From positions 1-64,000 of the forward strand of contig NZ_JAMCCQ010000004.1 in the NCBI RefSeq assembly GCF_023370775.1: a stretch of 64,000 nt of DNA, read 5' to 3'. The first letter of the stretch is position 1. The number at the start of each line of letters is the position of its first letter. Below are positions 1 through 64,000 of this stretch, piece by piece. The notes under the pieces were generated by a model. It worked only from the letters and a program-made list of their open reading frames with translations. It did not search any database and had not been told where the DNA came from. The translations under genes were made by a program, and so were the position numbers. Source of the DNA: Marivita sp. GX14005 (GTDB lineage Bacteria > Pseudomonadota > Alphaproteobacteria > Rhodobacterales > Rhodobacteraceae).

Positions 1-245
1 TACATTTACAATTTGCAAGCGGGAGCGCGCTGGCAGCCGCAGCAACCGGGGTTCGACCGCTGCGCAGATGAGCGAAGCGGTCGTTCAAGGCTGCGCCGGA
101 TCGAAGAATTTGAAACCCATCACTCGCTGAAGCACCATAGTGCTGTCTTGCCGTCCCGATTGAGCCGGCGAGACGATGCCATGCTCGGCCTGCCCGGTAC
201 AGCGCGTTCGCGGCAGCGCTTATTGTTGGGGGCTTTGTCACCGGA

Positions 246-279
246 ACCGATACCCACAATTGTGGCACGCGGAATCGGT
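246..279. promoter_or_regulatory. Nested inverted repeat upstream of luxI (candidate LuxR-type operator)
   Basis: An outer inverted repeat ACCGAT (246-251) / ATCGGT (274-279) encloses the perfect 12-base palindrome CCACAATTGTGG (254-265). It lies about 85-100 bases before the luxI start. The core CCCACAATTG (253-262) recurs in the luxR-ribB intergenic region. That it binds the LuxR protein of this locus is inference; it is not a textbook lux box. Confidence 0.4.
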
Positions 280-281
280 AG

Positions 282-294
282 CCCCAATATGGGG
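282..294. promoter_or_regulatory. Short palindrome CCCCAATATGGGG upstream of luxI
   Basis: Five-base arms CCCCA/TGGGG flank a three-base centre, about 56 bases before the luxI start. It may be part of the promoter or an operator. No function can be assigned from sequence alone. Confidence 0.25.
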
Positions 295-349
295 ATAACC
301 GAAGTGGACGAGGGGTGCTTTACCCGAAGCATCGAAAAGGATGCCGCCG

Positions 350-1033
350 ATGTTCACACTCGTACAATCCCGCACCTACCAAAGCGACATGCCGCTGCTG
401 GAAGCGGCGTTCCGGCTTCGCAAGCGGGTGTTTCATGACCGGCTCGGCTGGGATGTGCGCGCCACCGGGGACATGGAGTTCGACGCCTATGACGACAAGC
501 TTGCGCAATACCTGATATGGTGCAGCCCCGACCGGCGCAAGCTATACGGCACAATCCGGTTGCGCCCGACCAGCGCGCCGACGCTGCTCTATGACGTGTT
601 CGGCGCGACACATGGTCATACGCCGACGCTGCGCGGCGACACGATCCTCGAAGGCACGCGGATGTGCATCGACGAGGCTGCGATCGCCCGCGATTTTCCG
701 ACGCTCGATGCGGGCGCCGGGTTCAACCAGCTCTTTCTGGCGCTTTGCGAGGTCGGTTTGGCCATCGGCGCAACGCGCATGGTGTCGAATTTCGAACCCG
801 GGATGAGCCGCCTCTACCGCCGCGCGGGGCTGGATTGCGTGCTGCACGGGGAAGCCGATGGATATGGCAAGCGTCCCGTGCGCTGCGCGTCGTTCGAAGT
901 GTCCATGCCGGTGCTTGCGCAAATGCGCCGGACCATCGGCATAGACCTGCCCATCGCGACCCTGCCGCGTGGCTTTTGCCGACTGCCGACACCCACCGCT
1001 TCGGCGCCGCCCGCCCTGGCCGCCCGCGCCTGA
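350..1033 (+). CDS. LuxI-family acyl-homoserine lactone synthase
   Basis: 227 residues. The enzyme makes an N-acyl-homoserine lactone signal from S-adenosylmethionine and an acyl donor. With the ATG at 350, every classical LuxI invariant residue falls at its canonical number: R24, F28, W34, D45, D48, R70, F84, E101 and R104. This fixes the start and argues the enzyme is active. An upstream in-frame ATG at 341 touches the AAAAGG ribosome site (335-340), whereas 350 has a nine-base spacing. The C-terminal 35 residues are Pro/Ala-rich and probably disordered. The gene is followed closely by a small unknown gene and then by a convergent luxR-type gene. Which acyl chain it uses cannot be told from sequence. 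Confidence 0.95.
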   Translation: MFTLVQSRTYQSDMPLLEAAFRLRKRVFHDRLGWDVRATGDMEFDAYDDKLAQYLIWCSPDRRKLYGTIRLRPTSAPTLLYDVFGATHGHTPTLRGDTILEGTRMCIDEAAIARDFPTLDAGAGFNQLFLALCEVGLAIGATRMVSNFEPGMSRLYRRAGLDCVLHGEADGYGKRPVRCASFEVSMPVLAQMRRTIGIDLPIATLPRGFCRLPTPTASAPPALAARA

Positions 1034-1058
1034 CGGGCGTTGGTAACGAGTGATCGCA

Positions 1059-1607
1059 ATGTCTGTGCTCCATCCTTATCCGCTCGGGCTATTCCTGCAC
1101 GCCCATATCAACGGCGCCGCCGAAGCCGAGAGATGCCTTGGGATGATCGAACGGCTGCTTCTGCGCGCGCCGGCGGACGCGCTGCTCTTGGGGAGCAAAT
1201 CCGCGCTGATGCTCATCGTGCAGGGCGATAGCGGCCTGCCTCGCAACGATCCGGTCTACCGGCGCAATGCGCTGGCTCTGGCCCGGGCCGCGCTGCGAAA
1301 GGCCGGGCCGGCCACGGCGCTACGGGTGCGTGTCATCAATGGTCTGGCCTGGGCCCGGCTTGGCCCGCACAGGGCCGAAAGGCAGACTGCGCTTGGGTTC
1401 CTGCAAGCGCTGGAGCGGCCCTATGCGCCGCGCGACCTGCCTCAGTTGATCGAGATTGACGGGCTGGCCGCCCTCGCGGCGCTCTATCATGAAGAAGGCC
1501 GGTGGCCGGAGAGTGCGGGTTGCTACCGCCGGGCCTCGCGGATCGACCGGCTATTGGCGCGCCTGCGCTATGCCGCGTTGCGCGTCGCCCGGCAGGACGC
1601 ACCATAG
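1059..1607 (+). CDS. Uncharacterised helical (TPR-like) protein downstream of luxI
   Basis: About 182 residues, with no recognised catalytic motif. The sequence is Ala/Leu/Arg-rich and predicted helical. It has tetratricopeptide-like stretches, for example around AAERCLGMIERLLL-type helices and the C-terminal LAALYHEEGRWPESAGCYRRA, the last resembling a single TPR unit. A GTG at 1050 in frame is an alternative start, giving 185 residues. It begins 25 bases after luxI and very likely shares its transcript; it converges on luxR with a three-base gap. A role in the signalling circuit is possible but unsupported. It has no signal peptide or membrane segment. Confidence 0.6.
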   Translation: MSVLHPYPLGLFLHAHINGAAEAERCLGMIERLLLRAPADALLLGSKSALMLIVQGDSGLPRNDPVYRRNALALARAALRKAGPATALRVRVINGLAWARLGPHRAERQTALGFLQALERPYAPRDLPQLIEIDGLAALAALYHEEGRWPESAGCYRRASRIDRLLARLRYAALRVARQDAP

Positions 1608-1610
1608 GCG

Positions 1611-2315
1611 TCAGATGATGCGCAGGCGAACGGCCTTGGCGACCGCTTGCGCCAGCGAAACGCAATCCAGCTTGATCCGCGCAAGTTTGAGATAGCTGCG
1701 CACCGTATGATCCGACAGCGACAGGATGATGGCGATTTCGGAATAGGATTTGCCCTCCGAGGATAAGCGCAGACATTCGTATTCCCGCCGCGTTAACACC
1801 GGCGCGCCGCTGGTTTCCGACGTCGCCTCGGACACCGCCTTGGAGTGCAGGATCGGCAGCATGGTTTCAAACTGGTCCACCAGCGGCGTGATGTAGCGTA
1901 TCCACGCCGCCTGTTCCATTCCGGAGTTGAGGCTGAACACCCCGCGCCGCCCCCGGCGGTCCTCGTAGACGAAACTGTAGCCCGACGCACCGATCCCGAA
2001 CCGCGCGGCGGCCTTGAACATCATCCGCGTATTGGCCGAAGGCTCCAGCTCATGCCAGCCGAAGGAGTCCCCTTCGCTCAGCGCGCGCTCCAGGATCGGG
2101 TCGATTCCGGCGTAGTTGTTGAGCAGGTAATGCGTGACCCAGGCATCGGGGTAGGTCGTCCGCACGAACGGATTGTCGAGCTTTTCGGCGGGGTTCACCA
2201 GCAGGTGAAACGTGGTGAAGTCGTGGTCATAGGCATCTTGGACGATCCTAATCGCATCGCGCGTGGAATTGGACGCGACGATCGCATCGAGGATCTTGTC
2301 GAAGACAAAAGACAT
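1611..2315 (-). CDS. LuxR-family quorum-sensing transcriptional regulator
   Basis: 234 residues: an N-terminal autoinducer-binding domain (about 1-160) and a C-terminal LuxR-type helix-turn-helix (about 170-230). Ligand-pocket residues of the TraR/LuxR family are present: W59, Y63, D72 and W87. The HTH shows the family signature TRREYECL followed by EGKSYSEIA. It is convergent with luxI-orf182 and divergent from the ribB operon, with a 214-base shared intergenic region. The obvious reading is a cognate receptor for the LuxI product that acts on luxI and the divergent operon. Whether it activates or represses cannot be seen. Confidence 0.93.
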   Translation of the reverse strand: MSFVFDKILDAIVASNSTRDAIRIVQDAYDHDFTTFHLLVNPAEKLDNPFVRTTYPDAWVTHYLLNNYAGIDPILERALSEGDSFGWHELEPSANTRMMFKAAARFGIGASGYSFVYEDRRGRRGVFSLNSGMEQAAWIRYITPLVDQFETMLPILHSKAVSEATSETSGAPVLTRREYECLRLSSEGKSYSEIAIILSLSDHTVRSYLKLARIKLDCVSLAQAVAKAVRLRII

Positions 2316-2387
2316 GATGATGGGCTTTCCGCAAATCAGGGTTGAGCTCGCGCCGGTTTACCAAGGGTAAAGTGGGAAATTCAGAAA

Positions 2388-2408
2388 GCGGGCGGCAGTA
2401 TCCCGCCG
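2388..2408. other. GC-rich hairpin in the luxR-ribB intergenic region
   Basis: CGGGCGG followed closely by CCCGCCG forms a short stem upstream of ribB. No RFN (FMN riboswitch) consensus could be aligned around it, so it is reported only as a structure that may affect either divergent transcript. Confidence 0.25.
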
Positions 2409-2416
2409 AAGTCAAT

Positions 2417-2426
2417 CCCACAATTG
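2417..2426. promoter_or_regulatory. CCCACAATTG motif in the luxR-ribB intergenic region
   Basis: This ten-base word is identical to positions 253-262 upstream of luxI. It sits near the middle of the divergent intergenic region, about 102 bases from the luxR start and 104 bases before the ribB start. Here the palindrome is only half kept (CAATTG is symmetric, the flank is not). It is a candidate binding site for the LuxR-type regulator of this locus. Confidence 0.35.
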
Positions 2427-2529
2427 CGAACCTCGATTTCGACACCACCGACGGGGGGATACCGGGACTGTGGGGCTCGGGGCATGCTTTTTTCGGATAG
2501 TCACGATAACTCCCGAAAGGATCACCTCC

Positions 2530-3183
2530 GTGCTCGATATTCTATCGCTAGACCGAACCAAGCTCATCGAACAGGCCATCGAGGATTTCAGGAAGGGCAA
2601 GTTCCTTCTCGTGTCCGATGACGAGGACCGCGAGAACGAGGGCGATCTCGTCATCGCCGCCGAACACGCGACGCCTGAGGCAATCAACTTCATGATCACC
2701 GAAGGCAAGGGACTCGTCTGCCTGACCGTCTCCGAAGAGATCGCGCGTCAGAAGGGGCTTGCCCCGATGGTGGAGCGCAATGGCGATCACCTCGGCACTG
2801 CGTTTACCGCCAGTGTCGATGCGACCCCAGCGCAAGGCGTGACCACCGGGATTTCCGCGCATGACCGCGCCAAGACAATCGAGGTCGTCATCGACAGCCA
2901 ATATGGCCCCGAGGATCTTCAGGCGCCTGGCCACATGTTTCCGCTGGTCGCCAAGGCGGGTTATCTCAAGGCCCGGCGCGGCCATACTGAAGCGGGTGCG
3001 GAGCTGTGCCGTCTCGCGGGGCTGAAGCACGATGCGGCCGTCATCGTCGAGGTGATCCGTCAGGACGGGGAAATGGCCCGCCGGCCCGAGCTTTTGGCGA
3101 TGGCCGAGAAATTCGGTATTACCTATGTCACCATCGACGATCTCTGCAAATACGTCGCTCAACTCGAACTCGAGCCGGCGTAA
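2530..3183 (+). CDS. ribB: 3,4-dihydroxy-2-butanone 4-phosphate synthase
   Basis: 217 residues from a GTG start at 2530, which has AAAGGA eight bases upstream; an ATG at 2470 is in frame but has no ribosome site. RibB converts ribulose 5-phosphate to the four-carbon riboflavin precursor plus formate. The acidic loop DDEDRENEGDL, the GKGLVCL segment and the GVTTGISAHDRA and APGHMFPL stretches of the active site are all present. The protein ends where stand-alone RibB proteins end, with no GTP cyclohydrolase II domain. As first gene of a quorum-sensing-linked operon it is out of its usual rib context, so it may supply flavin for the nitroreductase-like enzyme or a C4 building block. Both roles are inference. 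Confidence 0.93.
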   Translation: MLDILSLDRTKLIEQAIEDFRKGKFLLVSDDEDRENEGDLVIAAEHATPEAINFMITEGKGLVCLTVSEEIARQKGLAPMVERNGDHLGTAFTASVDATPAQGVTTGISAHDRAKTIEVVIDSQYGPEDLQAPGHMFPLVAKAGYLKARRGHTEAGAELCRLAGLKHDAAVIVEVIRQDGEMARRPELLAMAEKFGITYVTIDDLCKYVAQLELEPA

Positions 3184-3188
3184 GCGGG

Positions 3189-5912
3189 ATGACATCGCCG
3201 ATGACCTCTCCCACCACCGGCGATGCCAGCCGCATCGCCCGTCAGGCGCAAGCGGTGTTCCGCCGCTTGTTCCTGTCGTGGCTCGACGGCAAGCTGATCA
3301 CACATCTCGATCACTTCGAGGGCTCCGAGCACCTGCCCGAGCGTGGGCCGGTGATCCTGGTTCCCAACCATGAAAGCTATTTCGACGGGTTCGCGATCAC
3401 CGCGCTTATGTGGAAGATCGCGGGGCGCCACGTGCGTATTCCCACGAACGTAAAGGCGCTGGGAAATCCGTTCGTCGCGTTCTGCCAGACTGCCGGCGGC
3501 GCGGTGCCGATCGACCCTGCGGATCGGGAACAGACCTATGCCCGCCTTTCCGCGCTGCTGGAACGGGGCGAAGCGGTTGTTCTTTTCCCTGAGGGCACGC
3601 GATCAGACGGAACCGCAATGCACCCGTTCAAGCTCGGTGCGTTCAATCTCGCGGTGGCGCATGGCGTTCCCATCCTGCCGGTCGCGCTGCGCGGGTTTGC
3701 GGGGATACTGCCCAAGGGCCAACTGCGCTTTCGTCGCGGAGCGAGGGGCGGCCTTGTCTTCGGCCCGCCTGTCGATCCTGCCGATTCGCGTTTTGCCGGA
3801 CGCGATGCGCAGGAAACGGCGCGCCACCTGCGCGCGCATGTGCGCGGCTGGCTGGAAGAGGCTGCGCTGGATCCCCCGGCGGTAGAGCGGAAGACGCGGG
3901 AGATCGCTGCCCTCGCGCGCCGCGCCGATGTCGCTCTGGAAGCGCTGCTTGACGGCAATGCCGAACTCATCACGCGCCGCGATGCCGCCCGCGTGCGCCG
4001 GATCGTCTCGGCTTGCGCCATTCTGGGCCAGTTTAGCTTCGATCTCGATCTGCAGGATGTGCGCGCGCAGGGGTTCCAGCTTGCCGATCTGCCGCCGTAT
4101 CGCGCAGTCTTCGCTCTGCCGCGCTACCGCGCGCGCCTGTCCGCCTTGCTGCGACAGCGCGAAAACCATTCTTATCTCAACTACTGCGCCGGATTGCTTC
4201 AACTCAGGCTGCCCCGACTGCTCGGCGGCGGCGATGCGCAAGAGGCTTTGCGCCGGTTCAAGGCCGCGCATGATGCCGCCGCGCGAGACGGCTACCCGCA
4301 AGCGCGGTTCGCGCACGGGCTTGCCACCGCCCTTGCCCGGACGGGTGCACGCAAACACGCCATCGCGCTTTTGCAGGACACATTCGACGGCCCCCAGACA
4401 ATCAACGGCCCGCGCGCCTTAAGGCGGCGGGAAAGAGGAATGGCACTGATGAGCAAATTGCAGCGATCCGACCCGAGCACACCCGATCTGCCCAGCCGGC
4501 CGCTGCGCGGCTTCGAACTGGTCATGGCGCAAACGCGCATCTCCGATATCATCGTCGGGCAAATCGAGGGCGTTCTTGATTTCGCGCAGGTCTTCGACGC
4601 GGCAAGCGCGCTGCAACAGCGCCACCCCGGATTGCGCGCCCGTGTCGTGTGGCCAGAAGGGCGCGATGCGCGGTCGGTCTTCGAATACCTTCCAGCCGAT
4701 CAGACCCGGCTCCATGTGACAGAAGCCCGCCCGCCAAAGGGCGCGCGGCCCGTTGACCGGCCATTCTGGCAAGAAGTGGCCGAGCGCGAGGTCAACCATC
4801 TCTTCGATCTGTCGGATGGCTACATGTTTCGCGTCACCTGGCTGCCCGAAAGCGGGCATGTCATTTTGAACGCGCAGCATTCCGTGATTGACGGCGTGTC
4901 GCTGATGCGCCTGCTGCACGATTTCGCACGACACTGCGCCGGTCAGGAGCTTGGCCCCAACCTGCCGCCGACGCCGCCCGCGCTGCGAAGCGCGCCGAAG
5001 CTGTCGTTGCTGGAAAAGGCGGTCGGCTTGGTGCACCGCGAGAGTTTCCTGCGGGCGCGCAGCCGTTTTGCCGAATGGTCTCCGCTTCCAATCGCCGGGC
5101 GGCTTGAAAAGGGCGAGACCCCCGCGACCGAGTGCTATTTCGCCGAAGGCGATAGCGCGTCCTTCGATGCGATCACTGCCGCCTGCCATGCGCATGGCGT
5201 CACGGTCGGCGGTGCATATGCGGCAGCGATCCAATGTGCGATGCTCCATATTTCCGGCGCATCCTTCGGGGGAAAACAGAAATATTACGTCCCCATGGAT
5301 TTCAGCCTGCGTCGTTTCATCGCCGGAGCGGATGCGGCGCAGGAGGCGGTCGGGCTTTTTTCCGGCGTTGCGCCGGTGATCTTCGACGGTGATCCGTCAG
5401 CCAGCTTCTGGGAGCTTGCGGCAAGCTTCACCGAAACCTCGCGGGGCGAGATCAAGCACAAGTCGCCGGTGATCTTTCATCAGGTGTTCGACCGCTTCTT
5501 CAACCTCGAAAAGGCCTACGCCAGATACCGGCTCGGGCGAGAGGACGGCGGGGGCGCGGGCGGGCCGCTGACCATGAGCAATGTGGGCAAGTTTCCCTTC
5601 CCGCCGCAAACCGGCGCAGTGCGGATCAACGCGGTGCACGGGATGAGCGCGTCGCAAAAGGGCGGCTCGATGCTCTACTTCTGGCTGCGGTCGGTGAACG
5701 GGCGGCTATTCTATAGCGCCACCTCGATGGCCCCCGCTGCCACGCGGGATTTCGGTGCCGCGTTTTTCGACCTCGTGGTGTTCCTGATGGAGCGCAGCAC
5801 GGGTGCCGATGCATCGAACCTTCCGCTGCGCGACTATATCCCGCGCGCCGCCGCTGAGCATCGCGCCAAGGCGAATACTCGCCTTGTGCCCGAACCCGAA
5901 CCGGTGGTCTGA
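3189..5912 (+). CDS. PlsC-type acyltransferase fused to a condensation/PapA-like acyltransferase domain
   Basis: 907 residues. The N-terminal 1-230 is a 1-acylglycerol-3-phosphate acyltransferase (PlsC) domain with the HX4D pair H61/D66 in NHESYFDG and the substrate motif FPEGTRS (E135-R138). A helical linker of about 200 residues follows. The C-terminal half (about 440-880) resembles condensation, WS/DGAT or PapA acyltransferases, with HxxxDG at H564-G569 and a later YVPMDFSLR segment. The frame runs unbroken, so this is one protein, though a ribosome-site-like AAAGAGG near 4430 could allow internal initiation. It starts five bases after ribB. It probably transfers acyl groups twice or joins two acyl acceptors. 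No substrate can be assigned. Confidence 0.82.
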   Translation: MTSPMTSPTTGDASRIARQAQAVFRRLFLSWLDGKLITHLDHFEGSEHLPERGPVILVPNHESYFDGFAITALMWKIAGRHVRIPTNVKALGNPFVAFCQTAGGAVPIDPADREQTYARLSALLERGEAVVLFPEGTRSDGTAMHPFKLGAFNLAVAHGVPILPVALRGFAGILPKGQLRFRRGARGGLVFGPPVDPADSRFAGRDAQETARHLRAHVRGWLEEAALDPPAVERKTREIAALARRADVALEALLDGNAELITRRDAARVRRIVSACAILGQFSFDLDLQDVRAQGFQLADLPPYRAVFALPRYRARLSALLRQRENHSYLNYCAGLLQLRLPRLLGGGDAQEALRRFKAAHDAAARDGYPQARFAHGLATALARTGARKHAIALLQDTFDGPQTINGPRALRRRERGMALMSKLQRSDPSTPDLPSRPLRGFELVMAQTRISDIIVGQIEGVLDFAQVFDAASALQQRHPGLRARVVWPEGRDARSVFEYLPADQTRLHVTEARPPKGARPVDRPFWQEVAEREVNHLFDLSDGYMFRVTWLPESGHVILNAQHSVIDGVSLMRLLHDFARHCAGQELGPNLPPTPPALRSAPKLSLLEKAVGLVHRESFLRARSRFAEWSPLPIAGRLEKGETPATECYFAEGDSASFDAITAACHAHGVTVGGAYAAAIQCAMLHISGASFGGKQKYYVPMDFSLRRFIAGADAAQEAVGLFSGVAPVIFDGDPSASFWELAASFTETSRGEIKHKSPVIFHQVFDRFFNLEKAYARYRLGREDGGGAGGPLTMSNVGKFPFPPQTGAVRINAVHGMSASQKGGSMLYFWLRSVNGRLFYSATSMAPAATRDFGAAFFDLVVFLMERSTGADASNLPLRDYIPRAAAEHRAKANTRLVPEPEPVV

Positions 5913-5913
5913 C

Positions 5914-7479
5914 ATGGCGCTGCATGACGATCTTCGCCGCGCCGCGCGCGATTTTCCGGAGCAAGCCGCGCTTGAGTTCGAAGGCGCGACAATCACCTAC
6001 GGCGCGCTTCACGCGCAAGCGCAGGCAGTTGCGGCGGGGTTGCAGGGCAGAGGGCATCGACGGGGCTGCGCCATTGCGATCATGCTGCCGAATTGCCCCG
6101 AATTCATTGCCATTGCCTGCGGGGCGTTTACCGCCGGCCATGTCGCCACGCCGCTGAGCGTCCTGCTGACTCCGTTCGAGGCCAGGCACATCCTGCGCGA
6201 CAGCGCGCCGGAGGTTCTGTTCGTCGATGCCGTGCTGGTGCCGGTGATCGAGGCGGCGATGGTCGATCTTGACCGGACACCGGACCTTGTGGTTCTCGGC
6301 GGCGATGCCGGGGCGCATACGGATTTCGGCGCGTTCCTGGCATCTTGCGCGACCGCAACGCCCCTGACCATCGCGCCGGACGATCATCTTCTGACGCTCT
6401 ACACCTCCGGAACGACCGGGCCGGCCAAGGGGGTGATGCTGTCACCGGCCTGTCTGCGCGCGCAGGTCGATATGATTCTCGGCACCTTCAAGCCGGGGCC
6501 GGATACGCGTATCCTTTGCGCGTTGCCACTCTTTCACGCCTACGCGCTCAATGCGCTTGTCGGCACAGCCTTTCGCACCCGCGCAACCATCGTTCTGCAC
6601 CCTCGCTTCGACGCCGCCGCCTGTGCACGCAGTCTTGCGCAGGGCGGCATCACCTGGTTCGCCGGCGTGCCGACCATGTATGCGCTGCTGCTCGAGGAGG
6701 GCGACAGGCGCCCCGGTCTGCGCTTTCCCGATCTCGACATCTGTCTTGCCGGCGGCGCGGCGATGAGTTCTGCGGTGCTGAGCGGGTTCGAGCGGCGCTT
6801 CGGGCCTGCGATCCTCGAAGGCTACGGGCTCACCGAAACGACGGTGAGCGTTGCCAGCAATGCCGCCGCACCCGACGGGCGCAAGCCCGGTTCGGTCGGG
6901 CGTCCCTATGCAGGGATCGAGGCGCGCGCCATCGACAAGGCGGGCCGAACCCTGCCGGCCGGCACCACCGGAGAGCTCGTCTTTCGCGGCGCGAATGTCA
7001 TGCTCGGTTATCTGAACCGGCCCGATGACACGGCGCAGGTGCTCGAGGATGGCTGGCTGCGTAGCGGCGATCTGGGCCATGTCGATGCCGATGGATTCTG
7101 CTTCATCGCCGGGCGGCTCAAGGACCTGATCGTCAAGAGCGGCTACAATATCGTTCCGTCCGAAGTCGAGACAGCGATCCGGTGCGCCGGGCTGGTGCGT
7201 GATGCGGCGGTGCTCGGCCTGCCCGATCCGGTGCGCGGGGAACGTATCCTGGCCGCCGTGATCCTGAAGGACGGGGCCGATCCGGCGCTCGCCCGCCGCC
7301 AGATCGACGCCGCAGTGAAGGCGCGGCTGTCTCGCTACAAACACCCCTCCGCGGTCTGGTTCATCGACCGTTTTCCGCTTGGCCCGTCGGGCAAGATCCT
7401 CAAACCGATCCTCCGCGACACATGGCTTGCCACGTCCGACACCAGAAAGGATGACGTCTATGCGCCCGTCCCCGCTTGA
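5914..7479 (+). CDS. Acyl-CoA/acyl-AMP ligase (ANL superfamily)
   Basis: 521 residues. The ATP-binding signature YTSGTTGPAKGV, the GYGLTET motif, the RSGDLGHVDADGFCFIAGR hinge region and a C-terminal PSGKILK with the catalytic lysine are all intact. Such enzymes activate a carboxylate with ATP and hand it to CoA or another acceptor. No carrier protein is encoded in the operon, so CoA is the likelier acceptor. It follows the acyltransferase fusion by a single base and overlaps the next gene by 20 bases. It is plausibly the source of activated acyl units for the acyltransferase or for the alpha-oxoamine synthase. Confidence 0.88.
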   Translation: MALHDDLRRAARDFPEQAALEFEGATITYGALHAQAQAVAAGLQGRGHRRGCAIAIMLPNCPEFIAIACGAFTAGHVATPLSVLLTPFEARHILRDSAPEVLFVDAVLVPVIEAAMVDLDRTPDLVVLGGDAGAHTDFGAFLASCATATPLTIAPDDHLLTLYTSGTTGPAKGVMLSPACLRAQVDMILGTFKPGPDTRILCALPLFHAYALNALVGTAFRTRATIVLHPRFDAAACARSLAQGGITWFAGVPTMYALLLEEGDRRPGLRFPDLDICLAGGAAMSSAVLSGFERRFGPAILEGYGLTETTVSVASNAAAPDGRKPGSVGRPYAGIEARAIDKAGRTLPAGTTGELVFRGANVMLGYLNRPDDTAQVLEDGWLRSGDLGHVDADGFCFIAGRLKDLIVKSGYNIVPSEVETAIRCAGLVRDAAVLGLPDPVRGERILAAVILKDGADPALARRQIDAAVKARLSRYKHPSAVWFIDRFPLGPSGKILKPILRDTWLATSDTRKDDVYAPVPA

Positions 7480-9820
7480 TCCGAAACGAAACATCGGCCC
7501 CGGCATCGCTGCAACTGCGATAGAGAGATTGGCGCGATACCCGAAAACCGCGCTGCTGTGCGGGCTGCTGCTGGCGATGTCCGCACTCACCGGGTTAGCG
7601 CGGCTTCAGGCCGATTTCAGCTATGCCGGCTATTTCCACAAGGACGATGCCTGGCTTCAGGAATTCGATGAATTCGAGCGGGTCTTCGGCAACGACGATT
7701 CCATCATCGTCGCGGTCGAGACACCCGGCGGGCTTTTCAACCCGGACTCCATCGCACTGCTGCATGAACTGACCGAGCGACTGTGGCAACTGCCCGATGT
7801 GATCCGCGTCGATACGCTGACCAATTACCAGCATGTCTTTGCCGAAGGCGACGAGATCATCGTCGCGCCGCTGATCGCGCCCGACGCGGCGCTGACGGCG
7901 GAGTATCTGCAGGACCGCAAGGATGTCGCCCTGTCGCATGAGACGCTGCCGGGCTATCTGGTTTCCCCGGACGGCACGATGACGATGCTGTTCGGCACGC
8001 TGCGGCCCGCCGGTGACGCGCCGCCCGATGCGGCCGAGGTCGCGAACGCCGCGCGAGCGCTCATTGCGAGCATCGATGCAAAAGGCCACGAGTTGCACCT
8101 TGTCGGCGCGCCGATGATCGTCGCCTCCTTCGCCGAGATAGCGGCAGCGGACAACGCCAGGATCATTCCGCTGCTTCTGCTCTGCGTCACCTTGTTGATG
8201 TATGCCGTGCTGCGCAGCGTGTGGTGCGTAGCATACGGCGTTGCAATCGTGGTGCTGTCGGCGGTGTCGGTGCTCGGGCTGGCCGGGTGGCTGGGCGTGC
8301 AGATGACTTCGATCACGACGGTATTGCCGCAAATCATGATCGGTGTCGCGGTCGCCGATTGCCTGCACATCCTGTCCACCTATCGGCTGGTGCAGCGCGA
8401 TATTCCCGAACGGCGCGAGGCCGCGCTCTATGCGCTGAAGAAGAACGCCTTGCCGACGCTCCTGACCACGCTGACGACTGCCATCGGGTTTCTGGGCTTC
8501 ACGCTGTCCGATATCAAGACGATTGCCGATCTGGGCCTTGCCGCCGCGGCCGGCGTGATTCTGGCCTGGGCGCTGTCCTACCTGCTGCTTGGTCCGGCGC
8601 TGTTGCTGCTGCCCTTCGGCGGGCCGCGCGCCGGCGAGCCGATGCGCCTTGCTCCCGGCGCGGCGCGGGCGATGGTCGCAGCCCTCGGACGGTATCGAAG
8701 GCCGGTTCTGGCCGGGTTCGCCGCCTTCGCGCTGCTTGGTGTCTATGCCGGGACGCGGGTTCAGGTCGATGCCGACCCGGTCGCCTATTTTTCCCAAGGA
8801 CACGAATTGCGCGACGGGGTGGAGGCCATCGACGCCGGTATCGGTTCGGCCCGCAATATCGAGATCATGATCGACGCCGGCTGCGCCGATTGTGCCAAGG
8901 CGCCCGATTTTCTGCGCCGCGTCGATACGTTCGAGCGCTGGATCGAAGGGCGCGAGGATGTGGTTCAGGTCATCTCAATCGTCGATCTGCTCAAGGCATC
9001 GCGCCGCGCGCTGCAAGGCGGGGCGCGGGAAGAATACCGTCTCGCCGACAGCCAGAGCGAGATCGCGCAGGAACTGCTGTTCTACACGATGGGTTTGCCG
9101 CAGGGGCTTTCGGTGAACAACCGCATCGCCACGGCAAACGACGCCGTGCGGCTGACCGTCATGTGGCGCGTCAGCAGCTCCTCCCGCGCACTGACCGAAA
9201 TCGCGGCGATAGAGACACGCGCCGCCGTGCTTGGCCTCGATGCCACGGTGACGGGCAAATACGCGCTCTATCAGCGGCAGGAAAGCTATGTCGTGGCATC
9301 GTTCCTGTCGTCGGTCGGGCTGGCCCTGCTCCTGATCTGCGCGGTTCTGGCGCTTGCTTTCGGCTCACTGCGGCTTGGCGCGCTGGCTCTGCTTCCGAAC
9401 CTGACACCGCTGCTCGTCGGCGGGCTTGGGCTGTGGGCTCTCGGGGCCAATCTCAATGTCGGCACGGTTCTCGTTGTCAGCATCACGCTCGGCATCGCGG
9501 TCGATGACACGGTGCATATCCTTGCCGAATACCGGCGCTTGCGCCGCAACGGGCAAGGCGCGGCCGCAGCCTTCGAAGGCGTGTTCTCGGAAACCGGGAT
9601 TGCCCTGGCTTCGACCACGCTGGTCCTGATGGCCGCCTTCGGCGTGTCGATCCTGGCGTCCTTCGCGCCCTATCAGGTGTTCGGTGTGCTGGCCGCAGCG
9701 GTGCTGCTGGTGGCGCTGATCGTCGACTGTGCGCTTCTGCCAGCGCTGCTGCTTCGCGGGGAGAGCGGGCGTCGCGCGCCGAAGCTTCGCCTGTTCGCTC
9801 GTTCGCCGGGCGCCCGGTAA
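7460..9820 (+). CDS. RND/MMPL-family exporter
   Basis: 786 residues with two repeated halves, each with one membrane helix, a large periplasmic loop and a cluster of five helices, as in MMPL/HpnN/Patched-like RND proteins. The proton-relay region appears as GVAVADCLHIL in the first half and GIAVDDTVHIL in the second. The ATG at 7460 is nine bases from AGAAAGG; an ATG at 7451 is too close to it. The start lies inside the ligase gene. Relatives move lipids such as hopanoids, mycolates or polyenes from the inner membrane. The adjacent LolA-like and beta-barrel genes support export of a hydrophobic product to the outer membrane. Confidence 0.88.
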   Translation: MRPSPLDPKRNIGPGIAATAIERLARYPKTALLCGLLLAMSALTGLARLQADFSYAGYFHKDDAWLQEFDEFERVFGNDDSIIVAVETPGGLFNPDSIALLHELTERLWQLPDVIRVDTLTNYQHVFAEGDEIIVAPLIAPDAALTAEYLQDRKDVALSHETLPGYLVSPDGTMTMLFGTLRPAGDAPPDAAEVANAARALIASIDAKGHELHLVGAPMIVASFAEIAAADNARIIPLLLLCVTLLMYAVLRSVWCVAYGVAIVVLSAVSVLGLAGWLGVQMTSITTVLPQIMIGVAVADCLHILSTYRLVQRDIPERREAALYALKKNALPTLLTTLTTAIGFLGFTLSDIKTIADLGLAAAAGVILAWALSYLLLGPALLLLPFGGPRAGEPMRLAPGAARAMVAALGRYRRPVLAGFAAFALLGVYAGTRVQVDADPVAYFSQGHELRDGVEAIDAGIGSARNIEIMIDAGCADCAKAPDFLRRVDTFERWIEGREDVVQVISIVDLLKASRRALQGGAREEYRLADSQSEIAQELLFYTMGLPQGLSVNNRIATANDAVRLTVMWRVSSSSRALTEIAAIETRAAVLGLDATVTGKYALYQRQESYVVASFLSSVGLALLLICAVLALAFGSLRLGALALLPNLTPLLVGGLGLWALGANLNVGTVLVVSITLGIAVDDTVHILAEYRRLRRNGQGAAAAFEGVFSETGIALASTTLVLMAAFGVSILASFAPYQVFGVLAAAVLLVALIVDCALLPALLLRGESGRRAPKLRLFARSPGAR

Positions 9821-9862
9821 CCCGTTTGCGCAACCACTCCCAATCAAGAAGAGGCTCTGAAA

Positions 9863-10618
9863 ATGCTCCAGGACTTGTCGAGACCCGACCCGGTGCAGAT
9901 CAACTGCGCTTCGACGCTGGAAATGCCGGCCTGTATTCCCGAAGTGGTCGATGGCGTGATGCGAAGCCGTAAATCGACCCGGGCTTTCCTGCCGCATCCG
10001 GTCAGTGCGGGCGCCGTGCGCGACATTCTCGAAATCGCCGCGCGCGCCCCGTCGGGCACGAATATCCAGCCGTGGAAAGCCTATTGGGTCGATCGGGCCG
10101 GGGTGGACAAGGTTTACGGCGCCATCGCGCAAAGTGGCATCAAGCCCGAGCGCGCGCGATGGACCGAATACCAGTATTACCCGGAGAATTTCGTCGATCC
10201 CTTCCTGTCGCGTCGCCGCGCGCTCGGTAAGGCGCTCTACAACCTGCTGGGCATCTCCAAGCGCGACATTCCGGCGATGCGGGCGCAGTTCATGCGCAAC
10301 TACAGGTTCTTCGATGCGCCGGTGGGGATCTTCGTGACCATCGATCGCGATCTTGCGGTCGGCTCCCGGCTCGATCTGGGAATGTTCATTCAGAACGTTC
10401 TGCTGGCGGCGCAAGCGCGCGGGATCGCATCCTGCCCGATTGCCGCCTTCGCACCGTTTCACACGCAGGTGCGCAGCGTTGTCGGGATCCCCGATCAGGA
10501 GATCCTCGTCTGCGGCATCGCGCTTGGCTACGCCGACCCGACGAAACCCGAAAACGCGCTGCAAACGCCGCGGGCGCGGCTGGAGGAGTGGATCACCCCT
10601 CCGCCGGCCACCGACTGA
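9863..10618 (+). CDS. Nitroreductase-family FMN-dependent oxidoreductase
   Basis: 251 residues. The FMN-binding signature near the N-terminus is RSRKSTRAF followed by APSGTNIQPW, typical of the nitroreductase family. A middle insertion (about 85-145) carries several aromatic and basic residues, as in larger members. These enzymes reduce or dehydrogenate many substrates, including nitro groups, enones and oxazolines, so the reaction is unknown. It lies 42 bases after the exporter gene in the same operon. With ribB as first gene, a link to flavin supply is attractive. It is not recognisably BluB, because the flavin-destroying context and cobalamin genes are missing. Confidence 0.85.
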   Translation: MLQDLSRPDPVQINCASTLEMPACIPEVVDGVMRSRKSTRAFLPHPVSAGAVRDILEIAARAPSGTNIQPWKAYWVDRAGVDKVYGAIAQSGIKPERARWTEYQYYPENFVDPFLSRRRALGKALYNLLGISKRDIPAMRAQFMRNYRFFDAPVGIFVTIDRDLAVGSRLDLGMFIQNVLLAAQARGIASCPIAAFAPFHTQVRSVVGIPDQEILVCGIALGYADPTKPENALQTPRARLEEWITPPPATD

Positions 10619-10656
10619 CCGTTTCCAACCTCTGCTCAACCGAAAAGGACATCATC

Positions 10657-11439
10657 ATGACCTATACCCCTTCCCGCCGCTTCATCCTTGCCGCCGGCAT
10701 TGCCGCGCTGGTAGCGCCCCGCATTGCGCTCGCCGGACCGGCGGACGCGATGCACAAGAGCCGCGAGCTGCGACGCGGGCTGACCAATTCGATGGCCGAT
10801 GTGACCATGACGATCACCGCGCAGGGCCGCGCCAGCGTGCGCAAGATGCGACAATACGTGCTGGAAACGCCCAATTCAGGCAACCAGACGATCAATGTGT
10901 TCTCCAGCCCGGCGGATGTGCAAGGCGTGTCGATACTCACCCATTCGGCGCTGAACGGAGATGACCGGCAATGGCTGTTCCTCCCGTCTGTCGGGCGGGT
11001 CAAACGCATTTCCTCGTCCAACCGCAGCGGCGCGTTTGTCGGGAGCGATTTCGCCTATGAGGACCTGTCCTCACTGGAACTGGAGAAATACGAGTTCACC
11101 GCCGCCGGAACCTCCGCTGTCGGTGGGGTGAACGCGATCGAGGTGACGTATACGCCGCGCTATTCCGGCACCGGCTATTCGGCCATCCGCTCCTATCTCG
11201 ATCCGTCGCATTACCAGCCGATCCAGAACCACTATTTCAACCGGCGCGGCGAACATATGAAGACGCTGCATCTGGGCGGATACAAATCCTATGGCGGCGG
11301 GGCGATCTGGCGGCCGCACCATCTTGTGATGACCGATCATGCCAAGGGCAGCACGACCGAAATCGTCTTTTCAGCCTTCCGGTCGAACGGAACGGCTGCG
11401 GCGAATTTCAGCGCCAACCGTTTCGAGCGGGTGAGCTGA
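10657..11439 (+). CDS. Outer-membrane lipoprotein-sorting (LolA-like) periplasmic protein
   Basis: 260 residues. The N-terminus has a twin-arginine-type signal (PSRRFILAAG, then a hydrophobic stretch, cut near ALA/GPA). The mature part matches the family found beside RND exporters, with the hallmark GSDFAYEDL and a long beta-rich region as in LolA/LolB folds. Start ATG 10657 has AAAAGGA seven bases upstream. Such proteins are thought to carry lipids or lipid-modified cargo across the periplasm. Its stop codon overlaps the start of the beta-barrel gene (TGATG), so the two are made together. A Tat rather than Sec signal suggests folding before export. Confidence 0.82.
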   Translation: MTYTPSRRFILAAGIAALVAPRIALAGPADAMHKSRELRRGLTNSMADVTMTITAQGRASVRKMRQYVLETPNSGNQTINVFSSPADVQGVSILTHSALNGDDRQWLFLPSVGRVKRISSSNRSGAFVGSDFAYEDLSSLELEKYEFTAAGTSAVGGVNAIEVTYTPRYSGTGYSAIRSYLDPSHYQPIQNHYFNRRGEHMKTLHLGGYKSYGGGAIWRPHHLVMTDHAKGSTTEIVFSAFRSNGTAAANFSANRFERVS

Positions 11440-12623
11440 TGCAACGGGCGGGCCTGCTGACCTGCGCGCTTGCGCTACATGGCGCGGCGGTGCTTCCGGC
11501 GGCGGCGCAATCCATCGATGTCGGCGGTTTCGTCGGCATCGAGGCGCTGCGTTTCGCCGATAGCGATCTGGAGCCGGACAGCATCGACAGTCTGACCGCG
11601 GAGTTACGCGCGCGCGGCGATCTGAGCGAGAGCCTGTCCTTCGATCTGCGCCTCTACGGGCGCGCGACACCAGGCGAGCCGGAGGGCAGCTATGTCGATC
11701 CGACGGTCGCCAAGCTCACCTGGCGCCGCGGCCCCTGGCAACTCGATGTCGGATACGATCTTGTATTCTGGGGCGTCGCCGAAGGGCGCAACGTGGTCAA
11801 TGTGCTCAACCAGCGCGACCAGATCCGCGATCTGTTCTTTGATCGAGGTCTCGGACAAAGCATGATTGCCGCGCGCTGGTTCGGGTCCTCCGTCACCATC
11901 GAAGCCTTTGTTCTGCCCCGCTTCGAAGAGCTCGATTTCGGGGCGGAGGGGCGGCCGTGGGGGCTTGGCCTGCCGGTGGACGGCGATGCCGCCACCTTTG
12001 AGTCCGCCAAGGGGGCCGATCACATCGATTACGCATTGCGGCTGTCGGGGGTCGCGGGTGATCTGGAATATGGCGTTTTTGCCTTCGACGGCACCCTGCG
12101 CGAGCCGCAATACCGGCTCGGCCCGCAGGGCCAAACGCTGGTCCCGCATTACCGGCTGGGCCGGCAGATCGGCGCGGAAGCGCAATACACCGCTGGCCCC
12201 GCGCTCTATAAATTCGAGGGCGTGCGGGTCTGGCCCGACAGCGATGACAGCTATTGGTCCACCATCTTCGGCGTAGAATACCTGCTGGGCGAAACCTTCG
12301 GCCAGCCTTGGGACACGTCGCTTTTCGCCGAATACTACCACGATTCGCGGCGGGACGATTCATCGGTCCTGTTCCAGAACGATCTGTTCCTCGGCACCCA
12401 GATCCGGCTGCCGGGAACGCGCGATACCGAGTTCGAGATCGGCGCAATCTTCGATCTTGAGCATGATGGCGTGATCGGATCGGTCAGTCTCAGCTCGCGG
12501 CTGACCCGCAATCTGCGCGCTTCGGCTGAATACATCTACGCTGACGCGTCCGATCCCGACGACGCGCTCTTCAATGCCCGCGACTTCGATCAGGCTTCGT
12601 TCGGGCTGGAATGGCACTTCTGA
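11439..12623 (+). CDS. Outer-membrane beta-barrel protein
   Basis: 394 residues with a Sec signal peptide (cut near AAA/QSIDVG). The mature chain has alternating hydrophobic and polar strands and many aromatic girdle residues, and it ends in an aromatic C-terminus (FGLEWHF), the BAM recognition signal of outer-membrane barrels. It resembles proteins that occur with LolA-like and MMPL genes in other proteobacteria. Translational coupling with the upstream LolA-like gene suggests that the two form the distal part of an envelope export route. The cargo is unknown. Confidence 0.8.
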   Translation: MQRAGLLTCALALHGAAVLPAAAQSIDVGGFVGIEALRFADSDLEPDSIDSLTAELRARGDLSESLSFDLRLYGRATPGEPEGSYVDPTVAKLTWRRGPWQLDVGYDLVFWGVAEGRNVVNVLNQRDQIRDLFFDRGLGQSMIAARWFGSSVTIEAFVLPRFEELDFGAEGRPWGLGLPVDGDAATFESAKGADHIDYALRLSGVAGDLEYGVFAFDGTLREPQYRLGPQGQTLVPHYRLGRQIGAEAQYTAGPALYKFEGVRVWPDSDDSYWSTIFGVEYLLGETFGQPWDTSLFAEYYHDSRRDDSSVLFQNDLFLGTQIRLPGTRDTEFEIGAIFDLEHDGVIGSVSLSSRLTRNLRASAEYIYADASDPDDALFNARDFDQASFGLEWHF

Positions 12624-12660
12624 AACTTGGCGGACTTCACCAACTGGAAAGGACAGGCAC

Positions 12661-14199
12661 ATGGCGCAACTGCAAACCCCAAAGCGGCCGGCCCCATACC
12701 GGCCCAAAGACCCGCCGCGCGAACGACGCGTCGCGATCTTCGATCTCTACGGCACTCTGATCGAGCTTGAGACCCGCTCGCTCCTGCGCGCACTGTCGCG
12801 CTACCTGAACCTGCGCATCTCGCCCGACATGCTGCGGCAATCTCTGACGCTCAGCTATCCCGACGAGAACGCCGCCATCGCGGGCTTTCTCGAACTTCTG
12901 CTGGGCCGACCGGCAACGCAGGAACAGCTGACCCATACGCGGGAGATGCTTGATGCGCATCTGGCAAAAGCCCGGCTTTATCCCGGCGTGCGTCCGCTTC
13001 TGGCGTTCCTGCGCCGGCGCGGTATGAAGCTGGCGGTGCTGTCGAATGTCGCACAGATCTTCCGCAGGCCGTTCGCCGATCTGGGGCTGGAGCAGTATTT
13101 CGACGTTGTTCACTTCTCCAGCGATACCGGCCACCGCAAGCCGGAACGCGCGGCATATCTCGGCGTTTGCACGGCGCTCGATGTTGCGCCCGGCGATTGC
13201 CTTTTCTTCGGCGATGATGCGCGCAACGATTATGACGGTCCGTTGTCGCTGGCGATGCGCCCGGTCCACATCGGCTCCGCCCCGCGCGCCGAAACGGTTG
13301 GAGCGCTTAGCGATCTGCTTTGGGTTTCGCAGACCGGGCAGACGCTGCTGCGACCCGGCCAGAAGATAAAGACGCCGCTGGGGCGGTTCACCATTTCCCG
13401 GATCGAGCCGCTGGCGGAAGATGATCTGGGGCTCTACAACATCGTCTCGCGGGTGCATGGCGTCGATGCAGGCGGCAACGCGCAGATGTGGTATGCCAAG
13501 CGGTTTCTTGACGGAGCCAGCATCCATGCTGAACTCACGGCGCATGAGTTGATGGCGCTGATCGGAATCACCGTGCCGCGCGCCTTCATCACCGACACCG
13601 AAGAACCGCTGCTCTTCACCTCGCCCGCGGAGGGCGCGCCGTGGAAGGAGGGCGATTACGATCTCTCCATCGCTGAGGAAGTCGGCGCGCAGGCGGCGGC
13701 GGCCTATATCGTCAGCAATGCCGACTGGCGCCCTCGCAACACCTTGCTTTGCTCCGAAACGGGCGTTCTGACCTGCATCGACCTTGAACATTGCCTGTTC
13801 GACCGGGTGCTGACGCTGGCCGGAACGGGGCTCGATGTGACCGACCCGGTCGCGATCGACGCTTTGGGGGTTCAAACCCCGTTTTTCACCCGCACGCGCG
13901 TTCTGTCCACCGGGGCGGTGCGTCGCGCGCGGCGCAGCTTTACCCGCAACGAAGATCGCGCAAGCCCGGAAATCCAGACCTTCATCAAGGGATGGGAGCG
14001 CACTTTCTCGCTGGCGGCACGGAACAAGCAAGCCATCGCCGACATCCTGCGCAAGCGCATGGATGCCGGGCATCTGATCATCGGCACCAAGGCGCATCGC
14101 CGCGCTTTTGCCGCCGTCGATCTTCACGATCTGCTCGAACGCATCGATCTGGGACGATCGGTCGTCTACAGCGACACCCATTGGAGCATTGCGACATGA
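12661..14199 (+). CDS. HAD-family phosphatase fused to a kinase-like domain
   Basis: 512 residues. The first ~235 form a haloacid dehalogenase-type domain with FDLYGTL (D28 is the nucleophile; the usual second Asp is Tyr, as in haloacid-dehalogenase-type members), a Ser/Asn motif (LSNVA), K at GHRKPE and a distal FFGDD. The C-terminal ~275 residues look like a PI3/4-kinase or HipA-like kinase fold: K280 in WYAKRF, a catalytic loop with D355 and N360 (NADWRPRN) and a metal-binding D374 in CIDLEH. This kinase assignment is my reading of motifs only. The gene has a good ribosome site and its stop overlaps the start of the alpha-oxoamine synthase gene, so it probably acts on that product or its precursor. 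Confidence 0.65.
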   Translation: MAQLQTPKRPAPYRPKDPPRERRVAIFDLYGTLIELETRSLLRALSRYLNLRISPDMLRQSLTLSYPDENAAIAGFLELLLGRPATQEQLTHTREMLDAHLAKARLYPGVRPLLAFLRRRGMKLAVLSNVAQIFRRPFADLGLEQYFDVVHFSSDTGHRKPERAAYLGVCTALDVAPGDCLFFGDDARNDYDGPLSLAMRPVHIGSAPRAETVGALSDLLWVSQTGQTLLRPGQKIKTPLGRFTISRIEPLAEDDLGLYNIVSRVHGVDAGGNAQMWYAKRFLDGASIHAELTAHELMALIGITVPRAFITDTEEPLLFTSPAEGAPWKEGDYDLSIAEEVGAQAAAAYIVSNADWRPRNTLLCSETGVLTCIDLEHCLFDRVLTLAGTGLDVTDPVAIDALGVQTPFFTRTRVLSTGAVRRARRSFTRNEDRASPEIQTFIKGWERTFSLAARNKQAIADILRKRMDAGHLIIGTKAHRRAFAAVDLHDLLERIDLGRSVVYSDTHWSIAT

Positions 14200-15575
14200 C
14201 CCCTTCATTCTACGACTTTCCCGACACGTTTCCCGACCGCCAGCTCCTGACGGCCGATGGCGTTCTGACCAAAGGTCAGATGCGGTATTTCAACCCCAAG
14301 TCGGATCACATCCTGAACCGCTTCGACGGGCTGGAGGGCTATCTGCGCCGCCGCCTCGAAGCGGGGGTGTTCAGCCACCGGATGCAAGTTGTCGGCGATC
14401 CCGGCACAAGGGCGACGGTCCGCGATCTGGCCGGGCGAGAATTCACAGGCATCAACCTCTCGACGGTTGATTACATGGGGCTATCCGATCACCCGAAGAT
14501 CAAGAATGCCGCGCGCCGCACGCTCGACACAAGCCGGCTCCATAGCGTCAATACTGGCCCGCTTCTGGGAAATTCGCCCGAATCCGGCGCGCTCGAGACA
14601 TGGATGGCACGGCATATGGGGCATGAGTTCGGGATGCTCTTTCCGACCGGATGGGCTGCCTCCTTCAGCGGTGTGGCCGCCCTCGCGCGGCCCGGCGACC
14701 ATGTGCTGATCGACGAATACGCGCATCAGAGCCTCAAGCAGGGCGCCAATGCCGCCTGCGACAGCGTCATCAAGTTTCGCCATCTCGACAATTCGGAGGT
14801 CGCAAACCGCCTGGTCGCACTGCGCAAGGCTGATCCCGATGCGGGCGTCCTTGTCGTTACCGAAGGGCTCTACTCAATGGATGGCGATGCGCCGGATATC
14901 CGCGAATTGCTGCAGATTTGCAAGGATCACCGCGCCGCGCTGCTGGTCGATATCTGCCACGATCTCGGCTGCACCGGTCCCCGCGGAACGGGCACGCTGG
15001 GACTGCAAGGCATTCTTGGCGATCCCGACCTGATCGTCGTCGGGGCGTTTTCGAAGGCCTTTGCGACCAATGGCGGTTTCCTGACCACGTCCAATCTGGG
15101 TGTGATCTTCGCGGCCTATTGCTTTGCCGGGCCGTATACCTATTCAACCTCACTCTCGCCGATGCAGATCTCGATCGCGCAAACGGGGCTCGAGATCGCC
15201 GCCGGCCCCGAGGGCGCTGCCCGCCGGGCCAAGCTGGAGGCGAACATCGCGGCCACGCGCGGACGGGCGGCGGAGCATGGCATCCTCGCCTATGGGGCGC
15301 CGTCGCCCATCGTGTCGCTGCATGTCGGATCGGAAAAGATCGCCCGTTTGGCCTGCGCCAGGGCATTCCGCAACGGGCTGGTGACGACGATCCTCGAATA
15401 TCCCGTCGTCTCGCGCGGCAAGGCGCGTTTTCGCCTGTCAATGAGCCCTGAACATGACGAAGCCGTGCTGATCGCCGCGGTCGATATCATTGCCGAGTCG
15501 ATCGACTGGGCGCGCGCCTATCAGGCCGAGATCGATGCAGGCGCCGATGCGTTATCGCTGGAACCTGCGGAGTAG
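14196..15575 (+). CDS. Alpha-oxoamine synthase-like PLP enzyme (AONS/SPT/CqsA class)
   Basis: 459 residues of fold-type I. The PLP lysine is K287 in GAFSKAF, and D252 and H255 in DICHDLG occupy the usual DExHxxG site. The Glu after the Asp is Ile here, which departs from KBL, AONS, SPT and ALAS. Family members condense an amino acid with an acyl-CoA and lose CO2 (or retain it) to give alpha-aminoketones, as in biotin, sphingolipid, haem or CAI-1 autoinducer synthesis. There is no other biotin gene, so a dedicated lipid or signal-like product is likelier. It is the last gene of the ribB operon, coupled to the HAD-kinase gene by ATGA. Confidence 0.82.
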   Translation: MTPSFYDFPDTFPDRQLLTADGVLTKGQMRYFNPKSDHILNRFDGLEGYLRRRLEAGVFSHRMQVVGDPGTRATVRDLAGREFTGINLSTVDYMGLSDHPKIKNAARRTLDTSRLHSVNTGPLLGNSPESGALETWMARHMGHEFGMLFPTGWAASFSGVAALARPGDHVLIDEYAHQSLKQGANAACDSVIKFRHLDNSEVANRLVALRKADPDAGVLVVTEGLYSMDGDAPDIRELLQICKDHRAALLVDICHDLGCTGPRGTGTLGLQGILGDPDLIVVGAFSKAFATNGGFLTTSNLGVIFAAYCFAGPYTYSTSLSPMQISIAQTGLEIAAGPEGAARRAKLEANIAATRGRAAEHGILAYGAPSPIVSLHVGSEKIARLACARAFRNGLVTTILEYPVVSRGKARFRLSMSPEHDEAVLIAAVDIIAESIDWARAYQAEIDAGADALSLEPAE

Positions 15576-15744
15576 TACAGGCGGGCGGCGCCACGGCGGC
15601 GTCGCTATCGCACCCGACTTTCGCGCCGGGTAACCTTCGACCCTCGGTTGGGGCGACCCTGATCGTTCTGTCATAGGCAACACAGACGTTGCGTTTATCG
15701 CAGATCGTAATCGGGTAAAGGAAACCGGTGGACACCGGACGAGG
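15576..15744. other. Spacer after the quorum-sensing-linked operon
   Basis: No gene is visible. Short GC-rich inverted repeats (for example CCCG...CGGG near 15618-15630) occur, but none has a T-run on either strand. The two flanking genes converge. Confidence 0.4.
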
Positions 15745-17007
15745 CTATTCGGCAGCGGCGAGAAGGTCGGCATGGGGGGCGTCCGCAGGGGCTGTCTGCG
15801 GTGCGTCCATCGGCGCGGCGAGCATATAGCGCCAGAATACCGACAGCCAGGCCCCGAATCCGCCGGCCCAAAGAAGCGCGGCGGCGGCGTGTAGCGGGCC
15901 GGGCAGCGCGATCCCCAGATCCGGCGCGATGCGCAGAAGCACCGACACCCCGAGCGCGAGCGCCCCCGCTCGCACCGTCAGGCTCAGGCCAAGTCCGCGG
16001 CCCGTGTGCAAAAGCCCCGCGATGCAGAACACCGCGTAAACACCAAGGCCCAGCCCGCCCATGAAGGCGACATGCAGCCCAGTCACCGCAGGCCATTGTG
16101 CACCGAGTTCGGCGGCGCCGGTCATCATCAGCCCCGTTCCGGCCAGCGCGCTGGCGCCGGCCAGCATCACGATCTCCGACCGCAGCGCGGCGCGACCGAT
16201 GAAGGCCTCGGCCACCCGGTCCATGAAAGCGGCCCCGGCGGCGAGCAGAAGATACCCGTTCACCGCAGGCGAAAGCCCGGACACCTGCCCGGCCATCGCC
16301 ACCAGCACCAGCCCGGGCGCGAGGTTGAGCCGCCCCGGATGCGGGCGGAAAGGCGAGTCGTTTTCCGTCGGATCGAGCACGAGATTCGTCACCGGCACCG
16401 TGATCCGCGCGAGCGCGAGGCCGAGCAATCCTAGAAAGGCGAAACCCGCCAAGTGCAGCGCATGTTGCGCGAGCGCGATATCGCCCGCAACGAAGCCGAA
16501 CCGCGCCGCCGCCGTGCAGGCCAGCAGCATCGCGAGCCACAGGGCGAAGACGAGCAGTCGATCGGTGTGCTTTAGCCATGAGAGCCGCAGCAGGTAGACC
16601 AGAAGCGCCGCGATCCAGACCAGATCGGCGAGCGCGCCAACCGCGCCCAGCCCGTCCCAGCCAAGCAAGCCGACCGCACGCCCCGCGCCCCAGAGCGCCG
16701 CCAATGCCCAGAGCGGCCACCCGCGCATTGGCTCGGTATCCGTCCATTCCGGTGCGGCGGTGGTCAGAAACCCGATCAAGGCCGCGCCGAACGCGCCGAT
16801 CAACATCTCGTGCGCATGCCAGAGCGCGGGCGGCACAGTCTCTGTCAGGGGCAGATCGAAGCCCATCGCCAGCACCCAGAACAGCGGAAAAAATGCCGCA
16901 TAAACCGCGCCCAGCGGAAAGAAGAGCCGGAAGCCCTCATCACCGAGCATTCCGAGGCGCGAGGCAGGCCAGGGGCGGCTGCGGGACGAACAGCTGGAAC
17001 AGCTCAT
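15745..17007 (-). CDS. nnrS: NnrS family membrane protein
   Basis: 420 residues and about twelve membrane helices, with the family's conserved N-terminal FRLFFPLGAVYA and the HAHEM motif in helix 2. NnrS proteins bind haem and copper and protect against nitric oxide stress, often beside denitrification genes. None of those are in the window. The start codon overlaps the stop of the ABC ATPase gene (ATGA), so it is the last gene of a four-gene operon with a NitT/TauT-type importer. That coupling hints at a metabolite link between the transported compound and nitrosative stress. Confidence 0.85.
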   Translation of the reverse strand: MSCSSCSSRSRPWPASRLGMLGDEGFRLFFPLGAVYAAFFPLFWVLAMGFDLPLTETVPPALWHAHEMLIGAFGAALIGFLTTAAPEWTDTEPMRGWPLWALAALWGAGRAVGLLGWDGLGAVGALADLVWIAALLVYLLRLSWLKHTDRLLVFALWLAMLLACTAAARFGFVAGDIALAQHALHLAGFAFLGLLGLALARITVPVTNLVLDPTENDSPFRPHPGRLNLAPGLVLVAMAGQVSGLSPAVNGYLLLAAGAAFMDRVAEAFIGRAALRSEIVMLAGASALAGTGLMMTGAAELGAQWPAVTGLHVAFMGGLGLGVYAVFCIAGLLHTGRGLGLSLTVRAGALALGVSVLLRIAPDLGIALPGPLHAAAALLWAGGFGAWLSVFWRYMLAAPMDAPQTAPADAPHADLLAAAE

Positions 17008-17753
17008 GCGATGCGCCTTTCATCGACATCGTGGATATGCCGGAAGAGTGGATCCCCCGCCAGCGCGGCACGGACCCAGTCCTGCACCGCGCTATCGCTC
17101 CGCTCGGCAGGTGCACCGGGCAGCGCACGGCTGCCCAGGATGCCGCGCCCGTAGGTGTCGAGCACCGCAACCCGGTGTGCAACCCGCGCCGCCTCGTGCA
17201 GGTCATGGGTGATGAAAAGACCCGCGAGCCCCGCTTCGCTGCACGTGCCGATCACCAGATCCTGCATCCGCCGTCGCAGCGCCACGTCGAGCGCAGTAAA
17301 AGGCTCGTCGAAAAAGATGAAATCGGGCTGCACCGCAAGCGCACGCGCGATGGCCACGCGCTGGCGCATCCCGCCTGAAAGTTCGACAGGGTATTTATCG
17401 AGATCGCCGGGCTGAAGCTCGGCCTGCGCCGCCGCTTCGGCGACGCGGGCGCCGCGCATCGTGCGCGGGACGCGGGCCAGACGCAGGCCGAGGGCGATAT
17501 TCTGCGACGCCGTGGCCCAGGGCATCAGCGACGGGTCCTGAAAGATCATCGCGTGGCGCTCGTACCCGCGCGAAAGTCGCCCCGATTTGGGCGCGATCAA
17601 GCCGGCAGCGACATGCGCCAGCGTCGATTTCCCGCATCCCGAAGGTCCGACGAGTGCGACGATCTCACCCGCATCGATGCGCAGGTCGATCCCCGACAGC
17701 ACGGAGCGGCCGAGATAGGCGTGCTCGATGGCCTTCAGCGCAAGGATGCTCAT
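17004..17753 (-). CDS. ABC transporter ATP-binding protein, NitT/TauT type
   Basis: 249 residues. Walker A GPSGCGKST, signature LSGGMRQR, Walker B FIFFDEPF and the switch histidine in ITHDLHEA are all present. The open frame extends far upstream, but that part is a shadow of the permease gene; the ATG at 17753, overlapping the permease stop, is the real start. It energises the permease next to it. Specificity lies with the binding protein. Confidence 0.92.
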   Translation of the reverse strand: MSILALKAIEHAYLGRSVLSGIDLRIDAGEIVALVGPSGCGKSTLAHVAAGLIAPKSGRLSRGYERHAMIFQDPSLMPWATASQNIALGLRLARVPRTMRGARVAEAAAQAELQPGDLDKYPVELSGGMRQRVAIARALAVQPDFIFFDEPFTALDVALRRRMQDLVIGTCSEAGLAGLFITHDLHEAARVAHRVAVLDTYGRGILGSRALPGAPAERSDSAVQDWVRAALAGDPLFRHIHDVDERRIA

Positions 17754-18562
17754 CGCTTCACCCCCCAGGGCTGCGCCGCCCGGCGCCAGCGGTCGATCTC
17801 TGCCTTGACGGGGTGCACCAACGCGTATTCCACCGCGATCAGCAGCCCGACCGCGATCACAACCCAAGCCAGCGCCGTGGCGATATCGAGATTGATCCGT
17901 GCATTCGCCAGTGCGCCGCCGATGCCGCCCGCATTGGCCAGAAGCTCGGCCATCACCGCCACCTTGAACGCGGTGCCGAGCGCCAGCGCCAGTGCGGGAA
18001 AGAGCGTTGTCGTGGTCTGGCGTAGACCGATCACCAGAAAGCGCCGCACCGGACCGGCGCCGAAGGCTTGGGCCATCCGGTCCAGACTGCGGTCGCGGGT
18101 GGCGATGCCCTGCGCCGCGCCGAGGAACACCACCGGCAGCGCCGAGACCACGATCACCGTGCGCACCGTAGCGTCCGATCCGCCGAACCAGATCATTGCC
18201 AGAACGATCCAGGCAATCGGCGGCACCCCCATCAGCACCGTGATGAGCGGCCGCGCGAGCCGCAGCGTGGCGGGCGAATAGCCCGCGATCAGCCCGAGCG
18301 CAGTGCCTGCGGCGGCGACGACGGCAAAGCCGGTAATCGCCCGCTGCAGCGTCAGCCCTGCCAGCGCCCAGGACGCCGGATCGCCCGCGAGGCGCGCGAC
18401 AGCGGCCAGCGTGTCCTGCGGAGAGGTCAGGATGAAAGGCCCATAGGCCTCGTGCCCCGCCTGCCAAAGCGCGGCGAGCAGAAAGAGCGCCGCAAGGCCG
18501 GCCCAGCCGGACCAGAGGAATTCAAGAATGCGCCCGGCGCGTCCCGGCAGGCTGGCAGACAT
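17750..18562 (-). CDS. ABC transporter permease, NitT/TauT type
   Basis: 270 residues with six membrane helices and the cytoplasmic loop of BPD-type permeases (around FGAGPVRRFLVIGLRQ, the contact with the ATPase). It is related to SsuC/TauC/NrtB permeases for sulfonates, nitrate or nitrile-like compounds. It starts 18 bases after the binding-protein stop and its own stop overlaps the ATPase start. Confidence 0.9.
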   Translation of the reverse strand: MSASLPGRAGRILEFLWSGWAGLAALFLLAALWQAGHEAYGPFILTSPQDTLAAVARLAGDPASWALAGLTLQRAITGFAVVAAAGTALGLIAGYSPATLRLARPLITVLMGVPPIAWIVLAMIWFGGSDATVRTVIVVSALPVVFLGAAQGIATRDRSLDRMAQAFGAGPVRRFLVIGLRQTTTTLFPALALALGTAFKVAVMAELLANAGGIGGALANARINLDIATALAWVVIAVGLLIAVEYALVHPVKAEIDRWRRAAQPWGVKR

Positions 18563-18580
18563 GGCTCGCCCCTTTCACAG

Positions 18581-19582
18581 TCACAGATAGAATCCGTCAT
18601 CTGGCAGCTTGCCGTTGATCGCGCCCATGTCCGGCCCGGTCATCGCCGTGAGCATCCGTTCGATATCGCCCCGAGCCTCGCTGGCCGGGCGGGCAACCAG
18701 ATTGGAATGGGTGATCGACGCCGCCAGAAGCGGTGCGGGCATGTCCAGGGCCGCGCTGGCATGGCGCGCCGCCGCTTCGGGATCGGCCAGAACATCGGCA
18801 TTCGCCGCGTCCAGTGCGGACAGGATCGCCGGAACGGCATCGTCATGCGCCGTCAGGAAATCGCCCGCAACTGCCAGCCCGGCTTGCGGCAGCACCGGCG
18901 CGGCGCCCGTCATCTCGCCCCAGGCGGTCTGAAGGTCAACCACCCGGCGAATATCCTTGCCCGCCGTCCTGCCCATCGCCACGGCGGCCGATGTGCTCGG
19001 CTCTGTCGTGAGTGCCGCCTCGACACGGCCGGCCAGCAAAAGCTGCATCGCCTCGACCGGCGTGGCGGCATAGGTGATATCGGGATCGCCCGCGATGCCA
19101 TGATGCGCCAGAAGCTGCGCGAAGAGGATCTCCGGGGTATCGCCGCGGAACGGCACGGCCAGGCCGCGCCCCTTGAGATCGCCGATGGACCCGATCTCGG
19201 CATCGCTTGACGCGATATAGAGCAGCCCATCCGTCATCACGTTGGCGAGCCGGATCGGAAAGCCGCGATTGTAAAGGTTGGCCGCCGCCTGAACCGGCAC
19301 GATGGAAAGTTGGATCGACCCGGAGGTCAGCCCCGCGCGCAATTCGTCGGGGCTGCGCCAAGCGGTCATGCTTGCCGCCTGCGCGAGATCGTCGAAGCGC
19401 CCGGTGGCGACCGCATGTGCGAGCGTGATCGATGGGCCGGCCGGCGGGCCGTAGAAGTCAAGTGCGGCGATCCCGCCCTGCGCGCGAAGCGGAAGGGGGC
19501 AAGCCAGCGCGGCTGCGCTGGCGGCTGCCCCGGCAAGGATGGCGCGACGGGTTGGATGCGTGGGGTGCAAGGGAACTGTCAT
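18581..19582 (-). CDS. ABC transporter substrate-binding protein, NitT/TauT type
   Basis: 333 residues with a twin-arginine-like signal (TRRAILAGAAAS). The mature part fits the NMT1/TauA-like family, with typical stretches such as SIGDLKGRGLAVPF and VEAMQLLLAGRVEAAL. Related systems take up sulfonates, taurine, nitrate, pyrimidines or aromatic acids; the ligand cannot be assigned here. First gene of the operon with permease, ATPase and nnrS. Upstream lies a 190-base non-coding region that contains the imperfect dyad CTGA-N9-TCAG near 19670, possibly an operator. Confidence 0.85.
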   Translation of the reverse strand: MTVPLHPTHPTRRAILAGAAASAAALACPLPLRAQGGIAALDFYGPPAGPSITLAHAVATGRFDDLAQAASMTAWRSPDELRAGLTSGSIQLSIVPVQAAANLYNRGFPIRLANVMTDGLLYIASSDAEIGSIGDLKGRGLAVPFRGDTPEILFAQLLAHHGIAGDPDITYAATPVEAMQLLLAGRVEAALTTEPSTSAAVAMGRTAGKDIRRVVDLQTAWGEMTGAAPVLPQAGLAVAGDFLTAHDDAVPAILSALDAANADVLADPEAAARHASAALDMPAPLLAASITHSNLVARPASEARGDIERMLTAMTGPDMGAINGKLPDDGFYL

Positions 19583-19775
19583 GAAACGCTCCTTTTCGGC
19601 GGGATGCGGACCGATAATTCGGTATTCGCCTTACCGATTACGCCGCCGATACGCGCACCGCAAGAAAAGACTGATTGTTTCAGTCAGAAATAATGTCGCA
19701 GCGCCTTATCGCAGTTGCGTCGGTGCCATGGATGGCAGCCATCCATCACGCCATCCGGCAAACTCATCGATCCCA
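19583..19775. other. Intergenic region before the NitT/TauT-nnrS operon
   Basis: About 190 bases with AT-richer sequence around 19660-19690, probably the promoter of the binding-protein gene. It includes the imperfect dyad CTGATTGTTTCAGTCAG. No match to a clean FNR/NNR box (TTGAT-N4-ATCAA) was found. Confidence 0.35.
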
Positions 19776-20609
19776 TCAACTTCCGCCGATCAAAAGGACT
19801 TCGGCAGTGACCAGAACCGGGTTTTCGCCCTTGCGCAGAACGCCCCACCCATAGCCTCCGTCAATGCCGACCGACAGGGCTTCCAAAGGGTCTGCGTTGC
19901 CTCCGGCTTGCCCTCCGGTCAACAGAACTTCGGTCGCGTAGGAAGAAATGGCGGAGGTCTCGAAATGCGTGCCGATCAGGCTTCCGATGCCCTCGACCTT
20001 GACCGGCGTCGAGACATGCGTATCGGCAAGCATGTCGAGCGCGCGCGTGATGTCCTCGTGCGGGCGCAGCATGCAAAGCAGCGCGTTCGGCGGCGTATCC
20101 GGGGCTTCCGTCGGTTCAGGCGTAAAAAGGGTGAATTGCGTTTCCGGATCGGGCCGGGCAACCAGATGCGCGCCTGTCAGCGCCCAGCCTTCCACCTGCG
20201 TATCACCCGCGATTACGCTGCTGTCGGGCAACAGATGGCCTGCGTGGCGGGTGCCGTCCGGTCCGTGCCAAAGCCCATGGGTATGCGTGAAGGGCGCGCC
20301 GTCGCGCAATCCCAGATGTGTGCCGCCTGTTTCGATCACCGCCGCGCCGGGTGCCTCATGCGTGTCGCTATACCATGCGACATGGCCATCGCCCGGTGCA
20401 GGGGCCGGCATGACGAAGCAGAGCCGCTTCATCGGGATATTGCACAGCCGCAGGTAGCCGGCCTTTGCCCCCTGCTCCGCAAAACCCTGCGCCACCGCCT
20501 CGCCGAAACGCAACCCTTCGCGCAATGTGATCGACACACGCCGCGCATGACAGGGCAGAGCCACATGGCGCGCGGAATGAGCCGGGCCGGGATGAACGAT
20601 CGGCGTCAT
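19776..20609 (-). CDS. PPC/DUF296 domain protein
   Basis: 277 residues. It contains the PPC (plant and prokaryote conserved, DUF296) fold signature: a His-rich strand PFTHTHG, then GHLLPDSSVIAG. Prokaryotic PPC proteins form trimers and are of uncertain function, though some sit with acyl-CoA or aromatic acid genes. The upstream part of the frame overlaps the ligase gene and is not coding; start ATG 20609 overlaps the ligase stop codon. It is the third gene of the thiolase-ligase operon. The C-terminal half may hold a second, degenerate PPC domain. Confidence 0.7.
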   Translation of the reverse strand: MTPIVHPGPAHSARHVALPCHARRVSITLREGLRFGEAVAQGFAEQGAKAGYLRLCNIPMKRLCFVMPAPAPGDGHVAWYSDTHEAPGAAVIETGGTHLGLRDGAPFTHTHGLWHGPDGTRHAGHLLPDSSVIAGDTQVEGWALTGAHLVARPDPETQFTLFTPEPTEAPDTPPNALLCMLRPHEDITRALDMLADTHVSTPVKVEGIGSLIGTHFETSAISSYATEVLLTGGQAGGNADPLEALSVGIDGGYGWGVLRKGENPVLVTAEVLLIGGS

Positions 20610-22210
20610 GAGGGCGCAAGTTCGCCCTCGATCTCCTTGCGTGCAAGCAGCTCGTCGCGGATCGTCTTTTTGGTGATCTTGCCATAAGCCGATTTCGGCA
20701 TCTCGTCCCAGAAGACCATGCGGCGGGGCAATTTGTAGCGCGCGATCCGATCGGCCAGCCAGTCGAGAACCTCCTGCGGCTCGGGCTGTTTGCCGTCTTT
20801 GGCAACGCAAACGGCAATGCCGACTTCGCCCCAGACCGGATCCGGCACCCCCAGAACAGCCGCTTCGGACAGCGCGGGGTGCATCAGCAGCTTCTCCTCG
20901 ATCTCGCGCGGATAGATGTTGGAGCCGCCCGAGATATACATATCGGAGGCCCGCCCCGTCAGGTAGACGAACCCCTCTTCATCCATATGGCCAAGATCGC
21001 CGGTCAGGAACCAGCCGTTGCGAAAACTTTCGGCATTGGCCTTGGGGTTGTCGTGATAGCCGGCAAACACCGCCGGCCCGATCACCGCGATCTCCCCGGT
21101 TTCGAAGGGCGCGCATTCCTCTCCGCTCGGGGTCTGGATTTGAACCTGCATCCCGGTGCGGGCGAAACCGCAGGTGCCCACGCGCATAGCGCCATCCTCG
21201 ATATGATGCTGCGCGGGTGGCAAGACGGTGATGTTACCGGTCACTTCGCCAAGGCCGAAATACTGCACCAGAACCGGCCCGAGCGCTTTGAGCGCGCGCA
21301 CCTGATCGGCGCGATACATCGGGGCGCCGGCATAGATGACGTATCGCAGGCTGGAATGATCGAACCGGCCAAGGCTTTCGTGCTCCACCAGCAGCTTCAC
21401 GATGGTCGGCACGGTGAACATATTGGTGACGCGCCATTTCTCGACCAGATGCCAGATCTCCGCCGGATCGAACTTGTCCTGCGCCGGAAGAATGGTTTTC
21501 ACCCCATGCGCCACCTGCGCCAACTGGTGAACGCCCGCGCCATGCGACAGGGGCGCAACCACCAGCGATGCGTCCTTCGGGCCGGTGGCCGGCATCAGAT
21601 CGCAAAGGTGGTTCGTCACCACAAAGGCCATCTGCCCATGCGTGAGAACCGCCGCCTTGGGCCGCCCCGTCGTCCCGGAGGTAAAGAAGAACCACGCGGG
21701 ATCGTCACGGTCCACCGGCTCTGTCGAGCAGCTTTGCCCGGTATGGCGCGCCAGTATGGTCTCGTAATCCTCCGCGAAATCCGCACTGCCGATGGAGATG
21801 GTGAACTCCACCGATGGCGCACAGGCCGCCGCGTGCTCCTCGAACCGCGCACCGCAGATCAATCCGCGCGCGCCGGACGATGCGGCCAGCCAGGCGATGT
21901 CTTGCGGCGATTGCCGGAAATTGGCGGGAACCCAGACCGCGCCGAGCCGCCAGCAGGCGAACATCGCCTCGAACATCTGGTTGCAGTTTTCCGACTGCAC
22001 CAAAATCCGGTCACCCTTCGACACCCCGAACTCGGTTTGAAGCGCGCGGGCGAAGGCCGCGGCGCGGGCTTCCATTTCGGCCCATGTCCAGCTTTGCGCG
22101 CCCCAGACGAACCCAGCCTCGGCGCTGTGACGCCGGGCCGTTTCGGTCAGGAAATGCGACAGGTTCATCACGCGCGTCGATGCCGGGACCATGCCGCCGC
22201 TGGCCGCCAT
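20606..22210 (-). CDS. Acyl-CoA synthetase / AMP-dependent ligase
   Basis: 534 residues of the ANL superfamily, with FFTSGTTGRPKA, a GLGEVTGN motif (divergent from the usual GxTE), the hinge LTGDLGHMDEEGFVYLTGR and the C-terminal catalytic-lysine region YGKITKK. It resembles fatty-acid or aromatic CoA ligases of catabolic operons. Start ATG 22210 overlaps the thiolase stop (TGATG). With thiolase and PPC partners and a divergent TRAP importer, activation of an imported carboxylic acid is the best guess. Confidence 0.88.
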   Translation of the reverse strand: MAASGGMVPASTRVMNLSHFLTETARRHSAEAGFVWGAQSWTWAEMEARAAAFARALQTEFGVSKGDRILVQSENCNQMFEAMFACWRLGAVWVPANFRQSPQDIAWLAASSGARGLICGARFEEHAAACAPSVEFTISIGSADFAEDYETILARHTGQSCSTEPVDRDDPAWFFFTSGTTGRPKAAVLTHGQMAFVVTNHLCDLMPATGPKDASLVVAPLSHGAGVHQLAQVAHGVKTILPAQDKFDPAEIWHLVEKWRVTNMFTVPTIVKLLVEHESLGRFDHSSLRYVIYAGAPMYRADQVRALKALGPVLVQYFGLGEVTGNITVLPPAQHHIEDGAMRVGTCGFARTGMQVQIQTPSGEECAPFETGEIAVIGPAVFAGYHDNPKANAESFRNGWFLTGDLGHMDEEGFVYLTGRASDMYISGGSNIYPREIEEKLLMHPALSEAAVLGVPDPVWGEVGIAVCVAKDGKQPEPQEVLDWLADRIARYKLPRRMVFWDEMPKSAYGKITKKTIRDELLARKEIEGELAPS

Positions 22211-23379
22211 CAGCGCACCTTTTCCATGATCGAAACGTAGTTGGCGACCGAGGCGCCGCCCATGTTGAACACGCCCGCCATCTCGGCGCCGGGGATCTGC
22301 ATATCGCCGGCCTCGCCTTCGAGCTGCATCGCGGCCATCACATGCATCGACACGCCGGTCGCGCCGATGGGATGGCCCTTGGATTTCAGCCCGCCCGAGG
22401 GGTTCACCGGCAAGCGCCCGTCTTTGGCCGTGATTCCTTCGCGGATCACGCGGCCCCCCTGCCCCGGTTCCGCAAGGCCCATCGCCTCGTATTCCAGAAG
22501 CTCGGCGATGGTGAAACAATCGTGGCTCTCCACGAAGGACAGATCGTCCAGCGTGATCCCGGCATCGCCAAGCGCGGCCTTCCACGCCATCGCCGCGCCT
22601 CGGAACTGCAGGGCATCGCGATGCGACAGTGCCATGATGTCGTTGACATGCGCCCGCGCGCGGAACCCGATGGCACGCTTCATCTGCGCCGCGGTGTCCT
22701 CGTCGGCCAGAACGAGCGCCGCCGCCCCGTCGGAAATCAGCGAACAATCCGTGCGCCGGAGCGGGCCGGCGACATAGGGGTTCTTGTCGCTGACGCGATT
22801 GCAGAAATCGGTGCCGAAATCCTTGCGCATATGCGCAAGCGGATTGTCCATGCCGTTGCGGTGGTTCTTGGCGGCGATCATCGCAAGCTCTTCGGACTTG
22901 TCGCCGTAGCGCTGGAAATATCCCGCGGCGATCTGCCCGAAGAGGCCGGCGAAGCCGCCCTCGATATCGGCCTCTTCCTTGCGATAGGATGCGCTGAGCA
23001 GAATGTCTCCGACCTCGGCGGTCGGGGTGGCCGTCATTTTTTCGGCCCCGACGACCAGCGCGATCCGGCCGCGACCGGATTCGATGAAATCCATCGCGCC
23101 GTGCAATGCCGCCGATCCTGTCGCGCAGGCATTCTCGTAGCGCGTGGCGGGCGTATGTGCGAAGCGTTCGTCGCCCATCGCGACGAGCGCGCCCTGAAAG
23201 TCCTGTTTCGAAAACCCGTTGTTGAAGACGCCGACGAAGATGCCATCCACATCCTCCGCGTCGATCCCGGCATGCTCGAGCGCATCCGGAACGGTGGCCC
23301 GCATCAGGTTCTCGGTATCGGGATGATCCGACTTGCCGAACGCGCTATGCGCCCAGCCGACGATCTGTGCCTTGCTCAT
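22210..23379 (-). CDS. Thiolase family protein (SCP-x type)
   Basis: 389 residues. The nucleophile Cys lies in ENACATGSAAL, and the C-terminal motif KSKGHPIGATG provides the catalytic His; FNMGGA closes the active site. The Cys of the usual third motif (CxG near the end) is absent, as in SCP-x/acetyl-CoA acetyltransferase-like proteins that often work without classical beta-oxidation. First gene of a minus-strand operon with the CoA ligase and the PPC protein; divergent from a TRAP transporter with a 150-base shared promoter region. Confidence 0.88.
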   Translation of the reverse strand: MSKAQIVGWAHSAFGKSDHPDTENLMRATVPDALEHAGIDAEDVDGIFVGVFNNGFSKQDFQGALVAMGDERFAHTPATRYENACATGSAALHGAMDFIESGRGRIALVVGAEKMTATPTAEVGDILLSASYRKEEADIEGGFAGLFGQIAAGYFQRYGDKSEELAMIAAKNHRNGMDNPLAHMRKDFGTDFCNRVSDKNPYVAGPLRRTDCSLISDGAAALVLADEDTAAQMKRAIGFRARAHVNDIMALSHRDALQFRGAAMAWKAALGDAGITLDDLSFVESHDCFTIAELLEYEAMGLAEPGQGGRVIREGITAKDGRLPVNPSGGLKSKGHPIGATGVSMHVMAAMQLEGEAGDMQIPGAEMAGVFNMGGASVANYVSIMEKVR

Positions 23380-23531
23380 ATTGCTGTCCTTTCGGTTGAT
23401 CTCGTTTCACTGGAGCCGCTGCGCGCCAATTCTTGTTCCATGATCTTGTCAGAGGAAAGTCAATCGGTCCATGATGGGAAAGTCATCTGGGGTAATGACC
23501 GGCGCGGGCCGGTCAATGAAGGAGAATCACC

Positions 23532-24536
23532 ATGAGTTTCATCAATTTCGGTCGCGCAGCGGCCGTCGCTCTTTTTGCGGGCGCCACTCTGGCCGTTCCG
23601 GCAGGTGCGGAAACGCTTCGCCTGTCGCACAATACCGGCGATGCGACGACATGGCATCAGGGTGCCGAAAAGTTCGGCGAATTGTTGAGCGAGAAGACCG
23701 ATGGCGCCTTTGACGTGCGCGTGTTCCCCAACGCACAGCTTTCGGGCGGCGACCAGATGAAACAGGCTGAAATGGTCGGGCGCGGCGCGCTCGATCTGGT
23801 GCTGACCTCGGCCATCAACGTCACGCCGCTCGTTCCTGAAATGGCGGTCTTCTCGCTGCCGTATCTGTACGCGAATTACGATCAGGTCGACGCCACGACC
23901 CAAGGCGCGCCGGGCGAGACGCTGTCGGAGATCCTGGCCGAAAAAGGCATCAAGGTTCTGGCCTGGGGCGAAAACGGGTTTCGCGAGGTGACGAACAACG
24001 TGCGCCCGATCAAGACGCCGGAGGATATGAAAGGCCTCAACATGCGCGTTGCCGGGCCGATGTATATCGACGTGATGAACGCCCTGGGCGCGAACCCGCA
24101 GCAGATGCAATGGGTCGAGACAATGACCGCGCTGCAACAAGGCGTCGTCGACGGTCAGGAAAATCCGATCGGCGCGGTGATCATTCCGCAGCAGGTCTAC
24201 GAGGTGCAGAAATACCTCACGACATGGCACTATTCCTACGATCCGATCTTCCTCGGCGTCGCGCAGTCGAAATGGGACGAGATGGACGCCGACACACAAG
24301 CCGCCATGCAGGAGGCCGCAGACGAAGCGATGGCCTATCAGCGGCAGATCACACGCGAGGGCACGGAAAACGGGATCGCCTTCCTGCAGGAAAAAGGCAT
24401 GGAGGTCTACGAGCCGACAGCCGAGGAGCTGGACGCGTTCCGGGCAGCCACACAGCCCGCCTTCGACGAATGGGCGCAGAAAGTCGGAACCGATATCGTC
24501 GAGACATTCCAGACCACGATTGCCGATAGCCAGTAA
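23532..24536 (+). CDS. TRAP transporter solute-binding protein (DctP family)
   Basis: 334 residues with a Sec signal (cleaved near AGA/ETL). The ligand-carboxylate-binding Arg lies in NMRVAGPMY, followed by the conserved region ending QQGVVDGQENP, typical of DctP proteins that bind C4-dicarboxylates, sialic acid, aromatic or keto acids. Ribosome site AAGGAGA lies eight bases before the ATG. First gene of a dctPQM operon, divergent from a thiolase/CoA-ligase operon, so an organic acid feeding that pathway is likely. Confidence 0.92.
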   Translation: MSFINFGRAAAVALFAGATLAVPAGAETLRLSHNTGDATTWHQGAEKFGELLSEKTDGAFDVRVFPNAQLSGGDQMKQAEMVGRGALDLVLTSAINVTPLVPEMAVFSLPYLYANYDQVDATTQGAPGETLSEILAEKGIKVLAWGENGFREVTNNVRPIKTPEDMKGLNMRVAGPMYIDVMNALGANPQQMQWVETMTALQQGVVDGQENPIGAVIIPQQVYEVQKYLTTWHYSYDPIFLGVAQSKWDEMDADTQAAMQEAADEAMAYQRQITREGTENGIAFLQEKGMEVYEPTAEELDAFRAATQPAFDEWAQKVGTDIVETFQTTIADSQ

Positions 24537-24549
24537 CGGTGTGCTGGAA

Positions 24550-24574
24550 GGCAAGCCCGGTGCACGGGCTTGCC
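24550..24574 (+). other. Intercistronic hairpin between dctP- and dctQ-like genes
   Basis: A perfect ten-base stem GGCAAGCCCG / CGGGCTTGCC closes a five-base loop, 13 bases after the binding-protein stop. It lacks a T-run, so it is more likely an mRNA stabiliser or processing barrier that raises binding protein over the membrane subunits, a common arrangement for solute-binding operons. Confidence 0.7.
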
Positions 24575-24605
24575 CCTATCGCTTCATTCCCGAAGGGCCC
24601 TGACC

Positions 24606-25091
24606 ATGCGTCTTGTCTTGCTCGATGCGGAAAAGATCATCTGCGCGGCGCTGTTTCTTGCCATGACGGCGCTTGGCTTCGCCAATGTCTTCGTGCGCTA
24701 CGCAACGAACATGTCGCTGGCCGCGACCGAGGAATTGCTGACCAACGGCTTTCTCATCCTGACGGTTTTCGGTGCTGCAGTGGCGGCAAGGCGGGGGGAA
24801 CATCTGGCGGTTACGCTCGTGCATGACAGCTTGCCGCGCATCCTGTGGCGCCCCGTCTTCCTCCTGTCCGCGGCGCTATCGGTCGGGTTGCTGGCCATTT
24901 CGGCATGGTTTTCATGGGCGTCCCTGGCCAACCTATACTCGAACGGCATGCGATCCTACGCGCTCGGTGTTCCGGCATGGTATTATCAGGCGGCCGTTCC
25001 CTTCGGGTTCGCCCTCATCATTCTGCGCTATGTCCAGCACGCCGCCGAGGTTCTGAAAGGCCGGGAGCGCGACGCGGTCCCGGATGTCTGA
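24606..25091 (+). CDS. TRAP transporter small membrane subunit (DctQ family)
   Basis: 161 residues with four membrane helices and the family's basic-rich loop (AARRGEHL) between helices 2 and 3. An ATG at 24606, eight bases from GAAGGG, is preferred to a TTG at 24570 that would lie in the hairpin. Its last eight bases overlap the large subunit start, giving tight coupling. Confidence 0.9.
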   Translation: MRLVLLDAEKIICAALFLAMTALGFANVFVRYATNMSLAATEELLTNGFLILTVFGAAVAARRGEHLAVTLVHDSLPRILWRPVFLLSAALSVGLLAISAWFSWASLANLYSNGMRSYALGVPAWYYQAAVPFGFALIILRYVQHAAEVLKGRERDAVPDV

Positions 25092-26421
25092 GCTTCTTCC
25101 CGACATTCCCGCCGGCACGCAAATGGTGATCGCGTTCTTTTTGCTCATGGCGCTGCGCGTTCCCGTCGCCTTCTCGCTGGGTCTTTCGGCGATCTATGCG
25201 ATGTGGCTGATCGGCTTCGGCTTCGATCTCGCCGGTGATCTGATCGCTGCCGGCATCACCAAGTTCTCCCTTCTGGCGATCCCCTTTTTCATCCTGGCCG
25301 GAACGCTGATGGGCCGCCTTGGCATTGCCGAGCGGATGATCCGTTTCTTTCGCGTGCTGGTCGGAAACCTGCCGGGCGGTATGGGCGCGGTCGGCACGGT
25401 CGTGTGCCTGTTCTGGGGCGCGGTCAGCGGGTCCGGACCGGCCTCGGTCGCGGCAATCGGTCCGATGATCATCAAGGGCATGGAACAGGATGGCTATCCA
25501 CGTGGCTACGCGGCGGGGCTTGTCTGCACCGGCGCCGCGCTGTCCATCGTCATCCCGCCATCGATCGGGCTGGTGATCTATGGCGTGATTGCGGAAACGT
25601 CGATTTCCCAGCTTTTCATCGCCGCAATCTTGCCGGGGCTGGTGATGGGCGCGGCGATGATCGCGGTGCTGCCCTTCGCCGCGCGAACGGCCGCCCTGCC
25701 GGCGCATAGCCCAAGCCTCGACGCTTTGAGCCCGATTGTTCAGCCCGGAAACAGCTACGGAACGCGCCTCTGGCAGTCCTTCCGCGACAGTTTCTGGGGG
25801 CTGATGACGCCCGTTGTGATCCTGGGCGGCATCTACTCCGGCATCTTCACCCCGACCGAAGCCGCGCTCGTGGCAACCGTGTATGCGCTTGTCGTGGGCG
25901 CCTTTGCCTACCGGACGCTGACATTGAGCGGCCTATACGACGCGCTTGGCGATGCCGCCGCATCCTCGGCGGTGGTCATGCTCGTGGTGGCCTATGCCAG
26001 CCTCTTCGGCTGGGTGGTCACGGTCGAGGATCTCGTCGCAAACTACTCGACCGCGCTGCTCGGGCTGAGCGGGAACGAATTCGTCATCCTCGCCGTGATC
26101 ATGCTCATTCTGCTCATCGCCGGGATGTTCATGGACGCAGTCACCGTCATGTTCATCACCCTGCCGATCATCCTGCCGGTTGTCCGCGAACTGGGGTGGA
26201 ATCCGGTCTGGTTCGGCGTTCTGGTCATGGTCAACCTGGCCATCGGCCTGATCACGCCGCCGGTCGGGATCAATCTCTACGTCGCGGCGAATGTCACCCG
26301 CCTCCCCATCGAACGTATTGCGCGCAGCGTCATGCCGTTCCTTGCCGCAAGCCTCGTCGGCCTCACCATCATCGCGGTCTTTCCCGGCCTCTCCGAATTC
26401 CTGCTTGCGTGGATGGAGTGA
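25084..26421 (+). CDS. TRAP transporter large membrane subunit (DctM family)
   Basis: 445 residues and about twelve membrane helices, with DctM hallmarks such as IPFFILAGTLMGR and VTPPVGINLYV-like GLITPPVGINL. It works with the DctP/DctQ partners as a sodium-driven importer. The gene ends the operon and is convergent with the GntR gene 36 bases away. Confidence 0.92.
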   Translation: MSELLPDIPAGTQMVIAFFLLMALRVPVAFSLGLSAIYAMWLIGFGFDLAGDLIAAGITKFSLLAIPFFILAGTLMGRLGIAERMIRFFRVLVGNLPGGMGAVGTVVCLFWGAVSGSGPASVAAIGPMIIKGMEQDGYPRGYAAGLVCTGAALSIVIPPSIGLVIYGVIAETSISQLFIAAILPGLVMGAAMIAVLPFAARTAALPAHSPSLDALSPIVQPGNSYGTRLWQSFRDSFWGLMTPVVILGGIYSGIFTPTEAALVATVYALVVGAFAYRTLTLSGLYDALGDAAASSAVVMLVVAYASLFGWVVTVEDLVANYSTALLGLSGNEFVILAVIMLILLIAGMFMDAVTVMFITLPIILPVVRELGWNPVWFGVLVMVNLAIGLITPPVGINLYVAANVTRLPIERIARSVMPFLAASLVGLTIIAVFPGLSEFLLAWME

Positions 26422-26457
26422 CACACCCGCCCTGCCCGGCGAACGCCGCTGCCCGTC

Positions 26458-27180
26458 CTACCGCCCGAACCCAAGACTTTGGCCAAGATCGCTCGCCGGG
26501 CCAGTGCCCGGGTCAAGATCGAGACGGCTTTCGATGCCGAGCAGATGCGTCTTCATCAAGGCGGCCGCTTCTTCGCCACGGCCGGAGAGCACCAGATCGG
26601 TCAACCGGCGGTGCTCGTCGGCTTCGCATTCGCGCGGCGCGGCGGCCTCGTAAATCGCGATGATGAGCGAGGAACGCGCGATCAATTCGCGCACGAACTG
26701 CGCCATGATCGGGCTATCCGCCTGCTCGGCAAGGACCTGGTGATAGCGGCCGCAGCGGCGGATCACGCGCGCCGTATCTCCGGCCTCGCGGGCGGCATCC
26801 TCACCGCAAAGGTGATCGCTCAGCGCCTTGCGCATCGCCTCATCCGGCCGTTCGGCGGCGCGATGCACCAAATGACATTCGGTCACGCGGCGGGCGCGAA
26901 ACACCTCGCGGGCCTCTTCGATCGTCGGGCGCGCGACGAAAGCTCCGCGATTGGCTTGCTGCACAATGACGTGATCGGCCGCCAGTCTCGATAGCGCTGA
27001 GCGCACCCGAGTGCGTCCGACACCGAAAAGGTCGCAAAGCTCGTCCTCTTTCAGATGTGTTCCGGGGGTAAGCTTGTGATCGACAATGGCGTCGAAAATG
27101 CGCCGGTAGATCGTATCGCTATCGACACGTCCGGCCTGCGGGTCGGTGACATTGGCCGCTTTGCTCCGGGGTAGGGACAT
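26458..27180 (-). CDS. GntR-family transcriptional regulator with FCD domain
   Basis: 240 residues. N-terminal winged HTH (about 20-90: IYRRIFDAIVDHKLTPGTHLKEDEL, with FGVGRTRVRSAL as recognition helix) and a C-terminal all-helical FCD effector domain with likely metal-binding His residues (RYHQVL and EHRRL). Start ATG 27180 is chosen over a TTG one codon earlier. Three GTATAC palindromes lie within 125 bases upstream and fit an autoregulated operator shared with the divergent ABC operon. It also sits directly after the TRAP operon, so either transport system could be its target; the operator position favours the ABC operon. Confidence 0.9.
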   Translation of the reverse strand: MSLPRSKAANVTDPQAGRVDSDTIYRRIFDAIVDHKLTPGTHLKEDELCDLFGVGRTRVRSALSRLAADHVIVQQANRGAFVARPTIEEAREVFRARRVTECHLVHRAAERPDEAMRKALSDHLCGEDAAREAGDTARVIRRCGRYHQVLAEQADSPIMAQFVRELIARSSLIIAIYEAAAPRECEADEHRRLTDLVLSGRGEEAAALMKTHLLGIESRLDLDPGTGPASDLGQSLGFGR

Positions 27181-27248
27181 CAAGATCGCGCCCTCCGTGG
27201 GCTATGGCCGGCATGGGGATCGAGCGCACGAAATTGGCGCCTTGCTGT

Positions 27249-27304
27249 CGTATACGAATTTTCACACAAAAAAAAGATTGAACGTATACGAAGATTGTAT
27301 ACGA
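27249..27304. promoter_or_regulatory. Three GTATAC operator palindromes between gntR and the ABC operon
   Basis: CGTATACGA occurs at 27249-27257 and 27283-27291, and TGTATACGA at 27296-27304; the hexamer GTATAC itself is a palindrome. Centre spacings are 34 and 13 bases. FCD-type GntR regulators commonly bind short palindromes of this kind (TTGTATACAA-like). The AT-rich stretch between the first two (with an A8 run near 27268-27275) could be promoter. The native promoter and start of the ABC operon may have been altered by the deletion next to it. Confidence 0.65.
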
Positions 27305-27311
27305 CGCGCGC

Positions 27312-28280
27312 ACCGTGCTCACCGTCAATGACAACTGGTGGGACGAGCCGCAGCACAACCTGACCCGGATCGAATTCAGCCCCATCGGCTCGGACGCAAC
27401 CCGCATCGCAGCGCTGCTTTCGGGCGAGCTGGATTTCATCACCCCTGCCCCTTTGCAGGATATCGACCGCATCAACCGCTCCGATGGTGCATCGGTGATC
27501 GTTGCGCCCGCGCTGCGCACCATCATGCTGGGCCTGAACCATGGCGACAAGCTGCATGATTCCAACGTGACGGACGCCAATCCGCTTGCCGATAAGCGTG
27601 TGCGGCAGGCACTCAACATGGCCATCGACATGGATCTGATCCGCAAGAAGATCATGCGCGAGCGGTCCCGCAATGCCGGGCTTCTGGTTGCCCCGCCCGT
27701 TCCGGGCCATGATCCCGACCTCGACAGTCGCCCCGCGCCAGATTTGGAGAAGGCCCGCGCATTGCTGACTGAAGCAGGTTATCCGGACGGTTTCGAGGTC
27801 GGTCTGGATTGTCCGAACGATCGCTACGTCAATGACGAAGAAATCTGTCAGGCGATCACCTCCATGTGGGCGCGGATCGGTGTGGATGCGAACCTGACGG
27901 CGCAGACTAAATCCAAGCATTTCGAAAAGGCGCTGGCGGGCGGCTCCGATATCTTCATGGTCGGCTGGGCGACACTACCGATGCTCGACAGCTACAGCGT
28001 GCTCTCTGCGCTGCTCCATACGCCCGGTGAGCGCATGGGCGCCTGGAACCCGGGCGGCTATTCGAACCCGAAGATCGACGAGTTGACAAGCAAGGTGGCA
28101 ACCGAACTCGATAAGGAGGCGCGTCTTGCCATGATGACCGAGGCGCTGAAGATCGCGCGCGACGATGTGGCGATGATCCCCCTGCATCAACAGCCCTTGG
28201 CTTGGGCGGTTCGCGATGGCGTGGACATCCCGATCACCGCCGATAACAAACCGCGGCTCTGGTACGCGACGGTCGAGTAA
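27312..28280 (+). pseudogene. Truncated ABC solute-binding protein, family 5 (5' part missing)
   Basis: About 322 residues remain of a normally 500-540-residue dipeptide/oligopeptide-binding protein. The frame begins in the middle of the fold (TVLTVNDNWWDEP corresponds to the strand and loop preceding ATRIAALLSGELDFI) and has no signal peptide. An in-frame stop lies at 27279-27281, just upstream. The first coding codons touch the GTATAC operator row, so a deletion of roughly 600 bases has joined the regulatory region to the middle of the gene. A GTG at 27315 could start a cytoplasmic fragment, but it could not bind solute in the periplasm. The rest of the operon looks intact. Confidence 0.85.
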
Positions 28281-28297
28281 GCCTCCCGCTCGGCCAG

Positions 28298-28330
28298 CCG
28301 GGCCTGCGCCCCCTCCCGGCGCGGGCCCGG
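28298..28330 (+). other. Strong hairpin between the binding-protein remnant and the first permease
   Basis: A 13-base stem (CCGGGCC-T-GCGCC paired with GGCGC-G-GGCCCGG, one G-U pair) closes a seven-base C-rich loop. No T-run follows. As in other binding-protein operons it probably stabilises the upstream message or limits read-through into the permeases. Its survival suggests that the truncation upstream is recent. Confidence 0.7.
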
Positions 28331-28369
28331 ACAACCCGGTCCAGACGCTGACAAGCCAAGGATAGACCC

Positions 28370-29338
28370 ATGATCGCCTTCGTTCTGAGACGGTTGATAC
28401 AATCCGTCATCGTGATGCTCGCCGTTGCCCTGATCGCCTTTTCGATGTTTCGCTTCATCGGCGATCCGGTGAACAGCATGCTTCCCGAAAACGCCTCTGC
28501 CGAAGATCGCCAGCTTTTGCGCGACCGACTCGGTCTCAATGAATCCGTCCCGGTGCAATTCGCACGCTTCGTCTCCGGCGCAGTTCAGGGCGAATTCGGA
28601 ATTTCCTATCGCAACAAGCGCCCCGTCGCCGCGATGATTGCCGAACGGCTCCCCGCGACGCTGGAGCTTGTCGCCGCAGCTGCCATCTTCGCGCTGCTGC
28701 TGGGCGTCCCTATGGGAATTTACGCGGCGCTTTACCCCAAGGGGGTGCTGAGCAACTTGCTCAATGTCGTCTCGCTCATCGGCATATCGGTGCCGACCTT
28801 CGTGACCGGCATCCTGCTCATCCTCGTCTTTTCCGTCTGGCTGAACTGGCTGCCTTCTTTCGGGCGCGGCGATACGGTGCAGATCGGCTGGTGGAGCACG
28901 GGCCTACTGACCGCCAGCGGGTTGAAATCGCTGATCCTGCCGGCGGTCATGCTGGGGCTTTTTCAGGTCACTCTCATCATGCGGCTGGTCCGTGCCGAGA
29001 TGATGGAGGTTCTGCGCTCCGATTTCGTGCGCTTCGCGCGTGCACGCGGATTGACCAATCGGGCAGTGAATTTCGGCCACGCGCTTGGCAATACGCTGAT
29101 GCCGGTCGTGACAATCGTCGGACTGCAACTCGGTGCGATGATCGCCTTTGCCATCATCACCGAAACGGTCTTCCAGTGGCCTGGAATGGGGCTGCTCTTC
29201 ATCCAGGCCGTGAGCTTCGGAGACATCCCGGTGATGTCCGCCTACCTGGTTCTGGTCGCGCTGGTTTTTGTGGCGATCAACATGATCGTCGATCTTCTCT
29301 ATTTCGCAATCGACCCGCGCCTGTCGGTGCGGGCATGA
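28370..29338 (+). CDS. ABC transporter permease (DppB/OppB type)
   Basis: 322 residues with six membrane helices and the DppB signature N-terminus (FVLRRLIQSVIVML). The ATPase-contact loop is RARGLTNRAVNFGHALGNTL. It starts with a good ribosome site (AAGGAT) after the hairpin and leads directly into the DppC-like gene. Imports small peptides or similar polar solutes with its partner permease. Confidence 0.93.
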   Translation: MIAFVLRRLIQSVIVMLAVALIAFSMFRFIGDPVNSMLPENASAEDRQLLRDRLGLNESVPVQFARFVSGAVQGEFGISYRNKRPVAAMIAERLPATLELVAAAAIFALLLGVPMGIYAALYPKGVLSNLLNVVSLIGISVPTFVTGILLILVFSVWLNWLPSFGRGDTVQIGWWSTGLLTASGLKSLILPAVMLGLFQVTLIMRLVRAEMMEVLRSDFVRFARARGLTNRAVNFGHALGNTLMPVVTIVGLQLGAMIAFAIITETVFQWPGMGLLFIQAVSFGDIPVMSAYLVLVALVFVAINMIVDLLYFAIDPRLSVRA

Positions 29339-29351
29339 CGGAGGCATCATA

Positions 29352-30284
29352 ATGACGCTCGAAGTCTATCCCCAATCCCGCCTCGCCGCAGTCCTGCGCA
29401 GCGATCTGTTCTACAAGTTCCGCACGTCCTATGTCACGCTCGCCGCGGCGCTGGTTACACTGGCGATCGTTCTGGCGGCCCTGCTGGCGCCGTGGATCGC
29501 ACCGCACGATCCATTCGATGTCTCAACGCTCAGTCTGTGGGACAGCGAATTGCCACCCGTCTGGGCCGAGGGCGGCGATCCGCGCTTTCTGCTCGGCACT
29601 GACAATCAAGGGCGCGACGTGCTGTCGGCCATCCTCTACGGCTCGCGCATCTCGCTCGCGGTGGGGTTCATCAGCGTCGCTTTCGCGATGGCGATCGGTA
29701 TCGTGATCGGCCTGGTCTCGGGCTATTTCGGCGGCAAGGTGGATGCGTTCTTCATGCGCATCGCCGATGTCATGCTGAGCTTTCCAACCATTCTGGTGGC
29801 GCTACTGGTCAGCGGGATCGTGCGCGGCGCCCTGCCTCGCGAAATGCATGACAGCGCGGCGCTGATTGTGCTGGTTTTTGCCATCACCGTGACCACCTGG
29901 GTGCAATATGCGCGGACCGTGCGCAGCTCGACCATGGTCGAGCGCGGGCGCGAATACGTCTATGCCGCGCAGCTCGTCGGGCGGCGTCCCTTCGCGATCC
30001 TGTTCCGCCACATCCTGCCCAACGTGATGGGCCCGGTTCTCGTGATCGCCACGATCAACCTCGCGATGGCGATCCTGATCGAGGCGACGCTGTCTTTCCT
30101 CGGGGTCGGCATGCCGCCCACCAACCCCTCGCTCGGCACGCTGATCCGCGTCGGCAACGAATACCTCTTCTCGGGCGTCTGGTGGGTGGTGATCTTCCCC
30201 TCGCTGACTCTGGTGGCGCTGGTGCTGGCGGTGAACCTGCTGGGCGACTGGCTGCGCGACGCGCTGAACCCCAAGCTGCGCTGA
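29352..30284 (+). CDS. ABC transporter permease (DppC/OppC type)
   Basis: 310 residues, six membrane helices, N-terminal OppC-type extension and the typical DNQGRDVLSAILYGSRISL segment; the coupling loop contains AAQLVGRRPFAILFRHILPN. Start 14 bases after the DppB-like gene. Forms the heteromeric channel with it. Confidence 0.93.
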   Translation: MTLEVYPQSRLAAVLRSDLFYKFRTSYVTLAAALVTLAIVLAALLAPWIAPHDPFDVSTLSLWDSELPPVWAEGGDPRFLLGTDNQGRDVLSAILYGSRISLAVGFISVAFAMAIGIVIGLVSGYFGGKVDAFFMRIADVMLSFPTILVALLVSGIVRGALPREMHDSAALIVLVFAITVTTWVQYARTVRSSTMVERGREYVYAAQLVGRRPFAILFRHILPNVMGPVLVIATINLAMAILIEATLSFLGVGMPPTNPSLGTLIRVGNEYLFSGVWWVVIFPSLTLVALVLAVNLLGDWLRDALNPKLR

Positions 30285-30295
30285 AAGGAATGAAG

Positions 30296-31291
30296 ATGAC
30301 CTTTTCTACATCCTCCCCCCCTGCCCCGCTGCTGAGCGTGCGCGACCTGTCCATCTGCTTCGACACGCGGCATGGACCTCTGCGCGCGGTGGACGGGATC
30401 ACCTTCGATCTTGCGCCCGGCGAAATCCTCGGAATGGTGGGCGAATCCGGAGCCGGAAAATCCCTGACCGGTACCGCGATCACCGGGCTTCTGGAACGAC
30501 CCGGACGTATTGATCGCGGTGAGATCCATTTCGAGGGCCAGCGTATCGACACGCTGGGCGCCGAAGAAATGCGCCGCCTGCGCGGGCGCAAGATCGGCGC
30601 GATCTTCCAGGATCCATTGACCAGCCTCAATCCGCTGATGACGGTCGGGCAACAACTTGTTCAAACGATCCGCACACATATGCCGCTCAGCCGGGAGGCG
30701 GCGCGCAAGCGGGCGATCTCGTTTCTCGAAGAGGTCGGGATCCCGGCACCCGAGGCGCGGATCGACCAGTATCCACACCAGTTCTCCGGCGGGATGCGGC
30801 AGCGCGTGGTGATCGCGCTGGCGCTTTGCGCCGAGCCGTCGCTGGTCATCGCCGACGAGCCGACAACGGCGCTTGACGTGTCGATCCAGGCGCAGATCCT
30901 CGATCTGCTCAAACGGATGTGCCGCGATCACGGCGCGGCGGTGATCCTGGTGACGCATGACATGGGCGTGATCGCGGAAACCGCCGACCGTGTGGCGGTG
31001 ATGTATTCCGGCCGCGTGGTCGAGATCGGGCCGGTCGAAAAGGTCGTGCGAGATCCGCATCATCCCTACACGACCGGCCTGATGCAATCCATTCCACGCG
31101 TCGGCTCGGGCGCTGAGCGTCTGACCCAGATCGACGGCGCTATGCCGCGGCTCACCGCCCTACCGGACGGCTGCGCCTTTCACCCCCGCTGTCCGCGCGC
31201 CTTTGCCGAATGCAGCAGGAGCAAACCGGCATCCTTGCCGGTCGAGGGCGGCCATGTCGCCTGTCACCTCTATCAGGGAGAACCGGCATGA
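30296..31291 (+). CDS. ABC transporter ATP-binding protein (DppD/OppD type)
   Basis: 331 residues with GESGAGKS, FSGGMRQR, Walker B LVIADEPT, switch VTHDMG and the oligopeptide-type C-terminal cysteine motif (CAFHPRCP...C) that can hold an iron-sulfur cluster. AAAGGA six bases before ATG 30296 favours this start over ATG 30290. Its stop overlaps the next ATPase start (ATGA). Confidence 0.92.
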   Translation: MTFSTSSPPAPLLSVRDLSICFDTRHGPLRAVDGITFDLAPGEILGMVGESGAGKSLTGTAITGLLERPGRIDRGEIHFEGQRIDTLGAEEMRRLRGRKIGAIFQDPLTSLNPLMTVGQQLVQTIRTHMPLSREAARKRAISFLEEVGIPAPEARIDQYPHQFSGGMRQRVVIALALCAEPSLVIADEPTTALDVSIQAQILDLLKRMCRDHGAAVILVTHDMGVIAETADRVAVMYSGRVVEIGPVEKVVRDPHHPYTTGLMQSIPRVGSGAERLTQIDGAMPRLTALPDGCAFHPRCPRAFAECSRSKPASLPVEGGHVACHLYQGEPA

Positions 31292-32373
31292 CCATGACCG
31301 ACGCAAGCCAACCCGAACCGCTCGTTTCGGTGCGCGGATTGTCCAAGACATTCGATCTGTCCGCGCCTTTCCTCAACCGGCTGATCGAACGCAAGGGCAT
31401 GCAACATCTGCGTGCCGTCGATGGGCTCGATATCGAAATACCGCGTGGCAAGACCTTCAGCCTCGTCGGTGAATCGGGCTGCGGCAAATCCACCGTCGCC
31501 AAGCTGGTGGTGGGTCTACACGTCGCCACCGCCGGCGAAGTCCGCTTCGACGGCACCGATCTGACAGCGCTTCCCGCTGCCGAGCGTGGCACGTTCCGCA
31601 AGCGCATCCAGATGATCTTCCAGGACCCTTACGCCAGCCTCAACCCGCGCTGGCGCGTACGCGATATCATCGCGGAACCGCTGCGCAGTTTCGGCATCAC
31701 GAACAGCCGCGCGGAAGAACGCGAAGAGGTGGGGCGCCTGCTCGAGATGGTGGGCCTGTCCGCGCAGGATGGCGAGAAGTTCCCGCACCAGTTCTCGGGG
31801 GGGCAACGCCAGCGCATCTCCATTGCGCGAGCGATCTCCTCTCGGCCCGAATTCCTGGTATGCGACGAGCCGACCTCTGCGCTCGATGTGTCGGTGCAAA
31901 GCCAGGTGCTCAACCTCATGCGCGACCTGCAGGACGAGCTGGGGCTGACCTATCTCTTCATCAGCCACGATCTTGCTGTGGTCGATTTCATGTCCGATTA
32001 TGTTGGCGTGATGTATTTGGGCCGTCTGGTCGAGGCCGGCCCGGCAGAGCGTATCTTTTCCGCGCCCGAACATCCCTATACGCGCCTGCTGATGGACACC
32101 GTGCCGGATATCGCCATGGGCCGGCGCGACCGTGCGCCGGTCACGGGCGAGGTGCCAAACCCGATCAACCCGCCGCCCGGCTGTTCGTTCAACCCGCGCT
32201 GCCCGCTCGCCAATGCGCGCTGCCGCGAAAGCGCACCCGAGCTGATCGCCCGCGCGGGCGGCACCGTGGTCGCCTGTCATGCGGTGGCCGAGGGGCGCGC
32301 CGATCTGACCGGCACGGCGCCCGCCGGGATCGTGGGCCGCGATGAGCCGACCGCCTGCCGGGGGGCCGCGTGA
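31288..32373 (+). CDS. ABC transporter ATP-binding protein (DppF/OppF type)
   Basis: 361 residues with GESGCGKST, FSGGQRQR, Walker B LVCDEPT, switch ISHDLA and the C-terminal CSFNPRCP...C motif. An insertion of about 15 residues after the first strands (FLNRLIERKGMQ) is usual in DppF-like proteins. Coupled at both ends: ATGA from the upstream ATPase, TGATG into the flavin-reductase gene. Confidence 0.92.
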   Translation: MTMTDASQPEPLVSVRGLSKTFDLSAPFLNRLIERKGMQHLRAVDGLDIEIPRGKTFSLVGESGCGKSTVAKLVVGLHVATAGEVRFDGTDLTALPAAERGTFRKRIQMIFQDPYASLNPRWRVRDIIAEPLRSFGITNSRAEEREEVGRLLEMVGLSAQDGEKFPHQFSGGQRQRISIARAISSRPEFLVCDEPTSALDVSVQSQVLNLMRDLQDELGLTYLFISHDLAVVDFMSDYVGVMYLGRLVEAGPAERIFSAPEHPYTRLLMDTVPDIAMGRRDRAPVTGEVPNPINPPPGCSFNPRCPLANARCRESAPELIARAGGTVVACHAVAEGRADLTGTAPAGIVGRDEPTACRGAA

Positions 32374-32996
32374 TGCAGTTCGATTTCGAAGCCCTGCCTG
32401 CGCCGGATCGCTACCGCTTGCTGTGCAGCTTTGTTGCCCCGCGCCCCATCGCGCTGGTTACGACGCTTGGCGCGGACGGCACGCCCAACGCCGCGCCGAT
32501 GAGCTTTTTCAACGTCTTTTCCCAGGATCCTCCGATCGTCATCCTCGGCATCCAGGCCAAGCCGGACGGGACCGAAAAGGAAACGATGCGCAATATCCGT
32601 CGCAGCGGGGAATTCACCGTCAACCTGTGCGACATGGCCATCGCGCAGCGAATGGTCGATTGCGGCATCGCTTTCCCCGACGAGGTGGACGAGATCGCGC
32701 TGACCGGTCTGAACCACGCGCCCTCGCTCAAGATCGCGCCTGCGCGCGTAGCCGAGGCACCGGCTTCGATGGAATGTCGCGTTAGCCAGATCATCGATTA
32801 CCCGCGCCGCGCCATCGTGCTGGGCGAAGTGGTGCAAATGCATGTGCGCGATACCTGTCTCGATGCCGAGGGCCGCTATGTCCGCCCCGAAAACTATCAG
32901 CCGGTCGCGCGGCTTCATGCCGACAACTACATCGTGTCCGACCGACAATTCGAACTGAAGGCGTCTGCACTTCCGGCGGCGGCTCAAGGCGGATGA
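32373..32996 (+). CDS. Flavin reductase-like, FMN-binding split-barrel protein
   Basis: 207 residues of the flavin-reductase-like family, with the N-terminal barrel signature (FVAPRPIALVTTLGADGTPNAAP) and SFFNVFSQDPP. Members bind FMN and supply reduced flavin to oxygenases, but many are of unknown role. No partner monooxygenase is in the operon. Overlaps the upstream ATPase stop, so it is co-translated with the transporter. Confidence 0.85.
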   Translation: MQFDFEALPAPDRYRLLCSFVAPRPIALVTTLGADGTPNAAPMSFFNVFSQDPPIVILGIQAKPDGTEKETMRNIRRSGEFTVNLCDMAIAQRMVDCGIAFPDEVDEIALTGLNHAPSLKIAPARVAEAPASMECRVSQIIDYPRRAIVLGEVVQMHVRDTCLDAEGRYVRPENYQPVARLHADNYIVSDRQFELKASALPAAAQGG

Positions 32997-33003
32997 GGCT
33001 GCT

Positions 33004-34203
33004 ATGACAAGCGATATCGTTCTGAGAAACCTGCGCCCGATGGGCGGCGATACAGTGGATATGCTGATCCAGAAGGGACGCATCATCCAGATTGCGCCGA
33101 ACCTGTCCGCGCCTGATGGACTGCCCGAGGAAGAGTGCGGCGGCGCGCTGGCCCTGCCCGGTCTTGTCGATGCGCATACGCATCTCGACAAGACGCTTTG
33201 GGGCATGGGCTGGCGCGAGCACCAGGCCGGCCCGTCCCTGCGCGAGAAGATCGACACCGAACGGCGGTTGCGCCGCGAATGGGATATCGACCCGCATCGC
33301 CAGTCGATGCGCCAAGCGCTTCTGTCGCTCGGTCACGGTACCACCGCGATCCGCAGCCATGTCGATATCGACACTGAGGTCGGGCTTGCGGGGCTTGAAG
33401 GCGTGATGCAGACCGCAGAGGCACTTTCCGACCTGATCGACATAGAAACCGTCGCCTTTCCGCAATCGGGGCTGATGAGCCGCCCCGGCACGGCGGAGCT
33501 TATGAACGAGGCGCTGCGTATGGGCGCGGATGTGGTCGGCGGGCTCGACCCGTGCGGCATCGATGCCGATCCAAAGGGTCAGCTCGACACCGTGTTCGAC
33601 ATGGCCGAGCGCTATGGCAAACCCATCGACATCCATCTGCACGAGCCGGGCGAACTTGGTGCGTTCAGCATGGAGATGATCCTCGACCGCACGCAGGCGC
33701 TGGGGATGCAGGGGCGCGTGACGATCAGCCATGCCTTCTGTCTCGGCATGCCGGACCGGGACCGCGTCCGCGATCTGATCGCCCGGCTGGCTGAGTTGCG
33801 CATCGATATCGCCACCGTCGCCACCCCGTCGCGCCCCGTGCCGCTGGCCGAGGATCTGCGCGCGGCGGGCGTCACGCTCTGCGCCGGAACCGACGGGATC
33901 CGCGATACATGGGGGCCTTACGGCAACGGCGACATGCTGGAGCGCGCCATGCTGCTTGGCCTGCGCAACAATTTGCGCGCCGATGCCGATGTCGAACATG
34001 CTTTCGCCTGTTGCAGCACGAATGGCGCCGCTGTCATGGGACTGGACGGGCACGGGCTGGACGTCGGCTGCAGTGCCGATCTGGTGTTGATCGAGGCCGA
34101 AACCGTGACCCATGCGGTCGTATCGCACCCGCCGCGCAAGGCCGTGCTGAAGGCCGGGCGCATCGTCGCGCGGAATGGCCAATCGCTAAAGGAGGCGCCG
34201 TGA
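33004..34203 (+). CDS. Amidohydrolase family protein (cytosine deaminase-like)
   Basis: 399 residues of the metal-dependent hydrolase superfamily. The metal ligands are all in place: HxH in DAHTHLDK, His in DIHLHEPGE, His in SHAFCLG, and Asp in GTDGIRD. The closest recognisable type is the cytosine deaminase (CodA) branch, whose members also act on other heterocycles such as creatinine, isoguanine or isocytosine. It follows the flavin-reductase gene by seven bases and overlaps the second amidohydrolase. The substrate is unknown, though a cyclic amide or amidine is expected. Confidence 0.88.
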   Translation: MTSDIVLRNLRPMGGDTVDMLIQKGRIIQIAPNLSAPDGLPEEECGGALALPGLVDAHTHLDKTLWGMGWREHQAGPSLREKIDTERRLRREWDIDPHRQSMRQALLSLGHGTTAIRSHVDIDTEVGLAGLEGVMQTAEALSDLIDIETVAFPQSGLMSRPGTAELMNEALRMGADVVGGLDPCGIDADPKGQLDTVFDMAERYGKPIDIHLHEPGELGAFSMEMILDRTQALGMQGRVTISHAFCLGMPDRDRVRDLIARLAELRIDIATVATPSRPVPLAEDLRAAGVTLCAGTDGIRDTWGPYGNGDMLERAMLLGLRNNLRADADVEHAFACCSTNGAAVMGLDGHGLDVGCSADLVLIEAETVTHAVVSHPPRKAVLKAGRIVARNGQSLKEAP

Positions 34204-35726
34204 TGACCAAGCGTGAGAAGGGCCGCGTCCTTATGACCGCCGATTGGGTGGTGGGACACGAGAACGGACGGCATGTTCTGCTGCCCGGCGGTGAAGTGGT
34301 GTTCGAGAATGGCAGGATCGTCTTTGTCGGGCACGGCTTCGATGGCGAGATTGCCCGCCGCATCGATTGCGGCGCGGCGCTCATCGGTCCCGGTTTCGTC
34401 GATCTTGACGCGCTGGCCGATCTCGACACGACGGTTCTGGGCTTCGACAACCAGCCGGCCTGGAAAAAGGGCCGCGTGTGGCCCGAGAGCTATATGCAGG
34501 CTGGCCCGCGCGAGATGTACTCGCCGCAGGATTTGGTCTGGCAAAAACGCTACGCGTTCACGCGGCTGATCCGCAACGGGATCACTACCGCGCTGCCCAT
34601 CGCCTCGCTCTTCTACCGCGAATGGGGGGAGACATGGCACGAGTTTGCCGGCGCTGCGGAGGCGGCCGAGGAACTGGGTCTGCGCGTCTATCTCGGCCCG
34701 GCCTATCGCAGCGGCAATACTTATGTGAACGCATTGGGCCAGATCGCCTTTCATTTCGACGAGGCGCGCGGTCTGGACGGACTGGCCGAGGCGCGGCGCT
34801 TCTGCGAAACATTCGAGGGGCGCGCGGGCGGGCTGATCCGCACCATGCTCGCGCCCGACCGGATCGAGACCTGCACTGAAACGCTTTTAACCCGGACCGC
34901 AGAGGTGGTGCGTGATCTGGATGTGCCGGTGCGGCTGCATTGCTGCCAATCCGCCTTCGAATACAACAGCGTCGTAGAGATGCACGGCGCAAGCCCGCCG
35001 CAATGGCTGGAACGTCTTGGATTTCTGTCGCCGCGCGCGATCCTGCCGCATCTGACCTATCTGTCGGGTGTGAACGGCATCGAATACGATTCGCCCGACC
35101 TTGCCATTCTGGCCGATAGCGGAGCGGCGCTGGCGCATTGCCCGTTGGTGATGGCGCGCGGCGGCACGATGTTGCAATCATTCGCGCGCTACCGCGATGC
35201 GGGGCTGACCATCGGTATGGGAACCGACACGCATCCGCCCGACATGATCCTGAACATGCAGATCGGGCTGATGACCGCGCGGCTGGCCGAACGCGATGCC
35301 GGGGCGGTCAGCGCGGGCGATCTTTACGATGCCGCCACGCTGGGCGGCGCGCAGGCGCTGGGGCGCGACGATCTGGGGCGGCTCGCCCCCGGTGCAGCGG
35401 CCGATATCACAGTGATCGCGCTCGACGATCCGGCCATCGGACAGATCATCGATCCGATCCAGACCGTTTGTCTCAACGGCTCCGGACGCGATGTGCGCGC
35501 AGTGATCGTGGACGGGCGGATCGTGATGGAGAACGGGCGCATTCCCGGCGTCGATCACGATACGCTGCGCCAAGGCGCGCAACAGCGGTTCGATGGCATG
35601 GTCGCACAATATCCCGACCGCACCTTCGGCCATCCTCCGCTGAAACGCATCTTTCCGCCCACCTACCCGATCCGTCCCGCCCCTGAGCGGACAAGAGAGC
35701 CATCCAAACGGAGTCAGCCGGCATGA
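34203..35726 (+). CDS. Amidohydrolase-like protein lacking the HxH motif
   Basis: 507 residues. The fold is that of TrzN/AtzA-like amidohydrolases, with later ligands kept: His in RLHCCQS, His in LPHLTYLSG, and Asp in GTDTHPPD. In place of the N-terminal metal motif (DAHTHLD in its neighbour) it has GPGFVDLDALADLD, so the HxH pair is absent. Families with this substitution exist and can still bind a single metal. The reaction is therefore uncertain. Start ATG 34203 overlaps the upstream stop; its own end overlaps the racemase start (ATGA). Confidence 0.8.
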   Translation: MTKREKGRVLMTADWVVGHENGRHVLLPGGEVVFENGRIVFVGHGFDGEIARRIDCGAALIGPGFVDLDALADLDTTVLGFDNQPAWKKGRVWPESYMQAGPREMYSPQDLVWQKRYAFTRLIRNGITTALPIASLFYREWGETWHEFAGAAEAAEELGLRVYLGPAYRSGNTYVNALGQIAFHFDEARGLDGLAEARRFCETFEGRAGGLIRTMLAPDRIETCTETLLTRTAEVVRDLDVPVRLHCCQSAFEYNSVVEMHGASPPQWLERLGFLSPRAILPHLTYLSGVNGIEYDSPDLAILADSGAALAHCPLVMARGGTMLQSFARYRDAGLTIGMGTDTHPPDMILNMQIGLMTARLAERDAGAVSAGDLYDAATLGGAQALGRDDLGRLAPGAAADITVIALDDPAIGQIIDPIQTVCLNGSGRDVRAVIVDGRIVMENGRIPGVDHDTLRQGAQQRFDGMVAQYPDRTFGHPPLKRIFPPTYPIRPAPERTREPSKRSQPA

Positions 35727-36448
35727 GGCTTCTCGTCATCAACCCGAACACGACCCGCTCGATGACCGCCAAGATCGCACTTGCTGCGCGTGCTGTCGCG
35801 CGCTCCGGCACCGAGATCGTCGCTACGCAGCCGAAAACTGGACCCGAGAGCATTCAGGGCTTTCTCGATATCGCGCGCAGCCATCACGGCCTGCTCGAAA
35901 TTGCCGAAAGTCATCGCGATGTCGATGCGACGGTCGTAGCCTGTTTCGACGATACCGGGGTCGATGCGCTTCGCTGTATAATGGAGGGGCCGGTCATCGG
36001 CATCGGCGAAGCAGCGTTTCACGCGGCTTCACTCGTTTCCTCACGCTTTTCGGTGGTTACGACACTCGCCCGCGCGATCCCGGGCCTGAAGGACAATCTC
36101 GATCGCTATGGGCTTTCGCGTCGCTGCGCCGGCGTGCGGGCAGCAGATGTGCCGGTGCTGCAACTCGAATGCGACCCGGGCGCTACGGAGCAACGCATTG
36201 CCACCGAGATCGCCGCGGCCATCGCCGACGACGGGGCGGATGCGATCGTGTTGGGCTGCGCCGGCATGGCCGATCTCAACCGCCGACTTTCGGGACGTTT
36301 CGGCTTGCCGATTATCGACGGCGTCTCCTGCGCGGTGACGATGGCCGAAGCGCTTTGCGCCGCAGGCCTCTCGACATCGAAAGCGGGCGCCTACGCACCG
36401 CCAGAGATGCCACCCCCTGCCCTGCGAGAAACATTGTTGCGAAGTTGA
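35723..36448 (+). CDS. Asp/Glu/hydantoin racemase family protein
   Basis: 241 residues of the racemase family with two-fold repeated domains. The opening VINPNTT and two candidate catalytic cysteines (ACFDDTG and GCAGMADL) are present. Members include hydantoin, allantoin and Asp/Glu racemases and maleate isomerases. It ends the operon, 12 bases from the convergent hemA. Together with the two amidohydrolases this points to a nitrogen-containing cyclic substrate. Confidence 0.88.
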   Translation: MRLLVINPNTTRSMTAKIALAARAVARSGTEIVATQPKTGPESIQGFLDIARSHHGLLEIAESHRDVDATVVACFDDTGVDALRCIMEGPVIGIGEAAFHAASLVSSRFSVVTTLARAIPGLKDNLDRYGLSRRCAGVRAADVPVLQLECDPGATEQRIATEIAAAIADDGADAIVLGCAGMADLNRRLSGRFGLPIIDGVSCAVTMAEALCAAGLSTSKAGAYAPPEMPPPALRETLLRS

Positions 36449-36460
36449 AGATCGGCGCGC

Positions 36461-37675
36461 TCAGGCGACTGCGCGGGCGATGGCGCATTGTTTCCACAGC
36501 ATGACCAGCGCGCTGATGAGGTAATCGATATCGGCATCGCTGTGCAGCGGGGACGGCGTGATGCGCAGCCGTTCGGTGCCCTTGGGAACCGTCGGATAGT
36601 TGATCGGCTGAACGTAGATCCCCCATTCCTCCATGAGGTAATCGGCCAGCATTTTCGTTTTGACCGGATCCTTGATGAGCACCGGGATGATGTGGCTGTC
36701 GTTGCGCATATGGGGAATCCCGGCATTGTCGAGATACGCGCGCACCCTGGCGACCTGTCGGCGCTGCATTTTCCGTTCGACGTCCGATCGTTTCAGATGC
36801 GCGACCGACACCCGAGCGGCTGCGGCGACGGCGGGGGGAAGGGCCGTGGTGAAGATGAACCCGCTGGCGAAGGAGCGGATGAAATCGCACAGCGCCGCCG
36901 AGCCGGTGACATAGCCGCCGACAACGCCGAAAGCCTTGCCCAGCGTCCCCTCGATCAGCGTGATCCGTTCCGCCAACCCCTCGCGTTCGGAAATACCTCC
37001 GCCGCGCGGGCCGTAAAGACCGACAGCATGCACCTCGTCAAGATAGGTCATCGCGCCGTATTTCTCGGCGACCTCGACGATCTCGCGCATGGGGCAGATA
37101 TCGCCATCCATCGAATAGACCGACTCGAACGCGACGATCTTCGGCACATTCGCCGGCAAGGCGCGCAGCTTGGCTTCCAGATCTGCGACATCGTTGTGCT
37201 TCCAGATGACCTTGGTGGCGCGCGAATGGCGGATGCCCTCGATCATGCTGGCATGGTTTCCCGCGTCCGACAGGATCACGCAATCCTTGAGCCGGCTGCC
37301 CAGTGTCGACAGGGCCGCCCAGTTCGACACGTAACCGGAAGTGAACAGCAGCGCCGCCTCCTTGCCGTGCAGATCGGCCAGTTCCGCCTCGAGCAAAACG
37401 TGATCATGCGTCGTGCCCGAGATATTACGCGTGCCCCCCGCGCCGGCGCCGCAGCGCGTGACCGCTTCGCACATGGCGCCCGTCACTTTCGGGTGCTGAC
37501 CCATGCCCAGATAATCGTTCGAGCACCAGACCGTCACATCGCGCACCGTCGCGGCATCATGGCTGGCAGCGCGGGGAAACTGGCCGCATTTGCGTTCAAG
37601 TTCGGCAAAGACGCGGTAATTGCCCTCGGTCCTGAGCGCATCGAGTTGCGTTTGAAAGAGCGCGTCAAAATCCAT
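36461..37675 (-). CDS. hemA: 5-aminolevulinate synthase
   Basis: 404 residues, the normal ALAS length. Condenses glycine with succinyl-CoA to give 5-aminolevulinate, the first committed step to haem and bacteriochlorophyll. PLP-site motifs are standard: DEVHAVG and the lysine in EGTLGKAFG. The start at 37675 overlaps the puhE stop by 11 bases. Position at the end of the puh superoperon makes this the phototrophy-linked copy; many Rhodobacterales hold a second ALAS elsewhere. Confidence 0.96.
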
Positions 37676-38474
37676 TGGTCTTGCTTTCTTTGGGTCGGCG
37701 TGAGGGCGGTGCAGGCAGCATCCAGCGCCACAGGCGGGCATCGGGAAGCGGCACGATCATCAGCCAATGCTCGACCAGCGCCAGCGTGGAGAGCGCGCAA
37801 AGAAGCGTCGCCGCAACGATGGCGGCATCGGTTTCGGCCTGCGTCAGCATCTGGAAGAAATACGCCGCGCCGAGCGTGAGCACGGTGATCGACAGCGGAA
37901 ACATCAGCGTCACGGGCCGCTGGCGGAAATAGCTGGGCAGATGCGCCAGCGGGATCGGCACGAATTCGGTATTGATGCGCGGGATGCCGAAAAAGAGGTT
38001 CATCTTGGCCGAAATGCGCGCAACGAAGAGGATGAGATAGGTCCAGAGCGCCACATCCGTCTGCCGCGAAAAGCACAGCGCGGCGACGACCAAAAGCCCC
38101 AGAAGAAGCGCGATTTCGTGGTAGGCCACGGTCCACCACGCGCGAGCGAAGCGTTCGGGCGGGCGCAGGCCATCGGGGCAGGACCGCCGTTCCGGGCCGC
38201 AAACGATGCCAGACAGGAACGTCAGCTCGATCCAGCCCCAGATCGCCAGCGCCCCCAGAAAGCCGCCATAAGCCGCTTCGATGCCCGTGCCGGAGGCCAA
38301 GACATGGACGGCCGCCAGCCCAAGCACCAGCACCGGCACGCTGGCAACGACATTCATCGCATGCGCCGCCGGCCCGCGCCTGTCGGCCCGGCGCACCGCG
38401 ATCAGGATCGCGCCGGTGGAGAACCACCAGACGAAAATGGCCACACCGGCCGCGATCCAGATCTCGGTGAACAT
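37665..38474 (-). CDS. puhE: Photosynthetic complex assembly protein PuhE
   Basis: 269 residues with about eight membrane helices; the family is DUF3623. In Rhodobacter capsulatus PuhE modulates bacteriochlorophyll synthesis and reaction-centre levels. Family and position, between acsF and hemA, match exactly. Start ATG overlaps the acsF stop codon. Confidence 0.92.
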
Positions 38475-39601
38475 CAGTATGCAGGCTCCAGACGGCTGGT
38501 TTCGGGAACGTCATGGCGAATGACAGGGATCGTATAGAGCGCGGCGAAGCCGAACGCCGCCTTGGCCATTCCGGCCAGCCGCGAGACCGTGCCGGCAATG
38601 CCGCCCCGCTCCTTGCCCTTGGCGACCTGAACCGAAGCACGCTCCAGCCGGTCGAGATTGGGCCGCCAGCGCGGATGGTCGATATCCAGAGTGAACGGAA
38701 ACACCTGCCGCGAGATCTCGGAGGTCTTGCGGAACACTTCCTGCCCATACCATGTGGTATCGACGCCGAGCGCTTCGTGGAACACCGGGCGCTGATGGTC
38801 GCGCACCCACATGGTGCTGTAAACCGCCGTCAGGAAGAACTTGATCCAGAACTTGTTGCCCCAGCTTTGCGTCAGCCTGGGATCGGTGCGTAGCAGCAAG
38901 GCAAAGGCCTCGCCGTGGCTGAACTCGTCATTGCACCATTCGCGGAACCATTTGAAGATCGGATGGAAGCGATGCTCGGGGTTTGCCTCCAGATGGCGAT
39001 AGATCGTGATGTATCGCGCATAGCCGATCTTTTCGCTGAGATAGGTCGCGTAATAGATGAATTTCGGGCGGAAATAGGTGTATTTCTTCTGCTTCGTCAG
39101 AAAGCCCAGGTTGACGGCGATGCCCGCCTCGCGCAGCGCGTCGTTGATGAAACCGGCATGGCGCGCCTCGTCGCGGGCCATAAGTTGGAAAAGCGTCGTG
39201 ATATCCTCGTTCGAGCCGCGACGCTTCATTTCCTTGTAAAGCACGCAGCCCGAAAATTCGGCGGTGCAGGAGGAGATCAGGAAATCGATGAACTCGCGCT
39301 TGAGCCGCGGCTCCATCCCCTCCCAATCGACATCGTCCCAGTCCTCGTTCTTCTTGAAATGGCCCCGGTTCGGATCGGCCTTCATTGCCGCGATGAGCCG
39401 GTCCCATTCCTCGCGCACGGGGGTGACGTCAATGGCGTCCATCTCGTCGAAATCGGTCGTGTAGAAACGCGGCGTCAGAAGCGTGTTCTGCATCGCCACA
39501 TCGGTCGCGGCCTCGTTGCTGAGCGGGGGCAGCGCCTCCTGCCGGGCAATCGCTTCCTCTGCGGTGGCAGCGGTGGAGGAATGGGGAAGCTGCGCGTTCA
39601 T
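38474..39601 (-). CDS. acsF: Mg-protoporphyrin IX monomethyl ester (oxidative) cyclase
   Basis: 375 residues. AcsF builds the fifth ring of bacteriochlorophyll with O2, using a di-iron site. The ligand motifs are visible: Glu in TAEFSGC, DEARH, and DEFSHGE. Start ATG 39601 overlaps the upstream orf98 stop. The oxygen-dependent enzyme implies that pigment is made under (micro)oxic conditions; no bchE is in the window. Confidence 0.96.
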   Translation of the reverse strand: MNAQLPHSSTAATAEEAIARQEALPPLSNEAATDVAMQNTLLTPRFYTTDFDEMDAIDVTPVREEWDRLIAAMKADPNRGHFKKNEDWDDVDWEGMEPRLKREFIDFLISSCTAEFSGCVLYKEMKRRGSNEDITTLFQLMARDEARHAGFINDALREAGIAVNLGFLTKQKKYTYFRPKFIYYATYLSEKIGYARYITIYRHLEANPEHRFHPIFKWFREWCNDEFSHGEAFALLLRTDPRLTQSWGNKFWIKFFLTAVYSTMWVRDHQRPVFHEALGVDTTWYGQEVFRKTSEISRQVFPFTLDIDHPRWRPNLDRLERASVQVAKGKERGGIAGTVSRLAGMAKAAFGFAALYTIPVIRHDVPETSRLEPAY

Positions 39602-39894
39602 GTCATCACCTCGTCGGAAAAGGAAAATTCGCAAAGCTCCATAAATTCCAGATCGCCGGTCGCGCGGGTCCAGAGCCGTTCGAGCGCGCTCGCCCGCGTG
39701 ATCGTCGCCTCGCGCTTTTCCTCCACGACCTCGCCGTAAGGGGCCATGATCTCGCTGCCATGCACCAGCACGCTGTCGCCGGGGTGGATCACCGCGCCAT
39801 TGTCGAGCCGCAGATGCGCGCTCAGCTCGTCGAAACGGTGCGACACCCGCACGGTGCAGGGGGCGGTTTCCGTCGTTCTTGTCAGCAGTCCCAT
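39598..39894 (-). CDS. Conserved small protein of the puh operon (unknown function)
   Basis: 98 residues, beta-rich and charged (MGLLTRTTETAPC..., then RFDELSAHLRLDNG and GDSVLVHGSEIMAPYGEV). No membrane helix or signal. A strong GGAGGG ribosome site precedes ATG 39894. It occupies the slot between puhC and acsF where a small gene of unknown function also sits in related bacteria. Its stop overlaps the acsF start, so a link with the cyclase (for instance as accessory subunit) is a fair inference, not shown. Confidence 0.8.
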   Translation of the reverse strand: MGLLTRTTETAPCTVRVSHRFDELSAHLRLDNGAVIHPGDSVLVHGSEIMAPYGEVVEEKREATITRASALERLWTRATGDLEFMELCEFSFSDEVMT

Positions 39895-39916
39895 CAGGTT
39901 CCCTCCTTCGATGGTA

Positions 39917-40372
39917 TCAGTCGACCAGCCTGGCGAAGGCGGCGACATTGTCGGCCCCGTAGCCGATCAGCTCGATCGACCAGTCGGTGGCGGTGTCTTC
40001 GATGGCGATATGCCCGTTCTGGCGGCGCAGCACGCGGATCGGGGCGGTATCGGGCACCCCATGCGTGGCCCGGTCGCGCGCGAGCACGCGCCAGACGACG
40101 CCGATGAAGCCGTTTTTCTCCTCGCTCGAATGGGCGATGAGCGCATTATCGGCGCCGCGCACCTCGACCGCGCCGTCGCGCCCGCCGATCAGCCTCACGC
40201 TGCGTTCGGCGGCGACGGGCGCCTTGACCACGGCACCGGCCAGCGGCGCATCGATCAGCCGTGCGAACCCGGCGATGGCGAGCGCCAGGCCCATCAGAAT
40301 GAACATCGCGATCACCATGACGCGCGGAACAAGTTCGGGCTCGCGCTGGTGGTTGGTGGTTTGGGTGGTCAT
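39917..40372 (-). CDS. puhC: Photosynthetic complex assembly protein PuhC
   Basis: 151 residues: one N-terminal membrane helix (MVIAMFILMGLALAIAGF) followed by a periplasmic domain. PuhC helps reorganise the RC-LH1 complex in R. capsulatus. Placed directly after puhB with six bases between them. Confidence 0.9.
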   Translation of the reverse strand: MTTQTTNHQREPELVPRVMVIAMFILMGLALAIAGFARLIDAPLAGAVVKAPVAAERSVRLIGGRDGAVEVRGADNALIAHSSEEKNGFIGVVWRVLARDRATHGVPDTAPIRVLRRQNGHIAIEDTATDWSIELIGYGADNVAAFARLVD

Positions 40373-40377
40373 CTCCG

Positions 40378-41004
40378 TCACTCCGCTGCAAGGGCTATGG
40401 GGTGAGCCGGCGCAACCTGCGGCACGCTCTGACGGCACTCTGCCGCCTCCGCGAAGATCTCGGCGACGGCGGCCGCCTCGGGAATGGAGCGCAGCGACGG
40501 CTGCGTGCGCGCCATGATCCATGGGCGCACATGCGGCCAGGTCATCAGGTAGGACAGGCGCGTTTCTCCCAGAAGCTCGAAGGCGATTGTGCCGTGGCCG
40601 GATTTGCGCAGATCGATGCTGGCGCTGCCGATCTGGGTATAGGGCAGGTTCAGCGTCACCGTCAGCGCCGCGCCGATGCGCATGGCCACCCGCTTGTTGG
40701 TGAGCGTATAGACCGTGCCGCGCGCCTGGACCGCCGCGATGCCGAGCAAGAGCGCGCAGCACACCGCCCCCAGAACAAGGAACGGAACCGCGTGTCCCGC
40801 CGCCACGGCCAGCGGCAGCTCAACCGATGAAACGCCGAGCCGCCAGATCGCCAATACTGCGAAATAGCCCGCCACCCAGGGCAGCATCAGCGCTTCGCAG
40901 GCCAGCCGCCATGCCGAAGGGCTGCCTTGCCACAGGATATGCTCATCTGGCGGCAGGGCTTCGGGCAATCCGCGAACCGGCTCGAATTTGAAATCGTCAT
41001 GCAT
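40378..41004 (-). CDS. puhB: Photosynthetic complex assembly protein PuhB
   Basis: 208 residues with two or three membrane helices followed by a PH-like (YdbS/bPH) domain around TVYTLTNKRVAMRIG. PuhB is an assembly factor for the reaction centre. Starts 27 bases after puhA. Confidence 0.93.
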   Translation of the reverse strand: MHDDFKFEPVRGLPEALPPDEHILWQGSPSAWRLACEALMLPWVAGYFAVLAIWRLGVSSVELPLAVAAGHAVPFLVLGAVCCALLLGIAAVQARGTVYTLTNKRVAMRIGAALTVTLNLPYTQIGSASIDLRKSGHGTIAFELLGETRLSYLMTWPHVRPWIMARTQPSLRSIPEAAAVAEIFAEAAECRQSVPQVAPAHPIALAAE

Positions 41005-41031
41005 GATGCATCCCCCGTGTCGCGGATCGGC

Positions 41032-41805
41032 TCAAAGCTGCGCTTCCAGCCGTTTCGGATCGGCGTAAAGCGTGCCGCCGGCATACCAGGCCATGATCTT
41101 CTCCTCTTCGAGCAGCGTGATCCTGTCCTCCGCCTTGATCTGCGGCACCCCGGCGAATTGCGCGCCATAGAGCGAGCGAACGGCGACGCGGTCGGATTTG
41201 ATCCGGCACAGGTTGATGGGGATGAGCCGGGTCTGCCCCGTCCCTTCGGGATTGAGATCGACCGTCAGGAACCGCACGAGGCTTTCCGGCACATCGATCC
41301 ACATATCGATCACGCGTCCGACAACCTCGCCGTCGCCGGCAACGACCGCCTTGCCGCGCGGATCGCGCCCGCCGCTGACCTTGAATTCCGGCAAGGTCGA
41401 GAGCGGGCGGATCTTGGGATGGCCCAGCCCGTCCAGTTCCGGCACATCGCGGCGATTGGCCCAGGACGCCGGTCCGACGCCGTCCTGCATCGGGTCGCCC
41501 GTCGGAAGATAGGGAAAGCCGGAGGTTTCGGAGCTGCGTTCTAGCGCGACGTTGTGCCGGTCTCCGCGCTGCTGCGACGGCACGCTGACGCTGCCGCGCC
41601 CATGCGGCAGGTGGAAGGTCTTGTCACTCGGCAGCGAAAACAGCCCGGACCAGAAGCGCCCCTTTTTGGTTTCCTCCTCCAGCGGATAACCTTCGCGCAT
41701 GTTTTCGGTTTGCAGGTAATAGACGAGCAAGGCGAAAAAGACCCAGAACGCCCAGATGGCGGCGCTTGCCAGATCGAAATCACCGAAGAATGTATGGCCC
41801 AGCAT
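41032..41805 (-). CDS. puhA: Photosynthetic reaction centre H subunit
   Basis: 257 residues: one N-terminal membrane helix (AAIWAFWVFFALLVYYLQ) and a cytoplasmic PRC-barrel domain, as for all purple-bacterial H subunits. It caps the L/M heterodimer and shapes proton delivery to QB. Typical ending with VPQIKAEDRITLLEEEKI. Follows lhaA by 18 bases. Confidence 0.97.
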   Translation of the reverse strand: MLGHTFFGDFDLASAAIWAFWVFFALLVYYLQTENMREGYPLEEETKKGRFWSGLFSLPSDKTFHLPHGRGSVSVPSQQRGDRHNVALERSSETSGFPYLPTGDPMQDGVGPASWANRRDVPELDGLGHPKIRPLSTLPEFKVSGGRDPRGKAVVAGDGEVVGRVIDMWIDVPESLVRFLTVDLNPEGTGQTRLIPINLCRIKSDRVAVRSLYGAQFAGVPQIKAEDRITLLEEEKIMAWYAGGTLYADPKRLEAQL

Positions 41806-41823
41806 GATGGTTTCCTTTCGGTG

Positions 41824-43251
41824 TCAGGTCGGAAAATCCGCAAGACCGATCGGCCCTGCCGGTTTGCGAATGCCGCGCGTCCGCACGAGCGGACCCAAGG
41901 CGACGAGGGTGATGAAGAGCAGAAGGATCTCGAGGTGATAGACGAAGGAATAGCCCGTCGTCGGCGAGGTCAGCGCCTCTCCGAGCCGGCCCGACATGGC
42001 GAGCGATCCGACCGCATCGCGCAGCGCGCCGCCCAGGAAGATCGCCAGCCCGGCCGCCGTCGCCTGCGCCGCGCCCCAGGCCCCCAGCGCCAGTCCGCGC
42101 CGGGCCGCGCCGCGCGCGGGCATCGTCATCGCCGCGTTGAGCGTGGAGACGGCAAAGAGCCCGCCGCCGAAACCGATCCCGAACGCGCCTGCGAAGAAGA
42201 CCGCCGGGGCGCCGAGCGGCGGCGCGAAGACGACCGCCGAGAACCCCGCCAGCCCCACCAGAATACCGCGCCCGGCAAGCCGATGGGGATCGCGCGCACG
42301 CGCCAGCCACCTGGCGGCGCAACCGAAGGCGCAAAGCGCGCCGATGGCCCATATGGCGGTAAGCAGCGTTGTCGCCGACACGCTCAGGCCGAGGATCTCG
42401 CCGCCGAACGGCTCCAGCAGGATATCCTGCATGTTGAAGGCCAGCGTGCCTAGAAACACCACCGCAAGCAGCCGTCCCGCATCGCCGCCCGACATGAAGT
42501 CGGCCCAGGCATCGCGAAAGAGCGGCCTTGGCGCGGCGCGCGCCTCGCGGCTCATGGGGTTGACCTTTTCCTGCTTCCAGAGCGCCAGCAGGTTGAGAAC
42601 AATGGTCATCACCGCCGCCCCCTGAACCACCTGGATCAGCCGCAATTCGCTGAAATCGCGCAGCAGCGTGCCGATGATGATCGACGACAGCAGCATCCCG
42701 ACAAGGAACATGACATAAAGCAGCGCCACGACCCTCGGGCGCGTTTCGTCATCGGCCCGGTCGGCGGCCAGCGCCAGCCCCGCCGTCTGCGTCATGTGCA
42801 TCCCGATACCCGTCAGCAGGAACGCGAGGCCCGATCCGATCTCGGCGCTGAACGGCACGTCGAGCGCCTGCCGCCCGGTGAAAAGGACCAGCCCCATGGG
42901 CATGATCGCCAGCCCGCCGAACTGCCACAGCGTGCCGAACCAGAGGTAAGGCACCCGCTTCCAGCCGATGGCGGAGCGGTGGGTGTCCGAGCGAAAGCCC
43001 AGAAGCGCGCGGAACGGGGCAGACAGGACGGGAATGGCGATGAAGAACGCAACGATCATCGCCGGCACCGAAAGCTCCACGATCATCACCCGGTTGAGCG
43101 TGCCGAGCAGCAGCACCGCCGCCATGCCGACCGCCACCTGAAAGAGCGACAGGCGCAGCAGCTGGCCCATCGGAAGCCCCTCGCTGGCCGCATCCGCGAA
43201 GGGCAGCAGGTTGGCCGTCAGGCTCTTGAGCGATTTGGCACGGAAGATCAT
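41824..43251 (-). CDS. lhaA: LH1 assembly protein LhaA (PucC-family MFS)
   Basis: 475 residues with about twelve membrane helices; N-terminal GQLLRLSLFQVAVGMA and GTLNRVMIVEL are typical of the PucC/LhaA branch. It delivers pigment or assists insertion of LH1 polypeptides. Start ATG overlaps the bchM stop codon. A second PucC-family gene (55180-56463) lies beside bchG/bchP. Confidence 0.93.
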   Translation of the reverse strand: MIFRAKSLKSLTANLLPFADAASEGLPMGQLLRLSLFQVAVGMAAVLLLGTLNRVMIVELSVPAMIVAFFIAIPVLSAPFRALLGFRSDTHRSAIGWKRVPYLWFGTLWQFGGLAIMPMGLVLFTGRQALDVPFSAEIGSGLAFLLTGIGMHMTQTAGLALAADRADDETRPRVVALLYVMFLVGMLLSSIIIGTLLRDFSELRLIQVVQGAAVMTIVLNLLALWKQEKVNPMSREARAAPRPLFRDAWADFMSGGDAGRLLAVVFLGTLAFNMQDILLEPFGGEILGLSVSATTLLTAIWAIGALCAFGCAARWLARARDPHRLAGRGILVGLAGFSAVVFAPPLGAPAVFFAGAFGIGFGGGLFAVSTLNAAMTMPARGAARRGLALGAWGAAQATAAGLAIFLGGALRDAVGSLAMSGRLGEALTSPTTGYSFVYHLEILLLFITLVALGPLVRTRGIRKPAGPIGLADFPT

Positions 43252-43939
43252 GGGCGGAACTCCATGGCCGAGGAAATGTAGAAACCCGATGTGACGCGAT
43301 CCACCGGGACCAGGGCGCCTCCGACCCCGGCGCGCCGCATCGCGCGGGTGATGCCCTTGTGCGAATGGGGCACCATCGTCGGCGCGCGGTTGGAGCGCGG
43401 GAACATCTGGCCGGCGCGCCACATCGCCATGAGAAGCGGAGTGCGCGGCGCAAGGGTGAACACGAAGCTTTCGGCAAGCCGGGGCCGCAGACGCGCGAGG
43501 CATCCGGCCACGTCTTCGGCGCCGTAATAGATCATGCTGTCCATCGCCAGCGCGTAATCGAAACGCCCCAGCTCGGGGGCGAGCATGTCGCCCGCCCGAA
43601 AGGTGATCCGCCCCGCCAGATTGGCCGGGCAGCGCCGCTGCGCGATGCCGATCAGCGCCGGCGATATGTCGATCGCCACCACATCGGCCCCGCGCCGGGC
43701 AAGCTCCACGGCCATCGCGCCCGTGCCGCAACCGGCATCCAGAACGCGCGCGCCGTTCAGTTCCGAGGGGAGCCGGGAGAGCATCAGATGGCGCATCCGG
43801 TCGCGCCCAGCCCGCACGGTGGCGCGAATGCCCGAAACAGGCGCATCCGAGGTCAGCCGTTCCCAGGTGCGCGTGGCCGTGCGGTCGAAGTAATCCTCGA
43901 CCCTCGCGCGGGTGCGCTCATATGTCGGGGTCGCGTCCA

Positions 43940-43940
<1 letters not shown>
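43248..43940 (-). CDS. bchM: Mg-protoporphyrin IX methyltransferase
   Basis: 230 residues, SAM-dependent: motif I VLDAGCGTGAMA, then VVAIDIS. It methylates Mg-protoporphyrin to make the substrate of AcsF. ATG 43940 is preferred over a TTG one codon earlier. Overlaps bchL at the start (TGATG) and lhaA at the end (ATGA). Confidence 0.95.
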
Positions 43941-44854
<914 letters not shown>

Positions 44855-47800
44855 CTATTCGGCCGCAATGCCTTCGAGCCGATCTTCGAGCGCGTAGGCG
44901 GCGTTCTGAAGATCGTTCAACATGTCCTCGTCCGGGCTCCAGTAAGAGCGGTCCGACGCTTCGAGCAGCCGGCTCGCCATGCGCATCGACGCCTGCGGAT
45001 TGAGCGCCGCCAGCCTTTCGCGCATCGTCTCGTCCAGAACGAATGTCTCGGTCAGCCGCTGGTAGACCCAAGGCTCCACCTGCCCCGCCGTCGCGGACCA
45101 GCCGACGGTGTTGGTGATATGCGCCTCGATCTGGCGCACGCCCTCGTGACCGTGTTCCAGCAGCGCTTCGTAGAATTTCGGATTGAGGCTCCGCGAGCGC
45201 GTCTCGAGCGTGACCTGTTCGGCGAGCGTGCGCACCTTGGTGCCGCCCAGCGTCTGATCGCCGATATAAACCGGCGTGTCCGCCCCGCCCCGCGCCCGCT
45301 TGACCGCGCGGGCGATGCCGCCCAGCGTGTCGAAATAGTGATCCACCGTGGTCACGCCCAACTCGACGCTTTCGAGGTTCTGATAGGCCAGATCCACATC
45401 GCTCAGCGCGGCCTGCAGCAGCGCGGCGTTCTGCGCCGGCTTGCCATTGACGCCATAGGCGAAGGATTTGCGCGCCTGATAGGCGTCGGCCAGCTCGTCC
45501 TCATCGCCGAAGGCGGAGCTGTCCACCAGCAGATTGACATTCGAGCCATACGCCCCTTCGGCATTGGAAAAGACGCGCAGCGCGGCGGTCTGCAAATCGC
45601 AGCCCATCGCCTCGGCGTAGCGCAGCGCATGAGCGCGGATGAAGTTTTGCGAGACGGGTTCGTCCGCTTCGGCGCATTTCAATGCGGCCTCGGCCAGCAT
45701 CCTTGTTTGCAACGGCAGCAGATCGCGGAAGATGCCTGACAGCGTCATGATCACGTCGATGCGCGGGCGGCCCAGTTCGCCAAGCGGCACTAGATCGGCA
45801 CCGCAGAGCCGCCCATAGGCGTCAAAGCGCGGCGCGCATCCCATCAACGCGAGCGCTTGGGCGATCGGGCCGCCGTCGGATTTGATGTTGTCCGAGCCCC
45901 AAAGCACCAGCGCGATTGATTGCGGCAATGCCGGATGCGCCTCGAGCAGCGCCTGCGCCTGTCTTGCGCCATCTTGCATCGCAAATGCCGTGGGCATGCG
46001 GAACGGATCGAACGCATGGATGTTGCGCCCGGTCGGCAGGATCGCGGGGTTGCGTATCAGATCGCCGCCCGGCACCGGGGCCATGAAACGGCCGCCAAGG
46101 GCGCGCATCAGCCCGGTCAATTCGCTGTCCTGCTGCAAGAGATGATCGGCGCGCGCACGTTCCGCCTCCTTGGCGTGCTGCATCAGCGCGATGGTATCGG
46201 CGCGCTGTTCGGCGGTCATGCCGCGCCCGACGACGTGCAGACCGCTGGGGATCAGCGCCGCCTCGGCCTCCAGCAGCGTCAGCCAGAGCCGCGCGGGGTC
46301 GGTGCCGTCAAGATCCACCGCTTCGGCCTGATCGCGGATGAGCGCTTCCAACTCACCTTGCGCCGCATCGCCGCCCCGCATCTCGCGCCAGCGCGTCAGG
46401 CTGTCCTTAAGCGCGGCAAGCCCTTTATAAAGCCCCGCCTGCGCCAAAGGCGGCGTCAGATGGGTCACGGTCACGGCGTTCGAGCGCCGCTTCGCCAGCG
46501 TCGCTTCGGACGGGTTGTTGGCGGCATAAAGGTAGATGTTCGGCAGCGCACCGATCAGCCGTTCGGGCCAATCGGCCCCCGACAGGCCGGATTGCTTGCC
46601 CGGCATGAATTCCAGCGCGCCGTGCATGCCGAAATGCAGCACTGCATCCGCGCGCAGATGGTGCTTGAGCCAGTGATAGAAGCCGGAGAACGCGTGGGTC
46701 GGGGCGAAGCCATGCTCGAAAAGCAGGCGCATCGGATCGCCCTCATAGCCGAAGCCCGGCTGGATGCCGACGAAAACCTTGCCGAACTGCGCACCAAGGA
46801 TAAACACGCCGCGCCCGTCCGATTGCAGCTTGCCGGGTGCCGGGCCCCAGACCGCCTCGATCTCGTCCAGCCAAGGGGTCTCCGCGACGATCCGGTCGGC
46901 GGGCAACGACGCGGCGACATTGGCCTCTTGGCCCAATGCGGCGGAATTCCCCCCCAGAACGGCCTCGCGTAGTGCGTCGACACTGGCGGGCGGGGACAGG
47001 TCGTAGCCTTCCGCTTTCATCCGGTGAAGCGTGTTGAACAGGGATTCGAACACGCTGAGATAAGCGGCGGTGCCGATGGCACCGGCATTGGGCGGAAAGC
47101 CGAACAGGACGATTGCGATTGTCTTGTCGGCATTGCGAGCGCGGCGCAGGCGGGCCAGACGCCGCGTCTTTTCCGAAAGCGCGCCAACCCGGTCGGGGCA
47201 AGGCGCCATCGCCCGGTCGCAGCCTATCGCCTGGCATCGCTGCGCGCAGCCGGTGCAACCCGCCGCGCCATGCCGCCCCGCGAACACGGTGGGGTTGGTC
47301 GCGCCGTCGATCTCGGGCAGCGCGACGAGCATCGTCGTCTCGACCGGGCCAAGCCCCTGCCGCGAGCAGGCCCATTGATCGAGCGTCTGAAATTCGAGCG
47401 GCTGCGCGGCGATATACGGCACGTCGAGCCGGGAGAGCACGGCGACCGCCGCGTCGCTGTCATTATAGGCCGGCCCGCCCACGAGGCTGAACCCGGTGAG
47501 CGAGACCAGCGCATCGATCCTGTCGAAATAGGCGTCGATCGCGGGGCGCGCATCCAGTCCGCCGGCAAAGGCGGGGATCACCCGAAGACCATCCGCTTCA
47601 AGCCGGCGAATGACGGCATCGTAATGCGCGGTATCCCCGGCAAGGATATAGGAACGCAGCATCACCAGCCCGACCGTGCCATGCGTGGCAGGGCGCTCCG
47701 GCAGCGCGGCGGGATCGGTGACGATCCGCTTGGGAAGATCGGGATGATAGAGCCCGACCTCGGGATACTCCACCGGCGGCGCGGCATCGGTATCGCGCCA

Positions 47801-48386
47801 GAGCGGGTTCGACGCGTAGCGCGACACAAGGCTGCGCACCATGTTCTCGATATTGTCGTCCGACCCGCCAAGCCAGTATTGCATCGACAGGAACCATTGC
47901 CGCAGATCCTGCGCGCGTCCCGGCACCAACTTGAGGATCTTCGGAATTCGGCGCAGCATCTTCATCTGCGACGCGCCGGTGCCGCCCTTGGCCTTCGGCG
48001 CGGGCTTGAGCTTTTTCAGCAGCGCCATCGCACCCGAGGCCGGCTTGGACATGTCCAGATCGCCCATTTTCGTCAGCCGGACGATCTGCGCATCCGCGAC
48101 CATGCCGACAAAGGCGTCGCAGACCTCTCGCCGGGCGGTCAGATCGGGGAGGATCGCGTTGATGTGCTCTTCGAGGAAAAGGATGTTGACGATGATGATA
48201 TCGGCCCGCGCGATATCGGCTTTCGCAGCGGCCAGCGCGGCGGGATCCTCGCCCCATTCGGCGGCGGCATGCACGCAAAGCTGAAGCCCCGGATAATCCG
48301 CTGCCAGCCGCGGCGCGACCCGCGCGGCAGGGCCGGCGGCGTGCCGGTCGAGCGTCAGGATGACGACGCGGTAGCTATGGATCGCC

Positions 48387-48397
<11 letters not shown>
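44855..48397 (-). CDS. bchH: Magnesium chelatase subunit H
   Basis: 1180 residues, the normal size for the porphyrin-binding large subunit (CobN family). Inserts Mg2+ into protoporphyrin IX with BchI and BchD, which are not in the window. The internal [13 protein letters not shown] stretch and a Cys-rich loop near 380-395 ([13 protein letters not shown]) are visible; the latter could be a redox or cluster site. Its start overlaps the bchB stop by 11 bases. Confidence 0.97.
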
Positions 48398-51697
<3,300 letters not shown>

Positions 51698-51728
51698 TCA
51701 ACCAAAGGTAATCCGGCATCTTTCCGTG

Positions 51729-51746
51729 TGTCAACTTTGATTTACA
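51729..51746. promoter_or_regulatory. PpsR/CrtJ-type site (TGT-N12-ACA) upstream of bchF
   Basis: TGT at 51729-51731 and ACA at 51744-51746 with exactly 12 bases between match the PpsR/CrtJ consensus. It lies 53 bases upstream of bchF and therefore likely controls the bchF superoperon. Confidence 0.8.
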
Positions 51747-51847
51747 ACCTTGCTGTCAGCAAAATGACGAAATATGCGCAATCCATTGGAGCATTTCAGC
51801 AATTCTACGCTTCCCGTGAAAGGCTGCCGAAATTACCGGGACGAGAA

Positions 51848-51865
51848 TGTCAATAATATTTGACA
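51848..51865. promoter_or_regulatory. PpsR/CrtJ-type site (TGT-N12-ACA) upstream of ppaA
   Basis: TGTCAATAATATTTGACA is a near-perfect palindrome of the PpsR class. Its centre lies 119 bases from that of the bchF-proximal site. DNA looping between two such sites is known for CrtJ/PpsR promoters; here it would couple bchF and ppaA control. Confidence 0.85.
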
Positions 51866-51964
51866 TTTTTGGCAATGACGCGGATGATTTCTGCGGACAT
51901 GCGTTTCCTGCCGGGAGGACTTGACGGAGCGGAATCGGATGCGGAACAGAGGGGGAGTGCCACC

Positions 51965-52747
51965 ATGAATGGAAGACCCGATCGTGAACCGCAGCATGCT
52001 GATACGCACCGAAAAACCGCGGTCGACAGGATCGCCTCTCTCGCGCTCGACGAGGTGTCTCTCATGGCCAAGACCCTGAGAGGCAACTCGGACGAAAAGA
52101 ATGCGCAGCTGCTGCTCCGCGCCGCCGTCAGCGAGGATCCCAAAGCCGTCCTGCGGTTGTCGCGCCGGATGCTCGACAGCGGGATTCCGGCCGAGATGAT
52201 CTGCGAACAGTTCATTCCCGACGTAGCGCGGCTGCTGGGGCAAGGCTGGTGCGAGGACGACATCACATTCACGACGGTCACCATCGGCTCATCGCGGTTG
52301 CAGCGCATCCTGCGCGAGATCGGTTCGGGCAAGTCGGACGATTGCAACGGCCCGATCGATGCGCCCGAGACATCGGTGCTGCTGCTGATGTCGCACGATG
52401 CCGATCACACGCTCGGCGTGATGGTCCTGGCAAGCAAGCTCCGTCGCGCCGGCATCTCGGTAAAGCTGTCCATCGGCGAGACGACGGCAGCCCTTCTAGA
52501 CACGATGAACAGCACCCGGTTCGGCGCGATTTTCATGTCGGCCTGCGTTGAAGGTGACCTGCCCGCGCTGCGCGACCTGGTGGGCGAGATACGGAAATTC
52601 GAAACCCCGACGCCGCCGATCGTGCTGGGCGGCCAGATAGTGACGCAAGATAACCACAGTCTCGACGTCGCCGGTGTTGACAAAATCACGAACGACCTAG
52701 ATCAAGCGCTTTTGTTTTGCGACATACATTGCAAAGCCAAAATATAA
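51965..52747 (+). CDS. ppaA: PpaA/AerR-type cobalamin-binding antirepressor
   Basis: 260 residues from ATG 51965, which has GGGGGAG seven bases upstream; several earlier in-frame starts (51875, 51884, 51899) would place the start next to the PpsR palindrome. The C-terminal half is a B12-binding Rossmann domain with SHDADHTLG, the histidine-bearing cobalamin motif of AerR. In Rhodobacter this protein counteracts or assists PpsR/CrtJ in response to light and oxygen. The gene lies directly before ppsR, in the classic position. Confidence 0.88.
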   Translation: MNGRPDREPQHADTHRKTAVDRIASLALDEVSLMAKTLRGNSDEKNAQLLLRAAVSEDPKAVLRLSRRMLDSGIPAEMICEQFIPDVARLLGQGWCEDDITFTTVTIGSSRLQRILREIGSGKSDDCNGPIDAPETSVLLLMSHDADHTLGVMVLASKLRRAGISVKLSIGETTAALLDTMNSTRFGAIFMSACVEGDLPALRDLVGEIRKFETPTPPIVLGGQIVTQDNHSLDVAGVDKITNDLDQALLFCDIHCKAKI

Positions 52748-52797
52748 CACCGATGTGTCGTGGATAAAAATGACAATCGGGCAACTGGGCAACGGTC

Positions 52798-54213
52798 ATG
52801 ACATCTCGCGGCACGAAATATTGGGACAGCGGTGCAGTTCCTCTCATAGCGCCCGAGATCCTCGGTAACATCATTGCATCCCTTGCCGATCTGGCCATCG
52901 TCATCACGGCGGAGGGCCAGATCCTTTCGGTTCTGACCAATCCCAGCCAACGCAGCTATGGTGATCTCAAAGCCTGGGAGCACGGTAATTTTCGCCAGTT
53001 TCTGACCAGCGAAAGCGTCCCGAAATTCGAACGTGCGCTGAAACGCTTTCTCGATGCGGATGGCGCGGCCCGGCCGGTCGAGCTCAACCATTCCGATCAT
53101 CGCAAGAAGTGGCAGTTTCCGGTCAAATACTCCTTCCACACCATCGGGCCGGACAAGACCCTTCTGATGCTGGGCCGCGACATGCAGCCGGTTGCGGAGA
53201 TGCAGCAGCAACTGGTCAAGGCGCAGATCGCGCTCGAGAAGGATTACGAGAAGAAACGCGAGTTCGACACGCATTTTCACGTGCTGCTCGGTCAGGTGTC
53301 GGATGCCGTGCTGTTCGTCAGCATGAGCGATGGGCGGATCACCGAAGCGAACGAAGCCGCCGCGCGCATGCTCGGCACCAATCGCGAATCGATCCTCGGC
53401 AGCCGGTTCGCCCAGCAGCTGCAGGGGATCGCCCATGCCGATCTCATGGACCGGCTCGCCGCCTCAGCATTGAGTGAGGATGCGCTCGGGATCGAGATCA
53501 GGACATCCCTGAAGGGTGATGCCCTGCGCGTGCTGCCGACCCTGTTCCGCGCCGCCGGAGAGCGCATCTTTTTGTGCCGCCTGAACCACAACGACACGGC
53601 TCCGCCAAAGCTCGACGATTTCAGCCGCCATCTGGTCGCCCTTTTCGAGAACGGCCCGGACGGTGTGGTGATGACGGACGAGACCGGCGCGATCACCTCC
53701 GTCAACGAGGCGTTTCTCGATTTCGTCGATGCGGCGGATGGGCGCGGTGTGCATGGTCGCCTGATTTCAGATTTCCTCGCCCGCGGGATGCTTGACCAGA
53801 AGGTATTGATGGATCACGCGGCGCAGGCCGGGAACATGCGCCTCTATACCACGCGGGTGGTCGGCGAATATGGCGGCGAGCGGTCCGTGACCATCGCCAC
53901 GACGCGGCTTTCGGCCGATCGCAGATCCTGCTTCGCATTCGTGCTGCGCGATGCGCAGACCCGCGACACGCCGCTGCCGAGCGGGCTTTTGGTGCCCGAG
54001 AAGGACAGCAAGCCGCTGGTCGAACTCGTCGGGAGCGCCTCGCTCAAGGACATCGTCGCACAGACGACCGACGTGATCGAAAAGATGTGCATCGAAACGG
54101 CGATCGAGTTGACGAACAACAACCGCGTCGCGGCGGCGAACATGCTGGGGCTTTCGCGGCAATCGCTCTACGTCAAGCTGCGGAAATACGATCTGCTGGC
54201 GAAGGACGGCTGA
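52798..54213 (+). CDS. ppsR: PpsR/CrtJ redox-responsive photosynthesis repressor
   Basis: 471 residues: three PAS domains (around 20-130, 165-260, 285-390), a coiled-coil linker (EMQQQLVKAQIALEKDYEKK) and a C-terminal Fis-type HTH (RVAAANMLGLSRQSLYVKLRK). Two cysteines fit those used for redox control in R. sphaeroides PpsR: C260 (FLCRLN) and C431 (EKMCIETA, beside the HTH). Represses bch, crt and puc/puf-type genes by binding TGT-N12-ACA pairs, several of which occur in this window. Starts 50 bases after ppaA. Confidence 0.95.
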   Translation: MTSRGTKYWDSGAVPLIAPEILGNIIASLADLAIVITAEGQILSVLTNPSQRSYGDLKAWEHGNFRQFLTSESVPKFERALKRFLDADGAARPVELNHSDHRKKWQFPVKYSFHTIGPDKTLLMLGRDMQPVAEMQQQLVKAQIALEKDYEKKREFDTHFHVLLGQVSDAVLFVSMSDGRITEANEAAARMLGTNRESILGSRFAQQLQGIAHADLMDRLAASALSEDALGIEIRTSLKGDALRVLPTLFRAAGERIFLCRLNHNDTAPPKLDDFSRHLVALFENGPDGVVMTDETGAITSVNEAFLDFVDAADGRGVHGRLISDFLARGMLDQKVLMDHAAQAGNMRLYTTRVVGEYGGERSVTIATTRLSADRRSCFAFVLRDAQTRDTPLPSGLLVPEKDSKPLVELVGSASLKDIVAQTTDVIEKMCIETAIELTNNNRVAAANMLGLSRQSLYVKLRKYDLLAKDG

Positions 54214-54219
54214 TCTATC

Positions 54220-54237
54220 CGTAAACTATAGTTTACA
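54220..54237. promoter_or_regulatory. Degenerate PpsR-type palindrome upstream of bchG
   Basis: CGT-N12-ACA with a perfect inner palindrome GTAAACTATAGTTTAC (54221-54236). One base (C for T) departs from the consensus. Its centre lies 35 bases from the second, perfect site, so the two form a pair typical of cooperative PpsR binding. Confidence 0.6.
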
Positions 54238-54254
54238 CTTGGCGACTCGCTTAT

Positions 54255-54272
54255 TGTCAGGCTATCCTGACA
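54255..54272. promoter_or_regulatory. Perfect PpsR palindrome abutting the bchG start codon
   Basis: TGTCAGG-CTAT-CCTGACA is a perfect palindrome with TGT-N12-ACA spacing and ends two bases before the bchG ATG. As RNA it would form a seven-base hairpin covering the place of the ribosome site, so control of translation as well as transcription is possible. Confidence 0.8.
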
Positions 54273-54274
54273 AT

Positions 54275-55180
54275 ATGGCGGACACGATTTCCATTCCACA
54301 GGCAGCATATCCCAAACCGCTCGCGGTTCTGCGGCTCCTCAAGCCTGTGACATGGTTCCCGCCGATCTTTGCCTTCGCCATCGGTTGCGTCTCGGCCAGC
54401 GGAACGGCGGAGGTCCAATGGCCGCTCGTGCTGCTCGGAATTCTGCTTGCCGGGCCAATCGTCTGCGGCATGAGCCAAGCGGCGAATGACTGGTGCGATA
54501 GGCATGTCGATGCCATCAACGAGCCGAACCGGGGGATCCCGTCAGGCCGGATACCCGGCCGCTGGGGGCTCTGGATCGCCTGGGCGATGACGGGCCTCGC
54601 GCTCCTCGTCGGTTGGCAACTCGGGCCATGGGGGTTCGGCGCGACGCTGGTGGGCATCGCGGCTGCCTGGGCCTATTCGGCCGAGCCGGTGCGGCTCAAG
54701 CGGTCGGGCATCTGGGGTCCGGGGCTGGTCGGGCTGTGCTATGAGGGCCTGCCATGGTTCACCGGCGCCGCCGTGATCTCTGCCGGAGCGCCGTCTGTTC
54801 CTGTCGTGATCGTCGCGCTTCTCTATTCCATCGGTGCGCATGGCATCATGACACTCAACGATTTCAAGGCGCTGAAGGGCGACAAGCACATGGGCGTCAA
54901 CTCCCTGCCCGTTACGCTCGGCCCGCGGCGTGCAGGGCAAGTGGCGTGTCTCGTCATGGCGCTGCCGCAGGTCGCGGTGATCGCGCTGCTGCTCGGCTGG
55001 GATCGCCCGCTTCACGCTGCCGGGATCACCGTTTTGCTCGGCTTGCAAGGCTTGGCGATGCGCCGTCTGCTTCGCGATCCGAAGACCTTTGCGCCGTGGT
55101 ATAACGGCACCGGGGTTGCGCTCTATGTCGCCGGGATGCTTGTCGCCGCTCTCGCCATCCGCACATTGGGAGGCGCCTGA
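54275..55180 (+). CDS. bchG: Bacteriochlorophyll synthase (prenyltransferase)
   Basis: 301 residues, UbiA superfamily with about nine helices. The prenyl-diphosphate motif is NDWCDRHVDAINEPNR. Attaches geranylgeranyl or phytyl to bacteriochlorophyllide a. No clear Shine-Dalgarno lies in front of ATG 54275 because a PpsR palindrome occupies that space; a TTG at 54239 is the alternative. The stop overlaps the next start (TGATG). Confidence 0.95.
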   Translation: MADTISIPQAAYPKPLAVLRLLKPVTWFPPIFAFAIGCVSASGTAEVQWPLVLLGILLAGPIVCGMSQAANDWCDRHVDAINEPNRGIPSGRIPGRWGLWIAWAMTGLALLVGWQLGPWGFGATLVGIAAAWAYSAEPVRLKRSGIWGPGLVGLCYEGLPWFTGAAVISAGAPSVPVVIVALLYSIGAHGIMTLNDFKALKGDKHMGVNSLPVTLGPRRAGQVACLVMALPQVAVIALLLGWDRPLHAAGITVLLGLQGLAMRRLLRDPKTFAPWYNGTGVALYVAGMLVAALAIRTLGGA

Positions 55181-56463
55181 TGACTCTCACATGGGTCCAG
55201 ATTTTCCGGCTCGGCCTCGTTCAAGCCGCGCTTGGCGCGATCGTCGTGCTGACAACCTCGACGTTGAACCGGCTGATGGTGGTCGAACTGGCGCTGCCCG
55301 CCGTTCTGCCCGGCTTTCTCGTCGCGCTGCACTACGGCATTCAACTCACGCGCCCGCAATGGGGGTTCCGCTCGGACACGGGCGGCAACCGCACCCGCTG
55401 GATCGTCGGAGGCATGGCGGTGCTGTCTTTGGGCGGCGTCGCGGCGGCGGTCGGTGTCGTCACGATGCAGGCCGCCTATTGGCCGGGGCTCATCCTGTCG
55501 CTGCTGGCCTATTCCGCCATCGGCCTCGGTGTCGGTGCGTCGGGCACCTCGCTGCTCGCGCTTCTGGCATCGAGCACCGCGCCCCATCGCCGCGCCGCAT
55601 CCGCCACCATCACCTGGCTGATGATGATCTTCGGCATCGCCGTCACCGCCGGCGGCGTCGGCGCGATGCTGCACCCCTATTCGCCCGCGCTGCTGCTTCG
55701 GATCGTCTGCAGCGTGGCGTTCGGCGCTTTCGCTCTCACCGTCCTTGCGACATGGGGCATCGAACGCGGCCTTACCGTCCTGCCGCAGCCCGAAAGCCAG
55801 CCGTTCCGGCAGGGGCTGACCGAAATCTGGGCCGAGCCGCGCGCGCGGAATTTCACCTTGTTCGTGTTCCTGTCGATGACCGCCTATTTCATGCAGGAAC
55901 TCATCCTGGAGCCCTTCGGCGGGCTCGTTTTCGGCCTCACACCCGGCCAGACAACGAGCCTGAGCGGCGCGCAGAATGGCGGCATGTTCATCGGGATGCT
56001 GACCGTCGGCATCGCCGCGACAGGGTTCAAGATCGGCTCCTTGCGCGCCTGGGTGATCGCCGGCTGCCTTGGCTCGTGCAGCGCGCTGTGCCTGATCGCC
56101 GCCGCCGGCGCGCTCGGCGCGGCCGGGCTCTTTGCGCCATTCGTGGTGATGCTGGGCGTGTTCAACGGGATGTTCGCGGTCGCGGCCATCGGCTCGATGA
56201 TGGCGCTGGCCGGCGCGGGGCGCGGACGGCGCGAAGGCACGCGGATGGGCCTGTGGGGCGCCGCGCAAGCCGTCGCGGCGGGTTTCGGCGGGCTGACCGG
56301 CGCGGCGCTGGTCGATCTGTTCCGCCTCGCACAGTTAAGCGATGCGCAGGCGTTCGGAACCGTCTTTTTGATCGAGGCGGCGATCTTCGTCGCGGCAGCC
56401 GTCATGGCACTGAAAATCTTGGAGCGCCCCCTGCCGGGGGCGTTCGCCATCGCAGGAGAATAA
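55180..56463 (+). CDS. PucC/BCH2-family membrane protein
   Basis: 427 residues with about twelve membrane helices, MFS-like, of the PucC/LhaA group (GTRMGLWGAAQAVAAG is a family signature and is also found in LhaA here as ARRGLALGAWGAAQATAAG). In Rhodobacter this position, between bchG and bchP, holds orf428/bch2. Presumed to help in delivering pigment; the exact role is not settled. Confidence 0.9.
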   Translation: MTLTWVQIFRLGLVQAALGAIVVLTTSTLNRLMVVELALPAVLPGFLVALHYGIQLTRPQWGFRSDTGGNRTRWIVGGMAVLSLGGVAAAVGVVTMQAAYWPGLILSLLAYSAIGLGVGASGTSLLALLASSTAPHRRAASATITWLMMIFGIAVTAGGVGAMLHPYSPALLLRIVCSVAFGAFALTVLATWGIERGLTVLPQPESQPFRQGLTEIWAEPRARNFTLFVFLSMTAYFMQELILEPFGGLVFGLTPGQTTSLSGAQNGGMFIGMLTVGIAATGFKIGSLRAWVIAGCLGSCSALCLIAAAGALGAAGLFAPFVVMLGVFNGMFAVAAIGSMMALAGAGRGRREGTRMGLWGAAQAVAAGFGGLTGAALVDLFRLAQLSDAQAFGTVFLIEAAIFVAAAVMALKILERPLPGAFAIAGE

Positions 56464-56465
56464 TC

Positions 56466-57647
56466 ATGTTCGATGTCGTCGTCGTTGGAGGAGGCCCAAG
56501 CGGCGCAACCGCCGCCGAAGACCTCGCGCGCTCTGGCCACAAGGTCGCTTTCATCGACCGGGCCGGCAAGATCAAACCCTGCGGCGGAGCCATCCCGCCG
56601 CGCCTCATGCGCGATTTCAACATCCCGGACGATCAGATCGTCGCGAAAATCAACACCGCCCGCATGATCTCACCGACCCGGCGCCGCGTCGACATGGCGA
56701 TCGAGAACGGCTTTGTCGGCATGGTGGACCGCGAGCATTTCGACGAGTTCCTGCGCATGCGTGCCGCGAAGGCCGGGGCGGAGCGGATCACCGGCACCTA
56801 CGTCGCCATCGCCCGCGACGAGGCCGGAACGCATGTCTCCTATCGCTGCAAGGCCAGCGGAGAGACGCGGAAGGTCACCGCCCGCATCGTGATCGGCGCC
56901 GATGGCGCGCGCTCGAATGTGGGGCGGCACGAGGTGCCGGGGGGCGACAGGATCCCCTATGTAATCGCCTATCACGAGGTGATCGAAGCGCCGCGGGGCG
57001 ATGTGCCCTCCTACGATCCGGCGCGCTGCGACGTCGTGTATGACGGCCGCATCTCGCCCGATTTCTATGGCTGGGTCTTTCCGCATGGCGCGCAGGCCAG
57101 CGTCGGCATGGGAACGGAAGTGCAAGGCGTCGATCTCAAGAAGGCCACCGCTGCCCTGCGCCTCGCCTCGGGGCTCGACCAGTGCCGCACCATCCGCCGC
57201 GAAGGCGCGCCGATCCCGCTCAAGCCGCTGGAGCGGTGGGACAACGGGCGCGACGTGGTGCTGGCGGGCGATGCGGCGGGCGTTGTCGCGCCCTCCTCCG
57301 GCGAGGGCATCTATTACGCCATGGTCGGCGGGCGCGTCGCGGCCACGGCAGCGGCGGCCTGCCTTGCTTCGGGCCGCACCGGCGATCTGAAACTGGCGCG
57401 CAAGCTCTTCATGCGCGAGCACAAGGGTGTCTTCAAGGTTCTGGGCGCGATGCAGCGCGCCTATTACCGCAGCGACATGCGGCGCGAACGGTTCGTGTCG
57501 CTCTGCCACGATATCGACGTGCAGCGCCTGACCTTCGAGGCGTATATGAACAAGGAACTGGTCAAGGCGCGTCCGCTTGCGCATTTGAAGATCGGGATCA
57601 AGAACCTCGCGCATCTGACCGGGATGGTCGCTGCGACGCGGATTTAG
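56466..57647 (+). CDS. bchP: Geranylgeranyl diphosphate/bacteriochlorophyll reductase
   Basis: 393 residues, FAD-dependent, with [19 protein letters not shown] at the N-terminus, [10 protein letters not shown] and the second FAD motif [17 protein letters not shown]. Reduces the geranylgeranyl tail to phytyl. Starts two bases after the stop of the PucC-like gene. Unlike some Rhodobacter clusters, no idi gene follows; the next gene is the convergent dxs, which it overlaps by four bases. Confidence 0.95.
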
Positions 57648-59540
57648 CGCTTCGCCAGCGCGTCCTGTCCGACGGCCTGCGCGGCGGTGGCCGCGATGTC
57701 GAGCGCGGTCAGCCCCGCATCGGCATACATCGCATCCGGCGCGGCCTGTTCGATGAACCGGTCCGGCAGCGTCATCGTCCGCAGCTGACACCGGCCATCA
57801 AGCAAGCCGTCATTCGCCAGATCGTGCAGCACCATCGCCCCGAAACCGCCCCTTGCGCCCTGCTCCACGGTGACAAGCGCCTTGTGATGGCGCAGCAATT
57901 GCCGGATCAGCGCGCGGTCCAGAGGTTTGGCGAAACGCGCATCGGCAATCGTGACCGATAGTCCCTGCGCTTTCAGAATGGTCGCTGCCTCCCGGCACAC
58001 CGCCAGATGCGCGCCGAAGCTCAGAATGGCAACATCGCTGCCCTCCCGGATCACCCGGCCCTTGCCGATATCGAGCACCTCACCGCGCTCGGGCAGATCG
58101 ACCCCGGTGCCTTCCCCGCGGGGAAAGCGGAACGCGATCGGCCCGGCATCATACGCGGCAGCGGTGGCGACCATGTGAACAAGCTCCGCCTCGTCTCCGG
58201 CAGCCATGACGGTCATGTTGGGGAGCGCCGACAGATAGCCGATATCGAAGGCGCCCGCATGGGTCGCGCCATCCGCGCCGACCAGCCCGGCGCGGTCGAT
58301 GGCAAAGCGGACGGGCAGGTTTTGCAGCGCCACGTCATGCACGACCTGGTCGTAGCCGCGCTGCAGGAAGGTCGAATAGATCGCGCAGAACGGCCTCAGC
58401 CCGCTCGCGGCAAGCCCGGCGGCGAAGGTGACGGCGTGCTGCTCGGCGATGCCGACATCGAAGACGCGCGCCGGGAACGTGTCGGCCAGGATATCCATCC
58501 CGGTCCCCGACGGCATCGCCGCCGTGATCCCGACGATCCGCGCATCGCGCGATGCCGCGTCTGCGAGCGCCCGGCCGAACACCTTGGTATAGCTGGGCAT
58601 TGGGCCGCTTTTTGGCCTGCGCGCCGCTCGGCACGTCGAACGTGCCGACGCCGTGATACTTGTCCGCAGCGGTCTCCGCCGGCGCATAGCCCTTGCCCTT
58701 GACGGTGCAGCAATGAATGAGCACCGGCCCCGTCGCCCTTGTCCTTGCGCTGCGCAGCACGGCCAGAAGCTGGTGCATGTCATGCCCGTCGATCGGCCCC
58801 ATATAGTCGAAACCCAGCTCTTCGAACAGCGTTCCAGTGCCTGCGCTCCGCCCCGTCACCAGCGCCCGCGCGCGCCGTGCGTGATCGCGCAGCGGGCCGG
58901 GAAGTGCCGCTTCGAGATCTTCGCCCAGCTTGCCCAGAGGAGTCTCGGAGAGCCGCGACATGTAGCGCGACATCGCCCCGACGGGCGGCGCGATGGACAT
59001 CTCGTTGTCGTTCAGGATCACGAAAAGCCGCCGCCCTTCGACACCGGCATTGTTGAGCGCCTCATAGGCCATGCCCGCGCTGATCGCGCCGTCGCCTATG
59101 ACGGCGATGGCGTCGCCCGTGTCCATCCCCATATCGCGCCCGACAGTGAATCCCAGCGCGGCGGAGATCGAGGTCGAGGAATGGGCCGCGCCGAACGGAT
59201 CGAATTCGCTTTCGCTGCGCTTGGTGAACCCGCTGAGCCCGCGTTCCTGTCGCAGCGTGCGGATGCGATCCCGGCGGCCGGTCAGGATCTTGTGCGGATA
59301 GCATTGATGCCCGACATCCCAGATCAACTTGTCGCGCGGCGTGTCGAACACCGCATGCAGCGCCACCGCGATCTCGACCACGCCGAGCGAGGAGCCCAGA
59401 TGGCCGCCGGTCACCGCAACCGCTTCGATCACCTCGCGGCGCAGCTCGTTGGCGAGTGCGGCAAGATCCGCGTCCGGCAACAGGCGAAGATCGGATGGCC
59501 CGGCGATGCGGTCGAGGGTCGGTGTCTCTGATACGGTCAT
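57644..59540 (-). pseudogene. dxs: 1-deoxy-D-xylulose-5-phosphate synthase with frameshift
   Basis: The interval is 1897 bases, one more than 632 codons. The N-terminal part (from ATG 59540) reads as normal DXS through [29 protein letters not shown] and [11 protein letters not shown]. The rest ([12 protein letters not shown]..., [19 protein letters not shown]) is in another frame down to 57644. The switch lies near a five-base run at 58609-58613. Removing one base restores a 631-residue protein. This is either a true recent mutation or a base error. An ATG at 58600 could start a C-terminal fragment of 318 residues. DXS makes the isoprenoid precursor for the phytyl tail and carotenoids; a second copy elsewhere would make the loss tolerable. 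Confidence 0.88.
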
Positions 59541-59578
59541 GGCGGCGCTCCTGCCCTTGGGGGCATCCGGTGGGTCAT

Positions 59579-59610
59579 CCGGCACCGCAGGGCTTTGCCC
59601 GCGGTGCCGG
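59579..59610 (-). other. Hairpin between pufX and dxs
   Basis: CCGGCACCGC and GCGGTGCCGG pair over ten bases, with an inner GGGC/GCCC extension and a three-base loop. No T-run follows on either strand. It probably marks or protects the 3' end of puf transcripts and reduces read-through into dxs. A smaller hairpin (CCTGT/ACAGG) follows at 59614-59628. Confidence 0.65.
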
Positions 59611-59700
59611 TCTCCTGTCGCCAACAGGAAGGGAACCGGGAGCGCGGCTCGTGCCGCCTCTCCCTTTACCGGGAACCGCAAGGCCCCCGATACGGCGGCA

Positions 59701-59728
59701 GCGCGCGGCAGCGGGTGCCGCCGCGCGC
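59701..59728 (-). other. GC-rich hairpin just after pufX
   Basis: Nine-base perfect arms GCGCGCGGC / GCCGCGCGC begin seven bases after the pufX stop. Likely an mRNA 3' stabiliser of the pufLMX message. Confidence 0.65.
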
Positions 59729-59735
59729 CACATGC

Positions 59736-59975
59736 TCATACCTGTGCGCGCTCCACCTGTTCGATCAGAAGGAACGAGCGGTTGATCGGATCGGGCGCGA
59801 ACTTGGAATCCTCGGGCAGAAGCCGCGACAGGGCGAGCAGGGCCCAACCGGCAAGCAGAACCGCGAGACAGAAGAGCGCGGCATAGCCCGCGCCCTTGAG
59901 CATCAGCGCTGTGATGTCCGCGGTCAGCCGAAACTTGCGATCGCCGGTGCGCAGGTAGTCGTGATGTTCACTCAT
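59736..59975 (-). CDS. pufX: PufX-like RC-LH1 core polypeptide
   Basis: 79 residues: a polar N-terminus, one membrane helix (GAGYAALFCLAVLLAGWALLA) and a C-terminal LPEDSKFAPDPIN segment. Length, topology, the KGAGY motif before the helix, the LPE...AP signature and the position directly after pufM match PufX, which opens the LH1 ring for quinone exchange and, in some species, makes RC-LH1 dimers. PufX proteins diverge quickly, so the assignment rests on these features together. No pufC gene is present. Confidence 0.85.
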   Translation of the reverse strand: MSEHHDYLRTGDRKFRLTADITALMLKGAGYAALFCLAVLLAGWALLALSRLLPEDSKFAPDPINRSFLLIEQVERAQV

Positions 59976-59986
59976 GGCTTCATTCC

Positions 59987-60913
59987 TCAATCGAGCGGCG
60001 CGTAGTCGTGGATCTGCGCCCAGATAAACCAGTTTTCGACGACGGTGCCCGACAGCAGTATTCCGATTCCCCCCGTCAGCGGCGTGAGCACCGCGAACCA
60101 CCAGGCCCAGCGATGGATGCCCTCCATCGTCGCGTTGAACCCCATCGTCCAGCGCCAGAAGAGCGCCGCGCGTTCCGAGGCCGTGCCGCGATCCACGATC
60201 TGCTCGATCTCGCGTTCTCCGCCGAACCGGCTGACCGCGAGGATGGTTGCGCCATGCATCGCGAAGAGCAGCGCCGAGCCATAGAGAAACGCGATCGAAA
60301 GCGCGTGGAACGGGTTGTAGAACAGATTGCCCCAGGTCAGCGAAAAGAGGTTCGTCCAGTCCAGATGGGGGAAGATCCCGTAAGGGACCGCCTCGGACCA
60401 CGATCCCATCAGGATCGGTCGAAAGAGGTTCAGCACGAAGATCAGCCACAGCAGCGCCGCGAAGGCCCAGGCGACATGCTTGCCCATGCCCAGGTCCTCG
60501 GCCCGCCGGTACGTCCGCACCCACCAGGCGCAGCAGCCGACCAGGAAGAAGAAACTGGCGATGAGCCACCAGCCGCCTTCATTGAGCGGCGCGAAGCCGA
60601 GCCCGTATTCCGGCCCCGGCGGCTCCAGCGCCATCCAGAAGAGATCGCGCAGGAACACGCCCGGCGAATAGCCCGCCTGCGCCCAGAAATTCATCCCGAT
60701 GATGAAGAACCACATCCCGAACCCGATCACGCCGATCAGCCCGTAGGTGCCGTAATGCACCGGCCCGAGCTGCGCATTGCCGATGGTTCCGAAGAGCCGG
60801 TTGAACCGCGTGCGGTTCGCGCGGCCGCGCACCGGCAGCCCGTCGATGGTCATGCCCAGCTCCGGCGGACCCTGAACCTGCACCTGGGTAAAGATGTTCT
60901 GATACTCGGCCAT
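59987..60913 (-). CDS. pufM: Photosynthetic reaction centre M subunit
   Basis: 308 residues with five membrane helices and typical M-subunit segments ([16 protein letters not shown]-like [56 protein letters not shown] is split over the loop and helix E). Holds half of the special pair and the QA site. Starts 14 bases after pufL. Confidence 0.97.
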
Positions 60914-60927
60914 TGTTCATCCCCTCC

Positions 60928-61758
60928 TCAAAGGTCCACCCACCAGGGCAGTTCGTAATACCAATCCCACCAGACGATCCATTGATCGAACCAGATGGTG
61001 CCTGAAATGACGATGCACACCGCGCTCCAGAAGCCCGACATCAGCGCCAGGAAAAGCCCCAGCCGGTGAATGCCGAGCGGGCCGATGGAATAGCCGATCA
61101 GGTCGCGGAAATAGGTGTCCTCGTGATCGGGCGAGCGGATCTCGCGCCCCTTGCCGGGATTGACCGCCGACAGCACGAGCGAGCCATGCAGCGCCAGCGC
61201 GACCGCGGTGATCCAGAAGAAGCTGATCGCCACCATATGCGCGGGGTTGTAATGGAAATTGCCATAGGCATAGCCCACGTTGTTCACCCAATCGAGATGG
61301 CTGAAGATCCCGTAGGGAAAGCCATGCCCCCAGGCGCCCATCAGAACGGGGCGGATGATGACGAGCGTGACATAGGCGAGGATCGCGACGCTGAAGGCGA
61401 AGGGCACATGGTAGCCAATCCCCAGCTTGCGGCAGATTTCGACCTGCCGCAGCGCCCAGCTGACAAAGGCGATGGTGGCGCAGATGGTGATGATCTGCCA
61501 AAGCCCGCCCTCGGCCAGCGGCGCCATGCCGAGCCCGACCTCCAGCGGCGGCGGATCGATGGAGATCAGCCAGGGGTTCCAGGTATCGCCGAGCGAGGCG
61601 CCGTAGAAGATGAGCGCCGATCCGAGCACCGCGAAAAAGAAGGTCACGACCCCGAAAAAGCCCACATAGAACGGGCCGACCCAGAAATCGAACAGATCGC
61701 CGCCCACGAGCGTCCCGCCCCGGACGCGATATTTCCTTTCGAAACTGAGTAGCGCCAT
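60928..61758 (-). CDS. pufL: Photosynthetic reaction centre L subunit
   Basis: 276 residues, five membrane helices. Typical [21 protein letters not shown]-terminus, [18 protein letters not shown], and [20 protein letters not shown] with the special-pair histidine region. Binds the QB quinone. Confidence 0.97.
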
Positions 61759-61788
61759 GATCCGTCTCCAATCCTGTCTTCAGCGGCG

Positions 61789-61803
61789 CCGGGCCGCACC
61801 CGG
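61789..61803 (-). other. Small hairpin in the pufA-pufL spacer
   Basis: CCGGG / CCCGG arms with a five-base loop, part of the structured spacer between pufA and pufL. Confidence 0.5.
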
Positions 61804-61822
61804 CCGGGCCGTCGGTTTGCCG

Positions 61823-61841
61823 GGGCGGGACGCGCCCGCCC
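61823..61841 (-). other. Stem-loop downstream of pufA (pufBA mRNA stabiliser)
   Basis: GGGCGGG / CCCGCCC, seven-base arms with the loop ACGCG, 30 bases after pufA. In Rhodobacter, hairpins at this site protect the pufBA segment from 3' decay and so give the excess of LH1 over reaction centre. Same placement here. Confidence 0.75.
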
Positions 61842-61870
61842 GCGGCTGTCTTTATGCAGCAGGCGCGGCC

Positions 61871-62041
61871 TTATTCGGCCACGATGATTTCCGTTCCGAA
61901 CGCCCGGGTGAACCAATTGGTGTTCGGGTTGCTGAGCAGGACGAGGTGAATCATCACCGCCAGCAGGAACAGAAAGACCCCTTGCGCCACGAACACGCGG
62001 CGCGGATCGAAGATCAGCCAGATCTTGTAAAACTGTGCCAT
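61871..62041 (-). CDS. pufA: Light-harvesting 1 alpha polypeptide
   Basis: 56 residues, one membrane helix, with the bacteriochlorophyll-ligand His at the canonical position 32 (VMIHLVLLS) and the N-terminal [12 protein letters not shown] typical of LH1 alpha. Forms the ring around the reaction centre with PufB. Confidence 0.97.
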
Positions 62042-62051
62042 GTGATCCCCT

Positions 62052-62207
62052 CTACCAGGCAAACCACGGGAGCTTGATGTATGTCAGGATATGAGCGACG
62101 ACCGCGATCGCCGTGAAGACCGCGAAGCCGCTCATATACACTGAATGCAGCTCCTGGGCCTGCTCGTCAGTGAGACCTGTGAAGGACAGGTCGGTTTTAT
62201 CAGCCAT
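62052..62207 (-). CDS. pufB: Light-harvesting 1 beta polypeptide
   Basis: 51 residues with H21 ([10 protein letters not shown]) and the pigment ligand H39 ([14 protein letters not shown]). One membrane helix. A GGA-rich ribosome site lies nine bases upstream. Ten bases before pufA. Confidence 0.97.
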
Positions 62208-62261
62208 GATTTTCCTCCGGAAAATTGAACTGATGCCGCAGCGCCCCGCGGCCAGGTACGA

Positions 62262-62278
62262 CAGGGGCTCGCCCCCTG
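62262..62278 (-). other. Hairpin between pufQ and pufB
   Basis: CAGGGG / CCCCTG with a five-base loop in the 112-base pufQ-pufB spacer. It may be part of the 5' end structure of the processed pufBA message. Confidence 0.4.
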
Positions 62279-62319
62279 CCCTTCTCACGCGCCCCGGCCC
62301 GGCCGGTTCGCGCGATTCC

Positions 62320-62550
62320 TCAGGCCGAGAAGATCCTCGGCGTGATGATGGCGGCATCGCTCAGCGCCGCGCGCAGCGGCGATCTGCCGGGTCTGCGCCG
62401 GTGCCGGATGACATGCGCGCCCCAGCCCGCGGCGGCGAACGGCAGCGCCGTCAGGAAGACAAGCGCGAAATAGACCGAGTATTCCCGCCTGTGATGCGGT
62501 TTGTGCCGCACGGGTCCAAGCCCCGTGGCATTGCTCGTGACATCGCTCAT
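62320..62550 (-). CDS. pufQ: PufQ, bacteriochlorophyll synthesis/puf accessory protein
   Basis: 76 residues with one membrane helix ([20 protein letters not shown]) and basic flanks ([17 protein letters not shown]). Position (bchZ-pufQ-pufB) and layout match PufQ, which influences bacteriochlorophyll formation. The start overlaps the bchZ stop (ATGA). Confidence 0.9.
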
Positions 62551-64000
62551 GATACACCTCCTTTGGCAGGTTGCAGACGCTCGACGGTTTCCAGAACGAC
62601 GCGTTCGGCCCCGTCGGCAAGGGCGGCTTTCTCGGCTGCGTCGCGCAGCGATTTGGCCGCGGAAATACGGGTCAGGATCGGATGGCTGGCAACGATCTCA
62701 TCGAGTCGCGCCTGCGCATCCGCATCCCATGGAAAATCCCGGCGCAGCGCGGTCGGCGTCGCCTCGGCCGCATCCATCTCGCTGCCCAGCGGCAGGATAT
62801 GAAACAGCGCATCGAACAGCGCGTTGCAGACTTCCTGCAAAAGATAGGTCGCGCCGGCATAGCCCATGAACGGCGTGCCGGTGGCCCTGCGGATCGCGGC
62901 GCCGGGGAAACTGGCGGGAATGAAACAGGGCGCGGGGCCATGACCCGATGCCAGCTCGGCCAGATAGATCTTTTCGTTGATCGACCCCAGCACCACCAGC
63001 GGCCGCTTGGCCTGAAGCTGCGCGCGCACCGCGTCATTGTCGGTCTTGACACCGCGCTTGCGCTCCACCGCAAAAGCGCAGGGAAAGCCCAGATCATCCT
63101 CGAGATATTTGCGAATGCCGCGCGTATAGGTCTCGTTCGCCACCACCGCAAAGGAGGCGGTGGCAAAGAAATCCTGCGTGACCGACCGCCACAGATCCCA
63201 GACCGGCTTGATCGTCGAGTGTTTCTCGCGCTCGATGAACGGCTCGGGATCGAGCCCCAGCAACGCGCCCAGCTTGCGCAGGAACTTCGTCGTGCTGTCG
63301 ATCCCGATGGGCGCCTGCAGATAGGGCTTGCCCAGAACCTCCGCCAGCCCGCGCCCGAATTCGCGGTAAAGGCAGACATTCACATCCGCGTTCACCAGCC
63401 CCCGCATCTCGGCCACATGCGCGCCCAGCGGCATCACCATGTTGACCTCGGCCCCGATCCCTTCGATCAGACGCCGCATCTCGGCCAGATCGGAGGCCAT
63501 ATTGAACGTGCCATACATCGGCCCCAGGATATTGACCCGGGGCGCCGCGCCCTCTTCGCGCTTGGCCTCCTTCGGCATCCGGCCCTTGGTCATGCCGAAC
63601 TCGGTGAAGATCCAGGTCATCGCACGATCCGCCGATTCCCACTGATCCTCATCGATCGTGCGCGGCAGGAAGCGCTGGATGTTGGTGCCCTGCGGCGTGA
63701 CCCCGCCGCCGATCATCTCCGCGATGGAGCCGGTCACGACCACCGCCGGCAGCGCCGGGTCGAGAACGCCCCAGGCGCGCTTCATCGCCTCCTCGGTGCC
63801 CGATCCCATCTCCGCCTCGGCAAGCCCCGTGACAACGATCGGCAATTCATGCGGCGGCAACGCATCGGTGTAATGCAGCACCGAGGTCACCGGCAGGTTC
63901 TCGCAGCCTACCGGCCCGTCGATCACCACCTGCAAGCCCTTGACGGCGCAAAAGGAATAGACAGCGCCCCAATAGCCTCCGGCCCGGTCGTGATCCTGAA
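62547..64000 (-). CDS. bchZ: Chlorophyllide a reductase subunit Z (5' end beyond window)
   Basis: About 484 residues are present; the frame is open to the window edge, and only the first few residues (typically about three codons before [11 protein letters not shown]) are missing. BchX-Y-Z reduces ring B of chlorophyllide a. [18 protein letters not shown] near the start and [19 protein letters not shown] are family signatures. Runs directly into pufQ. Confidence 0.95.

Follow-up and report, generated by a model that had tools for sequence, protein, structure and literature searches.

Gene organization of the locus

The window (64,000 nucleotides, positions 1 to 64,000 of contig NZ_JAMCCQ010000004.1) comes from Marivita sp. 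GX14005, a photosynthetic bacterium. The genes and sites considered here are the following.

253-266, no strand: candidate lux box upstream of luxI, containing the 12-bp perfect palindrome CCACAATTGTGG at 254-265
350-1033, plus: luxI, LuxI-family AHL synthase (PF00765, 88.4 bits; RxxxF...W and E..R motifs)
1050-1607, plus: small ORF separating luxI from luxR, with a weak score for TPR
1611-2315, minus: luxR, autoinducer-binding regulator (PF03472 and PF00196, Autoind_bind and GerE; W...Y, DP, W pattern)
2417-2428, no strand: candidate lux box, partly conserved, in the luxR/operon intergenic region (palindromic element in common with the luxI site)
2530-3183, plus: ribB (DHBP synthase), stand-alone (domain matches)
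3189-5912, plus: fusion of a PlsC acyltransferase, a weak TPR linker and a condensation-type acyltransferase (domains; motifs NHx4D, FPEGTR, HxxxDG)
5914-7479, plus: AMP-forming acyl-CoA ligase (domain matches)
7451-9820, plus: MMPL-type RND transporter (domain match; relatives' loci)
9863-10618, plus: nitroreductase-family FMN enzyme (domain match; PDB sequence comparison)
10657-11439, plus: LolA-like periplasmic protein (PF17131; relatives' loci)
11439-12623, plus: outer-membrane barrel of the RND-LolA-barrel unit (relatives; signal-like N-terminus, terminal Phe)
12661-14199, plus: HAD domain (motif I FDLYGT) and a C-terminal half without assignment (profile and motif evidence)
14196-15575, plus: alpha-oxoamine synthase (AOS) of a separate clade (models, tree, PLP-site residues)

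The nine genes from ribB to the AOS gene (2530-15575) share the plus strand and are tightly spaced, with overlaps, across 13 kb; the junction gaps are, in order, 5, 1, -29, 42, 38, -1, 37 and -1 bp, and with the AOS start at ATG 14196 the last junction is a 4-bp overlap. The nine-gene operon that the original prediction had placed beside a LuxI/LuxR pair is thus there, every claimed gene in its place. The claim that the pair directly flanks the operon stands for the pair itself and is corrected in its layout, the small ORF lying between luxI and luxR and luxR, a minus-strand gene, being read away from the operon. Nor is a PKS, NRPS or aryl polyene cluster present, as had been stated: neither a ketosynthase nor a carrier protein was matched in the scanned operon proteins, and no gap exceeds 42 bp.

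Scans for sigma-70 promoters (0 found, shuffle mean 3.1) and terminators (9 found, shuffle mean 12.3) gave counts at or below the shuffle means and are therefore uninformative, and no FMN riboswitch was matched in Rfam at the gathering threshold within positions 1-20,000. The GC content of the operon and the GC3 of its genes do not depart from the GC of the window and of two measured neighbouring genes; composition thus gives no sign of recent import. For the motif residues of the LuxI, LuxR, RibB, PlsC, condensation and AOS proteins, we assume the roles generally ascribed to them.

A LuxI/LuxR cassette with candidate lux boxes

The predicted quorum-sensing pair is well founded: the PF00765 synthase has its RxxxF...W and E..R motifs at the expected places, the adjacent luxR encodes the autoinducer-binding and HTH domains by which an AHL receptor is recognized, and both proteins carry the expected residues. 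The synthase reached 68 bits against the curated TraI equivalog NF052393, whose cut-off is 250, and its profile matches assign it to the LuxI family, not to TraI proper. Its best plasmid relatives are AHL synthases, that of Paracoccus alcaliphilus (57%) and those of Rhizobium, Phyllobacterium, Sinorhizobium and Agrobacterium (~50-52%). In P. alcaliphilus, a similar luxI-orf-luxR cassette adjoins a different, NRPS/PKS cluster, and the Paracoccus locus L143 has a gene in the position of the small ORF (similarity E 0.004).

A 10-mer within the palindrome before luxI, spotted by eye, recurs in the luxR/operon intergenic region, and we regard it as a candidate lux box. A palindromic element shared by both promoter regions arose in 4 of 10,000 resamples, a figure to be read with the motif having been chosen by eye; with one mismatch allowed, the window holds 3 matches against a chance mean of 3.32. 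The motif was not found in L143.

A recurring export unit

The RND transporter, the LolA-like protein and the barrel form a genuine recurring export unit. Loci of 18 of the 20 fetched relatives contain all three, the other two loci ending at contig ends, and the gene order is the same across the fetched loci. These relatives also give the barrel its identity, as the protein has no Pfam match above cut-off. The original prediction of an exporter spanning both membranes is therefore supported by the relatives' loci, while its cargo here is something that we infer. The three gene types and their order match the RND (MMPL)-LolA-like-barrel units of Pseudomonadota, from which the present unit differs in that no TetR-like gene was seen alongside, that the nitroreductase gene sits inside it and that it belongs to a lux-linked operon. 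Elsewhere the triad occurs without the biosynthetic enzymes of the operon, and in Sulfitobacter the unit adjoins a type I PKS. The excerpts of the literature on the unit that we consulted name no demonstrated cargo.

Acyl enzymes, flavin-related genes and the HAD protein

The acyl ligase has a long-chain type as its best model, and both acyltransferase domains of the PlsC-condensation fusion carry their motifs. Relatives of the condensation domain occur in Rhizobium plasmids (R. leguminosarum, R. rhododendri). In R. leguminosarum, the annotation of the surrounding genes lists nothing else that resembles the operon; the R. rhododendri record carries no annotation. The genome encodes two DHBP synthase domains, the operon ribB being additional to the other.

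The protein predicted to be a HAD-kinase fusion has the HAD domain, and its motif I lacks the second Asp that is usual in phosphatases. The kinase half is unproven and without profile support: in the C-terminal half there was no Pfam match at E<=10, no relevant PDB sequence match and no NCBIfam match, and a D-x4-N...D-x-E pattern is all that it shows.

The nitroreductase is nearest to the PDB sequences 3gr3, 7dp0 and NfnB, with Acg at only E 6e-4; its best NCBIfam model is the Acg family, yet at 40.6 of 199 bits. Membership among the FDO nitroreductases (TyzC, OxzB, Acg) was set aside on these matches, Acg being the member compared by sequence, and on the lack of a ThiF match in the operon. 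According to the part of PMC10404671 available to us, the tyz/oxz acyl-oxazolone clusters use an acyltransferase and a nitroreductase-superfamily enzyme to make an acylated amino-acid lipid, and mmpL9 lies near tyz. The present operon likewise pairs an acyltransferase with a nitroreductase-superfamily enzyme and has an MMPL-type transporter close by. Unlike tyz/oxz as described there, it has an AOS in place of N-acylation and a nitroreductase nearer to the three sequences named above than to Acg, and no ThiF cyclase was matched among its proteins.

An oxoamine synthase of a separate clade

The AOS has the active-site residues for PLP and falls in a clade of 9 rows that stands apart from 13 others with support of 100/100. 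Within its SNDYLGL motif, Asn is replaced by Val, and in the eight other clade rows by Gln. Scores against the BioF, Kbl and ALAS models were all under cut-off, and the biotin (BioF) reading was set aside on the curated-model scores. An acyl ligase feeding an AOS recalls BioW-BioF, where pimeloyl-CoA synthetase is coupled to AONS (excerpt of PMC9544090); the present operon departs from that pair in its BioF score and in its added acyltransferases and export genes.

The original prediction had suggested a sphingolipid-like or signal-lipid product, and the AOS could in principle act as a serine palmitoyltransferase (SPT), with the acyltransferases N- or O-acylating the base and the RND unit placing a membrane lipid in the outer membrane. 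Among NCBIfam models, an SPT ranks second for the AOS, which also sits with a long-chain-model acyl ligase and acyltransferases. However, its score of 181.5 bits is well under the SPT cut-off of 500, the motif Asn is replaced, and neither a ketosphinganine reductase nor a known ceramide synthase was matched among the operon proteins. We thus regard the sphingolipid-like label as unsupported and judge this alternative unlikely.

The neighbourhoods of related AOS genes point to an uncharacterized clade, some members of which are paired with histidine kinases. In a sister subclade, the AOS adjoins membrane histidine kinases in Pseudorhodobacter and in genome G871, and G805 has both in the same genome. 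Of 10 genomes tested for the sensor part of the Pseudorhodobacter kinase, the two other subclade members, G871 and G805, have it and the remaining 8 gave no match; among plasmids it was found only in the Pseudorhodobacter record itself. These observations fit a scheme in which the AOS makes a diffusible CqsA/LqsA-type ketone, such that the AHL circuit triggers a second signal and the remaining genes modify or secrete that signal. CqsA/CqsS and LqsA/LqsS are synthase-kinase pairs of alpha-hydroxyketone quorum sensing, and like the present locus they tie a PLP-dependent oxoamine synthase to cell-density signalling (excerpt of PMC3376566). Unlike CqsA/LqsA, the AOS here is under the family cut-off (139.5 against 428 for the CqsA-type model NF005526) and lies beside LuxI/LuxR with extra acyltransferases and an exporter. 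The sister-subclade sensor, moreover, was not found in the genome of the window in a search run with the carrier genomes alongside, which would miss a different sensor, and two acyltransferase domains plus a three-part exporter would exceed the needs of a small diffusible ketone. Such a signal is rather unlikely.

L098, L103 and L112 also have an AOS gene not far from the export unit, but a link between the two was rejected, because the AOS gene follows one read as parE with other genes intervening before the triad, and because identity is 26-28% and the tree puts L098 and L112 elsewhere than in the clade (L103 is not in the tree). In G818, a single 12.3-kb contig carries a same-clade cNMP-domain AOS, a ligase-ACP-KS-ACP-AOS protein, a GNAT, an RND and a LolA-like gene. 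Both clusters thus combine this AOS clade, acyl activation, and RND and LolA genes; the G818 cluster, unlike the operon, uses a carrier-protein-bound PKS route, its RND and LolA proteins are only ~25% identical, and its contig is cut.

Occurrence of the gene set

Searching for co-occurrence of the gene set, the check that came with the original prediction, gave no second genome with the full nine-gene set among the genomes searched (292, 385, 398 etc.), which are overlapping samples and not all of GTDB. Homologues occurring apart were to count against a single pathway, and the export triad does occur apart from the rest; the G818 contig speaks the other way. Among 292 genomes, only that of the window yielded the full-length HAD protein, and 1 of 398 matched the C-terminal half. 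The PlsC-condensation protein, for which the two best candidates per genome were scored, was matched in 1 of 385 genomes at E<=1e-20; at E<=1e-12, in a sample of 398, another 48 genomes matched, in the PlsC half only. A genome-contig scan with this protein, a method that finds close relatives only, returned two distant matches, again in the PlsC half only. Neither the fusion nor the HAD C-terminal half has a full-length relative among the sampled genomes. Literature searches showed no such gene set, which is not proof of its absence in print. The parts are known enzyme types, and these searches showed their combination nowhere else.

The single-pathway idea therefore emerges with mixed fortunes, strengthened by the association of AOS, acyl ligase, RND and LolA-like genes in G818 and weakened by the lack of a second genome with the set and by homologues in other company. 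That the lux cassette, the export unit and the AOS each have relatives in other settings would suit a chance gathering, or loose co-regulation, of lux cassette, export unit and lipid enzymes with no single pathway. Genes that overlap or nearly abut along 13 kb, the nitroreductase gene inside the export unit and the repeated association in G818 argue otherwise, and we consider such a gathering to be unlikely.

Proposed model for a density-controlled, exported lipid

Altogether, we consider it somewhat probable that the locus is a rare, mosaic and probably AHL-controlled cluster for the synthesis and export of an acylated lipid with an alpha-aminoketone as its base. This reading rests on the tight nine-gene spacing, the expected motifs, the shared promoter element and the additional ribB, together with the recurring export unit (PKS-adjacent in Sulfitobacter), the G818 contig and the P. 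alcaliphilus cassette beside an NRPS/PKS cluster. Counted against it are the missing second genome, the triad elsewhere without the enzymes, the HAD motif I Asp, and a shared motif that was chosen by eye, has chance-level one-mismatch matches and is absent from the Paracoccus locus.

In our model, the AHL made by LuxI at high density and LuxR would act at the two palindromic sites seen here, turning on luxI and the operon. The acyl ligase would supply acyl-CoA, which the AOS, whose class and residues are evident, would condense with an amino acid to give an alpha-aminoketone, both substrates being our supposition. The FMN nitroreductase-type enzyme may then change the redox state of the aminoketone, and the extra ribB may provide more flavin for this step. 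One or two acyl groups would be added by the PlsC and condensation domains, and the HAD protein would act on an intermediate. Finally, the RND transporter, LolA-like carrier and barrel would carry the hydrophobic product across the inner membrane, periplasm and outer membrane. In one compact cluster, cell density would thereby control both an AOS-derived lipid and the exporter dedicated to taking it across two membranes, which would supply a cargo for the widespread RND-LolA-barrel unit.

A more far-reaching proposal, which we put forward as very doubtful, is that the AOS clade with Gln or Val for Asn in SNDYLGL is an unrecognized family of ketone-signal synthases that elsewhere in Alphaproteobacteria work with their own membrane histidine kinases, and that here, receptor-less and AHL-switched, has been joined to acylation and export as the core of a secreted lipid. 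In an even bolder variant, DHBP from the extra RibB would go into the product itself instead of into flavin.

Architecture of the locus

On balance, we favor a model whereby luxI, luxR and the adjacent nine-gene operon form an AHL-linked mosaic cluster, probably under AHL control, for an acylated lipid that would derive from the alpha-oxoamine synthase (AOS) and be exported. The window covers bases 1–64,000 of a contig that is 391,619 bp long (genome, 3.45 Mb), and the contig end lies only 350 bp before the luxI start, so the view upstream of luxI ends there. ORFs and profile scans recovered every gene named in the original prediction, with "kinase" and "barrel" as the weaker calls.

Genes of the cluster
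350–1033, plus strand: luxI (ORF and profile scans)
1050–1607: small ORF between luxI and luxR
1611–2315, minus strand: luxR (ORF and profile scans)
Operon, ending at 15,575, in order: ribB, PlsC-condensation fusion, acyl ligase, MMPL/RND protein, nitroreductase family protein, LolA-like protein, barrel, HAD protein with its C-terminal half, AOS

The eight operon junctions measure, in order, 5, 1, −29, 42, 38, −1, 37 and −1 bp, the last becoming a 4-bp overlap when AOS is counted from the ATG at 14196, and the nine genes are presumably co-transcribed. The genes directly downstream (NnrS, then ABC-type genes) run in the opposite direction, and, as far as measured, the cluster shows no difference in composition from its surroundings.

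The lux genes and a candidate lux box

The RxxxF..W and E..R residues expected of LuxI and the W...Y...DP...W pattern of LuxR are in place, and we take them to have their usual functional roles. LuxI has matches in 722 of 72,556 plasmid records, the best in Paracoccus alcaliphilus (57%); eleven further matches listed, from Rhizobium, Phyllobacterium, Sinorhizobium and Agrobacterium (~50–52%), are AHL synthases where annotated. AHL synthase is the best though not the only reading of LuxI, because the protein stays below the cut-off of the curated TraI model (68 bits, cut-off 250) and, with a weaker score, barely passes that of the N-acyl amino acid synthase FeeM (28.8, cut-off 27).

On the P. 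alcaliphilus plasmid (L143:9001-10914), the order luxI–small ORF–luxR recurs, with 57%, E 0.004 and 49%, respectively, to the window counterparts; the middle gene, at the position equivalent to 1050–1607, is weakly similar. These genes adjoin an NRPS/PKS (24.9-kb gene) together with an ABC transporter and a pump of the RND type, and constitute a regulatory cassette with different cargo.

Upstream of luxI, CCCACAATTG falls within the 12-bp palindrome CCACAATTGTGG extended by one base; a second copy is in the luxR/operon intergenic region. Genome-wide, CCCACAATTGNG has two matches, namely these two copies; because base composition alone predicts one or two by simple arithmetic, the evidence is their location and not their count. 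In order-1 resamples, a 12-bp palindrome with a 10-mer recurring in the other region arose in 4 of 10,000; of 3,000 such resamples, 449 had a shared 10-mer alone, 476 contained a 12-bp palindrome and 77 had both. Three points count against the element: the motif was first picked by eye, the window contains 3 matches at one mismatch versus 3.32 expected, and the motif was not found in the Paracoccus locus. We regard the paired palindromic element as a candidate lux box.

An AOS clade outside the named families

In the AOS (14196–15575, plus strand), the PLP-site Lys, Asp and His are all in place, presumably with their customary roles. The original prediction was a sphingolipid-like or signal-lipid product for the pathway; the sphingolipid name is not justified, with the AOS at 181.5 against the SPT cut-off of 500. 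Likewise, the AOS falls below the cut-offs for BioF (221.8, cut-off 426), Kbl (162.6, cut-off 460) and the CqsA type (139.5, cut-off 428), as do all seven scanned clade mates (seven of eight; that of genome G844 left out). Outside its own genome, the best-scoring relative within the genus (17 genomes) is 28% identical. The clade mates, 36–39% identical, come from plasmids of Pseudorhodobacter turbinis, Salipiger sp. CCB-MM3 (two copies) and Streptomyces clavuligerus and from four of 239 sampled genomes (G871, G805, G818 and G844). A 22-row tree groups the nine clade rows with 100/100 support, separate from the other 13; it includes some shortened rows, and the window row sits on a long branch, making its exact position within the clade unsure. 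The usual Asn that serves carboxylate binding is Val in the window AOS and Gln in all eight other clade rows; Asn is retained in three BioF-like rows and two own-genome paralogs, with Tyr in the second AOS of G818.

In Pseudorhodobacter (L126:14986-18366), the AOS precedes genes for a membrane histidine kinase and a receiver protein, and G871 (L128/L129) has, within ~7 kb, two histidine kinases plus a receiver-GGDEF-EAL protein. Of ten genomes tested, two (G871 and G805) have the Pseudorhodobacter sensor part, and it was not found in the window's genome; among plasmids it occurs in the Pseudorhodobacter record only, at two places, and its single NCBIfam match is at chance level. Clade AOS and these kinases and receivers may form an unrecognized synthase/sensor pair in Alphaproteobacteria, resembling CqsA/CqsS and LqsA/LqsS, described as such pairs in PMC3376566, although the CqsA-type cut-off is not reached. 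Because this sister subclade goes with membrane histidine kinases, the alternative that the window AOS makes a signal ketone retains some weight.

Other clade members have different neighbors. In G818 (L132, G818:C146), a 12.3-kb contig carries a clade AOS fused to a domain read as cyclic-nucleotide-binding and, after it, genes for an acyl ligase-ACP-KS-ACP-AOS protein, a GNAT, an RND transporter and a LolA-like protein (domain names read from sequence, except BLAST matches); this is another AOS-based cluster, and its exporter is of a similar type. The Salipiger plasmid (L125:896-16224) carries one clade AOS with a HAD hydrolase gene ~1.2 kb downstream and another directly after a LuxR-type HTH gene.

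Other enzymes and their distribution

Gene content and order, motifs, the AOS clade, the export unit and the paired promoter element are direct observations, whereas the substrates, reaction order and product in the lipid model are inferred. RibB scores above its curated cut-off, and the genome encodes another DHBP synthase domain elsewhere (different contig, 396-aa frame); the likeliest role of RibB is to supply extra flavin for the FMN enzyme, for which ribB genes beside luciferase operons are a precedent. The nearest PDB sequences to the nitroreductase are 3gr3 (5.8e-57), 7dp0 and NfnB, with Acg at E 6e-4, and its best NCBIfam model, the Acg family, is far below cut-off. In the tyz pathway, acyl amino acids are desaturated by flavin-dependent oxidases (PMC10404671); the nitroreductase is not a clear member of that type.

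The PlsC half of the fusion has NHx4D and FPEGTR, and the condensation half HxxxDG. HAD motif I (FDLYGT; protein at 12661–14199) is without the second Asp usual in HAD phosphatases, so dephosphorylation is not assured. Of the "HAD-kinase fusion" the HAD half stands, but the kinase label derives solely from a D-x4-N...D-x-E pattern; neither Pfam (E ≤ 10) nor NCBIfam gave a match for the C-terminal half, PDB gave none of relevance, and 397 further sampled genomes yielded no relative.

Co-occurrence of the two fusions across Rhodobacterales had been proposed as a check, and among the genomes sampled both are full-length in their own genome only. For the HAD protein this holds among 292 genomes of the order, with partial matches in 224 others, all within residues 2–244 among the matches listed. 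For the PlsC-condensation fusion (two best candidates per genome scored) it holds at E ≤ 1e-20 among 385 genomes of the class; relaxing the threshold to E ≤ 1e-12 brings in 48 others out of 398 genomes in the phylum, all matching at residues 19–246 (the PlsC half). No place in plasmids covers 80% of either protein, and a pattern scan of GTDB contigs, which detects close relatives only, gave just two distant PlsC-half matches. The cluster looks rare.

A portable export unit

Of 249 Pseudomonadota genomes sampled, 28 have barrel relatives (E ≤ 1e-6), the window's genome included. Loci were taken from 20 of the 27 other genomes, and RND, LolA-like and barrel genes stand together in 18; the remaining two stop at contig ends. 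A TetR-like gene, as read from sequence, is present in 16 of the 20 and falls into two clusters (12 loci and 4 loci). Among the other operon proteins, AOS alone was matched, in three loci at 26–28% identity with intervening genes. Nine plasmid records match, three of them Sulfitobacter (one fetched): in pDSM110093_b the three export types follow a type I PKS and galE precedes the barrel, and a Pseudoalteromonas plasmid has a divergent barrel gene and no biosynthetic gene in its annotation. The predicted exporter is hence a real unit, but a portable one found in other company, and its cargo here would be the lipid product. In the present operon, the nitroreductase gene sits within the unit, and a TetR-like gene was not seen. 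A proteomic study reports induction on long alkanes of an MMPL protein carrying a LolA-like domain (PMC6304351). Because several modules occur elsewhere in different company, the alternative that the operon encodes no single pathway also keeps some weight.

About 20 kb downstream lies a photosynthesis gene cluster (36461–63935; names read from Pfam matches) with an AcsF-like rubrerythrin-family protein, PuhA, BchL, BchH, two Photo_RC proteins and a BchB/Z-type subunit; a HemA-like gene is at 36461–37741 in the same stretch.
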